A stretch of 64,000 nt of DNA from Heterotrichella gracilis. Its lineage: Eukaryota > Sar > Xanthophyceae > Tribonematales > Xanthonemataceae. The number at the start of each line of letters is the position of its first letter. The first letter of the stretch is position 1. This document shows, piece after piece, positions 1 to 64,000 of this stretch. Position numbers and translations under genes: made by a program. Below the pieces are notes generated by a model. That model was not told where the DNA came from and made no database searches. It was given only the letters and a program-made list of their open reading frames with translations. The stretch spans positions 103,984 through 167,983 of the forward strand of contig JAULBX010031591.1 of the NCBI GenBank assembly GCA_032358255.1. The letters run 5' to 3'.

Positions 1-2548
1 AATCCCCATCCTCAATCTAACCCGCCAATAGCATGCTCAAGGCGCAGTAGGTTCCAGGTGGGTACTGGAATGCATACATTGGGGAGGCAATGGATAACCT
101 CTGAGCAAAACTACACATGGATGGTGGATTTCAGCCCTGAGTGGGACACTGTCCATGCACCTCTTGTTCATCACTTGCCTGAAGGGCCCCATTGGCATGC
201 CAAATCCAGCAATGACCTTGTCCACCATGAGAGGCTCCAGCCCCATGTCAGCCAGGATGCATGCCGCCATGGTGTAGGGGAAGAACACGCGATTCACCGC
301 AAAGCCAGTGCAGTTGCCCACCACCACCGGCGTCTTCTTGATCTTGGAGCCGTACTCGATGGAGTCAAGGATAACCTGGAGGGATTGGCCAGACACTGAT
401 CATGCTTGCCACGAGTGCTCACCTCGTATGTTCATGTGTGCTGGCATGGCATGAATGGATGAAAGGCACGGGCTCATCTGCCAAGCGATGCCATCAATTG
501 TACCCCGCTCCTCCTCCTGTGGACGTGCACCCCGTCACACCATACCTTGTGGCGGCACCAACCTCGCATTGCACTTGCACTTCCCTGTCATGCACCCCAC
601 ATGCTCCGATCCATACCCAACCCATACCTGTGGGGAGGTTGACGCGGTTCTCACAATCTCCAGCAGGGGCATGATGTGCGCGGGGCTGAAGAAGTGGTTG
701 CCGATGATGCGGTCCTGGCTGCGGGTGTTCTTCCCAATCAGGTCGATGTCAATGGTGGAGGTGTTGCTGGACAGGATGCAGTCGGGCCTGCACACGCGCT
801 CCAGCTCTGCAAAGATCTTCTGCTTCAAGGGCACATCCTCGATCACCGCCTCGATGACCATGTCCACTGTTTCAAAGCCCTCGTAGGCTATGGTGCCCTT
901 GACGAGGGACATGGCCTTCTCCGCTGCCTGCTGGCTCATCCTGCCCTTCTTCACCCGGCTGGCCAGGTTGCCCTTGATCCGGTCCATGCCGCCCTGCATT
1001 AGGGTGTTTAGGGTTTAGGGTTGGAAGGTGCAACCATGGGTGGGTAAGGTTTGATGCAGTTTCAGACCTATGTAGCATGGATGCACACAGGAACCTGCCA
1101 ATTTTCCATCCCCCATTTTACTTCATGCATCCCTGTCCTTCTGCACAGCATGTAAAAGCAAGTGTGGTTGCTCAGCCCCGCAAAAAGCGTCCCTCGCGTC
1201 CAATTTACCTGCAGGAACTTCTCATTGACCTCCTTGAGGACGACCTCAATCCCCACAAGGATGGAGGCGGTGGCTATGCCCGAGCCCATGAGGCCCCCGC
1301 CCAGCACCGCCACGCGCTTGATGGGGCGGGGCTTGAGGCCCTTGTCGGTCACGCCCTTGACCTTCTTGGTTTGCCGCTGCGCCAGGAACATGTGCACCAG
1401 GGCCTTGTGGGTGTCCAGGCTGGCCGCCGCCTTGAAGGCCTCGATCTCCTGCGTGTGCAACACATACACCGCTAAGCATGTGGATAAATACTCAGTTCTT
1501 GGTAAAAAAAGACTTGAACACTCAAAAACCGGAAAAATGGCAAGTTATCCCCCATCCACAATAATTAATTTTACAGATAATTGTATTTTTAAAAAAAAGA
1601 AAGGAAGCTGGTGGGGCACGCAACGGGGGGATTCCAGCCCAGTCTGTGAAGAATGTGTAGCCGATGGGTACCTTCTGCAAGCCTGCGGCCCCTCCGTGCT
1701 CCACGCCTGTCTGGATGGCATCCAGGCAGAATAAGGGGTGCTGCAGGTGTGGAGCCCGCTTCTTGGTCTGCGCCCTTGCAAAGTCCAGAACTGCCAGGGC
1801 CTCGTTCAGGGGCTCAATCCTGTCAGTCCTGAACAGAGAATACATCCTTGGGCGCCTCCCCTCTGCGATATCCAGCGCCAGCTGCTTTGCTGCTGGTAGT
1901 AGGTGTGAGCTGGGGATGACATCCTCCACCAGCCCCAGCTCCTTGGCCTCCTTGTCCTTGATAGGCTTTGAGGTGAGCATCATGGTGACTGCCTTTTGGA
2001 GCCCAACCAGCCTGGGGAGGCGTTGGGTGCCTCCAAAGCCGGGCAGGATCCCCAGGGACAGCTCTGGCAGGCCAAAGTTGGTGCCTGGGCTGCAGACACG
2101 TGCTGCACATGCGATGGCCAGCTCACAGCCACCACCCAGGGCGAGGTCCTCAACTGCAGCCACCACGGGCTTGGGACCGGACTCCACCAGCTGGCAGAAG
2201 GCTTCATTCGCTTGTTGGCTCACGTTACCACCGCCAGACTGCTTGGCAAACTCGTTGATGTCGAACCCGGCGCTGAACCTGCCCTTGGCACCGATGATAA
2301 CGACAGCCTTCACGTCAGCTTTAGCGTGGGCCTCCCTCAGGTGGTCAGAGAGAGATTGGAGCACTGCAACGGGTGGAAGCAATCCGATTTGTCAGGATGA
2401 TGGAAGGGTAAAGCCTCCGATGCATCAGCAGCAGGCATCGTACGACAGGCAGCAACGCTTCACCTGCAGGAGCCAGAGCGTTCACTGGCGGGTTCACCAG
2501 TGTGATAACGGCCACGCCATCGCGGCCAACGTCCATCGCTGTCGCCAT
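1..2548 (-). CDS. MFP2: Peroxisomal fatty-acid beta-oxidation multifunctional protein (enoyl-CoA hydratase / 3-hydroxyacyl-CoA dehydrogenase), 3' end missing
   Basis: Visible exons are 2464-2548, 1672-2363, 1209-1448, 628-993 and 179-375, all phase-consistent; the rest lies beyond the left edge. The start ATG at 2548 gives MATAMDVGRDGVAVITLVNP. The crotonase domain comes first: an oxyanion-loop segment (SAGFDINEF) and two glutamates expected to be catalytic, in GGGCELA (about residue 109) and GLPEL (about 129). The NAD-binding 3-hydroxyacyl-CoA dehydrogenase domain follows, with the dinucleotide motif AVLGGGLMGSGIA near residue 305, then HFFSPAHIMPLLEIV and TPVVVGNCTGFAVNR. This order matches plant MFP2/AIM1, which hydrate trans-2-enoyl-CoA and oxidise the 3-hydroxyacyl-CoA in peroxisomes. 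The peroxisomal targeting end is not visible. The last visible exon appears to end at a GC donor. Family assignment is firm; MFP2 versus AIM1 is not resolved. Confidence 0.93.
1005..1020 (+). repeat. Interstitial telomere-type repeat (TTTAGGG) in an MFP2 intron
   Basis: About two TTTAGGG units lie 12-27 bases upstream of the acceptor of the exon ending at 993. In the sense of the gene they read CCCTAAA just before the exon, a placement seen repeatedly in this window. Confidence 0.8.
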
Positions 2549-3508
2549 GCTGCCACGGAACTATCAAAACTGTGTCTTTTGTTGCAAGGTTGCAACGTGC
2601 ATTGGCTGTTTTGTGGGCCAAAGAGCAAAGCTGCCGTCTTATATGACTGATCACGGGTTTCGGAGAGAAGGTTTCGAGACATTGCCTCCACGTCAGCAAT
2701 GCATGCCAGGTGGCAAGCTGTGAGTGCTCCCATCAGATTGAGCTGCACTTGAACCCTTGGCAAGGGCCTTGGTCATGGTCATCAGCTTGAGATAGTATGG
2801 CAGCAAACGGCACTTTGCACTTCATAGGCAGCCAGGCCTGTTGCCTACTAGGCGTGCCTGATGGCTCACCAGACAGATACACCATGATGACCTTAGTGTT
2901 CAACGAGCAATTCGAAGAAATTACACTATGTGGCACAATCTGCTGCTGTTGACAGTGTGCACATACGACAGAAGAAATTACTGTTTAATAGGCAGTACCT
3001 CTCAGTCATCCCACAGTATATATTAGGAATAAAACAAAGGCCAAATCAGGGTTGGCAAGCAAAACGCAGAAACCACTCGGCTGTCAGGGGACCGCACTGA
3101 AAATGGAAAGTCTAACCACTCAACCACCTGTTGTCATCAAACTCTTTGTCAGGGAGGAAAATCGTCAATGCCAAGATGGCTGCCAGCGCGTTGATGCAGT
3201 TCACGAGAATCATTGGCACACAACAACCATCAAGGACACTATCGTCAGAAGAAAAACTGCTGTTTGTTTGTCTGTAGCGCACGGAGTTTCTGCCACCAAC
3301 TTGGTGCACGTGGTCCTGGGGTACCCCACATGGTGGGCCACCCTAATTACGCCAATGTATTGGGCCAATCAGCATCCAGAATGCGGCTCACCGCCCCTGG
3401 TGACATGCATTTCTGCCATGTGCAAGAACCCCCTCGCACCGCTGATCACAAAGGGTGTCAAGCAGCTGATCACCCACTTGATCACTCACATAGCACCCAG
3501 CCGATCAC
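2549..3508. other. Intergenic: MFP2 upstream region and 3' flank of the glycosyltransferase fusion gene
   Basis: 960 bases between two minus-strand genes. It should hold the promoter and 5' UTR of MFP2 and the 3' UTR of the fusion gene. I see no conserved coding segment; the short open frames lack family motifs. Confidence 0.6.
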
Positions 3509-6500
3509 TCAGTTGATGACCGAGTACTCTATCCCCAGGATGGCAAACGCCTGCTCCATCATCTCGGGCCACTGCGCATACTCCAGCCGCAGCCTGTCGT
3601 TCCACGCGATGTAGATGCGGTCCACCAGCAGGATGGACCCATCCCCAATGATCTTCTCCAGCACCTCGAACTCTGCCCCAGCGATGTCCACGTTGAGCAC
3701 CACGTAGTCCTCGGGGCGCACGTTGCGCAGCAGCCACTGCCCAATGTCCATGCTCCGCACCTGGGCAACGAGACAAATTATGTGGTTTTCAAAACAGACC
3801 ACACGAGTGCAAAATTGCAGAGAAGTGATATAAGGTATTTCAGGCGCGCAAGGTGCAGCAAGGGCATGGGCGTCAGTCGGGCCAGGCGTGCCTGGCGTCG
3901 TGAATGCAATGGTAATTGGGCTCCTTGCTCAGGCCAGGGATGTGTGTCACTAGATAACAAAATTACCAACCAATGGTGGATACTCAATGCCAGGACAGGG
4001 CTGGCTGACGCATGGCATACACTTCTTTCCGGGTGATTGCTGCTCTGGCTCAATGACTACATAACAAAACTTATCTACCAATGATATGCTTTAGGGTTTA
4101 GGGTTTGGTGTACGCACCGGGATGCGGCGGCCTCGGCTGGAGGGCGGTGTGAACATGCTGCCCCCCAGGGACCATGCCGGGCCATGGAGCTTCGATGACA
4201 GGAAGTGTGCCACACTGATGCCAAAGCTGTCATCGGTGGTTGTGGTCTGGGAGAAGTCTGTGGGGGGGTCCACATCGGTGGACAGCTGGACCTGGTGGGT
4301 GTGGGTGTGGGTGTGGGTGTGGGTGTGGGTGTGGGTGTGGGCGTGGGCGTGGGTGTGGGTGTGGGTGAGGGTGTGGGGGTGGGGGCGTGGGTGGGGGTGG
4401 GGTGGGGGTGGGTGTTTGATTTAGAGGACAAAACGAATGGGGAAGTTAAACATGGCAAAGTGACGACAGAAACATCAAAACACCTCCTTTCAAACCCAAA
4501 TTGTATGAAGTTGCATCAGAGTGCATATGGTGAACTGGACGATCCAGCAGGTCCAGGTATTGGGTTGGCTGCCATTGCAATTACTGCCCATTGCGTAAAA
4601 GTGCACCTATCACCCCACCCCACCCACCCTCTTGCTCAAACCACCACCCCACCACCCACCTGCCCCTCCCGATCCCACGCAGCCGCCTCCACCACCCGCG
4701 CCCTGTCCCCCAGGTTGGCGTGGCGCAGGAAGGCCTTGAGCGCGGGTATGTGCGCTGGGTTGGGCTCAAACGCGTACACGTGGTAGGAACCAGCAGAGCG
4801 ACTGGCCTGCGCAAGGTAGGCGCCGATGGAGTCGCCGCGCTTGGAGCCCAAATCCACCTGTGTGGCGGGGTAAATTGTTTGTGGGTATGGATTTTTGCCA
4901 TCCATCGAAAGTGCAGCCCTATTAGGGCCCTATTAGGGTAGTCATACTGGGCCTAGTATCAATCCTGACGGCAAGCAATGTGGCGTTCATGCCCACAAAA
5001 GGGCCGGTTGCAAGGCACAGGACACTTTCTTACAAACGCCTGCCGATGCACAACATTTCCCCCAGGACCACCACCAACACAGACAGCGGATTCACATGCG
5101 TGATGCTCCACACTCACCAGTACATTGCGCGCTACTGCTGGTGGCTGGTCCTTGAGCAACGGCGCCGAGGGCGGCCTGGAGTGCCCCCCATGCGTGCCCA
5201 GTCGCATGGGCAGCATGGCCACATCAAGGTCTGAGGTGCCTGCATCAAGGGGGAGAGCGATAAGAGATTGCCAGGAGGATAGCAGGATGCAGGATAGTGG
5301 CAGAAACAACACGGCATCAACAGGCACCCGTTTGCCCCCCCGGGAGTCACACATTACGCCAACCTCACAGCACCCACCACAGCCCCCACCACCGCACCCA
5401 CCTGCCACATACAGCTGCCAGCCCTGGCTGCCGTGGCTGGAGTCAAACACCACGTAGCTCCCATCGGGGCTCCACAGGGGGGTGAGCCCATCGTCATGCA
5501 GCACACCCCCTGGGCTGCCTGGCAGGTACTCCCCCACTATGTGCACCGCGGCTGTCCACCTAAAACATACAATAATTTAGTTAGGGGCAAACATATTATT
5601 TCATGATCAAACTTTAATCTACAACATTTATACACACATAAGTAAATATGTGCATTAGGGGTACACTAGAGTAGCCCTACAACATTTAGTTATGTACCCG
5701 TGAAAACAGTGGATTCCCGCAAGATTCAGCATCAGCATTGTGCACACGCGTTGTACTCAAATGCATTCCAGCAATCCAGCTGTAATAACAGCCAGCTGTG
5801 CACATTTGGCGCCAAGCAATTTGACCCTCGAACTGTTCACACCTTTCGTTGGTCTTGCACGATCATTGGTCAGGTCAGCGCTATGGCCCCTGGCCTATCG
5901 CCCACCACTCTCAAACCACAACACTACCAGATTTTCAAAAGGAAGTGGGCTTACCTGTCCCAAATGAACAGCTTCTTTTTCGGTGAGGGTGCTGCGTCCA
6001 CCAGTATGAAGCGGTTGTTGTCAAGGAAGTAGCGGCAGTGTTGGGCGGGCACCAAGGCGACTGCAGGTGGGGATGATGCGGTGAGACGGTGGGGTGGATG
6101 TGGTAAGTGCGATGCATGCAGATGCGGCTATGTGGTGTGCACAAGGATCAAGCGGATGTTGGGCCACCACACCGGAAGCGGTCGGCCGGCGCTTGCACCC
6201 CCACCCCCGCTACGCATTGTTTTCTTGTACTTGCAAAGCACGTGGTATGCAATGCGCGCCACTCAGCCTAACGCAGCTGCCCTGTGTACAACCATCTACC
6301 CATGCCTCCCCGCCATGCCTCCTACACCCATGCCTCCACCCACCCTATCCCCCCAATCCTTGTACCACCGCCACACACCGCTGGTCGGCGTTCCCAGGTG
6401 CACAACCACCTGCCCCTGCACCTTGTAACACCCGCTGCCATTGCACACCGCAATACCTTGATAGATGCGTGCCAACCACGTGGTACACATTCCACGCCAC

Positions 6501-9500
6501 TCCTCCACACATACCTGTCCTGTGCGCAATCATTCACCCACGTATGTCCCTGCCCCTCCTTCCCCCCCACCCCACCACCACTCACCACTGGTTGGCACCT
6601 CCAGCTGTGCAACCGCGCTCCCCTGCACCTCGTAGTACCCGCTCTCATCGCACACCAGCAGCGCCCCCCCGCTGCCATAGCTATGATGCCCCCCCTTCAC
6701 CAGCGGCACCCGCCACAGATTGGCCCCGTCAGACCCCACCGTCATGAGGTAGCTGTGGTGCGTCTCGGGGCTGGCGCTGCAGTTTGCGATGTGGTAGGAG
6801 AAGGCCACGTGGGTGGCCTCGCGATCAAACTGCGGGTGGTGGTGGTAGTGGTGATGGAGTGGGGTGGGGTAATGATGAGAAGTTGCAGCAACTGAGGGGT
6901 GGAACAGAGTGGGTCTGGTAAAGTAAATCGCCAGAATTTAATGGCTATAATTGGTGAATTTTTTTTAAAGCTGTGGTTCCAAATATATTTTTGTTAATGT
7001 TACTCATTTGTTCATTTGAATATTCTTACATCAAGGGCTACCTGCCATTGACAATGATTGCATATGACCCCCGCCCTCCTCCCCACTCACCACTGCGTCC
7101 TCGACCCAGTGCATGCATGTGGCCGCATCGTCCGCCGGCAGCGTCTCAAAGTGGCGGTACGTTGCCCCAGAAACGGGGTCCGAGGGCCCCGCAAAGCGGG
7201 TGGACACCGCCACATACAGCTGGCGGTAGGATGCGATAAGGGTTGCAGCGCCACTCAGCATGTTGACCACCCACAGCCCGTCGTCTGAGGGCATCCGGTC
7301 AGCCAGCACCAGGCGCACTGCTGCGTCCCGCGCAGCGTAGCCGTAGCCTGCAGACGGATGGGGGATAGTATGTAAACCTTGAAAACAAAGAGCTAACACT
7401 TGCGGATATTATTATACAAATCTGATTTTGAACATGTAAAGATATTTTGACAATTTTGAGTCACAATTTAGCAACATGAAAGAAGATCAGGATATCAATT
7501 CATTAATAAACACCACACTTTGCCTAAGCAATGCAATATATACACAAGGGTGAATAAAGTAACTCCACCGCGCGCACCTGGCCGCGCCGCGTTCAGCCTG
7601 ATCAAGCTAAAGTGCGTGGCCAGCCTGCCGTCCTCGCTGATCACATGCACCGGCCAGGGCACGCTGCGGGAGCGGGTCATCTGCTGGAGGTCATACACCG
7701 CGGTGCACAGCCCATCAGTGACCACAGGCACACTGGCATCTGGCGCGCAGCCTGCGTCTGTGAAGGCAAAGTAGCGGCTGGTGGGGCCCAGCCACTGCAC
7801 CGTGGGGCGCATGTGCAGGTTCCATGCGGAGGTCATGTCCAGGTGGCGCCAGATCCACATGTTGTCTGCGGGGGGTTGAATGGTTGGTTCAGAATGGAGG
7901 TGGGCGGGTGGCAGGGTGGAGTGAAGGTGGCGGGGTAATGCATGGCGTATCGGGGTGATGCACATGCCATGGTGTGGTTACTGGTGGGACCCAACACTAT
8001 GTGGTGTGACGCAAGCGCTAAAATGGCGCACCCCTGGCCAAAAGGGATGGTCATCTCACAATGAGGGAAGGCACATTAGCAATGCATGAAGCCAACCTCG
8101 AATAGCTGCATTGCATGAAAACAAAGAGGTGCATTTGATGCCTTGATCAGCCACATGCAGATGTTACACACACCTCTTGCCACCCTGAACAGCCCAATTT
8201 CTAGCCTATCCCTTAGGCGAGGCGCGTCGGCAGAGTGCACCTTGACCGCCAGCAGCAGCTTGCGCGAGCGGGACCAGGGGGAGTAGGGCGTGTTGGGCAG
8301 GATGAACTGGGACTTCTGGGCGTTCTCAGTCAGCCGCACCACCTGCAAAGGGTAGGGTTTAGGGTTCAGATTTTGGGGCTTAGAATGTTGGGCAGCAGGG
8401 GGGTGCTGGTGGCACAGGCGAGGGTACATTTTGATGCCAAATGCAGGGCTCGGGCCCAGGTCACAATGGAAGCCAGCCATGCGCCAATCTTCCACCATGC
8501 GACAGTGTTCCTGCTTGCATGGCAATGGACCATGGCAATGGAATGGAATGAAAGCATTGCCAAGCCATGTGCACCCCCATGCAGATGCAAATGCCTGCCT
8601 TGGGGTGTGTGGATGCAACACCTATGTTGCATAGGGGCGCACCTGGCCGGTCTCCAGGAACGGCGGGGCGTCCTGGCGCGACGCCACCGACAGGTACCGC
8701 ACCCTGTCCTGAATCCGCCTGATCTTGTCGCACTGGCTGGTCCTGCCCCCCAGCAGCAGCATCTGCTCCGGGTGCTTCACCGCGTGCACGATCAGCATCC
8801 TGTCCCGGCAGATGTCAAACTTGGGCTTCAGCTGCATGCGGGTGGGGCTGCCTGTGGTCCCCTTGGGGGGGTCCTCGAAGCAGCAGGAGGCCGCCTTGGA
8901 GAGCACCCGGGGGCTGTCTATGCGCCGCGCGTCCACGCTCATGAGCCAGATTCCCACTGAGATGTCCTCATCTGGCATGAACTTGAGCATGTTGTGGTCG
9001 TGGCCCTGTTTGTTGATGCCCAGCACCACCTGGACGAGGTCGCTGGACAGCACATAGCCCCCGCCTGACATGTACGGGAGGTACTTGTTGAGGCTGGTGT
9101 GTTTGAGGTACTCGCTGCCCATCCAGCTGTGGCCACCTGTCGCTGTCACGCTGTTGTTGCGCACCTCCTTGCCAAAGTACATCCGCTCGTGGCTGCACTC
9201 CTGGTTCCTGCAGTGCGCTTTCAGCTCCAGGATGATCCCCGGGACGTCCACAAAGCTGTTCTCCTGGACCTTGAGGAAGAACTTGAAGTTGTCAAAGCTG
9301 TTGGTGGCGTAGTCCAGGGCATAATACACCTTGTGGACCTCGCTCTGCTCCGCCTTGGCCTTGCTTTCGGTGAACACCACGTCCCCATGGAGGTCGCTCT
9401 CCAGGGCTGTCTCTGGCGTGCGCTCGTGGCCAAACAGGAAGAACTTGCCGATGACGCTGTGGTTGCGCACCGCGGCGTCCAGCCACCCGTTCCTGATGGC

Positions 9501-9860
9501 CTGCCTGAACCCTGCCCCGTGGCTGCTGGAGAAGATGGCCACAAACAGGAAGAGGGGCTGTGTGAAGTTCTCCTGCTCACTGCCATACCCAAAGGGCTTG
9601 TCTGTGAACTCTGTCCCAAGGGTGCGGTCCCGCTCGGCCTGAAGGACGCTGTCCTCGTACCGCAGCTGGTGTATGCCTTCCAGCAGGGAGAGGTCGAACT
9701 TGGCGTGGGGGCTGGCTGAGTAGGTACACACATGGCTGACGTGGGTCCTGGACTTGAAGAAGGCAAAGTGGTACCACAGCAGCGCCAAGATGCTCACGGC
9801 CGCCGTGAAACTGAGGATGAGCCTCTCTAGTCGGGTCTTGGCCTCCTTCGCTGTTGCCAT
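3509..9860 (-). CDS. Fusion protein: GT31 galactosyltransferase-like domain, beta-propeller-like region, FkbM methyltransferase domain
   Basis: Eleven phase-consistent exons: 8643-9860, 8174-8342, 7578-7865, 7091-7347, 6586-6829, 5955-6060, 5402-5559, 5118-5239, 4660-4857, 4118-4291 and 3509-3760 (1061 residues). Residues 12-35 form a single signal anchor, so a type II Golgi protein is likely. Residues about 104-310 resemble GT31 (RQAIRNGW, YMSGGGYVLSSDLV, EDISVGIWL). At 196-206, however, the usual KxDDDxFV motif reads KVQENSFVDV, so the metal-binding DxD is gone. The middle contains WD/TolB-like blades, for example TPLWSPDGSYVVFDSS. From about residue 850 comes an FkbM-type SAM methyltransferase: NVLVDLGSKRGDSIGAYL, YHVYAFEPNP, and LNVDIAGAEFEVLEKII near the end. 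FkbM enzymes often O-methylate sugars, so coupled glycan extension and methyl capping is a reasonable inference. No named family has this architecture to my knowledge. Two or three separate genes remain possible but fit the phases less simply. Confidence 0.8.
4090..4107 (+). repeat. Interstitial TTTAGGG repeat beside exon 10 of the fusion gene
   Basis: Two full TTTAGGG units and part of a third, about ten bases inside the intron from the donor at 4117. In the sense of the gene it reads CCCTAAA after a donor, an exception to the usual orientation in this window. Confidence 0.8.
4294..4420 (+). repeat. GGGTGT hexanucleotide microsatellite in an intron
   Basis: A run of GGGTGT units with some GGGCGT, GGGTGA and G-richer variants. 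On the coding (minus) strand it reads CCCACA and directly abuts the acceptor of exon 10, so it serves as the pyrimidine-rich tract. The G-rich strand could form quadruplexes. Confidence 0.9.
6240..6660. repeat. Diverged tandem duplication (about 207-237 bp offset) spanning an exon end and its intron
   Basis: Bases 6376-6450 resemble 6583-6656, which is the 3' end of exon 5 of the fusion gene with its donor. A second block, near 6240-6310, resembles one near 6477-6545. The pattern is a tandem duplication that copied the exon edge into the downstream intron and has since diverged. Confidence 0.65.
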
Positions 9861-10516
9861 CTAAACCCTGGCCCCTGGGCTATTCACTGTCATAGGGCTG
9901 CCACTCCCCCACATACACTGCCTGCCATGGAAACTGACACCATTTCCGCAGCCTTCGCCTGGTGGGCGAACGCAGAAACACCAAAGGTTTAAATACTTTG
10001 CCACCACCACAGCACTGGGACCCTTTCCGTTGTCACCCAGCACCCTGCCAGTTCAAACTTGAATATGCATGGGACCCCTCGGGAGGACCAAACCCGCCCA
10101 CACTGTGTACTCTCAGTGGCAGTAAACACGCCAGACTGTCGGAACAGGCAAGCTCAAGTCCGATCAACGACCATGCGAAAAGTGGGGTGCAATCAAAGTA
10201 CGGTTTTGCTCGGCTACAGTTGGCTTTATAGGTGCACAGTGGCTTCTCTGAGCCCCTATTATCAGAGTACCCACCACACCCACGTGATATCAGTACTCGA
10301 ATATCCTCCTCTGGAGTGAGTCACAAGGGTGCCCACGAACAGAGGGCTTTGTTCAGCCTGTTTTGCTATGGCTTGAAAGTGACACCACGCCAGGTATTGC
10401 CACCAATCGCCAGTCCACGTTCATCCCTACTACCCGTGCCCTGCACGCTCTCGGTCACACCTGCTTTGGCTACCGTTCTGCAGGGCTACCAGTTATATGC
10501 AGCTAGTGTGCAAGCC
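9861..10516. promoter_or_regulatory. Divergent intergenic region between the glycosyltransferase fusion and ISCA2
   Basis: 656 bases between two outward-facing starts, expected to hold both promoters and 5' UTRs. The ISCA2 reading frame stays open upstream of the chosen ATG, so some of this could be an alternative 5' extension. No TATA box or known operator is clear. Confidence 0.5.
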
Positions 10517-11325
10517 ATGAAAGGAGCTTTGCGACAGTTGCTGAAAGCCGCGGTGTGTGCAAAGCCGTACAGTAGCACGTCCTGTAGCCAACTTAGTTAT
10601 AGCAAGCCATTCCAAAGTGCTCTCAAGCCATTGTGCTTTGCTGCGCTACACCCAACGCCACAGTCTTGGGTGGGAGGCTCCATTGCTCCAGCTTTTGCAA
10701 GGCATTGGAGCGCAGAGGCAGCAGAGGCAGCAGACTCGCTTGAATTGAACGTCACGCAAAATGCTATTGCGGTGCGTGAGGGCTGCCTTTATTTGTGCAT
10801 GCCTCCACATACCTCTGGGTGGCATGTCAACCACTGGTGACCACATGTTGCAGAGGTTGAAGGCCCTGTCAAGCGAGTCCGACGACCCGAACACGTTCCT
10901 GAGGATATCTGTGGAAGGAGGTGGTTGTTCTGGCTTCCAATATGAGTTCAGCCTTGACACCACACTGAAGCCAGGTGACAGGTAAGCAAACCCTGCGCTG
11001 GCACCTCATCCAGGCACCCAACACACGGTGGTGTTTGGGTGCTAACCACAGGAGCCATGTTTGCAGGGTGCTTGAGGAAAATGGTGTCAGGGTGGTTTCA
11101 GATGCAGTCTCACTGGAATTCATACGGGGCGCAACGATAGACTTCTCCAGTGATTTGATGAGGTCGTCATTTCAGGTAAATTCGGGCAAGCAATGGAACA
11201 AGCCCTTTCATCCTGCTGCCCGTTGGTGACCCACTAACTCATTGTGCTTTGCCTTGCAGATTGTTGGGAACCCAATTGCAGAGACAAGCTGTGGCTGCGG
11301 GAGCTCGTTCTCTGTGAAAGATTGA
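10517..11325 (+). CDS. ISCA2: Mitochondrial A-type iron-sulfur cluster carrier, ISCA2-like
   Basis: Exons 10517-10771, 10854-10981, 11067-11175 and 11260-11325 encode 185 residues. The first 70 or so residues are rich in Lys, Ser, Ala and Gln and poor in acids ([20 protein letters not shown]), like a mitochondrial presequence. The A-type carrier domain follows: [14 protein letters not shown], the first cysteine in [16 protein letters not shown], and the C-terminal pair in [14 protein letters not shown]. These three cysteines bind a [2Fe-2S] or [4Fe-4S] cluster in the family. With ISCA1 and IBA57, ISCA2 matures [4Fe-4S] proteins in mitochondria. The C-terminal CGCGSSFS form is closer to ISCA2 than ISCA1. 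An upstream in-frame extension is open, but the chosen ATG gives a normal presequence length. Confidence 0.93.
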
Positions 11326-11890
11326 TGCGCTCGCTGCAGCTCCCATATAACCAGCCATTGGGGGGGATTGGTTCCACTTGCAGCACGGGGAGAGTTTTTC
11401 TGCTGCGCCAAAGTTGCTCTCTGCTTTCGATTTGCTAAGAACCAAGTGCTACTTTCTTAATATCAAATAAATATATGATTGGGCGGCAAAACTAGGTCGC
11501 CACACTGACCGACTTGGAGGCAATCATGCCGGTTTTTTGTTGCTTGTGAGCAGGGTGTTTCTTGCTCTGCACTGTAAAATTTAGATGCAATAGGTGGACA
11601 CTGCAAAGTGTACGCACAATGGGCTGTGCAACCCTCACTGGAAGCTCGGCGGCATCCTGAACATTGGGGTCCAAAGCCAAGCCAACCCAAATTCCAGGGC
11701 AATGCCAGCTGCCGCAAGCCCTGATATTGCAAGAGTGTGCTCTATCAACTGTGCATTCGTTCTGCTGCCTCGCTCATAGTTGGGCGCATTGCTACGCATG
11801 CATGCCATATGGCGAGAGGCTGGAGTAAGGTTGCAACAAAGCTTGTTACAGGATTGCGTGTCTGACAGGTTCCACAACCGTGTGAACCAG
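11326..11890. other. Convergent intergenic region, ISCA2 and RPL30 3' ends
   Basis: 565 bases holding both 3' UTRs. A TGTAA on the plus strand near 11573 could serve ISCA2. No further gene is evident. Confidence 0.55.
11846..11850 (-). promoter_or_regulatory. Putative TGTAA polyadenylation signal of RPL30
   Basis: On the minus strand TGTAA lies about 40 bases past the RPL30 stop. TGTAA is the common chlorophyte poly(A) signal; use here is inferred. Confidence 0.5.
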
Positions 11891-12781
11891 TTAGGCCTCA
11901 GCACCGGGCATGGACTTGATAATATCAGAGTCACCTGCAGAAAAAAATCAGTCAGTAACTGCATGGTAGACACCAAGGCCGCAGCGCGTGGACAGTTCAT
12001 TGAATGGAAAGAATAGCATGACGTCCCCTTACCTGCGTCAGTGATGGCCAGCACGCACACCCTGTGAAGCTTACCACAGGCAGTGCCCAGGTCCACGTTG
12101 TCTGCACACACAGCACAGGGTCGTAAACGTCGGGAAAATCATCCACTTAATATTGACTGGCATGCAGGAGGGTTTTTGAATTGCCCAACCATGCACAGGC
12201 AAGACAATCGTGTATCGTGCATGCTGGAAAAGCATGCCAACTGAAAACGGCTATGGTATCAAGAAGCAGCGCACTGCTATCCCGCAGTGTACAGATATGC
12301 ATTGAACGCCTGGCAGGGCGGTGTGACTGTGCAGGGTCAGGCACTTACTGCCGGAGTAGTGGTGCACGCCAGTCTTGGAAAGCATAGCGTAGTACTCAAT
12401 CTCCGACTTGCGGATGGGCGGGCAGTTGTTGCTGATGATCACCAGCTTGGCTGCAAACACACATCTTGCTCATGCCATACGCATGCATGGGTATGGTATG
12501 CAGGGCTGCAGGTTAAAACACCATCAGGCAAACATGACAACAGACTGCCTGCTCAAAGTGCAAAGCTCCCACCTTTGCCAGAGCGCAGGCACTTGAGGCT
12601 AGTCTTTGACCCCAAAGTGTACTTGCCACTCTTCATGACAAGAGCCAGGCGGGAGTTGATGTTCTCCTGGGACTTCTTCTACGCGAATAAGATGGTCTGC
12701 GTGTGAGTAAATGGCCACAAATGCGTGGAAAACGTGGAGAACTGTCGAGCAGCTACTTACTGCTTTCTTGGCGGTCACCAT
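11891..12781 (-). CDS. RPL30: 60S ribosomal protein L30 (eL30)
   Basis: Exons 12761-12781, 12573-12678, 12349-12450, 12033-12101 and 11891-11934 encode 113 residues, normal for eL30. The protein opens [20 protein letters not shown], then [74 protein letters not shown] and [10 protein letters not shown] at the C-terminus. These are hallmark eL30 segments, including the conserved NNCP loop. eL30 sits in the large subunit near the subunit interface. In yeast it regulates its own splicing, but nothing here shows that. The first coding exon holds only seven codons. The gene faces RPS25 across 372 bases, suggesting a shared promoter region. Confidence 0.97.
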
Positions 12782-13153
12782 CTTGACTAACGTTCCTCCT
12801 TCTTAGCCTGGAAGCACAACCCAAAGTCAGCTTAATACCAACATGTAGAGAGACAGAAGGGTCCGCTGCAAAGCACCTCACCTGTTGGCTCCAGAGGTTC
12901 GTGGAAGTGGGTTGGAAAGGGCGATTGGGGAGCCTGCAACTGTTCAAGTGCAAAACTTTTGGGGAGCCTGCAAACTGAGCTGAGCCGCCGCAGCGGCACA
13001 CTTCATCAGGGGGTAAAAGCAAATCAGCATGAACGAGCAAGTCTTTGTTGGCGGCCAGCACTCGTCGAAGTGCAATACTGCTTTATAAGCCCGTTCCGCC
13101 GCCCGGTTCTCCCTCTTTCAGTTCGTTGGATTGGAGCAGGAACAACCTCCACC
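12782..13153. promoter_or_regulatory. Bidirectional promoter region between RPL30 and RPS25
   Basis: 372 bases separate two divergent ribosomal-protein start codons, so one regulatory region probably drives both at balanced levels. On the plus strand a TATA-like TTTATAAG lies at 13082-13089, about 70 bases before the RPS25 ATG. No matching element for RPL30 is certain. Confidence 0.6.
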
Positions 13154-14088
13154 ATGGTACGACGCCGTTGGGTTGCGCGCCGACCCCCATGCCTCGCCCC
13201 CACTGTCTGACCCACCCCATCTCGTGCACCTGCAGGCTCCCAAGGAGCAAAAGTCGAAGGAGGCCAAGGCCATGGCCGCGGCCAACTCCAGCAAGGGCAA
13301 GAAGAAGGCAAGTGGAGCTTGACTTGCAGTTGATGCATCCTTTGTGGAGCTGTGTCGGTGTTTTGGGTATGCATGGTGTTGTGCTGACACTCGTGGGTTG
13401 TCCTGTACAGAAGTGGTCGAAGGGCAAGCTCAAGGAGAAGGTGAACAACCTGGTGCTCTTTGACAAGGTATGTCCAACTATCATCTGCATTGGCTGTGCT
13501 GTGGAGGTGCACGTGCAGGTGCCGTCACAATAGCCATACACACATCCACTCTTGCATATGCATGGGCTGCCCACTTCGATGCACACTTCTGGGCTTTGTG
13601 GGCATGGGTTGTTTCAAACTAGTACATTCACAGTTGGATGTTTGGGTGGTTGGGCAGCTCTGTATGAATTTTCACCTGGCAGCCACTCCATAACTGCATC
13701 TTTGCACCATGGAGTGACAGTTGATGGGTTTTGCCTGCAGCCCACATACGACAAGCTGTTGTCCGAGGTGCCCAAGTACAAGATGATCACCCCTTCAGTG
13801 CTGTCTGATAGGTTGAGGGTAAGTGGCGCATATGGCAGCATATGCATGGCACTGCTGTGGATTTTTTCAAGGTTTCATGCTGGTGGGTGCTGCGCATCAT
13901 ATGGTATGGTGCTCATACCTGAGCATGCCCTTATCTTACATCAATGCGTTTTGATTTAAATTTTGGTTCCGCAGATCAACGGCAGCTTGGCACGTGCTGC
14001 CATCAGGGAGTTGGTGGAGAAGAACTTGATTCGGTGTGTGGCCAAGCACTCCACACAGGAAATCTACACACGCGCCACCAACCAGTAA
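13154..14088 (+). CDS. RPS25: 40S ribosomal protein S25 (eS25)
   Basis: Exons 13154-13156, 13236-13307, 13411-13467, 13741-13818 and 13975-14088 encode 107 residues, normal for eS25. The first coding exon is the ATG alone; the intron begins GTACGA. The Lys/Ala-rich tail ([13 protein letters not shown], then [17 protein letters not shown]) leads into [40 protein letters not shown] and [18 protein letters not shown], the winged-helix core, ending EIYTRATNQ. eS25 lies in the head of the small subunit. The second intron uses a GC donor (AAG, then GCAAGT), a recognised minor class, needed to keep the frame. Its divergent partner is RPL30. Confidence 0.96.
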
Positions 14089-14111
14089 CTTTGTGCTGGA
14101 CAGTGGTTTCA

Positions 14112-14116
14112 TGTAA
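14112..14116 (+). promoter_or_regulatory. Putative TGTAA polyadenylation signal of RPS25
   Basis: TGTAA about 24 bases after the RPS25 stop, matching the chlorophyte signal. It would imply a very short 3' UTR. Confidence 0.5.
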
Positions 14117-14319
14117 CTGATTCCATCCCCTATGCGAGACCGTCTCGAGTGCCTCCTGCCGCAGTGGCACAACCCTTGAGTCTTTACCTCTGGTGGAGCA
14201 CACTATGGGTGTGTCCCCAGCAAACGCATGGATAGTTTGGAAGCGTTGGGCATGGGGAAGGGGCCATAGCCAAGGGGCACCTGGTTGGTTTGCATATATT
14301 TGCAAAGCTGCATGGATAT

Positions 14320-14353
14320 CCACCATCCATACCATCGATGGTATGGATGGTGG
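14320..14353. repeat. 34-bp perfect palindrome
   Basis: Two 17-base arms, CCACCATCCATACCATC and its exact reverse complement, meet with no spacer. It is about 230 bases past the RPS25 stop. It could extrude a cruciform or form a hairpin in RNA; role unknown. Confidence 0.9.
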
Positions 14354-15582
14354 CAAGGGCTACGGCAGTGTATGGCCATGCATGAGCGTGCATCTGCCGT
14401 TACCTGTAGGGGATTGCATCTTCGCAATAAGCGAGTGCACTGGGGGCTATGGGGCCTGATGCACCCTCTGAGGATCCACATAAAATCTATTGGGACAAGG
14501 ATGTGTCACTACAATACATGTGTGCATTGCAACCCTCCACAGATGCATAAATACCAGGCGGCAAGTAACCTGCCATCAGATGATTCTCACGAGACTTGGT
14601 AAAGCTACATCCACTTCTGATGCATTGTAGAGCATGCGTCACTGCTGTGGTGGGGCTGGAATTGCTGCCAGGACCTGGTGTAGCGTATGCCAGTTGGTGT
14701 CGTCCATCAACCCCCTGGGAGGCAACCTGAGCAGTACGACGTATATTTTTACAAAAAAAGTAGACTACAGCACACATATTCCTCTCAAGTGAAGACAATG
14801 CTGTCAACACGTTCGCCACTTTTGGTGGTGTGCAAAGACAGTGTGGTCACCACCACAGTCTGCGGCAGCACAATAGATAAATCCAACAGGTGCCTAGGCA
14901 CTTTCCAACAGTTGAACTAAGCAGGACCAATAATGTCGTGCAGAAGCAACTGCAAGACAGAAGAAAAGCTGTTGTCATATGTAGACCTCCTACAGGGAAA
15001 AAAGTAACATTTGTGCAAAACATCGCAGCCCCCCAGGTTAAACAAATTGCCTTCCATGCAATGCAAGACCACAAAACCCCCCTAGTGAAGCAACACACAC
15101 TACCTAGTGAAGCAATACACAAGAAACTTTATTCACCCACTCGTAAAACACACAGAGCCTTTCAAAATGGCCACCACCCAAGCTGAAACACAGACGCGGT
15201 GCGCGTGCAGTGTTTGCAGAGTACGTTTGAAAAGGTACCACCGAGGACTGGCAGTGTGCCCGTGGGTAAAAGCCTGCAAGGCGGTACAAAACAGTGGCAA
15301 ACTCTTGACAGTGACAGCACCTCAAGTTCATGGCTTACCAAGCGGCGAGCTACAGGGGGCAGGCAACATATCAGCCGCCTGCCAGCCAGCAAAACGCAAA
15401 AATCCAGACACAGGAACAAGCTCTAAGTACACAACTGTGCAGTGACAAGTGCCCTACAATACCCAAATGCTCCGCAAGCGCTCTCTCAAAGCAGTTCTCC
15501 TGACATGTGTACATGCCATGCCGTGCTATAGTAACTATCGTTGAAAGGGTTCCAGACACCGGATGAAGCCAGCATATCAGCC

Positions 15583-17553
15583 CTACACCGACTCATTGAG
15601 GCGCCTTGAGGGCACCAGCACGCCCGCACGCATGCGCGTCGCATACTTGCCCTTTGACTTCCCGTTCACGCTCAGGTTGAGCAAGATGTTGGCCACCTCC
15701 GCCATCTCCGTGGGCTCGTCGGTGTCCATCTCCATGGGACCAGCAAACAGCTCCTCCTCATCCAGCAGCGCGTCCTCCGAGCTGTGCCCATGGCTGCCCG
15801 AGCTCATCCCCGAGGCAGTGGGCGCAGGGGGCCCCATGAGGAGCGCGGACTGGTCCCCATACACCTCGGGAGTGGCTGGGCCCTCGGGGAGGCTGGGCAG
15901 CCTGTCCCGCCCGATCAGCCCCTCCTGCAGCGACCCCCTGCCATCCGCCAGCAAGTGTGCGGCCTCGTGGTCCCCCAGGCCCATGTCCTGGGCGCTGGTG
16001 ATGGGCTCGCCCCGCGCCAGGGCCTGCAGCTGCGCGTGGAAGCTCTGCGGTATGCTCCGCAGCATGGTCTCGGTGACCTCCGGCGTGAAGTTGCAGATGG
16101 CGCTGGTGCCGCGTATCCTGCGGGCCGCCGCGTCGTACGCCAGCGCCGCTTCCTCGGCGGTGTCAAAGGTGCCCAGCCACAACCTGGAAGCACAACGTGA
16201 GCAATAGTCAGCAGCTGGTAAAACGTCACAGCAACCCCATCCAGGGTTGACACCTGTAATTGGACGTGTGCCTCGCAGCAAAACAGCAGAAGCAGCAGCA
16301 AACAGCACCGTGCAGGTACCGTGCACCTTGCGGTGATATGCTAGAAAACAGCCCCACACATGCTCACCTGCAGCCCTTTGTAGGGTCCCGGATCTCGGCC
16401 GCAAACTTGCCCCACGGCCGCTGCCTCACCCCCCTGTACTTCACTGCCCCGACCTTGGAGCTCAGGGGCGCAGGCGGCTTTGGGGCGCTGCTTGACCCGC
16501 TGCTGCGCTTGGTGACCCCAGACGAGGCGGCTCCCAGGGATGGCGATGCCTTCTTCCCAAAGGACCTTGATAGCTGGGAGGACAGGCTGCCCACGCTCAG
16601 CTTCCTTGTGAAGGGCACATCCACTGGCGCAGACCTGGCAAAGTCGTCCTGCAAGGCGCACAGTTGGGTTGGCTTAGCTGCAGTGCCTGCTTGCAAGGCG
16701 CAGAGTTGGGTTGTCTCAGCTGCAGCGCCCCACTTGCAGGCATGATTGCCTGGGCATTGTCTCATTCCACACTCAATTGGGTAGCTGAGCCGCCATTGTT
16801 CAAAAAATAGGTGCTCTCAACCTTGCACCCCTTCAGGCGGTGCCCTACCTGTACACGCCCAGCGTTGTTGGATGTCCTGAGCACGCGCACACCGGGCCCT
16901 GGCAGGGATGCATTGGAGGGCAATGAGCCAGAACCAGGGGTAGGCACTGAAGATGGAATGAACAGGGGGGCGATGGTGAGGCTTGGGGAGGCGCCCAGCA
17001 CCCGAGGCGTGGACCCAGCCACTGAGCTTGAAAATGAAGCTGCCACCAGGCCTGTGAAGTTGCTCTGTATTGAGCCTGAGTAGTCTACAGAGGTGCGGCC
17101 GACCTGGGCCCCGTTGCTAGCCACGACGACCACCGGCGCGGGGGAGGGTATGTTGACTGGGACAGATGGGCTGCAGGATGCAGCTTTCGAATATTCAGCG
17201 TGACTCTCCTCCTTCACGCCAGTTCCTGCGTCAACAAGGTGTGTGGTAAGGATTCCTTAGAAATTGCTTGCGAGGAGCACGTGGGCACCTAAGCAATTAA
17301 AGCCCGCGGCTAGTGAGGGACCTTCGCCGTACTTCCTTGCCATTACCGAAGGGCAAGCGAAATGTGCATGGCATGGGGACAGGCGGGAATGGCCCACGTG
17401 CGTACACATGTGCCGTCGCGAACGTGGCATCTCACTGACTAAACCAGCGCCCGGCGTACCTTTGAATAGCTGCAGGCCTCCGACGTCCAAGCTGCTGATG
17501 CGAAATACCGGTTCAGGCCCCAGTTGGCTAGAGCTCTCCAGGTCAGCCATCAT
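15583..17553 (-). CDS. AP2/ERF-domain transcription factor
   Basis: Exons 17460-17553, 16849-17225, 16368-16648 and 15583-16183 encode 450 residues. One AP2 domain covers about residues 224-281: [20 protein letters not shown], then [20 protein letters not shown] and [17 protein letters not shown]. These carry the YRG and WLG elements of the three-stranded DNA-binding sheet and the amphipathic helix; the domain is split by an intron. The N-terminal half is Ser/Pro/Val-rich with a basic stretch ([19 protein letters not shown]). The C-terminal half is acidic ([17 protein letters not shown]), a plausible activation region. A nuclear regulator binding GCC-box-like sites is expected from the family; its targets are unknown. 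ATG codons at 17553 and 17550 are both possible starts. Confidence 0.92.
16649..16745 (-). repeat. Tandem duplication of an acceptor region in an AP2/ERF intron
   Basis: Two units of about 38 bases, each ending in GCGCCTTGCA, immediately precede the exon that starts at 16648 on the minus strand. A further TTGCAGG-type match sits before them. The 3' splice region was evidently copied upstream. Confidence 0.6.
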
Positions 17554-19854
17554 GGCAACTTTTCAGTCTGAGAACAGCCCGTTCGGCGCTAGAAAGGCTG
17601 CATTCCACGCAGACGGAAAGCCACTACCCAGTCCTGCGCAAACCGCTGTTGATGACGGCACGCTGATGCCCAACAAGAGGCTGTGCTGCACACGCCAGCT
17701 GTGTGACCGTTACAACCCAACCCAGGATCTGCCACGAAGCAGACTGCGTCTACCGCAACGGGCCCAAAATGCCAGGGCTCGGCTACAACGCGCAGCCAGC
17801 GGGATACAGAACGAGTCGCGCAGCCTGTTTGGAGGGCTAGGTAGGCAGAATAAACGTGTGCGTTGAATGGCTCGCCACCGCGCAGCGGAGGGCACAGACC
17901 GGCAGACTGGAGCACAATGTGCAATGCAGGACGACAGCACTACGGAAAACGTTGGCCCGAAACGAAGCCGAGACACTGTTATGAGCAGCGATGGTATGAG
18001 GCTGAGCCAAGGAAGCGGCACCTTTGTACCGATAAGCGTTTGATACAGTAGGCCTCTATTTTCAAATCTGACGAGGCAGCTTTCAATCCTACGACATCGC
18101 AATCCCCATCCCCATCACCCCCACCTCACCAGAAAAAATGCAGTTGGCCACCACCCCTAAAATAGTAGCCATATTTGAGCCATGGCCTGGTCTCACCTCT
18201 GATCAGGTGGTATCTCCAGTAGGTCTAATGTCAACAAACAGTGCTAGTCGCCAGTAGCAACTTTGCAAAAGAGCAGGCATTGGGCGTGTGACACATAATG
18301 GATGGCACCATGATGCGGGGCGAATTGCAAGGGTGACACCTTCAGTGGAAGCCAGCTGCATGATGCCATGGCATCCCATTATGGGGAACCCGGGGTGAAA
18401 GCACCTGTATGGTTCGTGTTCAATGCCAACCTGCAGACCCGGCGGTAGGTAGGCTTGGTGTGGTATGGCCTTGTGTTGGCTGCCGCCTTGTGCTGGGCTC
18501 GTGAGTGACATTTGAATGCATAGCGGCACACATATGGTCGTTCCGGCAAGCAAGGGTGCCCAATGGGTTGAATCGTGGGATCGTGGCCATAGCAGCTGGA
18601 CGCCTGATCAAACCATCTGCTACCGCTGTGGCCACTGACTTCAGCCATTGGCGTCTACTAGAGTGACATACTGCCCTCAAGCCCAAATTCGAGTGACGGA
18701 AGCTCCAGCGTATGAATCAGTCACTGGGTGGTTATTGCAACACGCTTGCGTACGAAGCACCATGCTCCAGCATTCTGCCGGGTCCTCTCCACACTGCCCC
18801 ACACAGGTCCAAGTACACTTTCCGCATGGCATTGCTTCACAAGGGCATCACTGCTCAAGGGTGTACCGTATGCCAGCGTTCCTCAAACTGGGCACCAGTC
18901 CAAGTTGGCTGCACCACACATATACAGCGAGTGCAGCCAGGGCCCAGGGCACTCAGGGTAGGGTGCTGCTAAAGTGTCCTTGCAGCTGTTAATACCAAGG
19001 GGTACAGAGGGCAGTTTGGTCAGGACACAATCAAACAAAATACAATGGTGTCACATCCCCTCCCACCTCACCCACCCACACTGCTCAAATGCAACAAACA
19101 AGCAGTTTGCTGTTGCTCCACCATCCTCCTCATATGCTAGCGCCGGGTCCTAAGTCAACACGTACCGACACTGTCGCAACCATCCCTCCCCGCATAGCTC
19201 AATATATTCTGCACAGTAGCCAGGCGAGCAACAAGGTGACCTGTCCTGTCCTGAAGTGCAAGACCCTGTACAGGTTGAGCACCCACCACTGGGATCCCCA
19301 TACTATCACGCACAGCACTGCAGCGACGATGACTCTCCAAAGGACGTGTGCATCTGCCAATGGACGTGTGTGCTGCTCAAGTACACTTGAAACAGCGTGT
19401 GCCTCGCCTTGTGTCAGCACACGCCAGACACCGTAACAGTTGAAGATGCATGCATGCAAATATAAGTGACCAACCCACAGCAAAGCTGAGAGTGTTGACC
19501 AACTAGCAACCCACAATCAAAGGCAGAATTCTGCACGGCCTCGCTCAGGCGCTTTGCTTTGCCCGAAAGCACCACCCCTCAGCTGACTGCCCTGAAAACA
19601 GACTGGACTTGGCAGCAAGCGCATATATACGAGCGTCCACAGTATTTGTGCAAAGCGGAGTGCTAACGTTAACAGGGTGATATCAGTGTCTGGTGTGCTG
19701 TGCCCTTTGCACAGTTGCGACAGGAGTACGGTATTTTATGTTGCTTACCTTCCTAGCGACGTATCGTGCATGGTGACGAACGTTGGTGGCAGCGCTTAAA
19801 GCGCATGCCCGAGCCGTATAGCACCGTATAGCTCTGTAATACCAAGGTAGCAAC
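17554..19854. promoter_or_regulatory. Divergent intergenic region between AP2/ERF and GEN1-like genes
   Basis: 2.3 kb between outward-facing genes, expected to hold both promoters. An open frame on the plus strand begins at 17552, overlapping the AP2/ERF start codon in antisense, and runs to 17866. After one stop the same frame reopens to about 18043. It is basic and matches no family I recognise. The remainder shows no coding signal. Confidence 0.45.
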
Positions 19855-22800
19855 ATGGGGATAACTGGGCTGTGGAAGCTGCTACAGTCCGAGCAGCTGG
19901 TCCAAACGCTGCATGCCGAGCAGTTTGACAACATCGTCGAGGAGGTAGAGGGAGGGGTGGTGGCTGTGGACGTGTCCCAATGGATATGCCAGGCGAACAA
20001 CCAACAGGCCCTGGTGTCTCTGGAGACTTTCTCCTCTCCCTCGTCACGAGCACTCAAGGTGGCTTTCGAGCGGGTAGGTGCAGTCAATATGCATGCATAC
20101 ACACATGCATAAGTCAACCACGGGAGATGGTCAGACAATCTGCTAGTATTCACTCCTTGAAGTGGTGAATCGTTGCTTTGATTGGATTGAGTTCAACCTG
20201 GACAATAATATGTGCCTCTGTAGGCGGTCAACTGGGTGCGGTTCGGCTGCCTGCCCATTGCAGTGCTGGAGGGAGAGACGCCGCAAGCAAAGCTGCAGAC
20301 TCTCAGGCGCAGGTAAGAGACAAGTGCTCATTTTCATTCACTCACACAAGCAAATGACTGCACCCATTGCATGCTCGGTTCCGGCGCCGGCATGCGACCA
20401 CAGCATGCACAGCGTGCAAAGCACCTCTGTGGGGCACCAGGCGTGAGGAAGGGAGCGTTGTCATCCATCCATTGCTTCATCTGGATGACCATTGGTGTGC
20501 AGGGTCCAGACGCTACATGGCGTGGAGGGTGGTGGTGGTGGCTGCCACTCGTTCAACCAGGCTGCACTGTCCATTGGGGAGCTCTTTGAAGCACTGGTAG
20601 GGCCAAACATAAAATAAATAAAATCAAAGAAACAAAGAAGAGAATGTTATTAAATTAAATGAATATATGATCATGCTTCTCATCTCAAAGGGGCAAATAC
20701 CTCCCTTTGCTTCCTGAGAATCCCATTTATTGGGCGCTGGATCTGACACGTGGACCTCACACCTGCATCCCACCTGATGCCCGCCGCCACCATTGTTCCC
20801 TCCGCACACTGCCCCTGCATGCCAGGATGCACCCCATGTGCACCTCTGTCCAGTACCCAGCATCCCCCCCAAACCCTAACTCCCTAAACCCTAAATGCCA
20901 TGCAGGGATTGCCGGTGCTTGCCGCTCCCGGGGAGGCGGAGGCAGCATGTGCATCCCTGAACCAGCGGGGTCACGCCAGCGCCTGCGCCACAAGCGACGC
21001 CGACGTGCTGCTGTTTGGTGCGGAGAGGTGCTACCACACTGTCAGGCTGCAGGTAAATATCTGCATTCCAGCATTGAGCCAGATTACCATACCGGGGGGT
21101 GCCCTCATTCCAGTCCAAGAGCCAAACCTGGTGCGCCGCGCTAAACCCTAAACTCGGGGCTTGAATGCACCTCGCTTTGAGGCATGCGTGTCACTGGTTT
21201 TTGAATGCATCTGCCACCCCGAATCATTCCACCCACCCCACCCTACCCCCTCCTGGTGAATGAAAGAGATGGTCATAAAGGTGAGGAAAAGCACTACATT
21301 CTTTGGTAAAATCTACTCCCTACCCCAAAAGCACTCCAACTCACACCAAAAATTACAGCAACTATACCCACAACAACACGCCCCCCACCCCACACCCCAG
21401 GTGAACGAAAGGAAGCACTGTGAGATGGCCATAGTTGACATGGCCCACGTGCGCCAGACAATGGCGTGCGGCATTGCCAGGGGAGGGGAGGCAGCCCTCA
21501 CCGTGTGGGCGCTGCTGGCGGGTGGGGACTACAACATGCAGGGGGCGCAGAATGTGGGGGGTGCGGGGGCCACACGGGTCATCCGCCACCTGCTCAAGGG
21601 GAAACAGGTGTGCGGGGTGTACTTTTTGTTAGGGTCTTCCATTTGGTTAGGTTTTTCTTACCGCCACATCAATTCTATGCAAAATCACTGCAATTGCTAC
21701 GAGGGGTGGGCCGTACTTCTTTTCTAACATGGCTACCCGTCGCGGCCCCTCCCCTTGCATAACCGACCTGTGCTCCCCTAATATAAAATGCTTGGAAAAG
21801 AATATACGTATTTAATAACATGTCATTATTTCTAACAAATCAAGATTTGCTGACCTGCTTGTGCCCTCCCCTTTGCCTCATCAGGACGACTCCTCCCTGC
21901 TTGATGACCTGGCTGTGCTCTTGGCCACACCCCTGGATGCATCGCTAGAAGCAATCACAAACTGCACGGGGTGCCAAAGGTAATGGGCAGTGCGACAGCC
22001 CTAGGTGCATGCAGCGTTGCCGCAATGTCGTTGCATTGAAACCCTAGGTGTAGAACCTTGCGTGGACATGGCTGGCTGGTGCACAATGCATGTAAGGGGG
22101 ACTATCGATCTGGCTGTTCTGCTGGGACACATGTAATTACCTAGATAAAGAACCTAGATTAAGTACCTGGAGTAATTGAAGCTGACGTGTACTTAACTTT
22201 CTCTGTATGACCCCTGCGCTTGTCAGGAGGGTGGGGTGGTGTGGCGAGCACGTGTGGCGCGGTGTGGCATGTGGGGATGGGGCACGCAAGGGGGATAAAA
22301 CACGTTTACCCTTTGTGCAGGTGCCGCCACGAGGGGTGCCGCAAGGGCAAGATCAAGCAACACTCCTCGCGCAACATCTGCCTGCAGTGCCCGCCTGGCG
22401 CGCAGGATGACCGGTGCCAGGACCGAACACAGGTGCGGGTGTATAGGGTTTAGGGTTTGGTGGGTGCGGCGCAGGAGGACCGACCGGTGCGAAGATCGAA
22501 CACAGTGTGTAAGGCTTAGGGTTTGGTGTATGTATTAGGGTGTATTGCTTGGTGTGTTGAAGGCTGAGGGCTTGGTGTTGGTATTGCGCAGGAGGAATGT
22601 GGGTGCGCCTTCCACCGCCTCTCAGAGGAGCGCCACGTGGCGGCGGTGCTGCGGCGGATCGAGAACACCCTAGGGTTTGCGCAGGCGTCCCGCGAAGCCC
22701 TAGCCACCTACGTGTCACAGACAGAGAGGGCCAGGGGGTGTGTGAGGGAGTGGGCGAGGGGGGCGGGGCTGGGTCCAGGGGAGAAGCCGCGCTGGTAAGT

Positions 22801-25800
22801 AAGGGGAGTAATGGGGCCTGGATAGCTAAAAACATCCTGCACCAAACCCGCCCAACCCTTCAAAATTGTGTGATAGATATGAAAAATCCACATGGCAATT
22901 ACAGACGGAGAATATAAACCTAACCCGCTATGTGTTAGGAAGCGCATGTTTCGCAGGCTGTTGTGGATGCAGCTTTTTCCCCATACGGCTGCCCACCCAC
23001 CACCCACCACCCACCACCTCGCTGATCATCAGCCTCGCCCTGATCATCGGACCCACCACCCATCCCACCCCACCCCACCCTCCCACCCACTTGCGCTGAT
23101 GTGTACAGGCGGCGGCGGCCGGACGTGGCTCGGGTGCACTCGATCCTGAAGCGCAGCGGGATGGTGTGGGATGAGGACCTGGTGCGTCGCAAGATGGTGC
23201 CCCTGCTGATGCACTGGGATGCGCACGCGGGTCCCCAGCGGTCCCCCGTTTTCACCCCCTTGCAGATCAGCAAGGTGGTTGGCAGGGGGGTTGCGGGGGA
23301 GGAGGCCAAAGGTGGGGAGGGACCAGGGGATTACTACTTGTTGAAATGGGAGCGGAGCGACGATGGCAGCGAGGTATGGCTGTGGATATGCTGCCCTGGC
23401 GCTGCAATTGCCTGCCATGACTCCACAGCGATGTGTTGGTGCTGGCTTGCACCTGGGCCCAGGTGGCCCCCATTCATATCTGTAGCAACCAAACCACTCT
23501 CCCCACACACACCAGCACTTCCACACACCAGCACTTCCACACCGAACCCCACCACCCACAACTCGTCCCTGTGTGCGCAGCACGTGGCGGGTGACCAGGC
23601 GGTGCTAGACGAAAGCAGCTCAAAGGACAGGGCGCTGCCCATCAACCTGGTGCGCACCCACTGGCCACACCTGGTGGAGGCGTTTGAGCAGCGGTGGGTG
23701 GGGGTGGGGTGTGGGGACTGGGTAGTGAGGGGCTGGGGATACAAGTGGGGTTTCTGTGTGTGCGGGGAGGGTGTAATGCGGTGGTGTCAAGAGTCAACAA
23801 GATCACCTGTTTCAGGCACATTCACCATTTTTGAGAGCAGACGGATCAGAACCATTTGTGCTCCCCTAAACCCTCGGCACATATGCAGCATTGACAACCG
23901 CACCAATTGTTCCCAGAACAGCTTGGCGCCTTGCGGATGCCCGCCTCCTGCACTGCAATAACGCATGTAACTAAACACTTAACATATGCCAACGTTTTAA
24001 CCATTGTTTATGACATGGTTCAAGAACGAAGAATGCGACCTATTGAAAAATCCGAAACAAGAATACTAGTTAATATATTTTTAATAAATTTTCTTGCCAT
24101 TACTCTCTAGCTAGCCAGCTGACGCAACTGCCCCCTATGCCATAGGCTGCAGGCCAAGGTGAGCGCTACCCAGTCCAAGGCAGTCCGCAAGGTGAAGGCT
24201 CAGCAGGCAAAGGAGGAGAAACAGATGGCGGCAACCATGGCAACGTTCCTCCGACAGACAAAGGTGAGGGCGCGCAAGTGCATCAGTCTTGGCAGCCTGG
24301 GGTGCATGTAAAAGTTGGTTACATGCGTTCCAGCATACAGCCGGAGCAGCAGTCAGCCTTGCACAAAGGTTGAGCGACTATGCGCGGTGATGGCATTGCG
24401 TGTACCATATTTGAATGGGTGCATGTAGAAGTATTTATTGGAATGTTCATCAGCAAAAGAAAATAATTGGACCCTAATTACGTAAATATTGAGTACATGC
24501 CGCGGTTCTTACAAAACATGGACCCTTACCTTTTCCCTGCTCTTGGTGCAGCCCGGGGACGCGGTTCGCAAGGGGCAAAAGCAGAAAATCCCATCTGCCG
24601 TGCCGATGCCGCTGGCGGGTCCCGAGGCGCTGGGCCAAACCAGCACCTCCACAGGTGCCGTGGATGCGCCAGGTGGCATGCAGCGGTCACATGCCACCGC
24701 CGCCAGTGGCGGCAGGCAAGGGAGTGCGGTAAATGGTGGAGATGGTCCCTCTGGCAGGAGTGGTGGTGCGGCCAGTCCAGAGGTGGTGTGTATTGACCAG
24801 TCCCCGGATCGCATGGACCAATCCCCGGAGCCCAGTGACCAGTCCCCAGGGCGTCCAGCCAGGGAGGCAGCACACCAGGGAGGAGGGGAGGACGGTTGCC
24901 AAGCTCAGGAGGTGCGCTTGCATGCTGCTGCATCACCCCGCTGAAGTACTGGCTGGCTGTCGCCCGAGGAACCATTTGCTGGCTGATGGTGGTGCAAAAG
25001 GAGGGGTGGTGTATATGGTAGCAAGCGTTGCCTGGCTAATGGCGGTGCAAGCCGGGGGGGGGGGGGGGTGTACATGGCAGCACGCGTTGTTGCTGGGTGC
25101 CAGCTAGCCCGTGCCATGCTCCCAAATCCTGGCACTGGCTGGTAGCCAAGGATGCAAAGGCATGCGAAGGCCATTGCATGGTGCCATACAGCATTGCTGT
25201 GCGCAAGCTAACCTGTGCCACTTACAGGTACCCAACCCTCCATATGTTGATTCGAGGCATATATGTATGCAATACGCCCCCTCCCCCTTGCAGGCTCATC
25301 GGCGATCAGAGGAAGGGGATGACCCAGCACTGCAACCATCCCCGCCTAAAAAGCTCCGATCCCCACAGCGCCATCCGCCATCCCAGCGCCAACCCACAGG
25401 GGCGACAAAGGCAGGCCCCGCTTCCTTCAGCCACTCAAAAGCCCTCGCCAAGGGTCAGACCCTGATGGACGCATTCCGCGCAAGGAAGCCGCAGGCCGCC
25501 CCCGCTGCAGTGTTCAAAACCCTCCCCGAAACCCTACCACGGTCTTTGGGAGGTCAGCCCCCACAAGGCCTCTCTAAGCACCAGCCACCTGCTCCCACCA
25601 CCCACCAGGCTACCCCTCGCACCCACTCTGGGGGTGGGGGTGCTGAGGAGGAGGGGGAGCTGTGTACTCCCATGCCCGCTGGTACCAGGGCGCCCCACCA
25701 CACGCCAGCAACCCCGTCCATGGTGAACCGCCCTCCACAGCCCCCATGCATGGCCAGCCAATCCAGCGCGGGGACTGCCTTCTGGGGCGCGCGCCTGTCT

Positions 25801-26259
25801 CAGCCCTCAAGCCAGCCTCGCCACAGCACCCCCACGTGGCCCCCCGCAGCACCCGCAGCTGGATTACATGTGGCAGCAGCTGAGGGATTGGGTGGAGGCG
25901 CATCTGGTAGTTGTGTGCTCATGCCGCCGCCACCACACGCCGCCGCTGACATGGAACCCGCCAGCCCAGGGCTGCAGTCACCGCCACGTGGCGCTGTTTG
26001 CATAGCTGGGCCGATCAACCTGGTCAGCCCTGATTGCGCCACCACAGGCTCGCCATCGCCTGGCGTGGGTGCAGGCAGTCGAGACCAGCCTGGCGCCTCC
26101 CCTTTCTCCCCGGATGGGTTCTGCATCGAGCTGGGGACCCCCTCCCCTGCCAAGGGGTGCGTAGAGGCAGGGGCCAAGGGAGGGGCGGAGGGGGAGGCAC
26201 AGGGGGAGCGCGTGGCGGTGGGGAGTGCAAGCAGAGTGATCGATTTGACAGGGGCGTGA
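19855..26259 (+). CDS. GEN1: GEN1/SEND1-like Rad2/XPG-family structure-specific endonuclease (Holliday-junction resolvase)
   Basis: Thirteen phase-consistent exons: 19855-20073, 20224-20312, 20503-20596, 20906-21052, 21401-21607, 21885-21979, 22321-22432, 22592-22794, 23109-23373, 23581-23693, 24146-24263, 24552-24911 and 25294-26259 (995 residues). The N-terminal nuclease half begins MGITGLWKLLQ. Metal-binding acids sit in VAVDVSQW (about D39), IAVLEGE (about 88-91), APGEAEAA (about 144-146), SDADVLLFG (about 165-167) and LLAGGDYN (about 226). A helix-two-turn-helix segment follows (NVGGAGATRVIRHLL). A chromodomain-like segment near 437-475 (FTPLQISKVVGRG, DYYLLKWE) is typical of GEN1. The C-terminal half is long, Pro/Ser-rich and probably disordered. 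It carries a PIP-box-like KGQTLMDAFRARK and ends in a SUMO-interaction-like RVIDLTGA. Family enzymes cut Holliday junctions and flaps in the nucleus. Confidence 0.92.
20871..20896 (+). repeat. CCCTAAA repeats just upstream of GEN1 exon 4
   Basis: Three CCCTAA-type units, one imperfect, end nine bases before the exon. They read C-strand in the sense of the gene. Another CCCTAAA pair lies at 21141-21152 in the next intron. Confidence 0.8.
22399..22508 (+). repeat. Exon-edge echo: end of GEN1 exon 7 repeated in the intron
   Basis: The last 34 bases of exon 7 (22399-22432) recur imperfectly at 22469-22506, including GCGCAGGA, ACCGGTGC and CGAACACAG at the donor position. Between the copies lies a TTTAGGG pair (about 22445-22459); TTAGGG also follows the second copy. 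Confidence 0.75.
25054..25068 (+). repeat. Poly-G tract (15 G) in a GEN1 intron
   Basis: A G homopolymer within an intron that also carries a diverged tandem repeat of about 60-70 bases (about 24965-25110). Confidence 0.85.
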
Positions 26260-27541
26260 GTGATTCTTGAAGCCTGGGTTTGGCTTGGAGCCGATGGCAT
26301 GGTGGTTTGCCAGGTATCCCAGTACTACTGGCAGTAGGCATCCCAAAGCATCCAGGCGGGTGAGATTGGAGAACTACGTTGGCCCCTTAGGGATGCTCCT
26401 GTTGGTGAGCCTGTGGTGGTCATATATATCAACCTGACAGGCAAGGCAACTGCTGTGTACTCCGCGCTTGGAGCATTGTGTTGTAATTGCTGTGCTGTGC
26501 TGTGGGTTTCCTGCAACTTTTTTGGTTGATGAAAGAAAGTGGTCCTGGAAAGAACGAAATAACATAACATGATGACTATTTATGGTCATTTCCTTGCAAA
26601 TTGTTGATACATGTCGTCGTCGTATACTTCAATTTGCAAGCAAGTCTCAATCACTGTCACAGTGACAGCAGGGCCTGGCTTCTCAGAGGTGAGCAAGGAG
26701 CCCTAGCCTGGCATATTCATGTTGGGTGCTCCCAAGTTGCAGTCTCCACCTTGGCAATGCAGTGTATTGAATTCCTTCTGTCAATAAAGCGCTGGAGCAG
26801 GCATACTTTCTCAGATTGGGACGGTGTTGTATTCCATAATTTATTAAATAACAAATATTACGTACATCACAGCATAGCAATATAGTGGAACCACAAGGGG
26901 AAAGCAATGCTTTGACAGCTGACGCTGCCTAAAAGGAAGCTGCACTAGTGACTGTTAGTGTCTTGTATAGGCTGAGCGCTTGTGGCTGTCATGAGGCGTT
27001 TGGTTGTTGCGGATTGGCGGCGTTGAGAAGGAGGGGGGCGGTTTCCAACAAGCAGCTAGACAATGGTCTTCAACATTCGTTGTTCAAGAAACACGACGGA
27101 TGTGTCAAAGCAAATTGCTTGTTGAATGAAAAGTACACAAAATCCCCTCAGGCCGTGTTTGGGCCTAGCCTGGCTAGCCAATTCTGGACAGCACAGTGTG
27201 GACCATGAGAAAGCAACAGACTTGCAAATGAACACGCAATGCAGTATACATCATATACAGTATAGGTTGCTGAATGCCCTAGGGTGTTGTCGGTCAGCTG
27301 GTGCATTGTGGCGGTGCCCTGCAAGGTCGCTAAAAAAAATTGGGTGTGGCCCCTTGTTGCTGCCACATGTCAGTCCAAAACTTTGTTCATGCGTCGATGT
27401 TGCAGCGCAAGAAAAAAAATGAGGCAAGCCTGCTCCCACCTATTGACAGGCTTGGGCTAGCTAGCTGCTGCACTCCTGCCCACCAACCTGCCCTGCAGCG
27501 AGCCCACTGCAAAAACGAGCTGCGCCAAAACTGGGCCAGCG
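26260..27541. other. Convergent intergenic region
   Basis: 1.3 kb between the GEN1-like gene and a minus-strand gene. A TGTAA at 26482-26486 could be the GEN1 poly(A) signal. No protein or RNA gene is recognised. Confidence 0.5.
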
Positions 27542-29014
27542 CTACCCCTTAGCTTCACCAGGCTTGACCCCTGCAGGCTCTGGCAAGGCACCCACTGGCA
27601 CAGGCTGCTGCCAGGAGCTGCCCACCTTTGAAGCCAACCGAATTATCTCCTCCGCCTTTTGAAGCGCACGCGCAACCGCCTGCTTGTCCTCAGCCACCAC
27701 GGGGCAGCCCTGGGCCTCGACGTCGGCCGCATGGAGCTTCTGCAGGTGGCTGGAGGCGTGCTCAAGGTAGGTGTCCCGCGCAGCGGAGTACTGGTGGTAC
27801 AGCGTCTTGAGCTGCTCTGAGACAACAGCAGGGTCGGAGGCCGCAGGCAGGGGCTGTGGGGGGGCAAAGAGCTCCACCAAGGCTCCCTCGGCGCCCTGTG
27901 GGAATGTGCAAGCAAACAACGGTTGAGCGATTTCTTGAGGGTTGAGGGGGTAACACGACTTGCTGCGGGTAGTATGTGGGTGCAACGTCAGCATGTTTAG
28001 AACTGGGTATTCAACAGCCACAATGGTATGTACTGCTGCAAGCCAGCATAGCTGTGTGCCTGGCAGTACATAAAATTTCTATTCATTCAATCCGCCACTC
28101 ACCTGTACTGGAGCTGGCAGGGCAGGCTCTGGCAGTAAATGGGGTGGTGGCTGGAAGGCTTGGGGGGCCCAACCCATGGCGCCCAAGGGCGCCAGCTGCT
28201 GGGCAATGGCTGCCTGTAGGAGGGGGTTTGCAAGAGGGTTTCCCAGGGGCAGCTGGTCCCCCAACCCCTCCACTGCGGCAGACTGGAGCAGCACCTCCAA
28301 CAACGCTGCCTCTGGGATGGCAAAGGGGGTTAGGCCAGTGGCCATGGGTGGGGGGACTGCACCCAGCAAGGCGGCTTCTGGCAGCATCCCCGGTAGGACT
28401 GAGGCTGTTGCAGCGCCTGGCAGCATCGCCATGGGCGGCTGGGGTAGCGATGGCACCTCCAGAAAGCCACCAGAGGTTGGGGTTTGGTGAGCGAGTGAGA
28501 GCGGCACAGGCTGGAGTGGGCTCTGTTGGTTGGCTTCCTTCTCCCAGGAGGTCGAGACGGGCTGAATGTACCTGACCTTCTTGCGCACGGCACCTGCTTT
28601 TTGCTGGTCAGGGCTGGGGCCACGCTTGGGAGGGGGGAGGGGTGGGAGGCAAGCCCGTGCCCCTGGAACGGACACCGGTGGGAGTGGAGGTGGCGCAAGA
28701 GGCGACGCTTCGGGCACCAACGGCAGGGCTCCCAGGGCTGCTAGCGTGGCGAAGTCTGGGATGGGGCTAGGGAACCCTTGAGGGGCGATTTGGGGGAAGG
28801 CCCCAGGGAACAGCAGCGCTGCGAGCTGCAGCTGCTGGAGCTCTGGAGAGGTGTGGGAGAGGTCGGGCAGGACGGGCAGCGTGGCGCTGAGGGCGGGTAG
28901 GAGGAGGGGTGACGCCAGGGCAGGGTGTGTGCTTGCCAGCCACGCATGGTCTGGCACAAGTGGCAATTGGGGGTTTGGCAGCGGGGGAACGGCGCCATAC
29001 GCATTCCCAAACAT
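27542..29014 (-). CDS. Pro/Leu/Ala-rich protein of unknown function
   Basis: Two exons, 28103-29014 and 27542-27895, joined in phase, encode 421 residues from the ATG at 29014. I do not recognise a family. The first 300 residues are low-complexity Pro/Leu/Ala-rich sequence. They are interrupted by a more conserved-looking basic segment (AVRKKVRYIQPVSTSWEKE), which could be a nuclear signal or short interaction motif. The last 115 residues are predicted helical and charged (SEQLKTLYHQYSAARDTYLE, then DKQAVARALQKAEEIIRLA), suggesting a coiled coil or helical hairpin. The divergent neighbour encodes a WBP11-like Pro-rich splicing factor, so a nuclear role is conceivable, but that is only context. 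Smooth splicing and codon use favour a real gene. Confidence 0.6.
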
Positions 29015-29857
29015 GGTAGCAATAACGTAACGGCAGCTATGGAGGGAAAGAATCAATCTTCTTCGGCAGATATGACCGCAAAGCCGAAACAGCTGCCCAT
29101 GATATGATGTACCAGGTCAAGTCAGCATGAACCGCAGGAGCGGCACGAACGGCAGGATTGTTCAATTGAGCAGCCCCTTTAACTGCTGGTTCCTTGCAAC
29201 CACAATGCGAGTCGTGCGCAGGCGCATCACCGCAGTAAATATCGTGTTGGAGGAGATACAACTTGGTTCATATCGCCGAGTCAGAGTTTGGAGATCGCCA
29301 TAAAATCACGTAATATAAAGTTTAATGTTTTCCGAAAAGGCTTTTCTTTTTCTTTCTGGTCCTTTTTATAGCGTTCCAACCAATCGAGTTGTTGACATCA
29401 CTGTGATTGGTTGCTGTCCTATATTTTAGGCTAAAGCTTGTCGGAACGCCGTGGCCTGCACTTTCGAAGTTGGTCGTAAACCAGACAAGAAGCTTCTTGC
29501 GCAGGCACACCGTGCATCAACAGCACCTGGTTTGCAGCACCACTACCGTGGCACCACGTTTTGCTGTACCACACAACAGCTATTGCTGCAGAAAGTATTG
29601 CGTGTTCCTTTGCCTGCTGTACGTTGATGAGACACGCCTGCAGCAACTGCATATGCATGCATATGCTGGGACCATAAACGGGATTTTGTTGCAGTTCCGT
29701 TTTATCCAGTCCCGTCAACCACTTACGTGTACAGCACTACACATTTTTCAATAGTGATAGGAACCCAGGCTTCTCCCTTTTGATCCAGTTTTGCAGCGTG
29801 ACACATTGACAGAAGTGACTAGTTCCTAATCCCTGGGCATACCAGCCAGCATCCAAG
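29015..29857. promoter_or_regulatory. Divergent intergenic region upstream of the WBP11-like gene
   Basis: 843 bases between two outward-facing genes, presumably promoters and 5' UTRs for both. An AT-rich stretch around 29300-29350 stands out. No coding signal. Confidence 0.5.
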
Positions 29858-32800
29858 ATGGTGAAGAAAAAGGGGGGCAGGGAGATGAACCCTGCGGACT
29901 CCTTCCGCAAGGCGCAGCGGGTGAAGGAGATCCAGCGCAATAAGAAGGAGAGGCAGTTCACGCGCAGCGCGCACTCCAAGGTCAATGACCCTGAGGCCAT
30001 CAAGGAGGAGCTTCAGAAAGTCATCGACATCGAGCAGGCGGGCAAGATGAGCAAGACGCTGCGGCTGAACAAGCGGGCGCTGCAGGCCGCACTGGACCAG
30101 TCTATTAAGCGCAAGAAGGTAGGGCACCACCACCACAGTGCCCTGCTGTAGCCTGGTGGGTCCAACCCTAAGGTTGACAAACCCTAATTAGTGCACAGAG
30201 GTGGCCGTTTGTAGACCAGTCCATCAAACGCAACAAGGTGGGGCTGCAGCACCACAGTGCCTGCTGCAACTTGGTGGTTCCAACCCTAACTTGAACCCTA
30301 AATAGTGCAAGGAGGTGGCTGCACCCTCAGCCATACTCCGTCTATCCCTTGACCTATACTGGGGTTGTGGGCTTGGCCAGACGGTCACATGCTGGTCACC
30401 CCGACACCTGTGCGAGTGATGACCACGCGACCGTGCCACTAGGGCCCAGACTCTGCATGCAGTCAGCTGCACGCCACGCAGACCATGCCTGCCGCCCCTG
30501 CGCACTTGGCAACGTTTGTCGCCTCCGCCCCCCCCCCCCCCCTACACCACCACCTCGCATCCACTCACCACCCGGCATCCGCCCCCACCCACCCGCCCAC
30601 CCAGCATCCACCCACCACGACAATCCCCACCCCCAACTACCCCAGGAGGAGGAGGCTAAAGCCCGGCTGGGGGGCGTGGCCCAAGAGGCCATCCAGCACA
30701 AGCCAGAGGACTCGGTCTACTACGACCCCATACTCAACCCCCTGGGCATACCGCCGCCAGGCAAGCCCCAAAAGTACAAGGACTCCCTCCTCCCCGCTTC
30801 TGCCCCCGTGCTGGCGTTGCCCCCGGTGCCCAAGCCTCCCCCCCTCCCCTCGGGGCCCGCGCCTGCCTTCCCCCTGCCCCCGCCACTTGGACCGCCTCCA
30901 ATGCCTGCTGGACCGCCGCCTGCCTCAGCTGCACGACCGGGTGCGTGTGCGTTTAGGGTTTAGGGACGCGGCACTGGCGTGCACATGCACTCGCCAACAG
31001 GCTGCATAGTTAGTTGCATTTGAGCATGGATAAATAATGATAATAGTTATGTCAGCAATACAAGCGGGGTCATTGTCCTCGCCTGCCCAGTGGCTTTTCC
31101 ACTGCCATGCACCTGCACTTGCCGACGATCTTGATGGCTCAAGTGCATGCCATATCCGCAATACCGCCAGATTGGCGGCCTGCCTTGCGCATGCGGCGCC
31201 TAGCAAACCCATCCTGGCTCTGTTCCTGCCATGTGTCGATCTTGTCTGGACATTGTTCTGCTGGGTAAGCTGCACAGTGCACCATGAGCATGCACAATGC
31301 CAAAATGACATGGGGTATCCTCTGCACGAGAACGGCAATATACCTCATTGCGACTTGATGGCAGGACCATGCTGTGTTCCTCCCCACCCAGGGCATCATC
31401 CAAGTGCCACACGCGCCAATCAGCCAATGATAATTGACATTGTGTTTCTAGGCTTTTTGTTTCACAGCAGTAACCATGGTGAACTTGTGCTTACTGTAGT
31501 GTTAACATCCCTCGCGCTGCTGTGCAGCGCCCCTGCCGCCCCCGTCGGGCCCCCCATCAGGCATGGCCCGCCTGCCGCCCCCTCCCGGTCCGCCACCTGG
31601 CATGGCACCACGCTTCATGGAGGAGGAGAAGGACTCAGCACCTGGTGCGCCACCACGCACCCTGCAGCATGCATGCATCCATGTAGACCCCGCTTGCTGT
31701 CCAGGATGGGGTGAGCCATTGACGGCCCATGGAAAGGGCGGGTACCATGTGCATGGTCACAAGCAGTGTGACTCATGGCATGGGTCGGTGACGCACAGGA
31801 AGCAGCGAATCTGGCATTTTGTGGCAAGGGGAGCAGGTTTTGAGTTGGTGCAAGGGGAACAAGGAGCGAGCCTGTGCAAAGCCCTGGCCATGCCTTACCT
31901 TGCACCTGCCCAGTTACACCTGCTGCACCATACCATGCGCAAAATCCAAATAATCATAATAATAATGATGGCCAATTGATATTGTTTTGTCACCCGTGCC
32001 CTTTACCCACCCTACAGGCACAGCCGAGGAGGTGAGTGAGCCTACCTTCAGGCCCCCCGCCCCACTACCACCCCCGTCAGGGCCCCCTCCAGGCATGTCC
32101 CACCGGCCCCTGCCACCCCCCTCCGGCCCACCACCGGGCGTGCTGCCCCCGCCCTCCATGCCCCCACCATCCCACATGCCGCCTCCGCGCCTGCCCCCTC
32201 CATTGTCCCAGCCCTACCTAGCCCCGCCGATGCCGCCGCCGCCAGGTGCGTTGCGTAACCCACCATGCCCATCGCAGGGCATGCATGGCGCTCCTCCCAT
32301 CAGCATGGCCCAGCGGCTCTATGGCATGCTCACCCGTTACTGTGGCAACAGCATCGAGCTCGCATTCTGAGCCAGAAAGCGTATAAAATGTATGGAATAA
32401 ATGCTGATTCTAGGAAAACCATTCTTGGCTCAATATGATGATTTAAATTGGAGTATGCAAATACTCCTGTGCAGTGCATATGGGGCGGGGTGTGGAAAAA
32501 TCTTGACAAACAGTTACAGTTGCATGCATGCCTATAAGGGATGCAGCGCAACATCAGCCATTGGACCCTTTCGCAGTCTCTTGCACGGCACCGCTCACCA
32601 TGCCACACCCTCGTCCCCGCAGGCCCCCCACCAGGCATGGCGCCACTGGCTGCGCCGTCAACAGCCCCAGCAGCCTCACTGGGTGCCAGGAAGGAGGGCG
32701 GCGCAGGGGCCACCATCTCTGCCGCGGCCACCGTTGCCAAGCGCACGCTGGCGCAGAACGACATCAACATCACCGCAATGGTGCCGGCGGCGGTGCGCGT

Positions 32801-33329
32801 GCGGCGGGAGGTGGCAGAGGCCAGGCCCAGGTGCGTTGGAATCAGCATATTAATTTGTTTGAAAGTGATGTTGTAATTGTGGTGGGTAATGCGGTGGAGT
32901 TCCAGGAACGTTTAAAACTGCTTATTCTTGTGAAAACATTGAATCAGTGCTGCGAGATGGAGTTGGATAGTGTTTCCGTGCCACCATGGTCCATGCCACA
33001 TCCATCTTGGGTAGCCACCAGTAAAAGCAAAATTTTCATAGCTTGTGTGTGGGGTACCTACTTGAGAAAGGAGGCAACCCCGAGGGCCTAGGGTTTGTTG
33101 TTTTACGGCACACCCGGGAATCAGCCCCCTCCCTTCCTTTTCCAGGCACGCAGGCAAGCGGACGCTCGTTGGCCCAGGGTTTGGTCTGGCGCCGGTGCTG
33201 GCGCAACCCCAGGTGGCGCCGCGGCCCGTGGCGCCTGCGGTTGGCCTCAGGGCGCCTGGCCCGTCCCCGATCGACAAGAAGTATGCAGACTTTCTGTCAG
33301 AGATGGCCGAGCTGGGTGCGCTGGAGTGA
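29858..33329 (+). CDS. WBP11: WBP11-like proline-rich pre-mRNA splicing factor
   Basis: Six exons: 29858-30118, 30646-30940, 31528-31644, 32018-32245, 32623-32830 and 33146-33329 (430 residues). The N-terminal Wbp11 domain is clear: MVKKKGGREMNPADSFRKAQ, RVKEIQRNKKERQFTRSA, then EELQKVIDIEQAGKMSKTLR. Next come KPEDSVYYDPILNPLGIPPP and a long run of PPPPGPPPGM-type repeats, the WW-domain-binding PGM motifs of this family. The C-terminus has KRTLAQNDINITAMVPAAVR and ends KKYADFLSEMAELGALE. In animals WBP11 works with PQBP1 in the spliceosome; a nuclear splicing role is inferred by homology. The Pro-rich region is spread over exons 2-5, all joined in phase one. The Wbp11 domain is encoded by exon 1 alone. 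Confidence 0.9.
30095..30274 (+). repeat. Exon-edge echo: end of WBP11 exon 1 repeated in the intron
   Basis: Bases 30095-30152 (exon end GACCAGTCTATTAAGCGCAA, donor and about 30 intron bases) recur imperfectly at 30214-30274. The copy keeps a GT after its AACAAG. Degenerate CCCTAA sequences lie between and after the copies. Confidence 0.75.
30952..30965 (+). repeat. TTTAGGG pair just after the WBP11 exon 2 donor
   Basis: Two tandem TTTAGGG units begin eleven bases into the intron, in the sense orientation of the gene. Confidence 0.8.
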
Positions 33330-34357
33330 GTGGGGCCAGTGGGATGGTGGGCAATGCCATGCAGGCTTGCCGAGGCATTGTGCTGAGCATGCTCAGCTGC
33401 GGCAATACGTGCGTGCGCTGAGCAAATGAGTGGGTGCTTCATTGAAAGTGAAGCCGCTTGTGAGCAGTTGCTGGTGTGCCATTGCCAATTGAAGCGCTGC
33501 TCAGTTATTTGTCATCATCGGATCTGATCACTGTGTCATTTCAAATGCCAATGATTGGGCCAATCACCGCGGCAATTGTAAGGCTTGGCATGAATTTTGT
33601 CTGGAGACTTTCTGAGGAGTCGAGAACAACTGCAGTTGAACTGCAGTTTAATGACACTGTAATACATGATGTCATTAATTTGTTACCACCACGCGCGCAA
33701 ACCCTATTTGCCTAAGGCGAAACTCCTGAGATGGCGTAACTAATCCACAGTGACAGCCAGCTGGTTGCAAAGCCTAGGCGTGCGACTCTCTCACTGACCA
33801 GTAGCGTCACAGTGACTGAGTATTACTAAGTCGCAGTCTGCTTGGAATTTTTAGGCTGACCTCCAAGTTGGTGCGGCACTGTGTGAATGGACACCTGGCT
33901 AGGCGTAGATTACATGATGAAATGCCAACCGTGAGTCACATGATGGCATTATTATTTTGTGCGTATGGATGCGTCAGATGATCACAGTGGCACCCAGTCC
34001 GGTGCATGTGCATGAACTAAGGCTGAGCCCTAGATTCTAAGCCATTCCAAAGCATGGGCATGGCATGTGAGGAAACAGTTCAGGAATGTGCCTGACAATC
34101 GCCAAATCCAATATAGTTCCATGCTTGCTGATGCTATCCAATAGCACTACCCTTATAGCACAGTAGTTTGCATAGCAAGGTACCAGAACACACTGCCACC
34201 TGTACGCAGTACAATAGCACCCCCCCACAATTCCCCTCCTATGCCTACTGCAACAGCCTCAGCCCCGAGGCTGTAGGGTCTGTACAATCAACGAACTCCC
34301 CACCAACCGCATGTACCCCAATGGCGGGACAACGCACCTACCCCAGCGCTGCACATG
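33330..34357. other. Convergent intergenic region
   Basis: 1.0 kb between the WBP11-like and DHHC-family genes; AT-richer than the exons. No coding or RNA gene recognised. Confidence 0.5.
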
Positions 34358-36975
34358 TCAGCACTTGTCCTCCCCATTAGTGTACCCGTTATAATCCTCC
34401 CTGAGCTCCAGGGCGGGCGCCAGGTAGATCGCCAGCTGGCGCTCCGTCTCCAGCTTGGTATGGCGCGGCAGCCACCAACTCCACATGGTGGCGCCAAACA
34501 CCTCCCGCACGTTGGCCATCGGGCCGTTGTCAAACTCCCACTCGCCGCCCTGCATGGGTTGAGGGGCGTGTGGGTGGGTGTTGGTGGGTGGGATGGGGGG
34601 CAGGAGCGCCGCGGGGGACAGGAGTTGCAGTGAATTCACCCAGCTGCTTAAACACCTGGCTGCAATGGCGCTTGAGGACACATGCATCAGACGCTGCTTC
34701 CTGAGACACCCAGCAGCAACTCACAATCCCGCGCCGTCCTTAGCCAAAGCAACGCCACCCATCACACACCCATGCAACGCGTCATCCCTCCACCTACCTG
34801 GTACTCCCCAAGCCTAAACCCTAAATCCTGGACCCTACACCCTACTCCTCCACCTACCTGGTGCTTCTCGTACATCCCTAGACCCCAAACCCCAGACCTT
34901 GAACCCTTCTCCGCCACCCACCTGGTGCTTCTCGTACATCTCTATGTTGGTCATGTTGCGCCGCAGCATGCCGTAGTGCATGGCCAGGAATGCGATGAGG
35001 CTGAGCGCAAAGGCGCTGTCCAGGATGAATACCACAAAGGTGAGGGCGTGCCTGCGCAAAGGAGTGGCAATTGTCTTAGCGGACATAGCACGGAAAAGGA
35101 AGGGACATGTCATTGTTTATTAAAACCTTGAACAGCTGCTATGTCCTGTTGGCCAATGTTGATTTATACGGAAAAAGAGAACGATAAAATTAAACAGGCA
35201 TCGCCAAGGGCATGCAAACAGATGCCACTTACTTGCCGCCATCCATGCTGTCTATCCCGCTGACCAGGCGAATGAACGGCCACAGCATGAGCAGTACCGA
35301 GGTCACGCACGCTATGAAGCCCATACACACCAATCCAGGCCAACACTTAAGCACAAACGCGATGCACGTGTCCCTCCTTCCCACATTGCAATGCACACAG
35401 TGCGCCCGCCACTCACTTGCCGCCATCCATGCTGTCCATCCCGCTGACCAGGCGAATGAACGGCCACAGCATGAGCAGCACCGAGGTCACGCAGGCTATG
35501 AAGCCATAGATGAGCATGAGCAGGAAGAACTTGTAGTTGAGCAGGCCGATGCAGTTGACCACCCAGATGCAGTAGTGGTCCATCTTGAGCACGCAGCGGC
35601 CGCTCATGGAGCAGTGGTGCGCGCGGGCGGGCTTCCATTGCTGCAAGGGAAGGGGTTTTCACATAAGTACCAAGGCCTAAACACGAATGCTGGACCCTAC
35701 ACCTTAAACCGCGTGCTCATGGAGCAGTGGTGAGGGCGCAGGGGGTCCCTTAAGCGCTGCATGTGGAGGAGGCCCTTCCATGTGACCCAGCTTGACACAA
35801 TGTGATAAAAATGATAGATTCAGAATACTAATGAGTCATTAGTAATGACCCCCCAGCTTGTGATCCAATGCAGGGCCCAACTTGCAATCCCCATGCATGA
35901 TCCAGCTTTTGATCTGGTGCATGATCTGGCTTATGGACCCCCATTGCATGCACCACCTGAAGGCCACCATACCTGGGATGATCCCAGGTCCCCCTCACCT
36001 TGCATTTCTTGCAATATCTCGGCCTGCTAGGGCCGCTCCGTTGTTGGAAGGCGTATGGGTAGGCGGTGACCTGCTCTAGGGCTGCTGCTGCCTCCTACAT
36101 GGAGGGAAGCACAGCAGGACTGAGTGGCTGTGGCTGATTCAATTTTTTATGCATCTTACATGTGCGTCACAATATACAACAACTTCCAAATAAATGTACT
36201 GTAGTGGGTTGACTCTAAACATGACCAGCAGCAATGGTAGCTGTGGTGCCTGATGGCGCAGAGGTATTTCGGTGACGACTCCCTTGAGGTTGCTGCGCTG
36301 CACCACCAGCCAACAGCATGCAGAGTGGCACAAGTATAGTACTAATCCAACATTTACGGGCGAGGCGGGGCGCCTTGGAGTACACCATGCGTGCTTTTCC
36401 CCATCTTTAATAGGCAACACCCTACCTCCTCGTCAGCGAATGGGTGCCAGCCAGGCGGAACAGTGCCCGGGTCTGTGGCCACGGTTGCAAAGTAGCTCCA
36501 CAGCAGCATGACCACCTGCGTACCAGCGGCGGATCAGGTGAAACCCTAGCAAGGGTCGGCTGGGTTGCCTGCACGCGTGATCCAAGGTGCCTCGCCAGTG
36601 ACCACCCAGGCAGACAGCAGACAGGTCAAACGCTTTGAATGGCACTAAAGGCATTCGAGTGGCAACAGAGGCGCTCGGCGGGGAGTTCACTATGCGCCTT
36701 TTTGGCAAACGTATACGTCACATAGGTCAAACATACCCCGTTGAACGCCACCTACTCACCAAGAAGGAGATGAGCAACACCGCTAGGGCGCCCAGGAAGC
36801 CCAGGACCACTCCCCCATGGAGCATAAGTGGGCCATAATTCTCGGCCACCACAGCATACCAGGACACCCCGACCAGAGCAATCACAACCAGGACCATGAA
36901 GTTGCCGGCAAGCTTGAGGAACTTGCAGTATTGGAACACGTTGCAGGCACTGAAGGTGGGTAACCTGCAACCCAT
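34358..36975 (-). CDS. DHHC-family protein S-acyltransferase with a DHYC core
   Basis: Six exons: 36760-36975, 36426-36515, 35999-36094, 35417-35640, 34922-35051 and 34358-34549 (315 residues). Two N-terminal membrane spans ([17 protein letters not shown], then [20 protein letters not shown]) precede the DPG motif ([11 protein letters not shown]). The Cys-rich domain reads [37 protein letters not shown]. It differs from consensus in three ways: DHYC replaces DHHC, one zinc cysteine in CSxC is serine, and the Pro after the catalytic Cys is Ile. DHYC is known to be active in yeast Akr1, so activity is plausible. Two further spans follow, then TNIE in place of the TTxE motif. The enzyme should palmitoylate cytosolic cysteines at endomembranes. 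Confidence 0.9.
34787..34944 (-). repeat. Exon-edge echoes: end of DHHC exon 5 present three times
   Basis: The exon 5 end with donor (34911-34944) has imperfect copies at 34847-34879 and 34787-34810. The shared core on the plus strand is CACCTACCTGGTGCTTCTCG. CCTAAACCCTAAA and related CCCTA sequences lie between them. Each copy retains a potential GT donor. Confidence 0.8.
35228..35506 (-). repeat. Duplicated 3' part of DHHC exon 4, about 95 bp
   Basis: 35412-35506 (3' part of exon 4 with its donor) is copied at 35228-35322 with only a few substitutions. The copy still reads [20 protein letters not shown] and keeps a GT donor but lacks a clear acceptor. It is a recent partial exon duplication in the downstream intron. 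Confidence 0.88.
35599..35738 (-). repeat. Exon-edge echo near the start of DHHC exon 4
   Basis: Bases 35599-35626 of exon 4 (core GCTCATGGAGCAGTGGTG) recur at 35711-35738 in the preceding intron. Telomere-like CCTAAAC, CCCTACA and CTTAAACC fragments lie between them. Confidence 0.7.
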
Positions 36976-38567
36976 CTTGGGCAGTGCGTAGCGGAGGGCT
37001 GTGCAGATAGGGGAAAGGCAGTCTTTGAGTCGCTACGGCACAGTTCAGATCAAAGATCTGTCTCCCCTCCAAACAAGAGGTGGCAGAGATAGATCTTGCA
37101 GGGCAGAGCAAACTGGTAGCAAACACAGTTCGAGGGGGTTAGGACATATCCGCCCATCCAAACTTGTATACGCGCCGAATGACTCACCGATTTTCCACTG
37201 CTTTATCTCGAGAGCTGTAGGGCTACACCGCATCTCCTACTGGCTTCTCCTTGCGTTTCACTTGCACAGCGTGGAAGAGCCTGGCTCCCATGCGTCCGGA
37301 ACCCACACGCCTTAGTGATAGTACAAGCAGGAGTTGAGATCCTTCTCAAGCTGTACTGGGTGCAACAGAAGCAGATCGGTAAGGAGCGTTGCTAGCTGAA
37401 ACTGAAGTGGGCTGTTGCTATTTGAACTGCATGCATGCATATAATGGGTTGTCGGTAACCCTAGCGTAAAGGTAACCTGCTAAAGAACGGTTTGAAGACG
37501 ATGGCACGTTTCAAAGACGGTTGTATCGACGGTGGGCGTATGTAAAAACAGTTTAAACAGTCTGCAAGATTGTGCGTGGTATTTTATGGTAGGGCACCAC
37601 TTCACGGACTGGTGACGAGGCGCATGCAGACATGGGAGTGGGTGGGGCTTTTAAAGCGGGCGGTTGCCGAGAGCGCTCGCAGCGACTATACCTACACCCT
37701 TAACGAGAGGAGAAGGAGATACCTACGCGTGATGAAAACTCACCCTGGGCACCAAGCTGGCTATCGCTTGCAGTGGCATGCACTCATGCGCCACGCATGC
37801 CCCAGATACCTGCCTGAGTGGTTGATGCTATGTAGCTGTTGTTTATTGCGACAGAAAGAAAGAAAGGGGACGCAAAAAGGCGTAGTCAAGGGGCTGCTGG
37901 CTCGCACCAAGGCACCGACCAGCCAGAACGGCTGGTCAAGCACAGGCCTTAGCCAATGCCAGCATGCATGGCAACTTATGCACAAGGGTTTGACGTTTGG
38001 TGTACACAGCAAAAGAGCCTTGGATAGCAAGAAGTAAAAGTGACACCATTTTCATTCCTTGTAAGTTACAGGTGGTAGTATAAGACGACAATATACAGCA
38101 TAAGTACAATACTCCGCAGTCAAGGGTCACAACCCAGTGGGAAAATGCGTGTGCTGAAGGAATAACAGCTCAGTGTTGGAGAGGCTACGCTATAGACAAA
38201 CCAATTGGTCTACGCAAACACTTGCCCAAGCCACTCTGTAAAAATATGAAAGCAGTCGTCAGGCAAAGCGCACCAAAAATGGACAATAGGGTTGTAAACG
38301 GTGCAGTCGCATGCGTTTCCTACACAGTGCAAGGACAAGCTACGCGGTTGATAGCAGTTCAATGGAGAGGACTTGGCTGCGCTGCATGACCCCCTCAGCC
38401 CCCGTCGTTCAGCAAGGCTCATATTGACAAGTTCAAGTGTGTCGCACGCGCGTGCACCTCAGGATGCGAAACCGCTCGGTGAAGTAAAGAATGCCCCAGC
38501 TGGCCCTGACCCACACGCCACCCACATCCCCACCCACGATGCTGTGCGCCCTGCAGCCCCCCAGCTG

Positions 38568-38569
<2 letters not shown>

Positions 38570-38607
<38 letters not shown>

Positions 38608-38617
38608 NNNNNNNNNN
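38570..38617. other. 38-base poly-G run ending in a 10-base N gap
   Basis: G occupies 38570-38607 and N 38608-38617, then C-rich sequence resumes. The gap marks a sequencing failure at the homopolymer, so its true length is unknown. Confidence 0.97.
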
Positions 38618-38740
38618 CCCCAGCTCCACTCCCCCCCCCCCTTGGCCCTGCCCCCCCTGTATGTGCAGCCACCCCGCGCAGCAACACGGCCCTGCTGCCA
38701 AACCTCCAGCGCAGAAGCCAGCGCAGCTGGGTGGCGTGCC

Positions 38741-38755
38741 CTAAACCCTAAACCC
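38741..38755 (+). repeat. CCCTAAA repeats just past the FAD6-like stop codon
   Basis: Two CCCTAAA units and a partial third, eleven bases beyond the coding end. On the gene strand they read TTTAGGG downstream of the last exon. Confidence 0.8.
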
Positions 38756-38765
38756 ATGGAAGGGT

Positions 38766-41699
38766 TTACATGGTGTTTGGAAGGTACTTCCTCTGCACCG
38801 CAAACATGGGCTCCTCCTCGGCATAGTCAAAGGCCACGTAGTTGTTGTCCTTGTCGTACACGTGCAGCTCGGTGAAGATGGTCTTGAGCATGCGGAAGTT
38901 GAACGAGGCCTCGGTCATGTACTCGCCCCAGTTGGCGCGCAGGCTCTCGTTGGCGGCGCGCAGGTTGTACCAGGGGATCTTGGAGTTGACGTGGTGGGGC
39001 ACGTGCACGCTGATGTCGTGGCACAGGAACTCCACCCTGCGAGATGGATGGCATAGGTTTAGGGTCTAGGGTTTACGAACTCCACCCTGCCAACGCATCC
39101 AACAGCGGGGCAGTTCCAGGCCTTGCCAGTGGCATGTGCATGATGGCAGCCAGCACTCTATACACCAGCATGTGCCCCCCAGTGATACATATACATAGCA
39201 ATGCACACATGGCGCACTCCAAGGCGGTGGCCACAGGCCAAGCATTTGTGCAATAACGCTTGCCCATGCGGGTTGCCCCCCACATTGCCCCCAGCTTCTC
39301 GACCCCTGGATGCTTGCACGGTGCACCGCATTGCTCTCATCTGCTGCAGGCCCTTACCAGCGGGGGAAGTCGCAGTGCACGGTCCCGCTGAGCTGCGCCT
39401 GGGCGGGGTTCCATGTGGCCGCTGGCTTGAAGGGGATGTGGGGCGCTGTGTGGTGGATGACGGTGAAGGTGCTCATCCAGAAGTGGTAGCCCAGCCACGG
39501 CATCAGCCAATACTTGGCCAGGCCCACAAAGCCGGTGTAGTACACGATGGCTGGCATCACACCCAGCACAAAGGCTGCACACGCGGCGATCGAGATCTTC
39601 ACCTGCGAGGCGCGGCACAGAGGTTTGAATACCTGGGCCGCCTTCGTGGAAAACACTGAACCCTAAACCATTTCGGGGCTGAAAACCCTCTGTGCTGCAG
39701 AATCTGGCGGGGAGAACCCAAAACCCTGCAGCCCGCCAGGGAACTATGTGCATCCCAGCTTGAAGCCAGGCTAGCATGTGCTGCCATGCGCTGCCATGTG
39801 CTGCCTGCATACAGATTTTCACTCACTCACCCTCGTCTGCTGGCCCTCTGTGTACTTGCTGAGGTCAAAGTGCCACAAGGCCCAGTGGCCCACGGAGGCA
39901 AACAGCTTGAGGGGCGTGCCCAGGAAGAACTTGAAGATGTTCTTCTGCACAGGGCCCCAGGTGCTCAGCTGCTCCTTCATGGCAGGGTGCCACGCGGTGT
40001 CCTCCACCAGCCTGCAAGGAGCAACAACCATGATTGGACGTGTGGTATTTGAGGCAGTATGATATATATTTCCAGTAAACAAGCTATGGTTGGATCCGCC
40101 ACATGCTTGCATGCGGTTTTGAGCAGGGGAAGCGTGTAGAACTAGCAAAGGCGCCCAATCAAGCGCAGGCGTGGACTTACTTGTTGGTGTGGGCGTGGTG
40201 GTGGTTGTGCTTGATCCTCCATGGGTCGAAGGGGTAGATGAGGGGCATGAACATGAGCGTGCCCACGATGTCCTCCACCAGCTTGTTCTTGGAGAAGCTT
40301 CGGTGGCCACAGTCATGGCCCACCACGAAGAACTGCAGGCAAAACCCTTACAGGTTGGACCTTGCTATGGCAAAATATTCTGTGTACACAGGTGTCTTTT
40401 GTGTGTTGGATATGGGTGAGGTATTAGTAGTGCAGCGCGAGTGGGGAGTCTCACGTGCACGTCGCAGTTCACCGGGAGTGTTGCCGCAGTAAAACGAGGA
40501 TGACACCCACTGAAGTCAGGGTAGCCATCTAGATACCTTAACGGCGTGATACCATGCAAGTACTTGTGACGCGCTCTTTGCCAGTAGTCACTACCCACTT
40601 CAAAGTCACTTTGAAAGTGCAACACAGGCAACTGGCCAGGACCTGTGGAATGCCCAGTTTTGCAGTAGAATCCTGCTTATAAAAGTGTGCTTACCCCGGT
40701 GAAGGCTGTTCCAGCCAGAGCCCAGGCGAAAGGCAGCAGGTACCACGGCGAGATGGAGATCAGGTACAGGGAAGCGGCCATGGAGACGATGGAGATGACC
40801 ACCGCACTCCATGCCTTCAGTGGGTTGATCTCGAACACCTGCAGCACAGGAAAGCACAAAAACGTCACAACACGCAGTATGACAAATATTGCAGCTAACT
40901 GACAACAGGTTTGTGTTGAAAGGCGAACATTCGTTAGTAACAGGGCAGAAAAGTGGACACGACATGGTGGCGTAGCAGGGTGACAAGCTGCACGTTACCA
41001 ACGAACCCAAAAAGCCTATGCAAATGAGTGGCGGGATTTTAGCAAGAGAAAGAGGTTTTTTTTGTGTTTTGTCACCAGGGCAAGTTGTAGCACACAAGCA
41101 CAAAGACCTAAACGTACATCGGGAGGAAGCGTCTTTATGATGTCAGTGAGGGACACATTGTCTGGCAGCTCACTGCCAATCTTCTTGTAGCCCAGCTCGT
41201 GCGCCACCTTGGCCCTGTCCTCCTCGCTGAGCTGTGTGATGGGCACTGTTGCAGCCGCCTTGGTAGCTGCTGAGCGAGCAGAGGAGGTTGCGTGGCTACC
41301 AACCTGCAGGGATGACACCAGGTTTGAGCAACCCACCACTTTCCACATCTACGTCAAAAAAAACAAGTTTGGAGCAGAGTCTCACCTTTGAGAGCCTGCT
41401 GGAAGCTGCCAGGCTTGGTCTCAAGCAGTCTGCGGCAGAAGAGTGTGGTGGGCATGGCGGCAGATCAACGAAGCAAAAAACGCATGGGCGATATACCAAC
41501 GCGCACTCACCTGGCCGGATCACAGAGGCCTTGAACAAGGAGCAGCTTGCCTGCACACAAATCGCAACGCTGGGGTTAATACCAATATAAGGCAAGCAGT
41601 ATTGGAGCGTGGCAGCCAGCCAATGCAAAGCTTTACCTTCAACACAGCACGCCGGCTGGTGAGGGGCGCGACAGAGCCCACTGTCCTGGTGGCCTGCAT
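38766..41699 (-). CDS. FAD6: Plastid omega-6 (delta-12) fatty-acid desaturase, FAD6-like
   Basis: Nine exons: 41637-41699, 41511-41550, 41386-41429, 41118-41303, 40695-40838, 40181-40332, 39831-40011, 39358-39602 and 38766-39036 (441 residues). The first 70 or so residues are Ser/Arg/Ala-rich with few acids ([20 protein letters not shown]), consistent with a chloroplast transit peptide. The di-iron histidine boxes are present: GHDCGHRSF (about 164-172), [11 protein letters not shown] (about 200-210) and HVPHHVN (about 361-367). Membrane spans include [20 protein letters not shown] and a hydrophobic pair in exon 8. FAD6 uses ferredoxin and O2 to insert the omega-6 double bond into oleoyl groups on plastid membrane lipids. 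The start was chosen as the only ATG giving an open, phase-consistent transit peptide. Confidence 0.94.
39027..39090 (-). repeat. Short exon-edge echo at the start of FAD6 exon 9
   Basis: GAACTCCACCCTGC spans the acceptor at 39027-39040 and recurs at 39077-39090. The two are separated by degenerate TTTAGGG, GTCTAGGG sequence that reads CCCTAAA on the gene strand. Confidence 0.65.
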
Positions 41700-43418
41700 G
41701 GCTGCGAACGTGCGTACAACCAGAGCACGCTGTGGCTGTGAGCAGCCACTTCTCAACTGGATCGAGAATACTCGACTGCGGGAATAGAGACAGCCCAGGA
41801 GACAAGCGCCGTATGTATGCTGGCGCTAACACACAAAACAGTGACGGTGCACTGGTGGTGGCCACAGGTGACCGGGTCAGTGGTCGCCATGGCCAGCGAA
41901 TCGGATAGCGGCAACTTTGCGGGGACGATCCACGCTGGCACTTTCTGTGGCTTCGGCAAGGAATGGAACCGCCACCGCCACCGCCGGCCGCTATGGCGGC
42001 TTGTGCACAGCAAAACCCTACTAGGGTCACTACTGGAGTCTAGGGTAATTCTGCACACGAGGGCATGCTGGGCAGCAGCAGCAGCATTTGGCAGCTGCCA
42101 GCATTGGCCTCATGCTGACCTTTGTTCACAGTGCATTGCAGGCAGGAGCACTTCCTGCTGCACAGTCACCTGGCGGCAGACTTGCATATCACGAGGAAGA
42201 AACTTGAAGGAGGGACGCCTAGCAGGAACACCTCTATCTGTTACAGAAATGGGAGGCAAGCTTTGAGTAGGAGGCAATGCACAGATCTTCAAACGGGGAA
42301 CAGCGGAGGCAGCTGCACTTGCGCACTGTTTTTGCCCATATGACCAGTGCGGGACGGCGCTTGTATGCCTTTCTTCCTGCTGCACCCCCTCCCGACTCCT
42401 TCCCAAACCTAGGCAAAAAGACGTGTATGGGAAATCATTTGCCAGACTCTGTATTGCTTCGCATTACTGCCGCAGGGCAGCACAACATGTTGTATGCAAT
42501 CCTGTATTTCGTGGCCCACCGGATGACCCCTGGTGAGAAATATGAACAGACTCTAAGGGTTGCCTAGGGGTTGATCAGCTCCTGTAGGTATCTATTGTGG
42601 GTGGTTGACCAGGTCTCACACAGGTTTCATGTGGTATCCGCTGTCTCACTTTGCCCTGAGTTGGGCAGATGGGTATTAGCCATGCAATGGCGCGTATTGG
42701 CAGGGAACCCCACCAGTTGTCTAGTGGTTTCCAACAATTCATAACTTATTGTGCACCAGCACCCTTTTACTCTAGAAGTTTCAAAGTTCATCTTGCAAGA
42801 CTGTCTCAGTGTGCTGTGCTCATGCTGTGCAATGCCTTCGGTGTGGGACCCACTGGTAAATGGGGAGGTCATGTGCATGCATAATGAGATTCGCAGCAAG
42901 AAAACGATAGCCTTCACCATTTGTAGAGCAATATATACAAGCCCACCGCGAGGTGTTATGTGACTGCGTCGATTACGCAGCTTTTAAGTGAAGAAGCTAA
43001 TGTAGAAAACAACAGTTGACTGAGGGGGAACTTGTTGGCATGTCAACCTGGCAAAGTTGACCCTGGTTTCAAATGCGGTTGGGTTTGTCGGAAACTGTAC
43101 TATGGCTGGTGCTAGGTTGCAAGCAACTCCTTGGCTGTAGTAGTTTCCGTGCCTTTCGCCCGCCACACACACATAACTTCAACATCGCACGACCGTGAGG
43201 TTGTGCTTACTCAACACTAGCACCCCCAAATTGTCCGATTCTCACTCTCTGCAGTCGTTTTAGGGGTGAAATTTCTGCGTCCCTGACCTTCCAGCTTTGT
43301 TGATGTCACGCCACCCTACTCTCTAGAGGGCAAAAGCCATGGTGCTTGTTGATTATGCTCGTGCTTATCAGCAAATCCGCAGTTGGAATTACTAGGTGAT
43401 AGGCAAGGGCGTGATACA
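41700..43418. promoter_or_regulatory. Divergent intergenic region between FAD6-like and ZRANB3-like genes
   Basis: 1.7 kb expected to carry both promoters. Open frames at about 41889-42050 and 42277-42567 on the plus strand have no family motif and no convincing joint splice model, so no gene is called. Confidence 0.45.
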
Positions 43419-46400
43419 ATGGCTGACGACTATGATGATGATGAGCTGCACTCCATAATGTAAGTGTTTGTCATGCCTAGCTTTTCTGTGTGGGACGCAT
43501 GTTACCCCAGCCCTTGCCTCAAGTCCGGTGGTTGGCTGGCCCAGGGATGCGCTGGAGTCCAGGCTTCAAGCCAAGGGCCCTCAGCAGGGTCCCTCTGAAG
43601 CACAGATGTGGCCTCCAGTTGTGGGCTGCACTTCTCCAAGTGGACTACAGTGCGCAGGCAAGGACCACACAGCACGGGCGCCACTTGCAGCGGCAACACA
43701 ACTCCTGTACCCAATCTCCTTCAGCCAGAGAGTGCCACAGGGAGTCCAGTATGGCAATCACAGTTGCGCCGCAACGAGAGTATCACCACAAGCCAGTATG
43801 GTGGAGGTGGTTGACAACCCACAGCACACCGGCAGGCCGCACAGCGGCACTTCAGCGCCTCACATATCTGCTTCCAACGTCCTTGAAAGCAGGCCAATAG
43901 TCGCCGCAGCAGCTGCTCTAAGCGCCAGGTATCAGCAATCTGAGAGCTCTATACATTCTTCCACACAATCCAGCGGCCAATGCAGTGCTCAGGAGCTGCA
44001 ACCAGCGCAGGTGGCAAGGCACCAGGTAATGTACCGTCGCAACACAGCGCGCAGTTGATGTTGAGAAGCCCCAACTTGGAGTCCAAGCCTGGTGCGTTCT
44101 ATCACGCCACTCACCAGTCTCTTGGACCTATTATTGCAGGCAGCTATTCTTCAGAAAGTGCCACCCAGGCACCACCACGCCACTGTGATGGAACACACCG
44201 ACAGGGAAAGGAGTCTGCGGGACCTCTTGCAGCGAAGAGCTCATTTCAGAGAACAGTTGAACGGCGCGGAACCCCAACTTGACCTACAACGCAGGTGCGC
44301 CAAGTCAGCTGCGCCCACCTGAGTTTTTTGTTGAAAATGTACATTCAATTGAAATTAAATTGAATAAAACTAATAGTACTATTTTACCCCTCCTGTGCAT
44401 TTCTATGCATGCGTGGACCACCTATCACTTAAGGCCACATGGCTGACCCTGCTCGTGCTCCTTGGCCACAGCTGCCCTGGCATCTTTTCTGGGAGAGGCT
44501 GCGGTGCGCGCCTGTTCTACAGCCAAAAGTGGCGGTACTTCTTCTGCACGGAATGCCACTACCGGGAGACCGTGGAGCCGGACAAGCCTGACCCTGAATT
44601 GGCCCTGGAGGTGGTGTCACGCGAGCTGTTCAAGGTGCTGAGGGACTGAGCGTGCTTGAATGAACCATGTTGCATTATGAAATTCAGTGAATTTGTGTTC
44701 AAAGTGGTGGTGGGTTGAAAGCTTTTGCACAGGTTGCCCATCATTAATTCCGTGGGGTTCGGTGCCTGGAAATGATGCAGCCGCGTTATCTGGACCATGG
44801 TGCAACGGATCGCCATGTGGACCCCTGTAGTGCCTCAACTCATGAGGCATTCGGCAGTTGTTAGTCTTGACCCCTGACAGTAACCTTTGCCCCTGTATTC
44901 ACGCACTGAGTGAATTGACACATCTCTCCCCACCTCACTTGTATCTCACCATCCACATTACACAGGTGACACCAGCCAGCGGTGCTGGGCGCATCATTGG
45001 TTTCCTTGGCGGCACAGAGCGCCTACTTGAAGTGATAGGAGTGGATGTTTCGCTGGCCAGACCGCCATCCGGCACAGCGCAGCCCGCGCAGCCTGAGCCT
45101 GAAATCGCACATGTCTGTGACAAACTGGCAGGCGAGGTCATAGAGTTAAACTCAGCGAGCTCGAGCCAAACCAGTGAGCTGCAGCTGTCCATGGGACAAG
45201 GTGGCCTTGCCGAGGCCACCTCATCAAAGGAGGCAGTACCCATGGGGCCCGATGCACATGCAGCTAGTTTTCCAGCGGTGCAACCCACAGGCGAGCCATC
45301 GTCCCAGCCGGATCATGGCACACGCCAGGGTTGCGACATATGGCAGCCACAGCCACAGCCAGCCAGCCAGCAGCCACGAGCTGTCTCAGCCGGCAATGCG
45401 ATTCAGTCTGTAGCAGCGCATCAGGAAAACGGGCCCATTCAGGACATGCAGAGGGGTGCTGCGTTTGTGACTGTGCAGCAATTGCACATGGACCACCCCA
45501 CACAGCAGGAGTCAGCGCTGCATGGAAGCCACATGGCCGGCCAGCCTGGCCCACTGCACCACTCCCATGAAGCTCGAGGACCCCATATGATGGCGTATCA
45601 ACAGGAACACATGCCACAGCAGGCGATGCCGCACGCTTGGCAGGAGCGCCAGCAGCCTCCGCGACCCATACACATGGCCATGCATGGCACCAGCCATCAT
45701 GGGAATCCCTGGACAGGCGTCCCTGGACAGACTGCAGATTGCTATCCTGGTAATGCACCTGCCCATCCGGGCCACGCTTATCCTGAATCTGGACACCACA
45801 GTAGCTGGGAAGGCCATTACCAGCAGCACCCGTCTGGCACCACCACTGCGCCCTGGGGTGAACCATCGCACCAGCAGGGAATCATGCAGGGGCCATGGCA
45901 CAATCCACAGACGCAGGCGCCGCCCGGACATGGCATCCACACCATGCCGCCGCAGCAGCAGCTAGCCCATGGGCACTTGCCTGGACCCGGGAATGCCTCG
46001 GTGCCAGCTGATGAGTCACAGCAGCAGGGTCCGGCGCCTCCGCTGGAGGTGTTTTTCCCCATGGAGCACTATGAGCACGTGATGGGGTGCATCAAGAAGC
46101 AAAAGTGTGCGCTGCGGCTGTTTGCGGAGGTGGACCACGCCTGCTGGTTCGTGCCGGAGCCCACGCTGCGCAGCTTCAGGTGAGCTGGAGGGCTTGGTGG
46201 CGTGCAGAATTCGGCTCGTGCAATATGGCCTGTATTTATGGGCATGGGACGTACAGTTTATTTTAAGAGGTCACTGTCCTCACTGATTTTATAAGGCTGT
46301 GATACATGTGGCATATAATGTGGTGATGCATATTGCCACATCCAAGACTATCCTATTCTGCAACCAGCTTTCTATGTGCTGCTGCGACTGGGTCCACCTG

Positions 46401-49400
46401 CACTGCACGTCCAGGGGGAAAATTCCAAAGGAGGAGGATGGGGAGGTTGAGCGCCTTTACAGCTGCATCCCCGAGCCCCTGGCGCAGGCGCTGCTGCCCT
46501 TCCAGCGGGAGGGGGTGATGTATGGCCTGAAGCGCAAGGGGAGGGTGCTCATTGCCGATGAAATGGGGGTTGGCAAGACGGTGCAGGCCATTGCACTGGC
46601 GTCCTGCTACAAGGTGGGGTGACATGGGAAACACAGCTGCATGTGCACACAGCCCTGCTAGGCCCACATGGTCATTGCAATGACTTTTGCCATGGTGGTT
46701 ATCTGCTGCTTACAGTTGCAGGCTTTGTATGCTTGCTTCTTGTATGATGCTTGTGGACCGCTGCCATGTGCCAACTCCTACATAGCCCTAATTCAATTGG
46801 TTTTTGCCGCATTGCTGCAGGACGAGTGGCCGCTGCTGATCGTTGTCCCCGCCAGCATGCGCCTGGTGTGGGCGGAGGAGATTGAGAAGTGGCTGCCACG
46901 TGTGCGCCCCTCAAGCATCCACGTCATCGAGGGGGGGGAGGACAGTCTGGAGAAGGGGGAGGCACTGCCAGATGTGACCATCACATCATATGAGATGATG
47001 CAGCGCCTGACGTGCAAGGCCTGCAAGCCGCCTGGCAAGGAGCCGTGTGAGGATCCAAAGGTGAGGGTGGGGGGGGATAGGAGGATGTGTGAAGTGGGGA
47101 GGGCAGAGGGGGGGAAGGAGACGCTCTTGTTGAGGGTATGGCAGGCGGCCACGGTTTATGCAAGGGTGTGCCTGGCATGCCCAGTTATGCTAGCAATAGC
47201 ACCAAGTACAGTTACCACTTTCAGCTTGGTGGTTGATTTTGATGCACTGTATGGGACTGCACGGTTTCCTTGCATACGAAGAGACCAAGATGTGTAGGTT
47301 TTACATACTGCGGCAATTGAGGCTGTACCTCAGCAATGCACTCAATGCGCATTGTTTGCATGCGCCACCCATCCAGCCCCCACATAGGCTGCAGCAATGC
47401 AGCCCATCTTGCCCTCCAAGCCTTAAATCCCCATTGTATGCAGGCATGCATGGCCAATCGGGGCTGGCGCATCATCATTGCGGACGAGAGCCACACGCTG
47501 CGCACCCAGCGCAAGGCACCAGATGCTCAACACACCGAGGCGCTGTGTGCAGCGCTGGGGCGGGCCAAGCGCACCATCCTGCTGTCAGGCACACCCTCCC
47601 TCACCAAGCCATTCGACCTGTTCAGACAGGTAAGGTTTGTAGGGGGCTGGCACCGTCTGGCATGGTGCATCCGCTTGGACCTTGGGCCACCCCTTAGACT
47701 GTGGCACAGAGTTGATTCTAGTGCTACTGTGCACATGCCGCTGGGCCAATTCATCGTTTGAAGCACTGTGTTGGGTGGAGGACCTCTCCCCCATAACCTT
47801 TTGTACGACTGTACTCATGCGACCAAGGATGTTTGCAGGGAGTAAAGGCATTCTAAATGCCCAATGGGTGCCTCACTAGTTAAATGTATGTAAAATCTCC
47901 AGGTCGATGCCATCCATCCCGGCCTGCTCGGCAAGAACCGCTCCGCCTACGGCAAGCGCTACTGCGCCATGCGCCAGGTCATGCGCAACGTGGGAGGCAC
48001 CTATCGCGTAGTGTGGGACGTGACAGGCCTGTCGCGCCCCGGGGAGCTCCACTACCTGCTGCGCGAGGAGGTCATGCTGCGGCGCCTCAAGGTGGATACA
48101 GAAAAGGATAGAATGATAAAAAAATGTGAAATAAATCTTGTAAACATCTGGTATTGAACAAGATCAAAAATGTATGTTTTTCTGTGCATTAGTTTGCTCA
48201 GTTGCTTAGCTTATGTAGTAATACATTTTAATTTTTATTTTTTCTATATTAATACTATTTACATGCTGCGTCGCCTCCAGGTGGATGTGCTGACTCAGCT
48301 GCCTGACAAGCGGCGCCAGGTGGTGCGGCTGCCGCGGGTGACCCTCCAGCAGCTGGAGGATGCGGTGAAGAGTGCACAGGCCGACGAAGGTGAGCATGCT
48401 ACATGGGGTGGGGGGGGTCATCTGCACGTATGATGAAGGAAAGGATGATCATTGACCAATACCACATCACACACACCCCTCTCACTATTTAAGCTATCTG
48501 TAGCAAAAGTCGTGTTCTAATCTGGGTAGCAGCAACCCACAATGGCAGCGTGCATGTTCTCTGTTCAAGCGCCACTTTTGATGGCGGCGTGCGTCCCCTC
48601 CCGCTCTGTGCAGGCGCCTACGCCACCGAGATCAGCGCCGCACACAAGGTGGGGCTGGCCAAGCTCAACGACGTGGTCAACTGGCTGAGGGACACACTGG
48701 GCGTGGGACCCGAGCCGCAAGGGGGGGAGGAGTGGGAGGAAGGAGGGGAGGATCAAGCTACGCGCCCGGCGGGGCAGCAGATCTTGCTCTTCGCGCACCA
48801 CAAGTACGCTGAATTATATATTGTGTACTGCTTATTTGCATGTGATGTCCTTCCTTTAAATTATGAGTGACGCATTGTGGGTAACGCATTGTGAATATGC
48901 TTTAGCAAAGTGCAGCCAGTGAGCACTTGCACGGCGTGCGCCAACCAGGCCTCCATCATTATAAGAGTGGGGAAATTATCAGATCAAGTAATGAGTGTGG
49001 CGCATCCTAATGAGCAATTACAGATTGGAAACAAGAGGCTTATAACCAAACATCACCATCTAAATTCACATTTTGATTTATATCTGTCAACTGAAAATAT
49101 CCTCATTTCGCAGTCATTCGTATGGTTAATTGTTTTGCGGGCGTGTTCCAGGGATGTGATGAACAAGCTGGCGGCCGCCCTGGAGGAGTGCCGCGTGAAA
49201 TACGTGCGCATCGACGGGGCCACAGACAGCCGCGAGCGCCAGGCGGCGTGCCGCGACTTTGCGTCCAACCGCGGCCTGCGGGTGGCGCTCCTGTCGGTGG
49301 GGGCGGCGGGTGTGGGGCTCAACTTCAGCACAGCCAGCGTGGTGGTGTTTGCGGAGCTGCCGGAGGAGGTGGGTGGGGGGGTGGAGTGGGGGTAGGGGGG

Positions 49401-52400
49401 AAGACTGGCGTGGTGCTTGTGGGGGTGGTCAATCAGCTATCTGGCGCATTGGCATAGCAGCGCTGATGAGGGCAAAGAGACAGTGGGAAGTTGCAATATT
49501 AAAGTATATAGCGCCACCCCGCTCTTGCTGTGTGGGCTTGCTAGGCAGAGGCAGGGTGAGGGAGAATCAGCCTCTTGCCTCTGCATGTCTGACCAATGTG
49601 GGTTAACAAAATGCAGCTAATTTTGTTTTCTTTGTTCTGTTCATGTGACGCCTGTTTCTCCCCAATCCTGCAGGTGAGCCTAGTGCGCCAGGCCGAGGAC
49701 CGCGCGCACCGCCACGGCCAGAGGAACTGCGTCAACGTGTACTTCCTGTGTGCAAGGGGCACGTGCGACAACACAAGGTGGGTTACCTGGGGTGGGGTTA
49801 GGTGGTAAGGTGGTCTCAAGTGCATTACATGCCTGTAAGGTCCCTTGTTTCCGGGGGGGCCACATATATGGTATGCAATTCAATACGAAGTCACATCATT
49901 CAACCCCCCTCGAATGCACTTACATAATTCCACTTGGTGTCAGGGTTTCTGGCCTTTTTTACTTAATCTCCCCTCCGACTGCAAACGCCCCTGTGTGCCA
50001 GGTGGCAGGCTCTGAGCAGGAGCTTGCAGCGGGTGTCCACGGTGCAGGACGGGCCCATGGTGGCGGGGGCCACAGGGTCTGGGCGGCGCAACATCGACGC
50101 GGGCCAAGGGGGCCTGGCGGTGGATGATGTCCTGGAGGTGAAAGAGGAGGAGGAGGGGGAGGCTGTGGCTGCTGCTGCCAAGGTGGGTTGGGGGAGCGGG
50201 AAGGGACAACGGTTGCTAGCATAAAATTGGGTGGATTTCTGCACAGGGCTAGTTCCTATCGTGCATTCTGATGAACGCTTGCCGGCACAGGGGTTGGTTT
50301 CCCCTGCGAATGGGAATTTACACCACATGGACCATATTGCGCCAAACGTATCAAGCAGCGCCTTTGCAGTTGCCGCAGGCCCCTTCCTTGCCCTCGGTGG
50401 AGGAGGGTGCACCAGCCGCTGCGGCCACCGTGTCTTCCCCATTACCCTCCCCGGTGTCTCCTCCATGCGCCCCATCCGCATCCCCACCTGCCTCCTCCCC
50501 AGCCCTGCCATGCGACGTCATTGACCTCAGCTGCACTCCCCCTCGGGCACACCACAGCCAGTGCAGTTTCCCGATGAACAGCACTCAGCAAGGTAAGGCA
50601 TCTAATACATATTAGCCCTGTTTCCTTCCCGTGACAGTCCAACTGGGTTCACACAAGAGATTGGATGAATATGCTCCCTTTGTGTATCGATAAAGGAATC
50701 ATGCTTCTGCGGTAATTGTCACACTCGCCACCCATGATGTAGGGGACGAGGCTGGTGCCTCCACACCCGCAGCCACCCAAACAGAAATTGCTGAGGCTGA
50801 CTGTCTCGACGCCACACAGCCAGCTCCAGCTCCAGAAGAAGATGAGGACGAGGATGTCCAGGTGGGTTGCCAGCTGGCAGGGTCACGGTGCCGCAGCTGC
50901 TCCACCTGGCCGCCTCCCGGGACCAGGCCAGGCCTGTGAGGTCCTGAGCACTAATTACAGGTCTTAAGTTACCCTACATAGAGATTTGGCCAAAGTAGGA
51001 CCTTCCAGGTTCCTTTGTTCCAGCAACAGGACTTGGCTCAGTGGGTGTCTATGATAAAGATTATGTAATATTAGTCCCAAGGTAGAGATGGGGCAGTGTG
51101 TCCCAGGGAGATGACAGCTGCCGCTTGTGCAGGTGTGGTTTGAGGTGAGCAAGCACAGCGGGCGCGTGCACCTGCACCGGGAGGCAGACGGTTCCTCCCC
51201 GTTTGGCCTCAGCATCCCCCTGGAGGAGCTGCTGGCAGGGGGGGAGGAGCAGATGCTGGCCGAGCTCAGGGACATGATGCGGCCAGGGTAAGTTAGGGGC
51301 CAGACTTGCGATGCACTAGTCAGGCTGCACTAATGAAGTCCATGCTTGGAATAACTATTGTACCCTCCTATAAACTGACACTGATACTGGTGTTGCAAAT
51401 GCTGCTGTGCTTCATGAAGTTATTAATATTGTTGTTACATGCAAACATTGCTCCATGTAATCCTTGTAAGTATCTGTCACCCCGGTGTATGATTATCGTA
51501 TACTGGCACGTTGCAAATTTTGACCCATAGTGCTCACAGTCATCATCCCGCCCCCTCATAACGTGTCTCTTTCTCAGGGGCGCATCAGGGTGTGGGTGGC
51601 TGTGCCCCGCGGGGCTGCACGAACTGCGCGCATCCGTCCTGCAGCGCCACCTGGCCTGCTTGGTGCGCCAGGCACGGGAGTTCGCTGCGGAGTGGTCGGA
51701 GACCCGCGCCATCTACCAGAAGAAGCTGTATGGCGCGGTGCTGCAGGCGCCCCTGGAGGTGCGCTAACCTGTGATATGGAGGTCAGCGCGCCTTACAATG
51801 CTTTGTCCTTGAATACCAGAACCTACTGGCAGAAGCACAATTCAAATAATCTGGGTAGTTAATACCGCAGATATAAAACATCATTGGTGTTTACTCTTTT
51901 TACAATGCTTTGCTTTCAACCTTCTATTCTTGATGCCTCATAAGTTATGAGTCATGACATGTTATAAGTGCTTTCCATGTAGGTTGTGCTGCTTGAGCTT
52001 GAGGAGCAGGCGCGTCAGCAGGGCGCCAGTGGCAGCAGCACCCTGCGATTCATACCCAAGGACAGGTCTGACCTGGTGCTGCCACCTGGCGCAACCTTGC
52101 ACGACGTGCAGGTGGCAAACGAGAGGTGGGTGGCTGTTTAGGGTGTAGGGTTCATGGCGTGCCAGGGCAGTGCCATCAGACTACATTCATTCAAGCAACA
52201 TGGACCAACCAGATATGTACCAGGTATGTACCAGCGAAAAGGGTTGATATGTATCAAGGTGTTGATACATGACGGGGGCCCGGACTGAATGCAACAATCA
52301 CAAGTGTATAATCAGCTACCATTTCCCGTTCGTAGTGGACCACCACCGCCTGCAAACAGTCTCAAACCCTAATCTTTGAACACCCTGAATAGGCCTCAAT

Positions 52401-53842
52401 TTCCATTCTCCCAGGTATGGGACCACCACCACCTTCAAGCAGGCCTTCACAGCAGACGGCACCCGCCTGTGCATGCACTGCCTGGCGCCCAGCGAGGGCT
52501 GCGGCCCACCGGGGGCACCCGTGCGCTCAGCCAGCGCGCTGTTCTGCACCGCAAAGTGCCACACCACCTTCTGCATCAAGTCGTACGGCAGCAGCCTGCG
52601 GCGCCAGGTGTTCAAGCTGGAGCGCGGGGTGTGCCAGGTGTGCAAGTACGACTGCCACCAGCTGGTGCGGAGGCTGCAGGTGCGCTGCGGGGTTGGTGTT
52701 GTTGTGGAAACAACAGACGTGAAACCAGTTGAATGTTTTGAAAGTTCAAAATTGTAGTTACAAGGGTTATTCACAGGGTGAGGGTGTAAATGTAGAGTGA
52801 TCAAGGTTCATGTACTGGAATGGGGCAGGAACGGGGGAGGGGCGGTGTGGTGGTGTGCTGTTGTGACCATTCAGGATCAGCGGAGCATGCGCGCATTCTA
52901 CAGGTATTATTGCTGATTGAGCCCGTGATCCCACCCTCCCCTCCCCCACCGCAGGCCATCACAGTGGACGACCTGCCTGCTGCCGAGGGCCTGAAGCGGC
53001 GCATGGCCATCATCAAGGCTGAGCCCAACTGCAGGATGGGCAAGCACGGCTACACCAAGCTGGCGGAGAGGCTGGCAGGCAGTGCAGTGGCGGGGAACGC
53101 ATGGCATGCAGGTGAGACTGGACTGCGCATGGGGTTGTTTGTTGGGAACATGTTGCAATACGGGTTTGGCTGGGCAGGATTGATGCAGCTCCATTGACAC
53201 CATCTCAGGCGCTGTTACCCTGAATACCTTCCCGTTGAATGGGGGTCTCTTTTGCAGTACATTAAAATCCAGACAGCTGTCACGCACTGCAGACAGTTAC
53301 AAGTCCCAGAATCAGTTGTGCGTGTTGGAGTTTGACCTCTCAGCCAAGCGTCAGGGGCAATCTCCTGTCAATGTACCCCTTGTTCCCCCTCATCCTCACA
53401 CTCATCCCGCCTTTCCCTTCCTGCAATGCATACTTTGCCATTGATGAATAGGTGGCAGCCTGCGGAATTGAGACCCCAGTCGAATTGCATCTCCAGATTG
53501 CTTCTCACCAGCCAGACACCATGGCCGGCGTCTCAGGCATCCCATGTGCCTCCCTCCTCCCCACACTCCAACTCCCCCTTCCCCCCCCCTGCAGACCACA
53601 TCGTGCCTGTGTTCAAGGGCGGTGGCCTGTGCGAGCTGGACAACCTGCGCACCCTGTGCGTGGCCTGCCACGCAGACGTGACCAAGCAGCAGGCAAAGGA
53701 GTGGGGCAAGAACAAGGTGGACCCCAAGCAGCCCACCATCACGGCGATGTTTGGGGCGGGGGCCCAGGTGCGCAGGCCCTACAAGCGGGCCAAGGTGGTG
53801 TACCTGTCGGATAGCGATGCGGAGGTGGTGGAGCTGGATTGA
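43419..53842 (+). CDS. ZRANB3: ZRANB3-like SNF2-family annealing helicase with C-terminal HNH nuclease domain
   Basis: Twenty-two exons from 43419-43459 to 53595-53842, phase-consistent, 1723 residues. Helicase exons include 46415-46613, 46821-47060, 47444-47629, 47903-48091, 48281-48389, 48614-48803, 49152-49368 and 49674-49777. SNF2 motifs: ADEMGVGKTVQAIALA (Walker A), IIIADESHTLR (DESH), ILLSGTPSLTKPFDLF, and VALLSVGAAGVGLNFSTASV with QAEDRAHRHGQ. A Cys-rich segment (HGVCQVCKYDC-like, here RGVCQVCKYDC) precedes the HNH fold: DHIVPVFKGGGLCELDNL, then RTLCVACHADVT. The C-terminus has a PIP-like KQPTITAMFG and the acidic VVYLSDSDAEVVELD. The N-terminal 690 residues hold a four-Cys finger (CPGIFSGRGC, CTEC) and a long Gln/His/Pro-rich stretch. 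Homologues rewind forked DNA and cut it at stalled forks. The second exon's acceptor is uncertain; the N-terminal part could be a separate gene. Confidence 0.88.
48073..48285 (+). repeat. Duplicated proto-splice site flanking a ZRANB3-like intron
   Basis: The exon 9 end, CATGCTGCGGCGCCTCAAG then GTGGAT, recurs as CATGCTGCGTCGCCTCCAG then GTGGAT at the acceptor (48262-48286). One copy supplies the donor, the other the acceptor. This is what intron birth by tandem duplication of an AGGT-containing exon segment would leave. Confidence 0.8.
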
Positions 53843-53937
53843 GGGCAGGGTTTAGGGTTTGGGGGTGGGGGTTAGGGATTTGAGGGTTTGAAGGGTTGAA
53901 GTACTGGAAGTGGTGGAGCTGGACTGAGGGTAGGGTT
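53822..53937 (+). repeat. Exon-edge echo of the ZRANB3-like stop-codon region
   Basis: GAGGTGGTGGAGCTGGATTG and the following AGGG (53822-53846) recur as a GAAGTGGTGGAGCTGGACTG version at 53907-53930. TTTAGGGTTTGGG lies between them, so the last codons and stop have been copied downstream. Confidence 0.78.
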
Positions 53938-54876
53938 TTTGGGGACGGAGAGGGTAGGGTTTAGATATTCGAGGGTTTTGAGAGGTTCAGGGTTGGAGAG
54001 GGCGGTTGGATGCAATGGAGGGTTTGAAGTTTTGAGAATTTCAGGGTTGCGAATTTTTCTTTCGTGACTGTGACATTTCAGGCTGTTTATTATATTTTCA
54101 AGCAGCATTGTTCGGGGGCGAGGAGCAGGATGCGCGCCAGGTTTAAGGTTAAGGGTACCCTTAACCTTAAACATAGCCAAGCTTGGTCCTGACCAGCAGG
54201 ATGGTTGAATGAATACGTTCGCAAGTGGATGCACCAGACAGTTGTATTTTCTTGGCATGACATTGACTACTGCGGTAGAATTTATGGTCATCTGATAATT
54301 TCCTCCACGTAATACCTGGCCATTGAGCTCGAGCCTCGCCATTTTGTACACCATGAAGGCCATATTGATTGTTTACCGTAACCATTGTTTACATCGCTCT
54401 ATCAGGGCTCCTACTGGGCCACTTTACCGCACACATTACTCCTAGATGGAGCAGTGCACTGTTACTGTTAAAGAATGAAAATGGCTTTGTCACAAACATT
54501 TTCGCCCATACATCGGCAAAACTGACTGTGTGTGTTTCAAGGAAGGTTGGTGCACCGTGCACCATGATTGCAGCCCAACCCTAAACCCAAGGGGGTGGTG
54601 TGTGGGTGGCGGCTCCATTGCCTGCATGCAGGTGCAAACGTCGAAATCCCCGTCACTTTGCATGCATTGTTGGCCGACTGCCAACGATAGGGTTTGTTGT
54701 CCCCAGTGTGCAGATAAATAAGATGCAAAGGTACCAGACCGTAACAGTGGTCCTTGCCCAAAGTTGGTGCCATGTCGTGACTTCAACTCATCGAGCAGTC
54801 CAGCGCCTGAGCTTCAAGCAACCAGGTTTTGGGTAAACTCGTGTAGCTCCTGTTGTCTATCAAAGTTTGAGGGACC
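53843..54876. other. Intergenic region between ZRANB3-like and TRM11 genes
   Basis: 1.0 kb between two plus-strand genes. The first 200 bases are G/T-rich degenerate telomere-like sequence containing the stop-region echo. A 32-bp palindrome lies at 54141-54172. The rest should be 3' UTR and the TRM11 promoter. Confidence 0.55.
54141..54172. repeat. 32-bp perfect palindrome
   Basis: Two 16-base arms, GTTTAAGGTTAAGGGT and its exact reverse complement, meet at a GTAC centre. The arms are built from TTAAGG units, reminiscent of degenerate telomere repeats in head-to-head orientation. Confidence 0.9.
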
Positions 54877-57800
54877 ATGAGCGCCGCTGGAGCCACCGTT
54901 CTACGGCCGCTCGTGGCAGATGGGCCACGCACCTCTGGGCACGACACCCATGCATGCGCCACCTCGACAGCCCTCCGGGAGCTCTCCATCTCAGAGCCAC
55001 ACCAACCACGCCAACCTGAAGCATCTTCCAGCGCTGTCGACACCCACTGTGTGCGCTATCTCTGTTACCTCATGCACCGGATACTCGACCTTCGAATAGA
55101 AGAGGTCAAGGCATGTGCTCAGCTGCTAGGCTTCAGTGACCATTTCAGGATGGACGTGCCGGTAGGGGGGAACGAGTACTCCCCGTTCTGGTACGCCTGG
55201 CTACGGAACGACGAGGAGGCGAAGCAGATTGCGGAGAGGGCCATTCTAGTCAAGGTGAGGAGGTGGCACCTGCAGTGTGGTGGGTAGGGGGCACTGTGAT
55301 AGGGGTGATTTGCATGCATGCACGTGCTAGTTGTGAGTGTCTCACGAAGCCCAAAGGGCAACGCAGCCTTTAAGGTGAAACTTGATATTCTATTGCATAT
55401 TAAGCAAGAAATTTGGTACACAGTCAATACTGCATATGCATGCATGCTGAATCCGTATGCATGCTCGTCCAGTACTATGCTTTCTACCAGCCAAACTCCC
55501 CCCGTTTTCAGGGTTTGTACGAGGTGTGGGGGGAGGGCTCCACGTGGGAGGAGGTGGTGGCAGCCGTGCACCAATACCCTGAGCACCGGCGGGCACCCTA
55601 CGGCGGCTCTGAAACCACGTTCAGGATCCACATCGACACCTGGGGGCACGGAATGGGCGCCGCAGAACGCATGGCACTCATCGACAGCTGCGAACAGCTG
55701 CCCATCAAGGTACAGCGCCGCTGCATGGCAAGTCCACTTCCACCAGCCACCCATGCCCATGTTAGAGTCTAGGATGTTGGTTTTAGGGTCTTGTGCCCAC
55801 TGGCTGCACTGATTGGCAATATGGCCGCATGGCATCCACCATTATTTTTCAAAGATCCTGATTCAGGATCACCAAGATTCGTATGGCATGGCACAATGGC
55901 GTAATGCTGCCTCCGCCCAAGAAAAGGCAGAGTTTGCGTGCACGGTGTCATGCAACTTGCGTACCTTACAACAGTGGCAGGCACCGTTCTGCAAGTAGAA
56001 GGCTTGCCGCAACAAAGGAGCCATCAAGCACCAACATGTTGCATAACAAGTGTTTATGGCACTATGTATATACACACACAACGCATGCAGTGTCAATGAC
56101 GGTCAAGCTGCATGCTGCATGCTGCATTCGGTCATGCTGCACGCATTTTGGTATGACATACCAAAATGCGTGCAGCATTTTTGGCACATGGGCAATGGCA
56201 GATGGCTCCATCTTTGCTGCAGGACAAGGTTAAGCTGGACACCCTAAACCCTAAAACCGAAACCCCATCTGTGCAGGGCAAGGTCCAGCTTGACAACCCC
56301 GACGTCACCTTTCGAATCATCCTCACCAAATCCGGGGAGAGGTCAGGGCTGCCAGATGTGGTGAGTGCCAATCTGATGATCAATAATCAGGCTTTGTATA
56401 CCCTAAACCCTAAAATTTAAATGACAAGGAGCGCGGCCATTGCAATGCATGATTGGCACCGTCTTGCCACATTTTTCCACATCCATTTTCCACTGCCAAT
56501 GTGCACCTCACATATCATATGTGACATATGCCACCCACACCCACACCCACAGGCCCCCAACCGCATCCATTTCTGCCGGGAGGTGGCGAGCAGCAACCGC
56601 TCTGTGGTTGGCCACTACGAGCCTAAGCGCAGGCACTACCCCAAACCCTAAAAATCCTAGAACCCTAAAACCCTAAACCCTTCGCACAGGCCCCCGACCG
56701 CATCTACTTCTGCCGGGAGGTGGCGAGCAGCAACCGCTCCGTGGTGAGCCACTACGAGCTCAAGCGCAGGCGCTATTTGGGCCCCACCTCCATGGACACC
56801 GAGATGGCATTTGTGATGTGCAACTTCGCGGGCATTCGGCGGGGGGACCTGGTGTATGACCCCTTTGTGGGTACCGGCAGTATCCTGGTGGCTGCGGGGC
56901 ACTTGGGGGCCATGACTGTGGGCACGGATATCGACATTCGGGTGATCCGGGAGGGTGCGTGAAGGGTTTCTGGATAGGGTTTTGATGTAGGGTTTTGGTT
57001 AGGGTTCAGGGGTGGCGGGGGGGGCGCCTGGGGGCCATGACTGTGGGCACCGATATCGACATCCGGGTGATCCGGGTGGGTGCGTACGAGGGTTTTGGGG
57101 TAGGGTTTTGATGAAGGGTTTTGGTCAGGATTTTGGGTGGCAGGTTGGACCATGACTGTGGGCACGGACATCGACATCCGGGTGGTTCGGGAGGGTGCGG
57201 ACGAGGGTTTTGGGGTAGGGTTTTGATTTAGGTTGTTGGTTAGGGTTCTGGGTGGCGGCTGGGGACTAAGACGGGGGCACAGCCATCCGGGTGACCTGAA
57301 GGCTACATGAAGGATTTTGGTCCAGGGGTTTGGTTGAATATTTTTCCTGCACGCACAGACATCCCCCACGAATAGCACCACCCCTTTTCCATCACCCTGA
57401 TGGTGGGCCCCCTTCCCCACATGCCCAGGCAAGAAGGACAAGGCAGGCGAGCGGGTGGACATCTGGAGCAACTTCCGGGACTACAACCTGCCTCCCCCCG
57501 TGGGGCTCATCAGGGCAGACGCCCACAGCCTGCCCTTCCGAAGCAATCTGGAGGGCATTTTCGACAGCATCGTGTGCGACCCGCCCTATGGGGTGCGTGC
57601 GGGTGGGCGCAAGCTGATGCCCAGGGAGCAGCCCATCACCAACAGGTGTGATTCGGGGTTTTCAGGAGGCCGTGGGGATTGTATGTTTTGCAAGGCAGGG
57701 GCTGGTTGTTGAGCGCTTGTGGGTCGTCGTGGGAGCGTATTTTGTCTTTCCCTTTGCATGTAGGCGTGTTGCTCTTTGCGTGCCTCCCGAGAATGGTGTG

Positions 57801-59701
57801 TGTGCGTGTGGGCACAAGCCAATGCCCAGGGAGCAGCCCATCACCAACCCCTAGGTTTAGGGTTAGGGTTTAGGGTTTGTGTTTGTTGTTAAGGGTTGTG
57901 GGGTTGTTGTGGGTATGTGTTTTTCAATTGTCAGGAGGGGAGGGTGCTGCATTTGCGCGCCTCCCCAGGGTTGGGAACCGTACCGCTGGGGTTGCGGGTG
58001 GCTCTGCCAAAACGTGATGAGCTTTTCATCCTCATTGTCTCATTCCAAACGAGTCGTTTGCAAACGTAAACCCCTGAATTTGTTTTCTACCACCAACAGG
58101 GCCGACCATGTGCCTGCCACCCAGCCCTACACACTGGGTGAATGCCTGAGGGACCTGCTGCACACCGCTGCACAGACGCTGCGGCTGGGGGGAAGGCTTG
58201 TGTACTTCCTCCCAGCGGTACCGGAGCTGTACAGGTGGGGATTGGGGCTGGGGATGACGCATGGATGGTGCAGAACACTGGGCGATCCTTGTATACGTTT
58301 GGAACAAGAGCAGCAGGGACATATATTAATTAAAATTAATACCAATATAGCAGAAATGATGCTGCATGGCATGGCAGAGCAATTGGGCACATCGCACAGG
58401 GCTGCATTGGAATAAATAAATAAATAAATATCTACGCAACCTGTCCTTGAACAGGCGCGTTGGTTAAGGAAGAGGATTGAGCGAAGAAAATGGCAGTGCC
58501 CTTCTGTCCGCTGTTTCCCCTACCATATTCGTTGGGTGCACTCCTGTATGGTGTGGGAACACCAGGAGTGCAGGGTGGTAGGTTAACCTACCCCCCGTCT
58601 CGACAGGGCTGCATTGGCCATGGTGCATGTTGAAATCAAGGTCCCCACCATCCCATCGAGTTTGCCTCATGCAACTCTTCGATGGCCCTCAACTTCACAA
58701 TCCATGCTTGCGGTGTTGTTTGCATACCCAGGAAGGCCTAGACCCCGTTGCAATCGTGTGGGCAAGATCCCTGGCCTGCGTGCACGGTAGGGTATCTGCA
58801 CCATGTATGTTCCCTTTGCCAGGGTTTCAAAGTTGTTTGCATCCCTCAGTGACGACGAGATCCCCCAACACCTCGTCCTAGGGTGAAGCGAAACCTTCCA
58901 AATCCCTTGCTTAGGGGTTCAAAGCTGTTGTTTGCACCCCCAGTGAGGATTGTAATCTGTTGTATGCATCCCCAGTAAGGATTGTACTCTATTGTTTGCA
59001 TCCTCTGTGAGAATTGTAATCTTTTTTTTGCATCCCCAATGAGGACGAGATCCCCCAGCACCCCGCCCTAGGGCAGACGGAAATCCCCCACAACCCTGAC
59101 TTAGGGTTCTAAAGCTGTTTTTTTGCGTCCCCAGTGAGGACGAGATCCCCCAGCACCCCGTCCTGCGCACCGTGTCCAACTGCGAGCAGCCGCTGACCAG
59201 CAGATACAGCAGGCGCCTGGTCACCCTGGAGAAGGTGAAACCCTACAATAGGGTCGAGGAGGAGCGGTTCTACGAGGAGCAGGGGCCGCCAAGGTGGGGA
59301 GGGCTGCAAAAAAGGAAGGGAGGATTGCCAGTGGGATTTGGAGGGAACTTGGCGTTGGCGTTGCAACGATTGGTTTCGTTTTTGGTGTTCGCCACACTAG
59401 CAATGACCGCAAATATATGAATGCAAATCAATACAACTAGAGTGTAGATGGGGAAATCCCAACTGGAACAAGCTTACAATCACACTCACAAGCATGAGAC
59501 ATGCCTACCAGCTGAGCCATATTGTGCGGTGGGTTAGGGTTATCAACTTCCCAGCTGAACCCTAAACACCGCCTCCGCGTTGACCCTCACAATACTTTGC
59601 TGCGCAGCATGGCCATCGACCAGGTGAAGGACTTTGTGTACGAGTTCAAGGAGGAGGCGGACAAGCCAGGCAAGCAGCGGTTCAGGAGCAAGACGCAGTG
59701 A
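54877..59701 (+). CDS. TRM11: tRNA (guanine(10)-N2)-methyltransferase, TRM11 catalytic subunit
   Basis: Eight phase-consistent exons: 54877-55254, 55512-55709, 56277-56360, 56690-56954, 57429-57645, 58100-58234, 59135-59293 and 59608-59701 (509 residues). The N-terminal half is the TRM11/THUMP-like RNA-binding part (YLCYLMHRILDLRIEEVKAC, then YEVWGEGSTWEEVV). The Rossmann methyltransferase half has KRRRYLGPTSMDTEMAFVM, the SAM motif LVYDPFVGTGSILVAAGH (about 277), GTDIDIRVI and the catalytic IVCDPPYGVR (about 358). It should form m2G at position 10 of tRNAs with the partner TRM112, in the cytosol. Most introns carry degenerate copies of neighbouring exon ends, so exon choice has some risk. 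The second copy of the exon 4 start (56690) was used because the first (56553) runs into a TAA. Confidence 0.92.
56134..56178. repeat. 45-nt perfect inverted repeat with 1-nt centre in TRM11 intron 2
   Basis: Arms of 22 bases (56134-56155 and 56157-56178; left arm begins ATGCTGCACGCATTTTGG) flank a single A. In RNA the arms can pair apart from the few bases needed to turn the loop. Confidence 0.9.
56217..56296 (+). repeat. Exon-edge echo at the start of TRM11 exon 3
   Basis: The exon start CAG, GGCAAGGTCCAGCTTGAC (56274-56294) has an upstream version CAG, GACAAGGTTAAGCTGGAC at 56220-56240. CCCTAAACCCTAAAACCG lies between them. Confidence 0.8.
56553..56780 (+). repeat. Duplicated first 90 bases of TRM11 exon 4
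   Basis: 56553-56641 and 56690-56778 are about 90% identical; both follow a CACAG acceptor and both start GCCCCC. Between them lies a run of CCCTAAA and CCTAAAA units (56642-56682). The first copy's reading frame ends at a TAA inside this telomere-like run. Confidence 0.9.
56642..56682 (+). repeat. CCCTAAA-type array between two exon copies in TRM11
   Basis: About five imperfect CCCTAAA units, the densest C-strand telomere-type patch in the window. Confidence 0.85.
56901..57300 (+). repeat. Exon-edge echoes: end of TRM11 exon 4 present about four times
   Basis: The exon end with donor (about 56901-56960, core CATGACTGTGGGCACGGATA) recurs at 57026-57090 and 57150-57215, with a weaker trace at 57262-57300. 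Each copy is followed by GAGGGTTTTGGGGTAGGG-like sequence. Most copies keep a GGGTGCG donor-like site. Confidence 0.88.
57603..57878 (+). repeat. Exon-edge echo of TRM11 exon 5 end followed by TTTAGGG array
   Basis: 57603-57645 (core ATGCCCAGGGAGCAGCCCAT) recurs at 57807-57850. The second copy runs directly into TTTAGGGTTAGGGTTTAGGG (57855-57874). Confidence 0.88.
58835..59170 (+). repeat. Exon-edge echoes: start of TRM11 exon 7 with acceptor, repeated upstream
   Basis: The real acceptor and exon start (59125-59165, core GAGGACGAGATCCCCCAGCA) have fuller copies at 58835-58885 and 59025-59075. Shorter TGCATCCCCAGT-type acceptor copies lie near 58930-59000. Each full copy ends in CCTAGGG, with TTAGGG sequence about 50 bases further on. 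Confidence 0.85.
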
Positions 59702-60050
59702 CACGCTGCCAACAGGCCAGGCAAGCAGCGATTTAGGAGCAAGACGCAGTGATGGCCTGGTGCCACCATTGCGCGTGTCTGGGAGGACAGCCATGCATAC
59801 CTCAATGACAGGCTGAGTGCATGTGACGGGGAGGGCCCATCAGGCAAGTGAGGCAAGGAGCGCTTCAGGAGCAAGACGCAGTGATGGCCTGGTGCCACCA
59901 TTGCACGTGTCTGGGAGGACAGCCATACCCATGCAAGTCACAGTGACAGTGATAGGCTGGTGCATGTGACGGGGAAGGGTCCATCATCAGCCGCACTTAG
60001 CCAGTCCGTCGAGCAGCGCTTGAGGAGCATAACTCAGTGATGGATTGGTG
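59669..60050 (+). repeat. Exon-edge echoes of the TRM11 last codons and stop, about four copies
   Basis: AGCAGCGGTTCAGGAGCAAG with the ACGCAGTGA stop (59669-59701) recurs at 59719-59752, 59850-59884 and, more diverged, 60010-60040. Longer flanks (GGCCTGGTGCCACCATTGC) are shared by the second and third copies. Three spare stop regions therefore follow the gene. Confidence 0.87.
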
Positions 60051-61154
60051 GCCTTGTTCGAGAGGGGTTCAGGGTAGCCGACGCGACATGCAGTGCCAGC
60101 CCTGGTGCAATTATTGTGGGAGGGGGCAGCCGGTACAGCACGGAACCTGAATAAAGGCGGAGGTGTGGAGGGTGGGGGGTGGGTCGTTGCGGCTCGGGCG
60201 GATGTGGGTGGGGGACGAAGGGGGGATTGACCCGGGGAGGTTGCAGGAACATGAGGCATGGCCACCGCAGCCTGACTCTTGCTGGAGACTATCTGTTCTG
60301 TTGATTTTGCAGCCTGTTTTACAAGGGCGGCACCATTTTCGGTGTCATTTAGGGTGATGGGTGGCCTCATTTTTAAGATTTTTTGATGTTTGTAGCTGCT
60401 AGCACATTGCATACCCCATCGTGCCACTAGTTATTTCCTACGTTGTTAGACCAATATATCAGCGCAGTGGTTTGGGAGAAAGGATGTGAGAGGTACAGGA
60501 CCTGAGGAATTGGTGAGGTAGCCCTTTTGGCATTGCAATACAATGCACTGTTGGACTAGAATCAACATGGTTATCATGATTTTTAGGTAACGCATTGCTC
60601 TAGCTAGGATTAGCCACTGACAGGCAGGGTATGCGTACTGCCATGCATGGCCAGAAGCAGATTCAGCCCTTGGCTGGATCTGAACAGCGGCGCAAATAAC
60701 GCTCCAGTAGCATCGACAACCTTATCTTATAGGACCAGCTGTAAAGCACAGTGTGCATCAGGTTTTTTCTGTCCTCCAGATAATTCCCACTGGGTTGATG
60801 CTGGTGATCTTTCAGGAAATATATTTCCCTGTTTTTCCAAAAATTGAAAAGGTTTTTCTTAAAGCAGCAATGCCAAGGGGAGAAGTCATGCAAAACTGAT
60901 GCGGGCATGGAAAGGCCCGTGCGAAAACTTTGTGTCTCCGGAACTCCAACCTAAACGAACGTGTAGGCCCTGTTTCCCTTGCAGCAGTGTTTTGATTGCC
61001 CACTTAACTCGTTTGCGTGCGGGTCAACTGGAACCAGCTCCTTCCTCGGCCATGGTGCCTCAGTAGTATGCTGACAGAAGGCCGCCCGCATCCACCTGGG
61101 TCATGCACTGCAGATGCAAAACTGTTTGATGCAGTAGACAACCAGTAGAGCACA
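59702..61154. other. Intergenic region between TRM11 and PP2A-A
   Basis: 1.45 kb; the first 350 bases are the TRM11 stop-region echoes, the rest is expected to include the PP2A-A promoter. No further coding sequence is recognised. Confidence 0.55.
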
Positions 61155-63551
61155 ATGATGAGGGATGACAACGGGGATGACAGCCTTTACCCCATCGCTA
61201 TCCTCATGTGAGTTTGCGGATTGCAATTGTTGGAGGCACCTTGCCACACATGTCCCCCTCCTGACAGGTTACCCCGCATGTTTTTGCAGTGATGAGCTCA
61301 AGAACGAAGACGTTGCCTTGCGGTTGAACTCTGTAAAGCGGTTGAGTACTATTGCTCTAGCACTTGGGGAGGAGCGGACACGGCGCGAGCTTGTCCCCTT
61401 CATAAACGAAAGCAATGATGACGACGATGAGGTCCTGCTCGCCATGGCAGAGGAGCTGGGCAAGTTTGTGCAATACGTGGGAGGCCCCCCATATGCCCAC
61501 TGCTTGCTGGTTCCCTTGGAGTCACTGTCCACAGTGGAGGAGACAGTGGTGAGGGAGAGGGCCACGGAATCTTTGAATCTTGTTGGGGTTCAGCTTCCTG
61601 AGAGCAGCCTGAGCGAGTACTTCATACCCTTGGTGAAGGTAAGTGTTGTACCAATCTAGTCCCTGTTTGCTCCACCCACCCTCTTGGGAACCTTCCAGAC
61701 CCATGTCACTGTGCTGCAGCGCTTGGCCACGGGGGAGTGGTTCACATCGCGGGTGTCAGCCTGCGCGCTCTTTGCAACAGCCTATGCTCGCGCCCCAGAG
61801 GCAAGCAAGGTGGAGATGCGCACCCTGTTTGGGAACATGTGCCGGGATGAGACCCCCATGGTGCGAAGAGCAGCTGCGCAGAACATGGGCAAGTTCTCAG
61901 AAGTGGTGGCAGCGGAGGACATCACCAGCAGCTTGGTGCCATTCTTCGCAGAGCTGACCATAGACGGTAAGTTGCAGTTGCAGCTGGTTGTGGGTTCTGA
62001 CAACAAGGATGTCAGCTTGTACATCAAGCAAGCCGGTGTACAGATTGAGAGGTGCATCTCAATGCATTTTCGGTGAGACGGCAGGTGTCCCTGTCAGTGC
62101 ATCATAGATGGTGCGAGGTGCTCTATGCACGCCACAAGCGAAACTGTGAGTGGTGACGCGTTTTGGTGCTGAGTTATTATCACCCTGCTGCAGATCAAGA
62201 CTCTGTGAGGCTGCTCACTGTGGAGGCCTGTGGACCCCTCGCCAAGAACTTGAAACGGGCGGATGCCGTGACGCATGTACTGCCTGTTGTCCAGAAGTTT
62301 GCCCAGGTATGGTGCTCATGAGTTTGCAAAGCTGGGTTGGCCCTTTTGGTGGAATTTTTTAGCTCACTATCTGTGTGGGTTGGTGCAGGACAAGTCATGG
62401 AGGGTGCGGTACAACGTCGCGCAGCAGATGACACTGTTGTGCGAGGCCTTGGGACCAGAACTGTCCAGGTACATAGCATAAGAGTTGCAACTTGCATTAT
62501 CAGCTACTCAAATACACCCACTTGCATGGCGCCCATTCTATTCCAGCAATGCTATGCTATGCCATGCCATGCCTAGGCCACAATCTGGTGTGCACAGTGT
62601 TCACTGTGCCCGCTTGCTCCCCCCAGGACGGAGCTGGTGCCTGCCTTTGTGCGGCTGCTGCGGGACAACGAGGCGGAGGTGCGCGTGGCGGCGGCCAGCA
62701 AGGTCTCCACCGTGTGCAAGCTGCTGAACAACGACCAGGTGGTGAGTGCCGTGCTGCCCTGCGTGAAGGAGCTGGCCAACGACACCTCGCAGTATGTGCG
62801 CTCAGCCCTGGCATCAGTAGTCATGGAGCTGGCCCCTCTGCTTGGCAAGGCAGCCACCATCGAGCACCTGCTCCCGGTGTTCCTCTCCCTGCTCAAGGAC
62901 GACTTCCCCGACGTGCGCCTGAACATCATCAGCAAGCTGGACCAGGTGAACCAGGTGATCGGGATCGACCTGCTGGCGCAGAGCCTGCTGCCGGCCATTG
63001 AGGAGCTGGCGGAGGACAAGCACTGGCGGGTGCGGCTGGCGATCATCGAGTACATCCCGCTGCTTGCGGGGCAGCTGGGCGCGGAGTTCTTCGAGGAGAA
63101 GCTGGGGCCCCAGTGCTTGAAATGGCTGGAGGACCAAGTGTACTCCATCCGGGAAGCGGCCACCGTCAACCTACAAAAGCTGGCGGAGGAGTTTGGGGCG
63201 GAGTGGGCCAAGGAGCACCTGGTGCCGCGCATCCTGGCCATGATCAACAACCCCCACTACCTGTACCGCATGACCATCCTGAACGCGCTCACCGCTCTGG
63301 CCCCGGTGGTGAGCCAGGATGTGCTGTGCAACTCCATGCTGCCCTCCGCCATCAGCCTGGCAAAGGACAAGGTGCCCAACATCAAGTTCAACGTGGCCAA
63401 GGTGCTGGAGAAGCTGATCCCGCTGGTGGACGATACGGTGGTGGAGCAGGTGATTCGGCCAACGCTGGTTGAGCTGTCAGAGGATGCAGACACCGACGTC
63501 AGGTTCTATGCACAGCAGGCGCTGCAAAGCACAGACACCATGGTGGGATGA
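61155..63551 (+). CDS. PP2AA: Protein phosphatase 2A scaffold (65 kDa regulatory) subunit A
   Basis: Six exons: 61155-61207, 61290-61638, 61699-61966, 62194-62306, 62389-62468 and 62627-63551 (595 residues; PR65 is usually about 588). The protein begins [20 protein letters not shown] and then consists of HEAT repeats throughout, for example [20 protein letters not shown], then [12 protein letters not shown], and [22 protein letters not shown]65 has 15 such repeats forming a horseshoe that holds the catalytic C and variable B subunits. More than half of the protein lies in one long last exon, and the sequence is highly conserved. Cytosolic and nuclear action is expected. Two adjacent ATGs are possible starts. 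Unlike TRM11 next door, its introns carry no exon-edge echoes or TTTAGGG. Confidence 0.97.
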
Positions 63552-64000
63552 GCGCAGCAGCTGCGCTGCTCCTTTTGCCTTTTGGGACGGCATTGCAGCC
63601 TGGCGGTCTGTTGGCAGCTGTGGCGGTTTCTTGCATTTGCACTGGCCCTTTTGCCTGTGGGGCGCCTGTTGTCTTGGCTCGGTCTGTTGGCAGCTGTGCG
63701 GGTTTCTTTTTTCGTGAGCCTATAACTGTAGCTGGTCATTTTCTGTCAAGAGCCACCTGCAACACGACGTTCTTGCATGGTTCAAAGGCAATGTGCGCAA
63801 CAACGTATGCTGGCGTGCAGTCTTGAAGGGTTATAGTACTGCTTGCAGGCTTCTAGTCATGGTTGCGTGCTGCACACTAGATACTACATATTCCGGGGGG
63901 GGGGGGGGGGGGGGGGGGGGAACGGGGGAGCATCTGGGAGGGCATGTCACATCCGAAGCAATCTTGCACCTTATTAATTGTTTTATATGGCAAGATTGGA
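63552..64000. other. PP2A-A 3' flank with 26-base poly-G tract
   Basis: Probable 3' UTR and flank. G fills 63895-63920. Nothing else is recognised before the window ends. Confidence 0.6.

Follow-up and report, generated by a model that had tools for sequence, protein, structure and literature searches.

Exon-edge duplications with telomere-like sequence in genes of Heterotrichella gracilis: possible scars of break repair

The window analysed here, the whole stretch of DNA under study, comprises 64,000 nucleotides of Heterotrichella gracilis (assembly GCA_032358255.1, contig JAULBX010031591.1, positions 103,984-167,983, forward strand), and gene models were built for 14 genes within it. Pfam support was obtained for six of the eight scanned proteins or protein pieces, namely a TRM11-like methyltransferase, DHHC, WBP11, XPG/GEN1, SNF2/ZRANB3 and a galactosyltransferase with FkbM. 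The PDB matches of the TRM11-like protein are tRNA guanine-10 methyltransferases. For FAD6, RPL30, RPS25, ISCA2 and PP2A-A we use putative names that follow the initial annotation. That annotation had claimed that exon borders are copied into adjacent introns or past stop codons in at least seven genes (glycosyltransferase, GEN1, WBP11, DHHC, FAD6, ZRANB3 and TRM11), and exon-edge copies are indeed present in all seven, the FAD6 copy of 14 bp being sub-threshold. The loci are as follows.

6232-6656, minus strand: glycosyltransferase/FkbM fusion gene, tandem duplication of ~200 bp across a donor, without telomere block (exon 6586-6829; edge copy 6365-6449/6572-6656; intron part 6232-6302/6470-6540, also minus strand)
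22397-22536, plus strand: GEN1 exon 7 donor edge (22397-22432) with intronic copy (22468-22505)
30095-30319, plus strand: WBP11 exon 1 donor edge, tandem duplication of period 119
34787-34944, minus strand: DHHC, donor of exon 34922-35051, three copies (the real one, 34858 and 34798)
35224-35505, minus strand: DHHC, donor of exon 35417-35640, copy of 98 bp with 96% identity (89 bp of exon and 9 bp of intron)
35602-35756, minus strand: DHHC, acceptor edge of exon 35417-35640, upstream copy 35715-35738, extended to ~35756
39027-39090, minus strand: FAD6 last exon acceptor edge, copy with AG at 39077-39090 (score 28, below cut-off)
48073-48286, plus strand: ZRANB3 intron 9 (48092-48280), 23 of 25 bp common to both borders around AG|GT
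52134-52442, plus strand: ZRANB3 intron 52126-52414, TTTAGGG block 8 bp past the donor
53821-53978, plus strand: ZRANB3 stop codon edge, copied beyond the stop, TTTAGGG-type block 53843-53882 between copies
56218-56294, plus strand: TRM11 exon 3 acceptor edge, copied at 56218-56240 with a score of 26, under the cut-off
56548-56775, plus strand: TRM11 exon 4 acceptor edge, copy of 91 bp with 90% identity
56887-57287, plus strand: TRM11 exon 4 donor edge, tandem array of about three copies, period ~115-124
57588-57905, plus strand: TRM11 exon 5 donor edge, copied over 56 bp at 57793-57848, ending 2 bp before the edge
58821-59164, plus strand: TRM11 exon 7 acceptor edge, copied several times upstream (58821 to 59069), including a 32-bp array
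59661-60050, plus strand: TRM11 stop codon edge, three further copies beyond the stop (59719, 59851, 60012)

Telomere-like sequence separates the copies at GEN1 exon 7 (22438-22463), at the DHHC donor of exon 34922-35051 (CCCTAAA-type blocks 34806-34848 and 34874-34907) and at the TRM11 exon 4 acceptor (CCCTAAA-type block 56636-56685), in whose intron another block lies ~130 bp further upstream. A telomere-like block (35690-35711) stands between copy and exon at the DHHC acceptor, and a CCCTAAA-type block (39054-39078) is found at that of FAD6. At TRM11 exon 3 a (CCCTAAA)2 block occupies 56237-56267 and the real exon starts at 56277. In ZRANB3 intron 52126-52414 the acceptor-edge copy (52337-52359, score 31) is followed by CAAACCCTAA (52361-52377). 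AGGGTTT-type sequence is present in every unit of the TRM11 exon 4 donor array, and the WBP11 unit consists of 24 bp of exon and ~87 bp of intron with degenerate CCCTAA within it. At TRM11 exon 5 the donor is missing from the copy, after which a TTTAGGG block follows (57851-57905). The most similar long pair, at the DHHC donor of exon 35417-35640, carries an 86-bp filler and no telomere block. The glycosyltransferase/FkbM duplication is identical in 52 of 71 exon columns and 102 of 135 intron columns.

The same annotation regarded the copies as spare splice sites that keep GT or AG. These dinucleotides are kept at 16 of the 19 scored copied sites and not at the other three, and eight of the 19 score within the 5-95% range of real sites. 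The copies are candidate spare splice sites, and alternative splicing seeded by them is hypothetical. Both copied donors of DHHC exon 34922-35051 read CAG|GTAGGT and score 7.9, the copied WBP11 donor AAG|GTGGGG scores 7.1 (real donor, 7.0), the copied TRM11 exon 3 acceptor 7.5 and the copied GEN1 donor 1.7; at TRM11 exon 7 the AG is kept in three of five scored copies.

Direct or inverted repeat pairs within 3 kb were searched with blastn at a score of at least 40, with five dinucleotide shuffles as the null. This returned 24 direct pairs, compared with none in the shuffles, and four inverted pairs, all of them self-complementary palindromes. An ungapped second scan was needed because blastn missed tandem copies with a period below ~60; this word-free scan (offsets 15-1200, S>=30) gave 88 segments, microsatellites included, of which 20 fall in the microsatellite cluster at 4295 and nine in a poly-G run; six shuffles averaged 0.5 segments. 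Local direct repeats are far commoner than in shuffled DNA, and the initial observation is confirmed. An inverted-repeat or hairpin origin of the copies was rejected, 20 of the 25 near inverted matches at S>=30 being self-complementary palindromes and five others.

A list of events based on blastn only (14 of 18 at edges) was too favourable because blastn misses short-period repeats. In the final list, curated by hand like its forerunner with the data already seen and including six non-edge events added after the ungapped re-scan, 14 of 24 duplication events pair an exon edge with a copy in non-coding DNA, where random placement sparing exons predicts 5.5-7.3 (P=6e-5 to 0.0014). This edge excess is larger than tolerance of copies by itself would give. 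Without TRM11 the figure is 9 of 17 (P=0.002-0.013), and at S>=40 without TRM11 it is 7 of 10 against 3.1-4.0 expected (P=0.008-0.037). Better visibility of exon copies is unsupported as a source of this excess: across the six events that offer 20 or more exon columns and 20 or more non-coding ones, identity is 216/262 (82%) in the former and 303/375 (81%) in the latter. Non-edge duplications lie in AP2 (16650) and GEN1 (23506 and 25000). Not counted as events were the GTGGGT microsatellite at 4295, the poly-G at 38570 and the C-rich stretch at 30532; pairs coding on both sides (9148, 24792, 31527 with its WBP11 proline-repeat relatives, and 39984); telomere-only matches (34808/35670, 56241/56400, 57111/57307, 57206/57854); nested pairs inside multi-copy loci; and the FAD6 and TRM11 exon 3 copies. 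Some pairs of the 31527/WBP11 proline-repeat relatives extend into an acceptor. Also left out was 48721/49375, a purine-rich match of an exon interior to a later intron (score 31), which the counting rule would make one additional edge-type event.

RPL30, RPS25, ISCA2 and PP2A-A had been described as free of such copies. Neither blastn nor the ungapped scan found an exon-edge copy at S>=30 in these four genes, and to that extent the description holds; the 3' flank of PP2A-A nevertheless contains a tandem duplication (63562-63708). The absence is weak evidence because these four genes and AP2 together account for just 2,704 of the 24,306 intronic bases, and on that share the sparing of housekeeping genes is not significant. 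The PP2A-A protein had no match among viral contigs, and a search of genome contigs gave eight pattern matches and no relative.

Blocks were called telomere-like by their match to TTTAGGG, a repeat that may not be the host's own; it is among the telomere repeats reported for plants and algae (PMC6410037). At up to one mismatch over 14 bp there are 19 blocks, none in exons and none in 10 shuffles, and exons remain free of them at up to two mismatches; the loosest setting (up to three) gives 47, of which ~12 are expected by chance. Half of the intronic blocks at up to one mismatch (8 of 16) are no more than 15 bp from an edge, where 2.06 would be expected (P=0.0003); with TRM11 left out the share is 7 of 11 (P=0.0007). 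Within 40 bp, 13 of 15 blocks at up to two mismatches point away from the exon (P=0.007; 9 of 10 without TRM11), as do 10 of 12 at up to one mismatch (P=0.039). Beyond 40 bp only 4 of 10 point away from the edge, and the orientation bias is therefore local. Acceptors have nine C-type blocks and no G-type block, donors two C-type and four G-type (Fisher P=0.011).

Telomere-like sequence had been called usual at the copies. A block lies between, within or beside the copies in 11 of 16 events, which bears this out in the main, and five events have no junction block (glycosyltransferase, DHHC exon-5 donor, ZRANB3 intron 9, TRM11 exon 7 and TRM11 stop). Among the 47 blocks at up to three mismatches, seven adjoin a copy on both sides within 6 bp; copies on both sides also occur at 20 of 2,868 block-free intronic windows, which belong to the microsatellite, to AP2, GEN1 and WBP11 repeats, and to a CCACCCA-rich and a C-rich stretch. 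Flank similarity of at least 24 is seen at 14 of 30 intronic blocks, a level reached by 14% of intronic positions drawn at random and by 4% of edges without a block; tested singly against random intronic positions only four blocks reach P<0.05 for flank score. At least seven near-edge blocks lack a flanking copy, among them the following.

1002-1025, minus strand: block 8 bp from a beta-oxidation MFP acceptor, no flanking copy found
4084-4112, minus strand: block 5 bp from a glycosyltransferase donor, pointing towards the exon, no flanking copy found
8349-8374, minus strand: block 6 bp from a glycosyltransferase acceptor, no flanking copy found
20865-20900, plus strand: block 5 bp from the GEN1 exon 4 acceptor, without a flanking copy
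30946-30968, plus strand: block 5 bp from a WBP11 donor, without a flanking copy
38736-38758, minus strand: block 10 bp past the FAD6 stop codon, outward, no flanking copy found

We favour, with modest confidence, a reading of the duplications and telomere-like blocks as scars of break repair at exon borders. A staggered double-strand break, or two close nicks on opposite strands, would arise at the border, and filling in of both ends would double the bases between the nicks (~14 to 98, and some 200 in the glycosyltransferase gene). Telomerase would often extend a 3' end by a small number of TTTAGGG units, and joining of the ends would leave the order copy, telomere, copy. Where the duplicated stretch spans a splice site or a stop codon, the extra copy would end up outside the coding sequence, within the intron or 3' flank, and leave the protein intact, and some units (TRM11 exon 4 donor, exon 7 acceptor and stop) would later have multiplied in tandem. 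The exon-attached 3' ends are G-rich, on the sense strand after donors and on the antisense strand before acceptors, and exon edges may be favoured because such ends suit priming by telomerase, which would give the outward orientation. The initial annotation had suggested a lineage-specific process such as break repair with templated tandem duplication, and this is supported in part: the repair anatomy and local duplication fit, restriction to a lineage is conjectural, and 'templated' was not the most apt term, because direct copies suit fill-in or tandem duplication and template switching would also invert. Several features sit less easily with repair scars: the five blockless events among 16, the position of the block after the copy at TRM11 exon 5 and inside the unit at WBP11, and staggers of up to 98 bp, which are long for a simple break. 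Selection on splicing could equally yield the orientation bias.

Such selection, with scraps inserting anywhere in introns and being retained near splice sites, is a possibility that we take seriously without thinking it probable. CCCTAAA would provide a pyrimidine-rich tract before acceptors, GGG runs would help after donors, and G-type blocks before acceptors would create false AG sites. The same asymmetry exists in the 55 block-free introns, where GGG lies near 30 donors and 6 acceptors, CCC near 30 acceptors and 9 donors, and G makes up 36% after donors and C 35% before acceptors. Other motifs also crowd the edges (fractions within 15 bp of 0.30 for CCACCA, 0.29 for CACCCT, 0.24 for GTGGGT, 0.22 for CCCCC and 0.20 for GGGGG, against 0.12-0.14), but the blocks, with 8 of 16, are more edge-concentrated than any G- or C-rich motif tested; outward blocks also occur 3 bp beyond one stop codon and 10 bp beyond another, where there is no splicing (two cases only), and the duplications are left unexplained. 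Ordinary local tandem duplication followed by a survival filter seems unlikely to account for the whole. Exonic duplications would be lost, intronic ones fade, and edge ones survive, one of their copies being masked by splicing or the stop codon, with telomere scraps incidental. Exon-sparing random placement does already yield 5.5-7.3 edge events, the AP2, GEN1 and PP2A 3'-flank duplications are not at edges, the glycosyltransferase, WBP11 and DHHC exon-5 donor events resemble plain tandem or filler duplications, and the excess without TRM11 at S>=40 is modest. The 14 edge events exceed that expectation, however, intron-intron copies fade no quicker than exon copies, and incidental blocks are not expected between copies.

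We likewise give little credence to the reverse order of events, in which interstitial telomere sequences near edges came first and the copies arose by slippage or template switching once these sequences had broken or had stalled replication. Interstitial telomeric repeats are reported to be unstable (PMC6410037), the TRM11 exon 4 donor array has a block in each unit, and flanking copies are absent at six intronic blocks that lie 10 bp or less from an edge. Yet at the TRM11 exon 3 and 4 acceptors the block sits in the gap separating the copies instead of next to the outer one, and apart from palindromes no inverted copies, which template switching would also produce, were found at S>=40. That blocks and copies are relics of new introns, born from duplication or insertion inside exons, is improbable as a general rule. 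ZRANB3 intron 9 is the sole intron of 93 that clearly has an exonic AG|GT segment repeated in register at both borders (border match score 21; a score of at least 12 in 1 of 93 introns, null fraction 0.0007). By its sequence it looks like a duplicated exonic AG|GT segment with AT-rich filler, resembling intron birth. TRM11 intron 5 is borderline, the exon end alone being involved, and in most other events the copied splice site already existed, so that the intron predates the copy; we rejected intron birth as the rule on this count of one in 93. Assembly error, which the initial annotation had named as a ground for refutation, or chance is extremely improbable. There is a poly-G run with a 10-N gap at 38570-38617, but the long copies differ by ~4-28%, many with unrelated filler, and shuffles are nearly empty.

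Repair scars of this kind have relatives elsewhere; the comparisons below follow the available portions of the papers cited. A telomeric-repair footprint at breaks is already known in mammals, and what is new here is its density, edge bias and orientation. Telomeric repeats in the horse were inserted with flanking duplication at 3 of 66 loci, and staggered breaks were named (PMC7215372); insertion-site duplication accompanies telomeric insertions in 6 of 130 cases in rodents and 4 of 25 in primates (PMC2246262). None of the interstitial telomeric sequences lies in human exons, and their placement in human introns fits random insertion (PMC7215372, PMC2246262). The blocks described here share with the mammalian sequences the short internal telomeric run, the absence from exons and the site duplication at some blocks. 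Unlike those of human, they cluster at exon edges, point outward there and in some cases have duplications of 20-98 bp. In Daphnia, direct repeats at or inside new introns were read as repaired staggered breaks that lengthen introns; they measure 4-12 bp between exon and intron, and the available text has no match for 'telomer' (PMC4202315), whereas the copies here reach 98 bp, involve existing splice sites and carry telomere scraps. ZRANB3 intron 9 fits intron gain by tandem genomic duplication around AG|GT (PMC3443670); unlike that model, the other events here are mostly copies of a border already present, which lengthen an existing intron or 3' flank. Telo boxes near the 5' ends of plant genes, for which telomerase acting on free 3' ends was the proposed origin, are short motifs in 5' regions (PMC3022908), while the blocks here are multi-unit, at exon edges and with duplications. 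Rogers and Bendich (2025) read direct repeats at intron-exon borders as insertion scars; theirs measure 4-30 bp and pair the 5' and 3' borders of one intron, and no telomere link was found in the available text (PMC11782384). Within the open-licence literature we found no paper joining telomeric insertions to exon edges.

A further-reaching proposal, which we advance only tentatively and think doubtful, is that splice signals steer telomerase-assisted repair: G-rich 3' ends would prime telomerase, and borders would heal outward with TTTAGGG and a duplicated border. If true, such steering would bring longer introns, spare splice sites and occasional new introns genome-wide. The growth of introns and the origin of new splice sites are old problems for which few mechanisms can be dated. 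Copying of exon edges together with telomere scraps is a possible route of intron growth, and a telomere scrap between two copies would be a readable scar, so that in a genome rich in such scars one could count and date the growth of introns and trace it to a single repair reaction.

A small splice-aware predictor, which was trained on the window itself and whose output was then corrected by hand, yielded models of 14 genes with 93 introns, the median intron being 252 bp long. All modelled introns are of the GT-AG type except one GC-AG intron in RPS25 (intron 2, 13308). Pfam supported six of the eight proteins or pieces scanned, and the PDB matches of the TRM11-like protein are tRNA methyltransferases; FAD6 and some other gene names follow the initial annotation, and are assumed here. 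Together with the TTTAGGG-type repeats, this gene content points to a eukaryote, tentatively a green alga. The single gene model at 3512-9860 combines a galactosyltransferase domain, a β-propeller-like region and an FkbM methyltransferase domain; the PD40 match behind the second of these is weak and stays under the curated threshold. Near the 3′ end of FAD6, a poly-G run followed by ten Ns (38570-38617) marks an assembly gap. Six copies of exon borders had been called as exons by the predictor, and were taken out on our own judgement of reading frame and protein sense:

DHHC: 35233-35259
WBP11: 30220-30237
TRM11: 56223-56228, 56553-56606, 57144-57194 and 58850-58882

Local direct repeats are two orders of magnitude more abundant than in shuffled sequence, microsatellites counted. 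Alignments place copies of exon borders in the adjacent intron or beyond the stop codon, as the initial annotation had described:

Donor-border copies: glycosyltransferase, GEN1, WBP11, DHHC (two), TRM11 exons 4 and 5
Acceptor-border copies: DHHC, FAD6, ZRANB3, TRM11 exons 3, 4 and 7
Stop-codon copies: ZRANB3, TRM11

Judging from the copy spacing, the loci grew by ~50 to 370 bases. The AT-rich intron 9 of ZRANB3 (48092-48280) carries an exonic AG|GT segment of 25 bp at both borders (23/25 identical), and its sequence suggests a likely recent intron gain. In the AP2-type gene, an intron-only 42-bp tandem repeat (16650-16729) starts 2 bp from the acceptor, beside an exon edge. No exon-edge copy was found in PP2A-A, despite a tandem duplication in its 3′ flank (63562-63708, period 76 bp) that starts ~10 bp beyond the stop codon.

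Duplication pairs that join an exon border to a non-coding copy (edge events) were compared with a null in which duplications fall at random, provided that some non-coding stretch remains to take up the insert; this null, which spares exons, is the fair one, because exon-internal duplications would be lost. The event list was curated after the data had been seen, and the following P values therefore serve as guides, not proofs: edge events make up 14/24 at an alignment score S ≥ 30, against 5.5 expected over the whole window (P = 6e-5) or 7.3 within genes ±300 bp (P = 0.0014), and 12/15 at S ≥ 40, against 4.8 or 6.2 (P = 8e-5 and 0.0012); with TRM11 left out, they make up 9/17 (P = 0.002 and 0.013) and, at S ≥ 40, 7/10 (P = 0.008 and 0.037). 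That the excess merely reflects better visibility of copies at exons is unlikely: six events have 20 or more aligned columns both in exons and in non-coding sequence, and in these the conservation of exon columns (216/262 identical) is the same as that of non-coding ones (303/375).

GT or AG is retained in 16 of the 19 copied splice sites, which the initial annotation had regarded as spare sites, and eight score inside the 5-95% range of real ones (donors ≥4.0, acceptors ≥3.5). The high-scoring ones, led by both DHHC exon-6 copies (7.9), TRM11 exon 3 (7.5), WBP11 (7.1) and DHHC exon 5 (6.3), are candidate splice sites. The TRM11 exon 4 copy differs from its exon at nine positions, four of them synonymous, too few for judging constraint.

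Telomere-like TTTAGGG/CCCTAAA blocks number 19 at ≤1 mismatch in 14 bp (16 intronic, three outside genes), with none in exons and none in 10 shuffles. Relaxing the threshold yields 31 blocks at ≤2 mismatches (none exonic; 1.0 expected by chance overall) and 47 at ≤3 (two exonic; 11.7 expected overall). Of the 16 intronic blocks at ≤1 mismatch, eight are no more than 15 bp away from an exon edge, where chance predicts 2.06 (P = 0.0003); the count is 7/11 with TRM11 left out and 7/14 with one block per intron (P = 0.0017), and clustering is weaker at ≤2 mismatches (9/25 versus 3.3 expected, P = 0.003). Among control motifs, GCATGC and TTTTT show no edge clustering, and CCACCA, CACCCT, GTGGGT, CCCCC and GGGGG show mild edge enrichment (0.20-0.30 versus 0.12-0.14). 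Blocks within 40 bp of an edge mostly read TTTAGGG outward from the exon (13/15 at ≤2 mismatches, P = 0.007; 10/12 at ≤1, P = 0.039), compared with only 4/10 farther away. By our reading, two blocks 3 and 10 bp beyond stop codons are also outward. Three long palindromes were noted: a perfect one of 32 bp shortly downstream of ZRANB3 (54141-54172), in which telomere-like sequences meet head-to-head, a perfect intergenic one of 34 bp (14320-14353), and one of 45 bp, 44 matching, in TRM11 intron 2 (56134-56178).

Copies flank seven of the 47 blocks on both sides (gaps ≤6 bp, score ≥24), versus 20 of 2,868 block-free windows. These seven, which we count as five loci, are in GEN1, DHHC (two) and TRM11 (exon 3 acceptor, exon 4 acceptor and, twice, exon 4 donor). 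When blocks are tested individually, the flanks of only four score higher than random positions do (P < 0.05). Near-edge blocks often have no flanking copy (MFP, a β-oxidation gene; glycosyltransferase, two; GEN1 exon 4; WBP11; ZRANB3 52134; FAD6 stop), and the proximity of blocks to edges is therefore independent of copies.

The copy-telomere-copy arrangement is most likely the remnant expected when a staggered break is filled in, telomerase adds repeats and the ends are joined. In block-free introns, G makes up 36% after donors and C 35% before acceptors, and GGG occurs near 30/55 donors and 6/55 acceptors; the exon-attached 3′ end is therefore the G-rich one on both sides. Such an end would be the likelier telomerase primer and might yield an outward block, which may be why exon edges are preferred. 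Given this asymmetry, blocks that point outward would also be tolerated, or even favoured, by splicing; such selection and telomerase priming fit the data alike.

Fill-in with telomerase has precedents. The process works like the known integration of interstitial telomeric repeats into DNA breaks; two of the four features of that family were tested and both were found, the other two being identity with the host's own telomere repeat and an empty site. Duplications at 3/66 telomeric-repeat loci in horse are read as staggered-break fill-in, and human blocks are reported to be absent from exons but otherwise consistent with random insertion (PMC7215372); target-site duplications are given for 6/130 loci in rodents and 4/25 in primates (PMC2246262). 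Daphnia introns are reported to grow similarly by staggered breaks (PMC4202315), but the copies in the window are longer and accompanied by telomere scraps. The open-licence literature searched yielded no report of exon-edge bias, outward orientation or this density. The component parts of the phenomenon are known; its bias towards exon edges, its outward orientation and its density are, as far as that literature goes, new.
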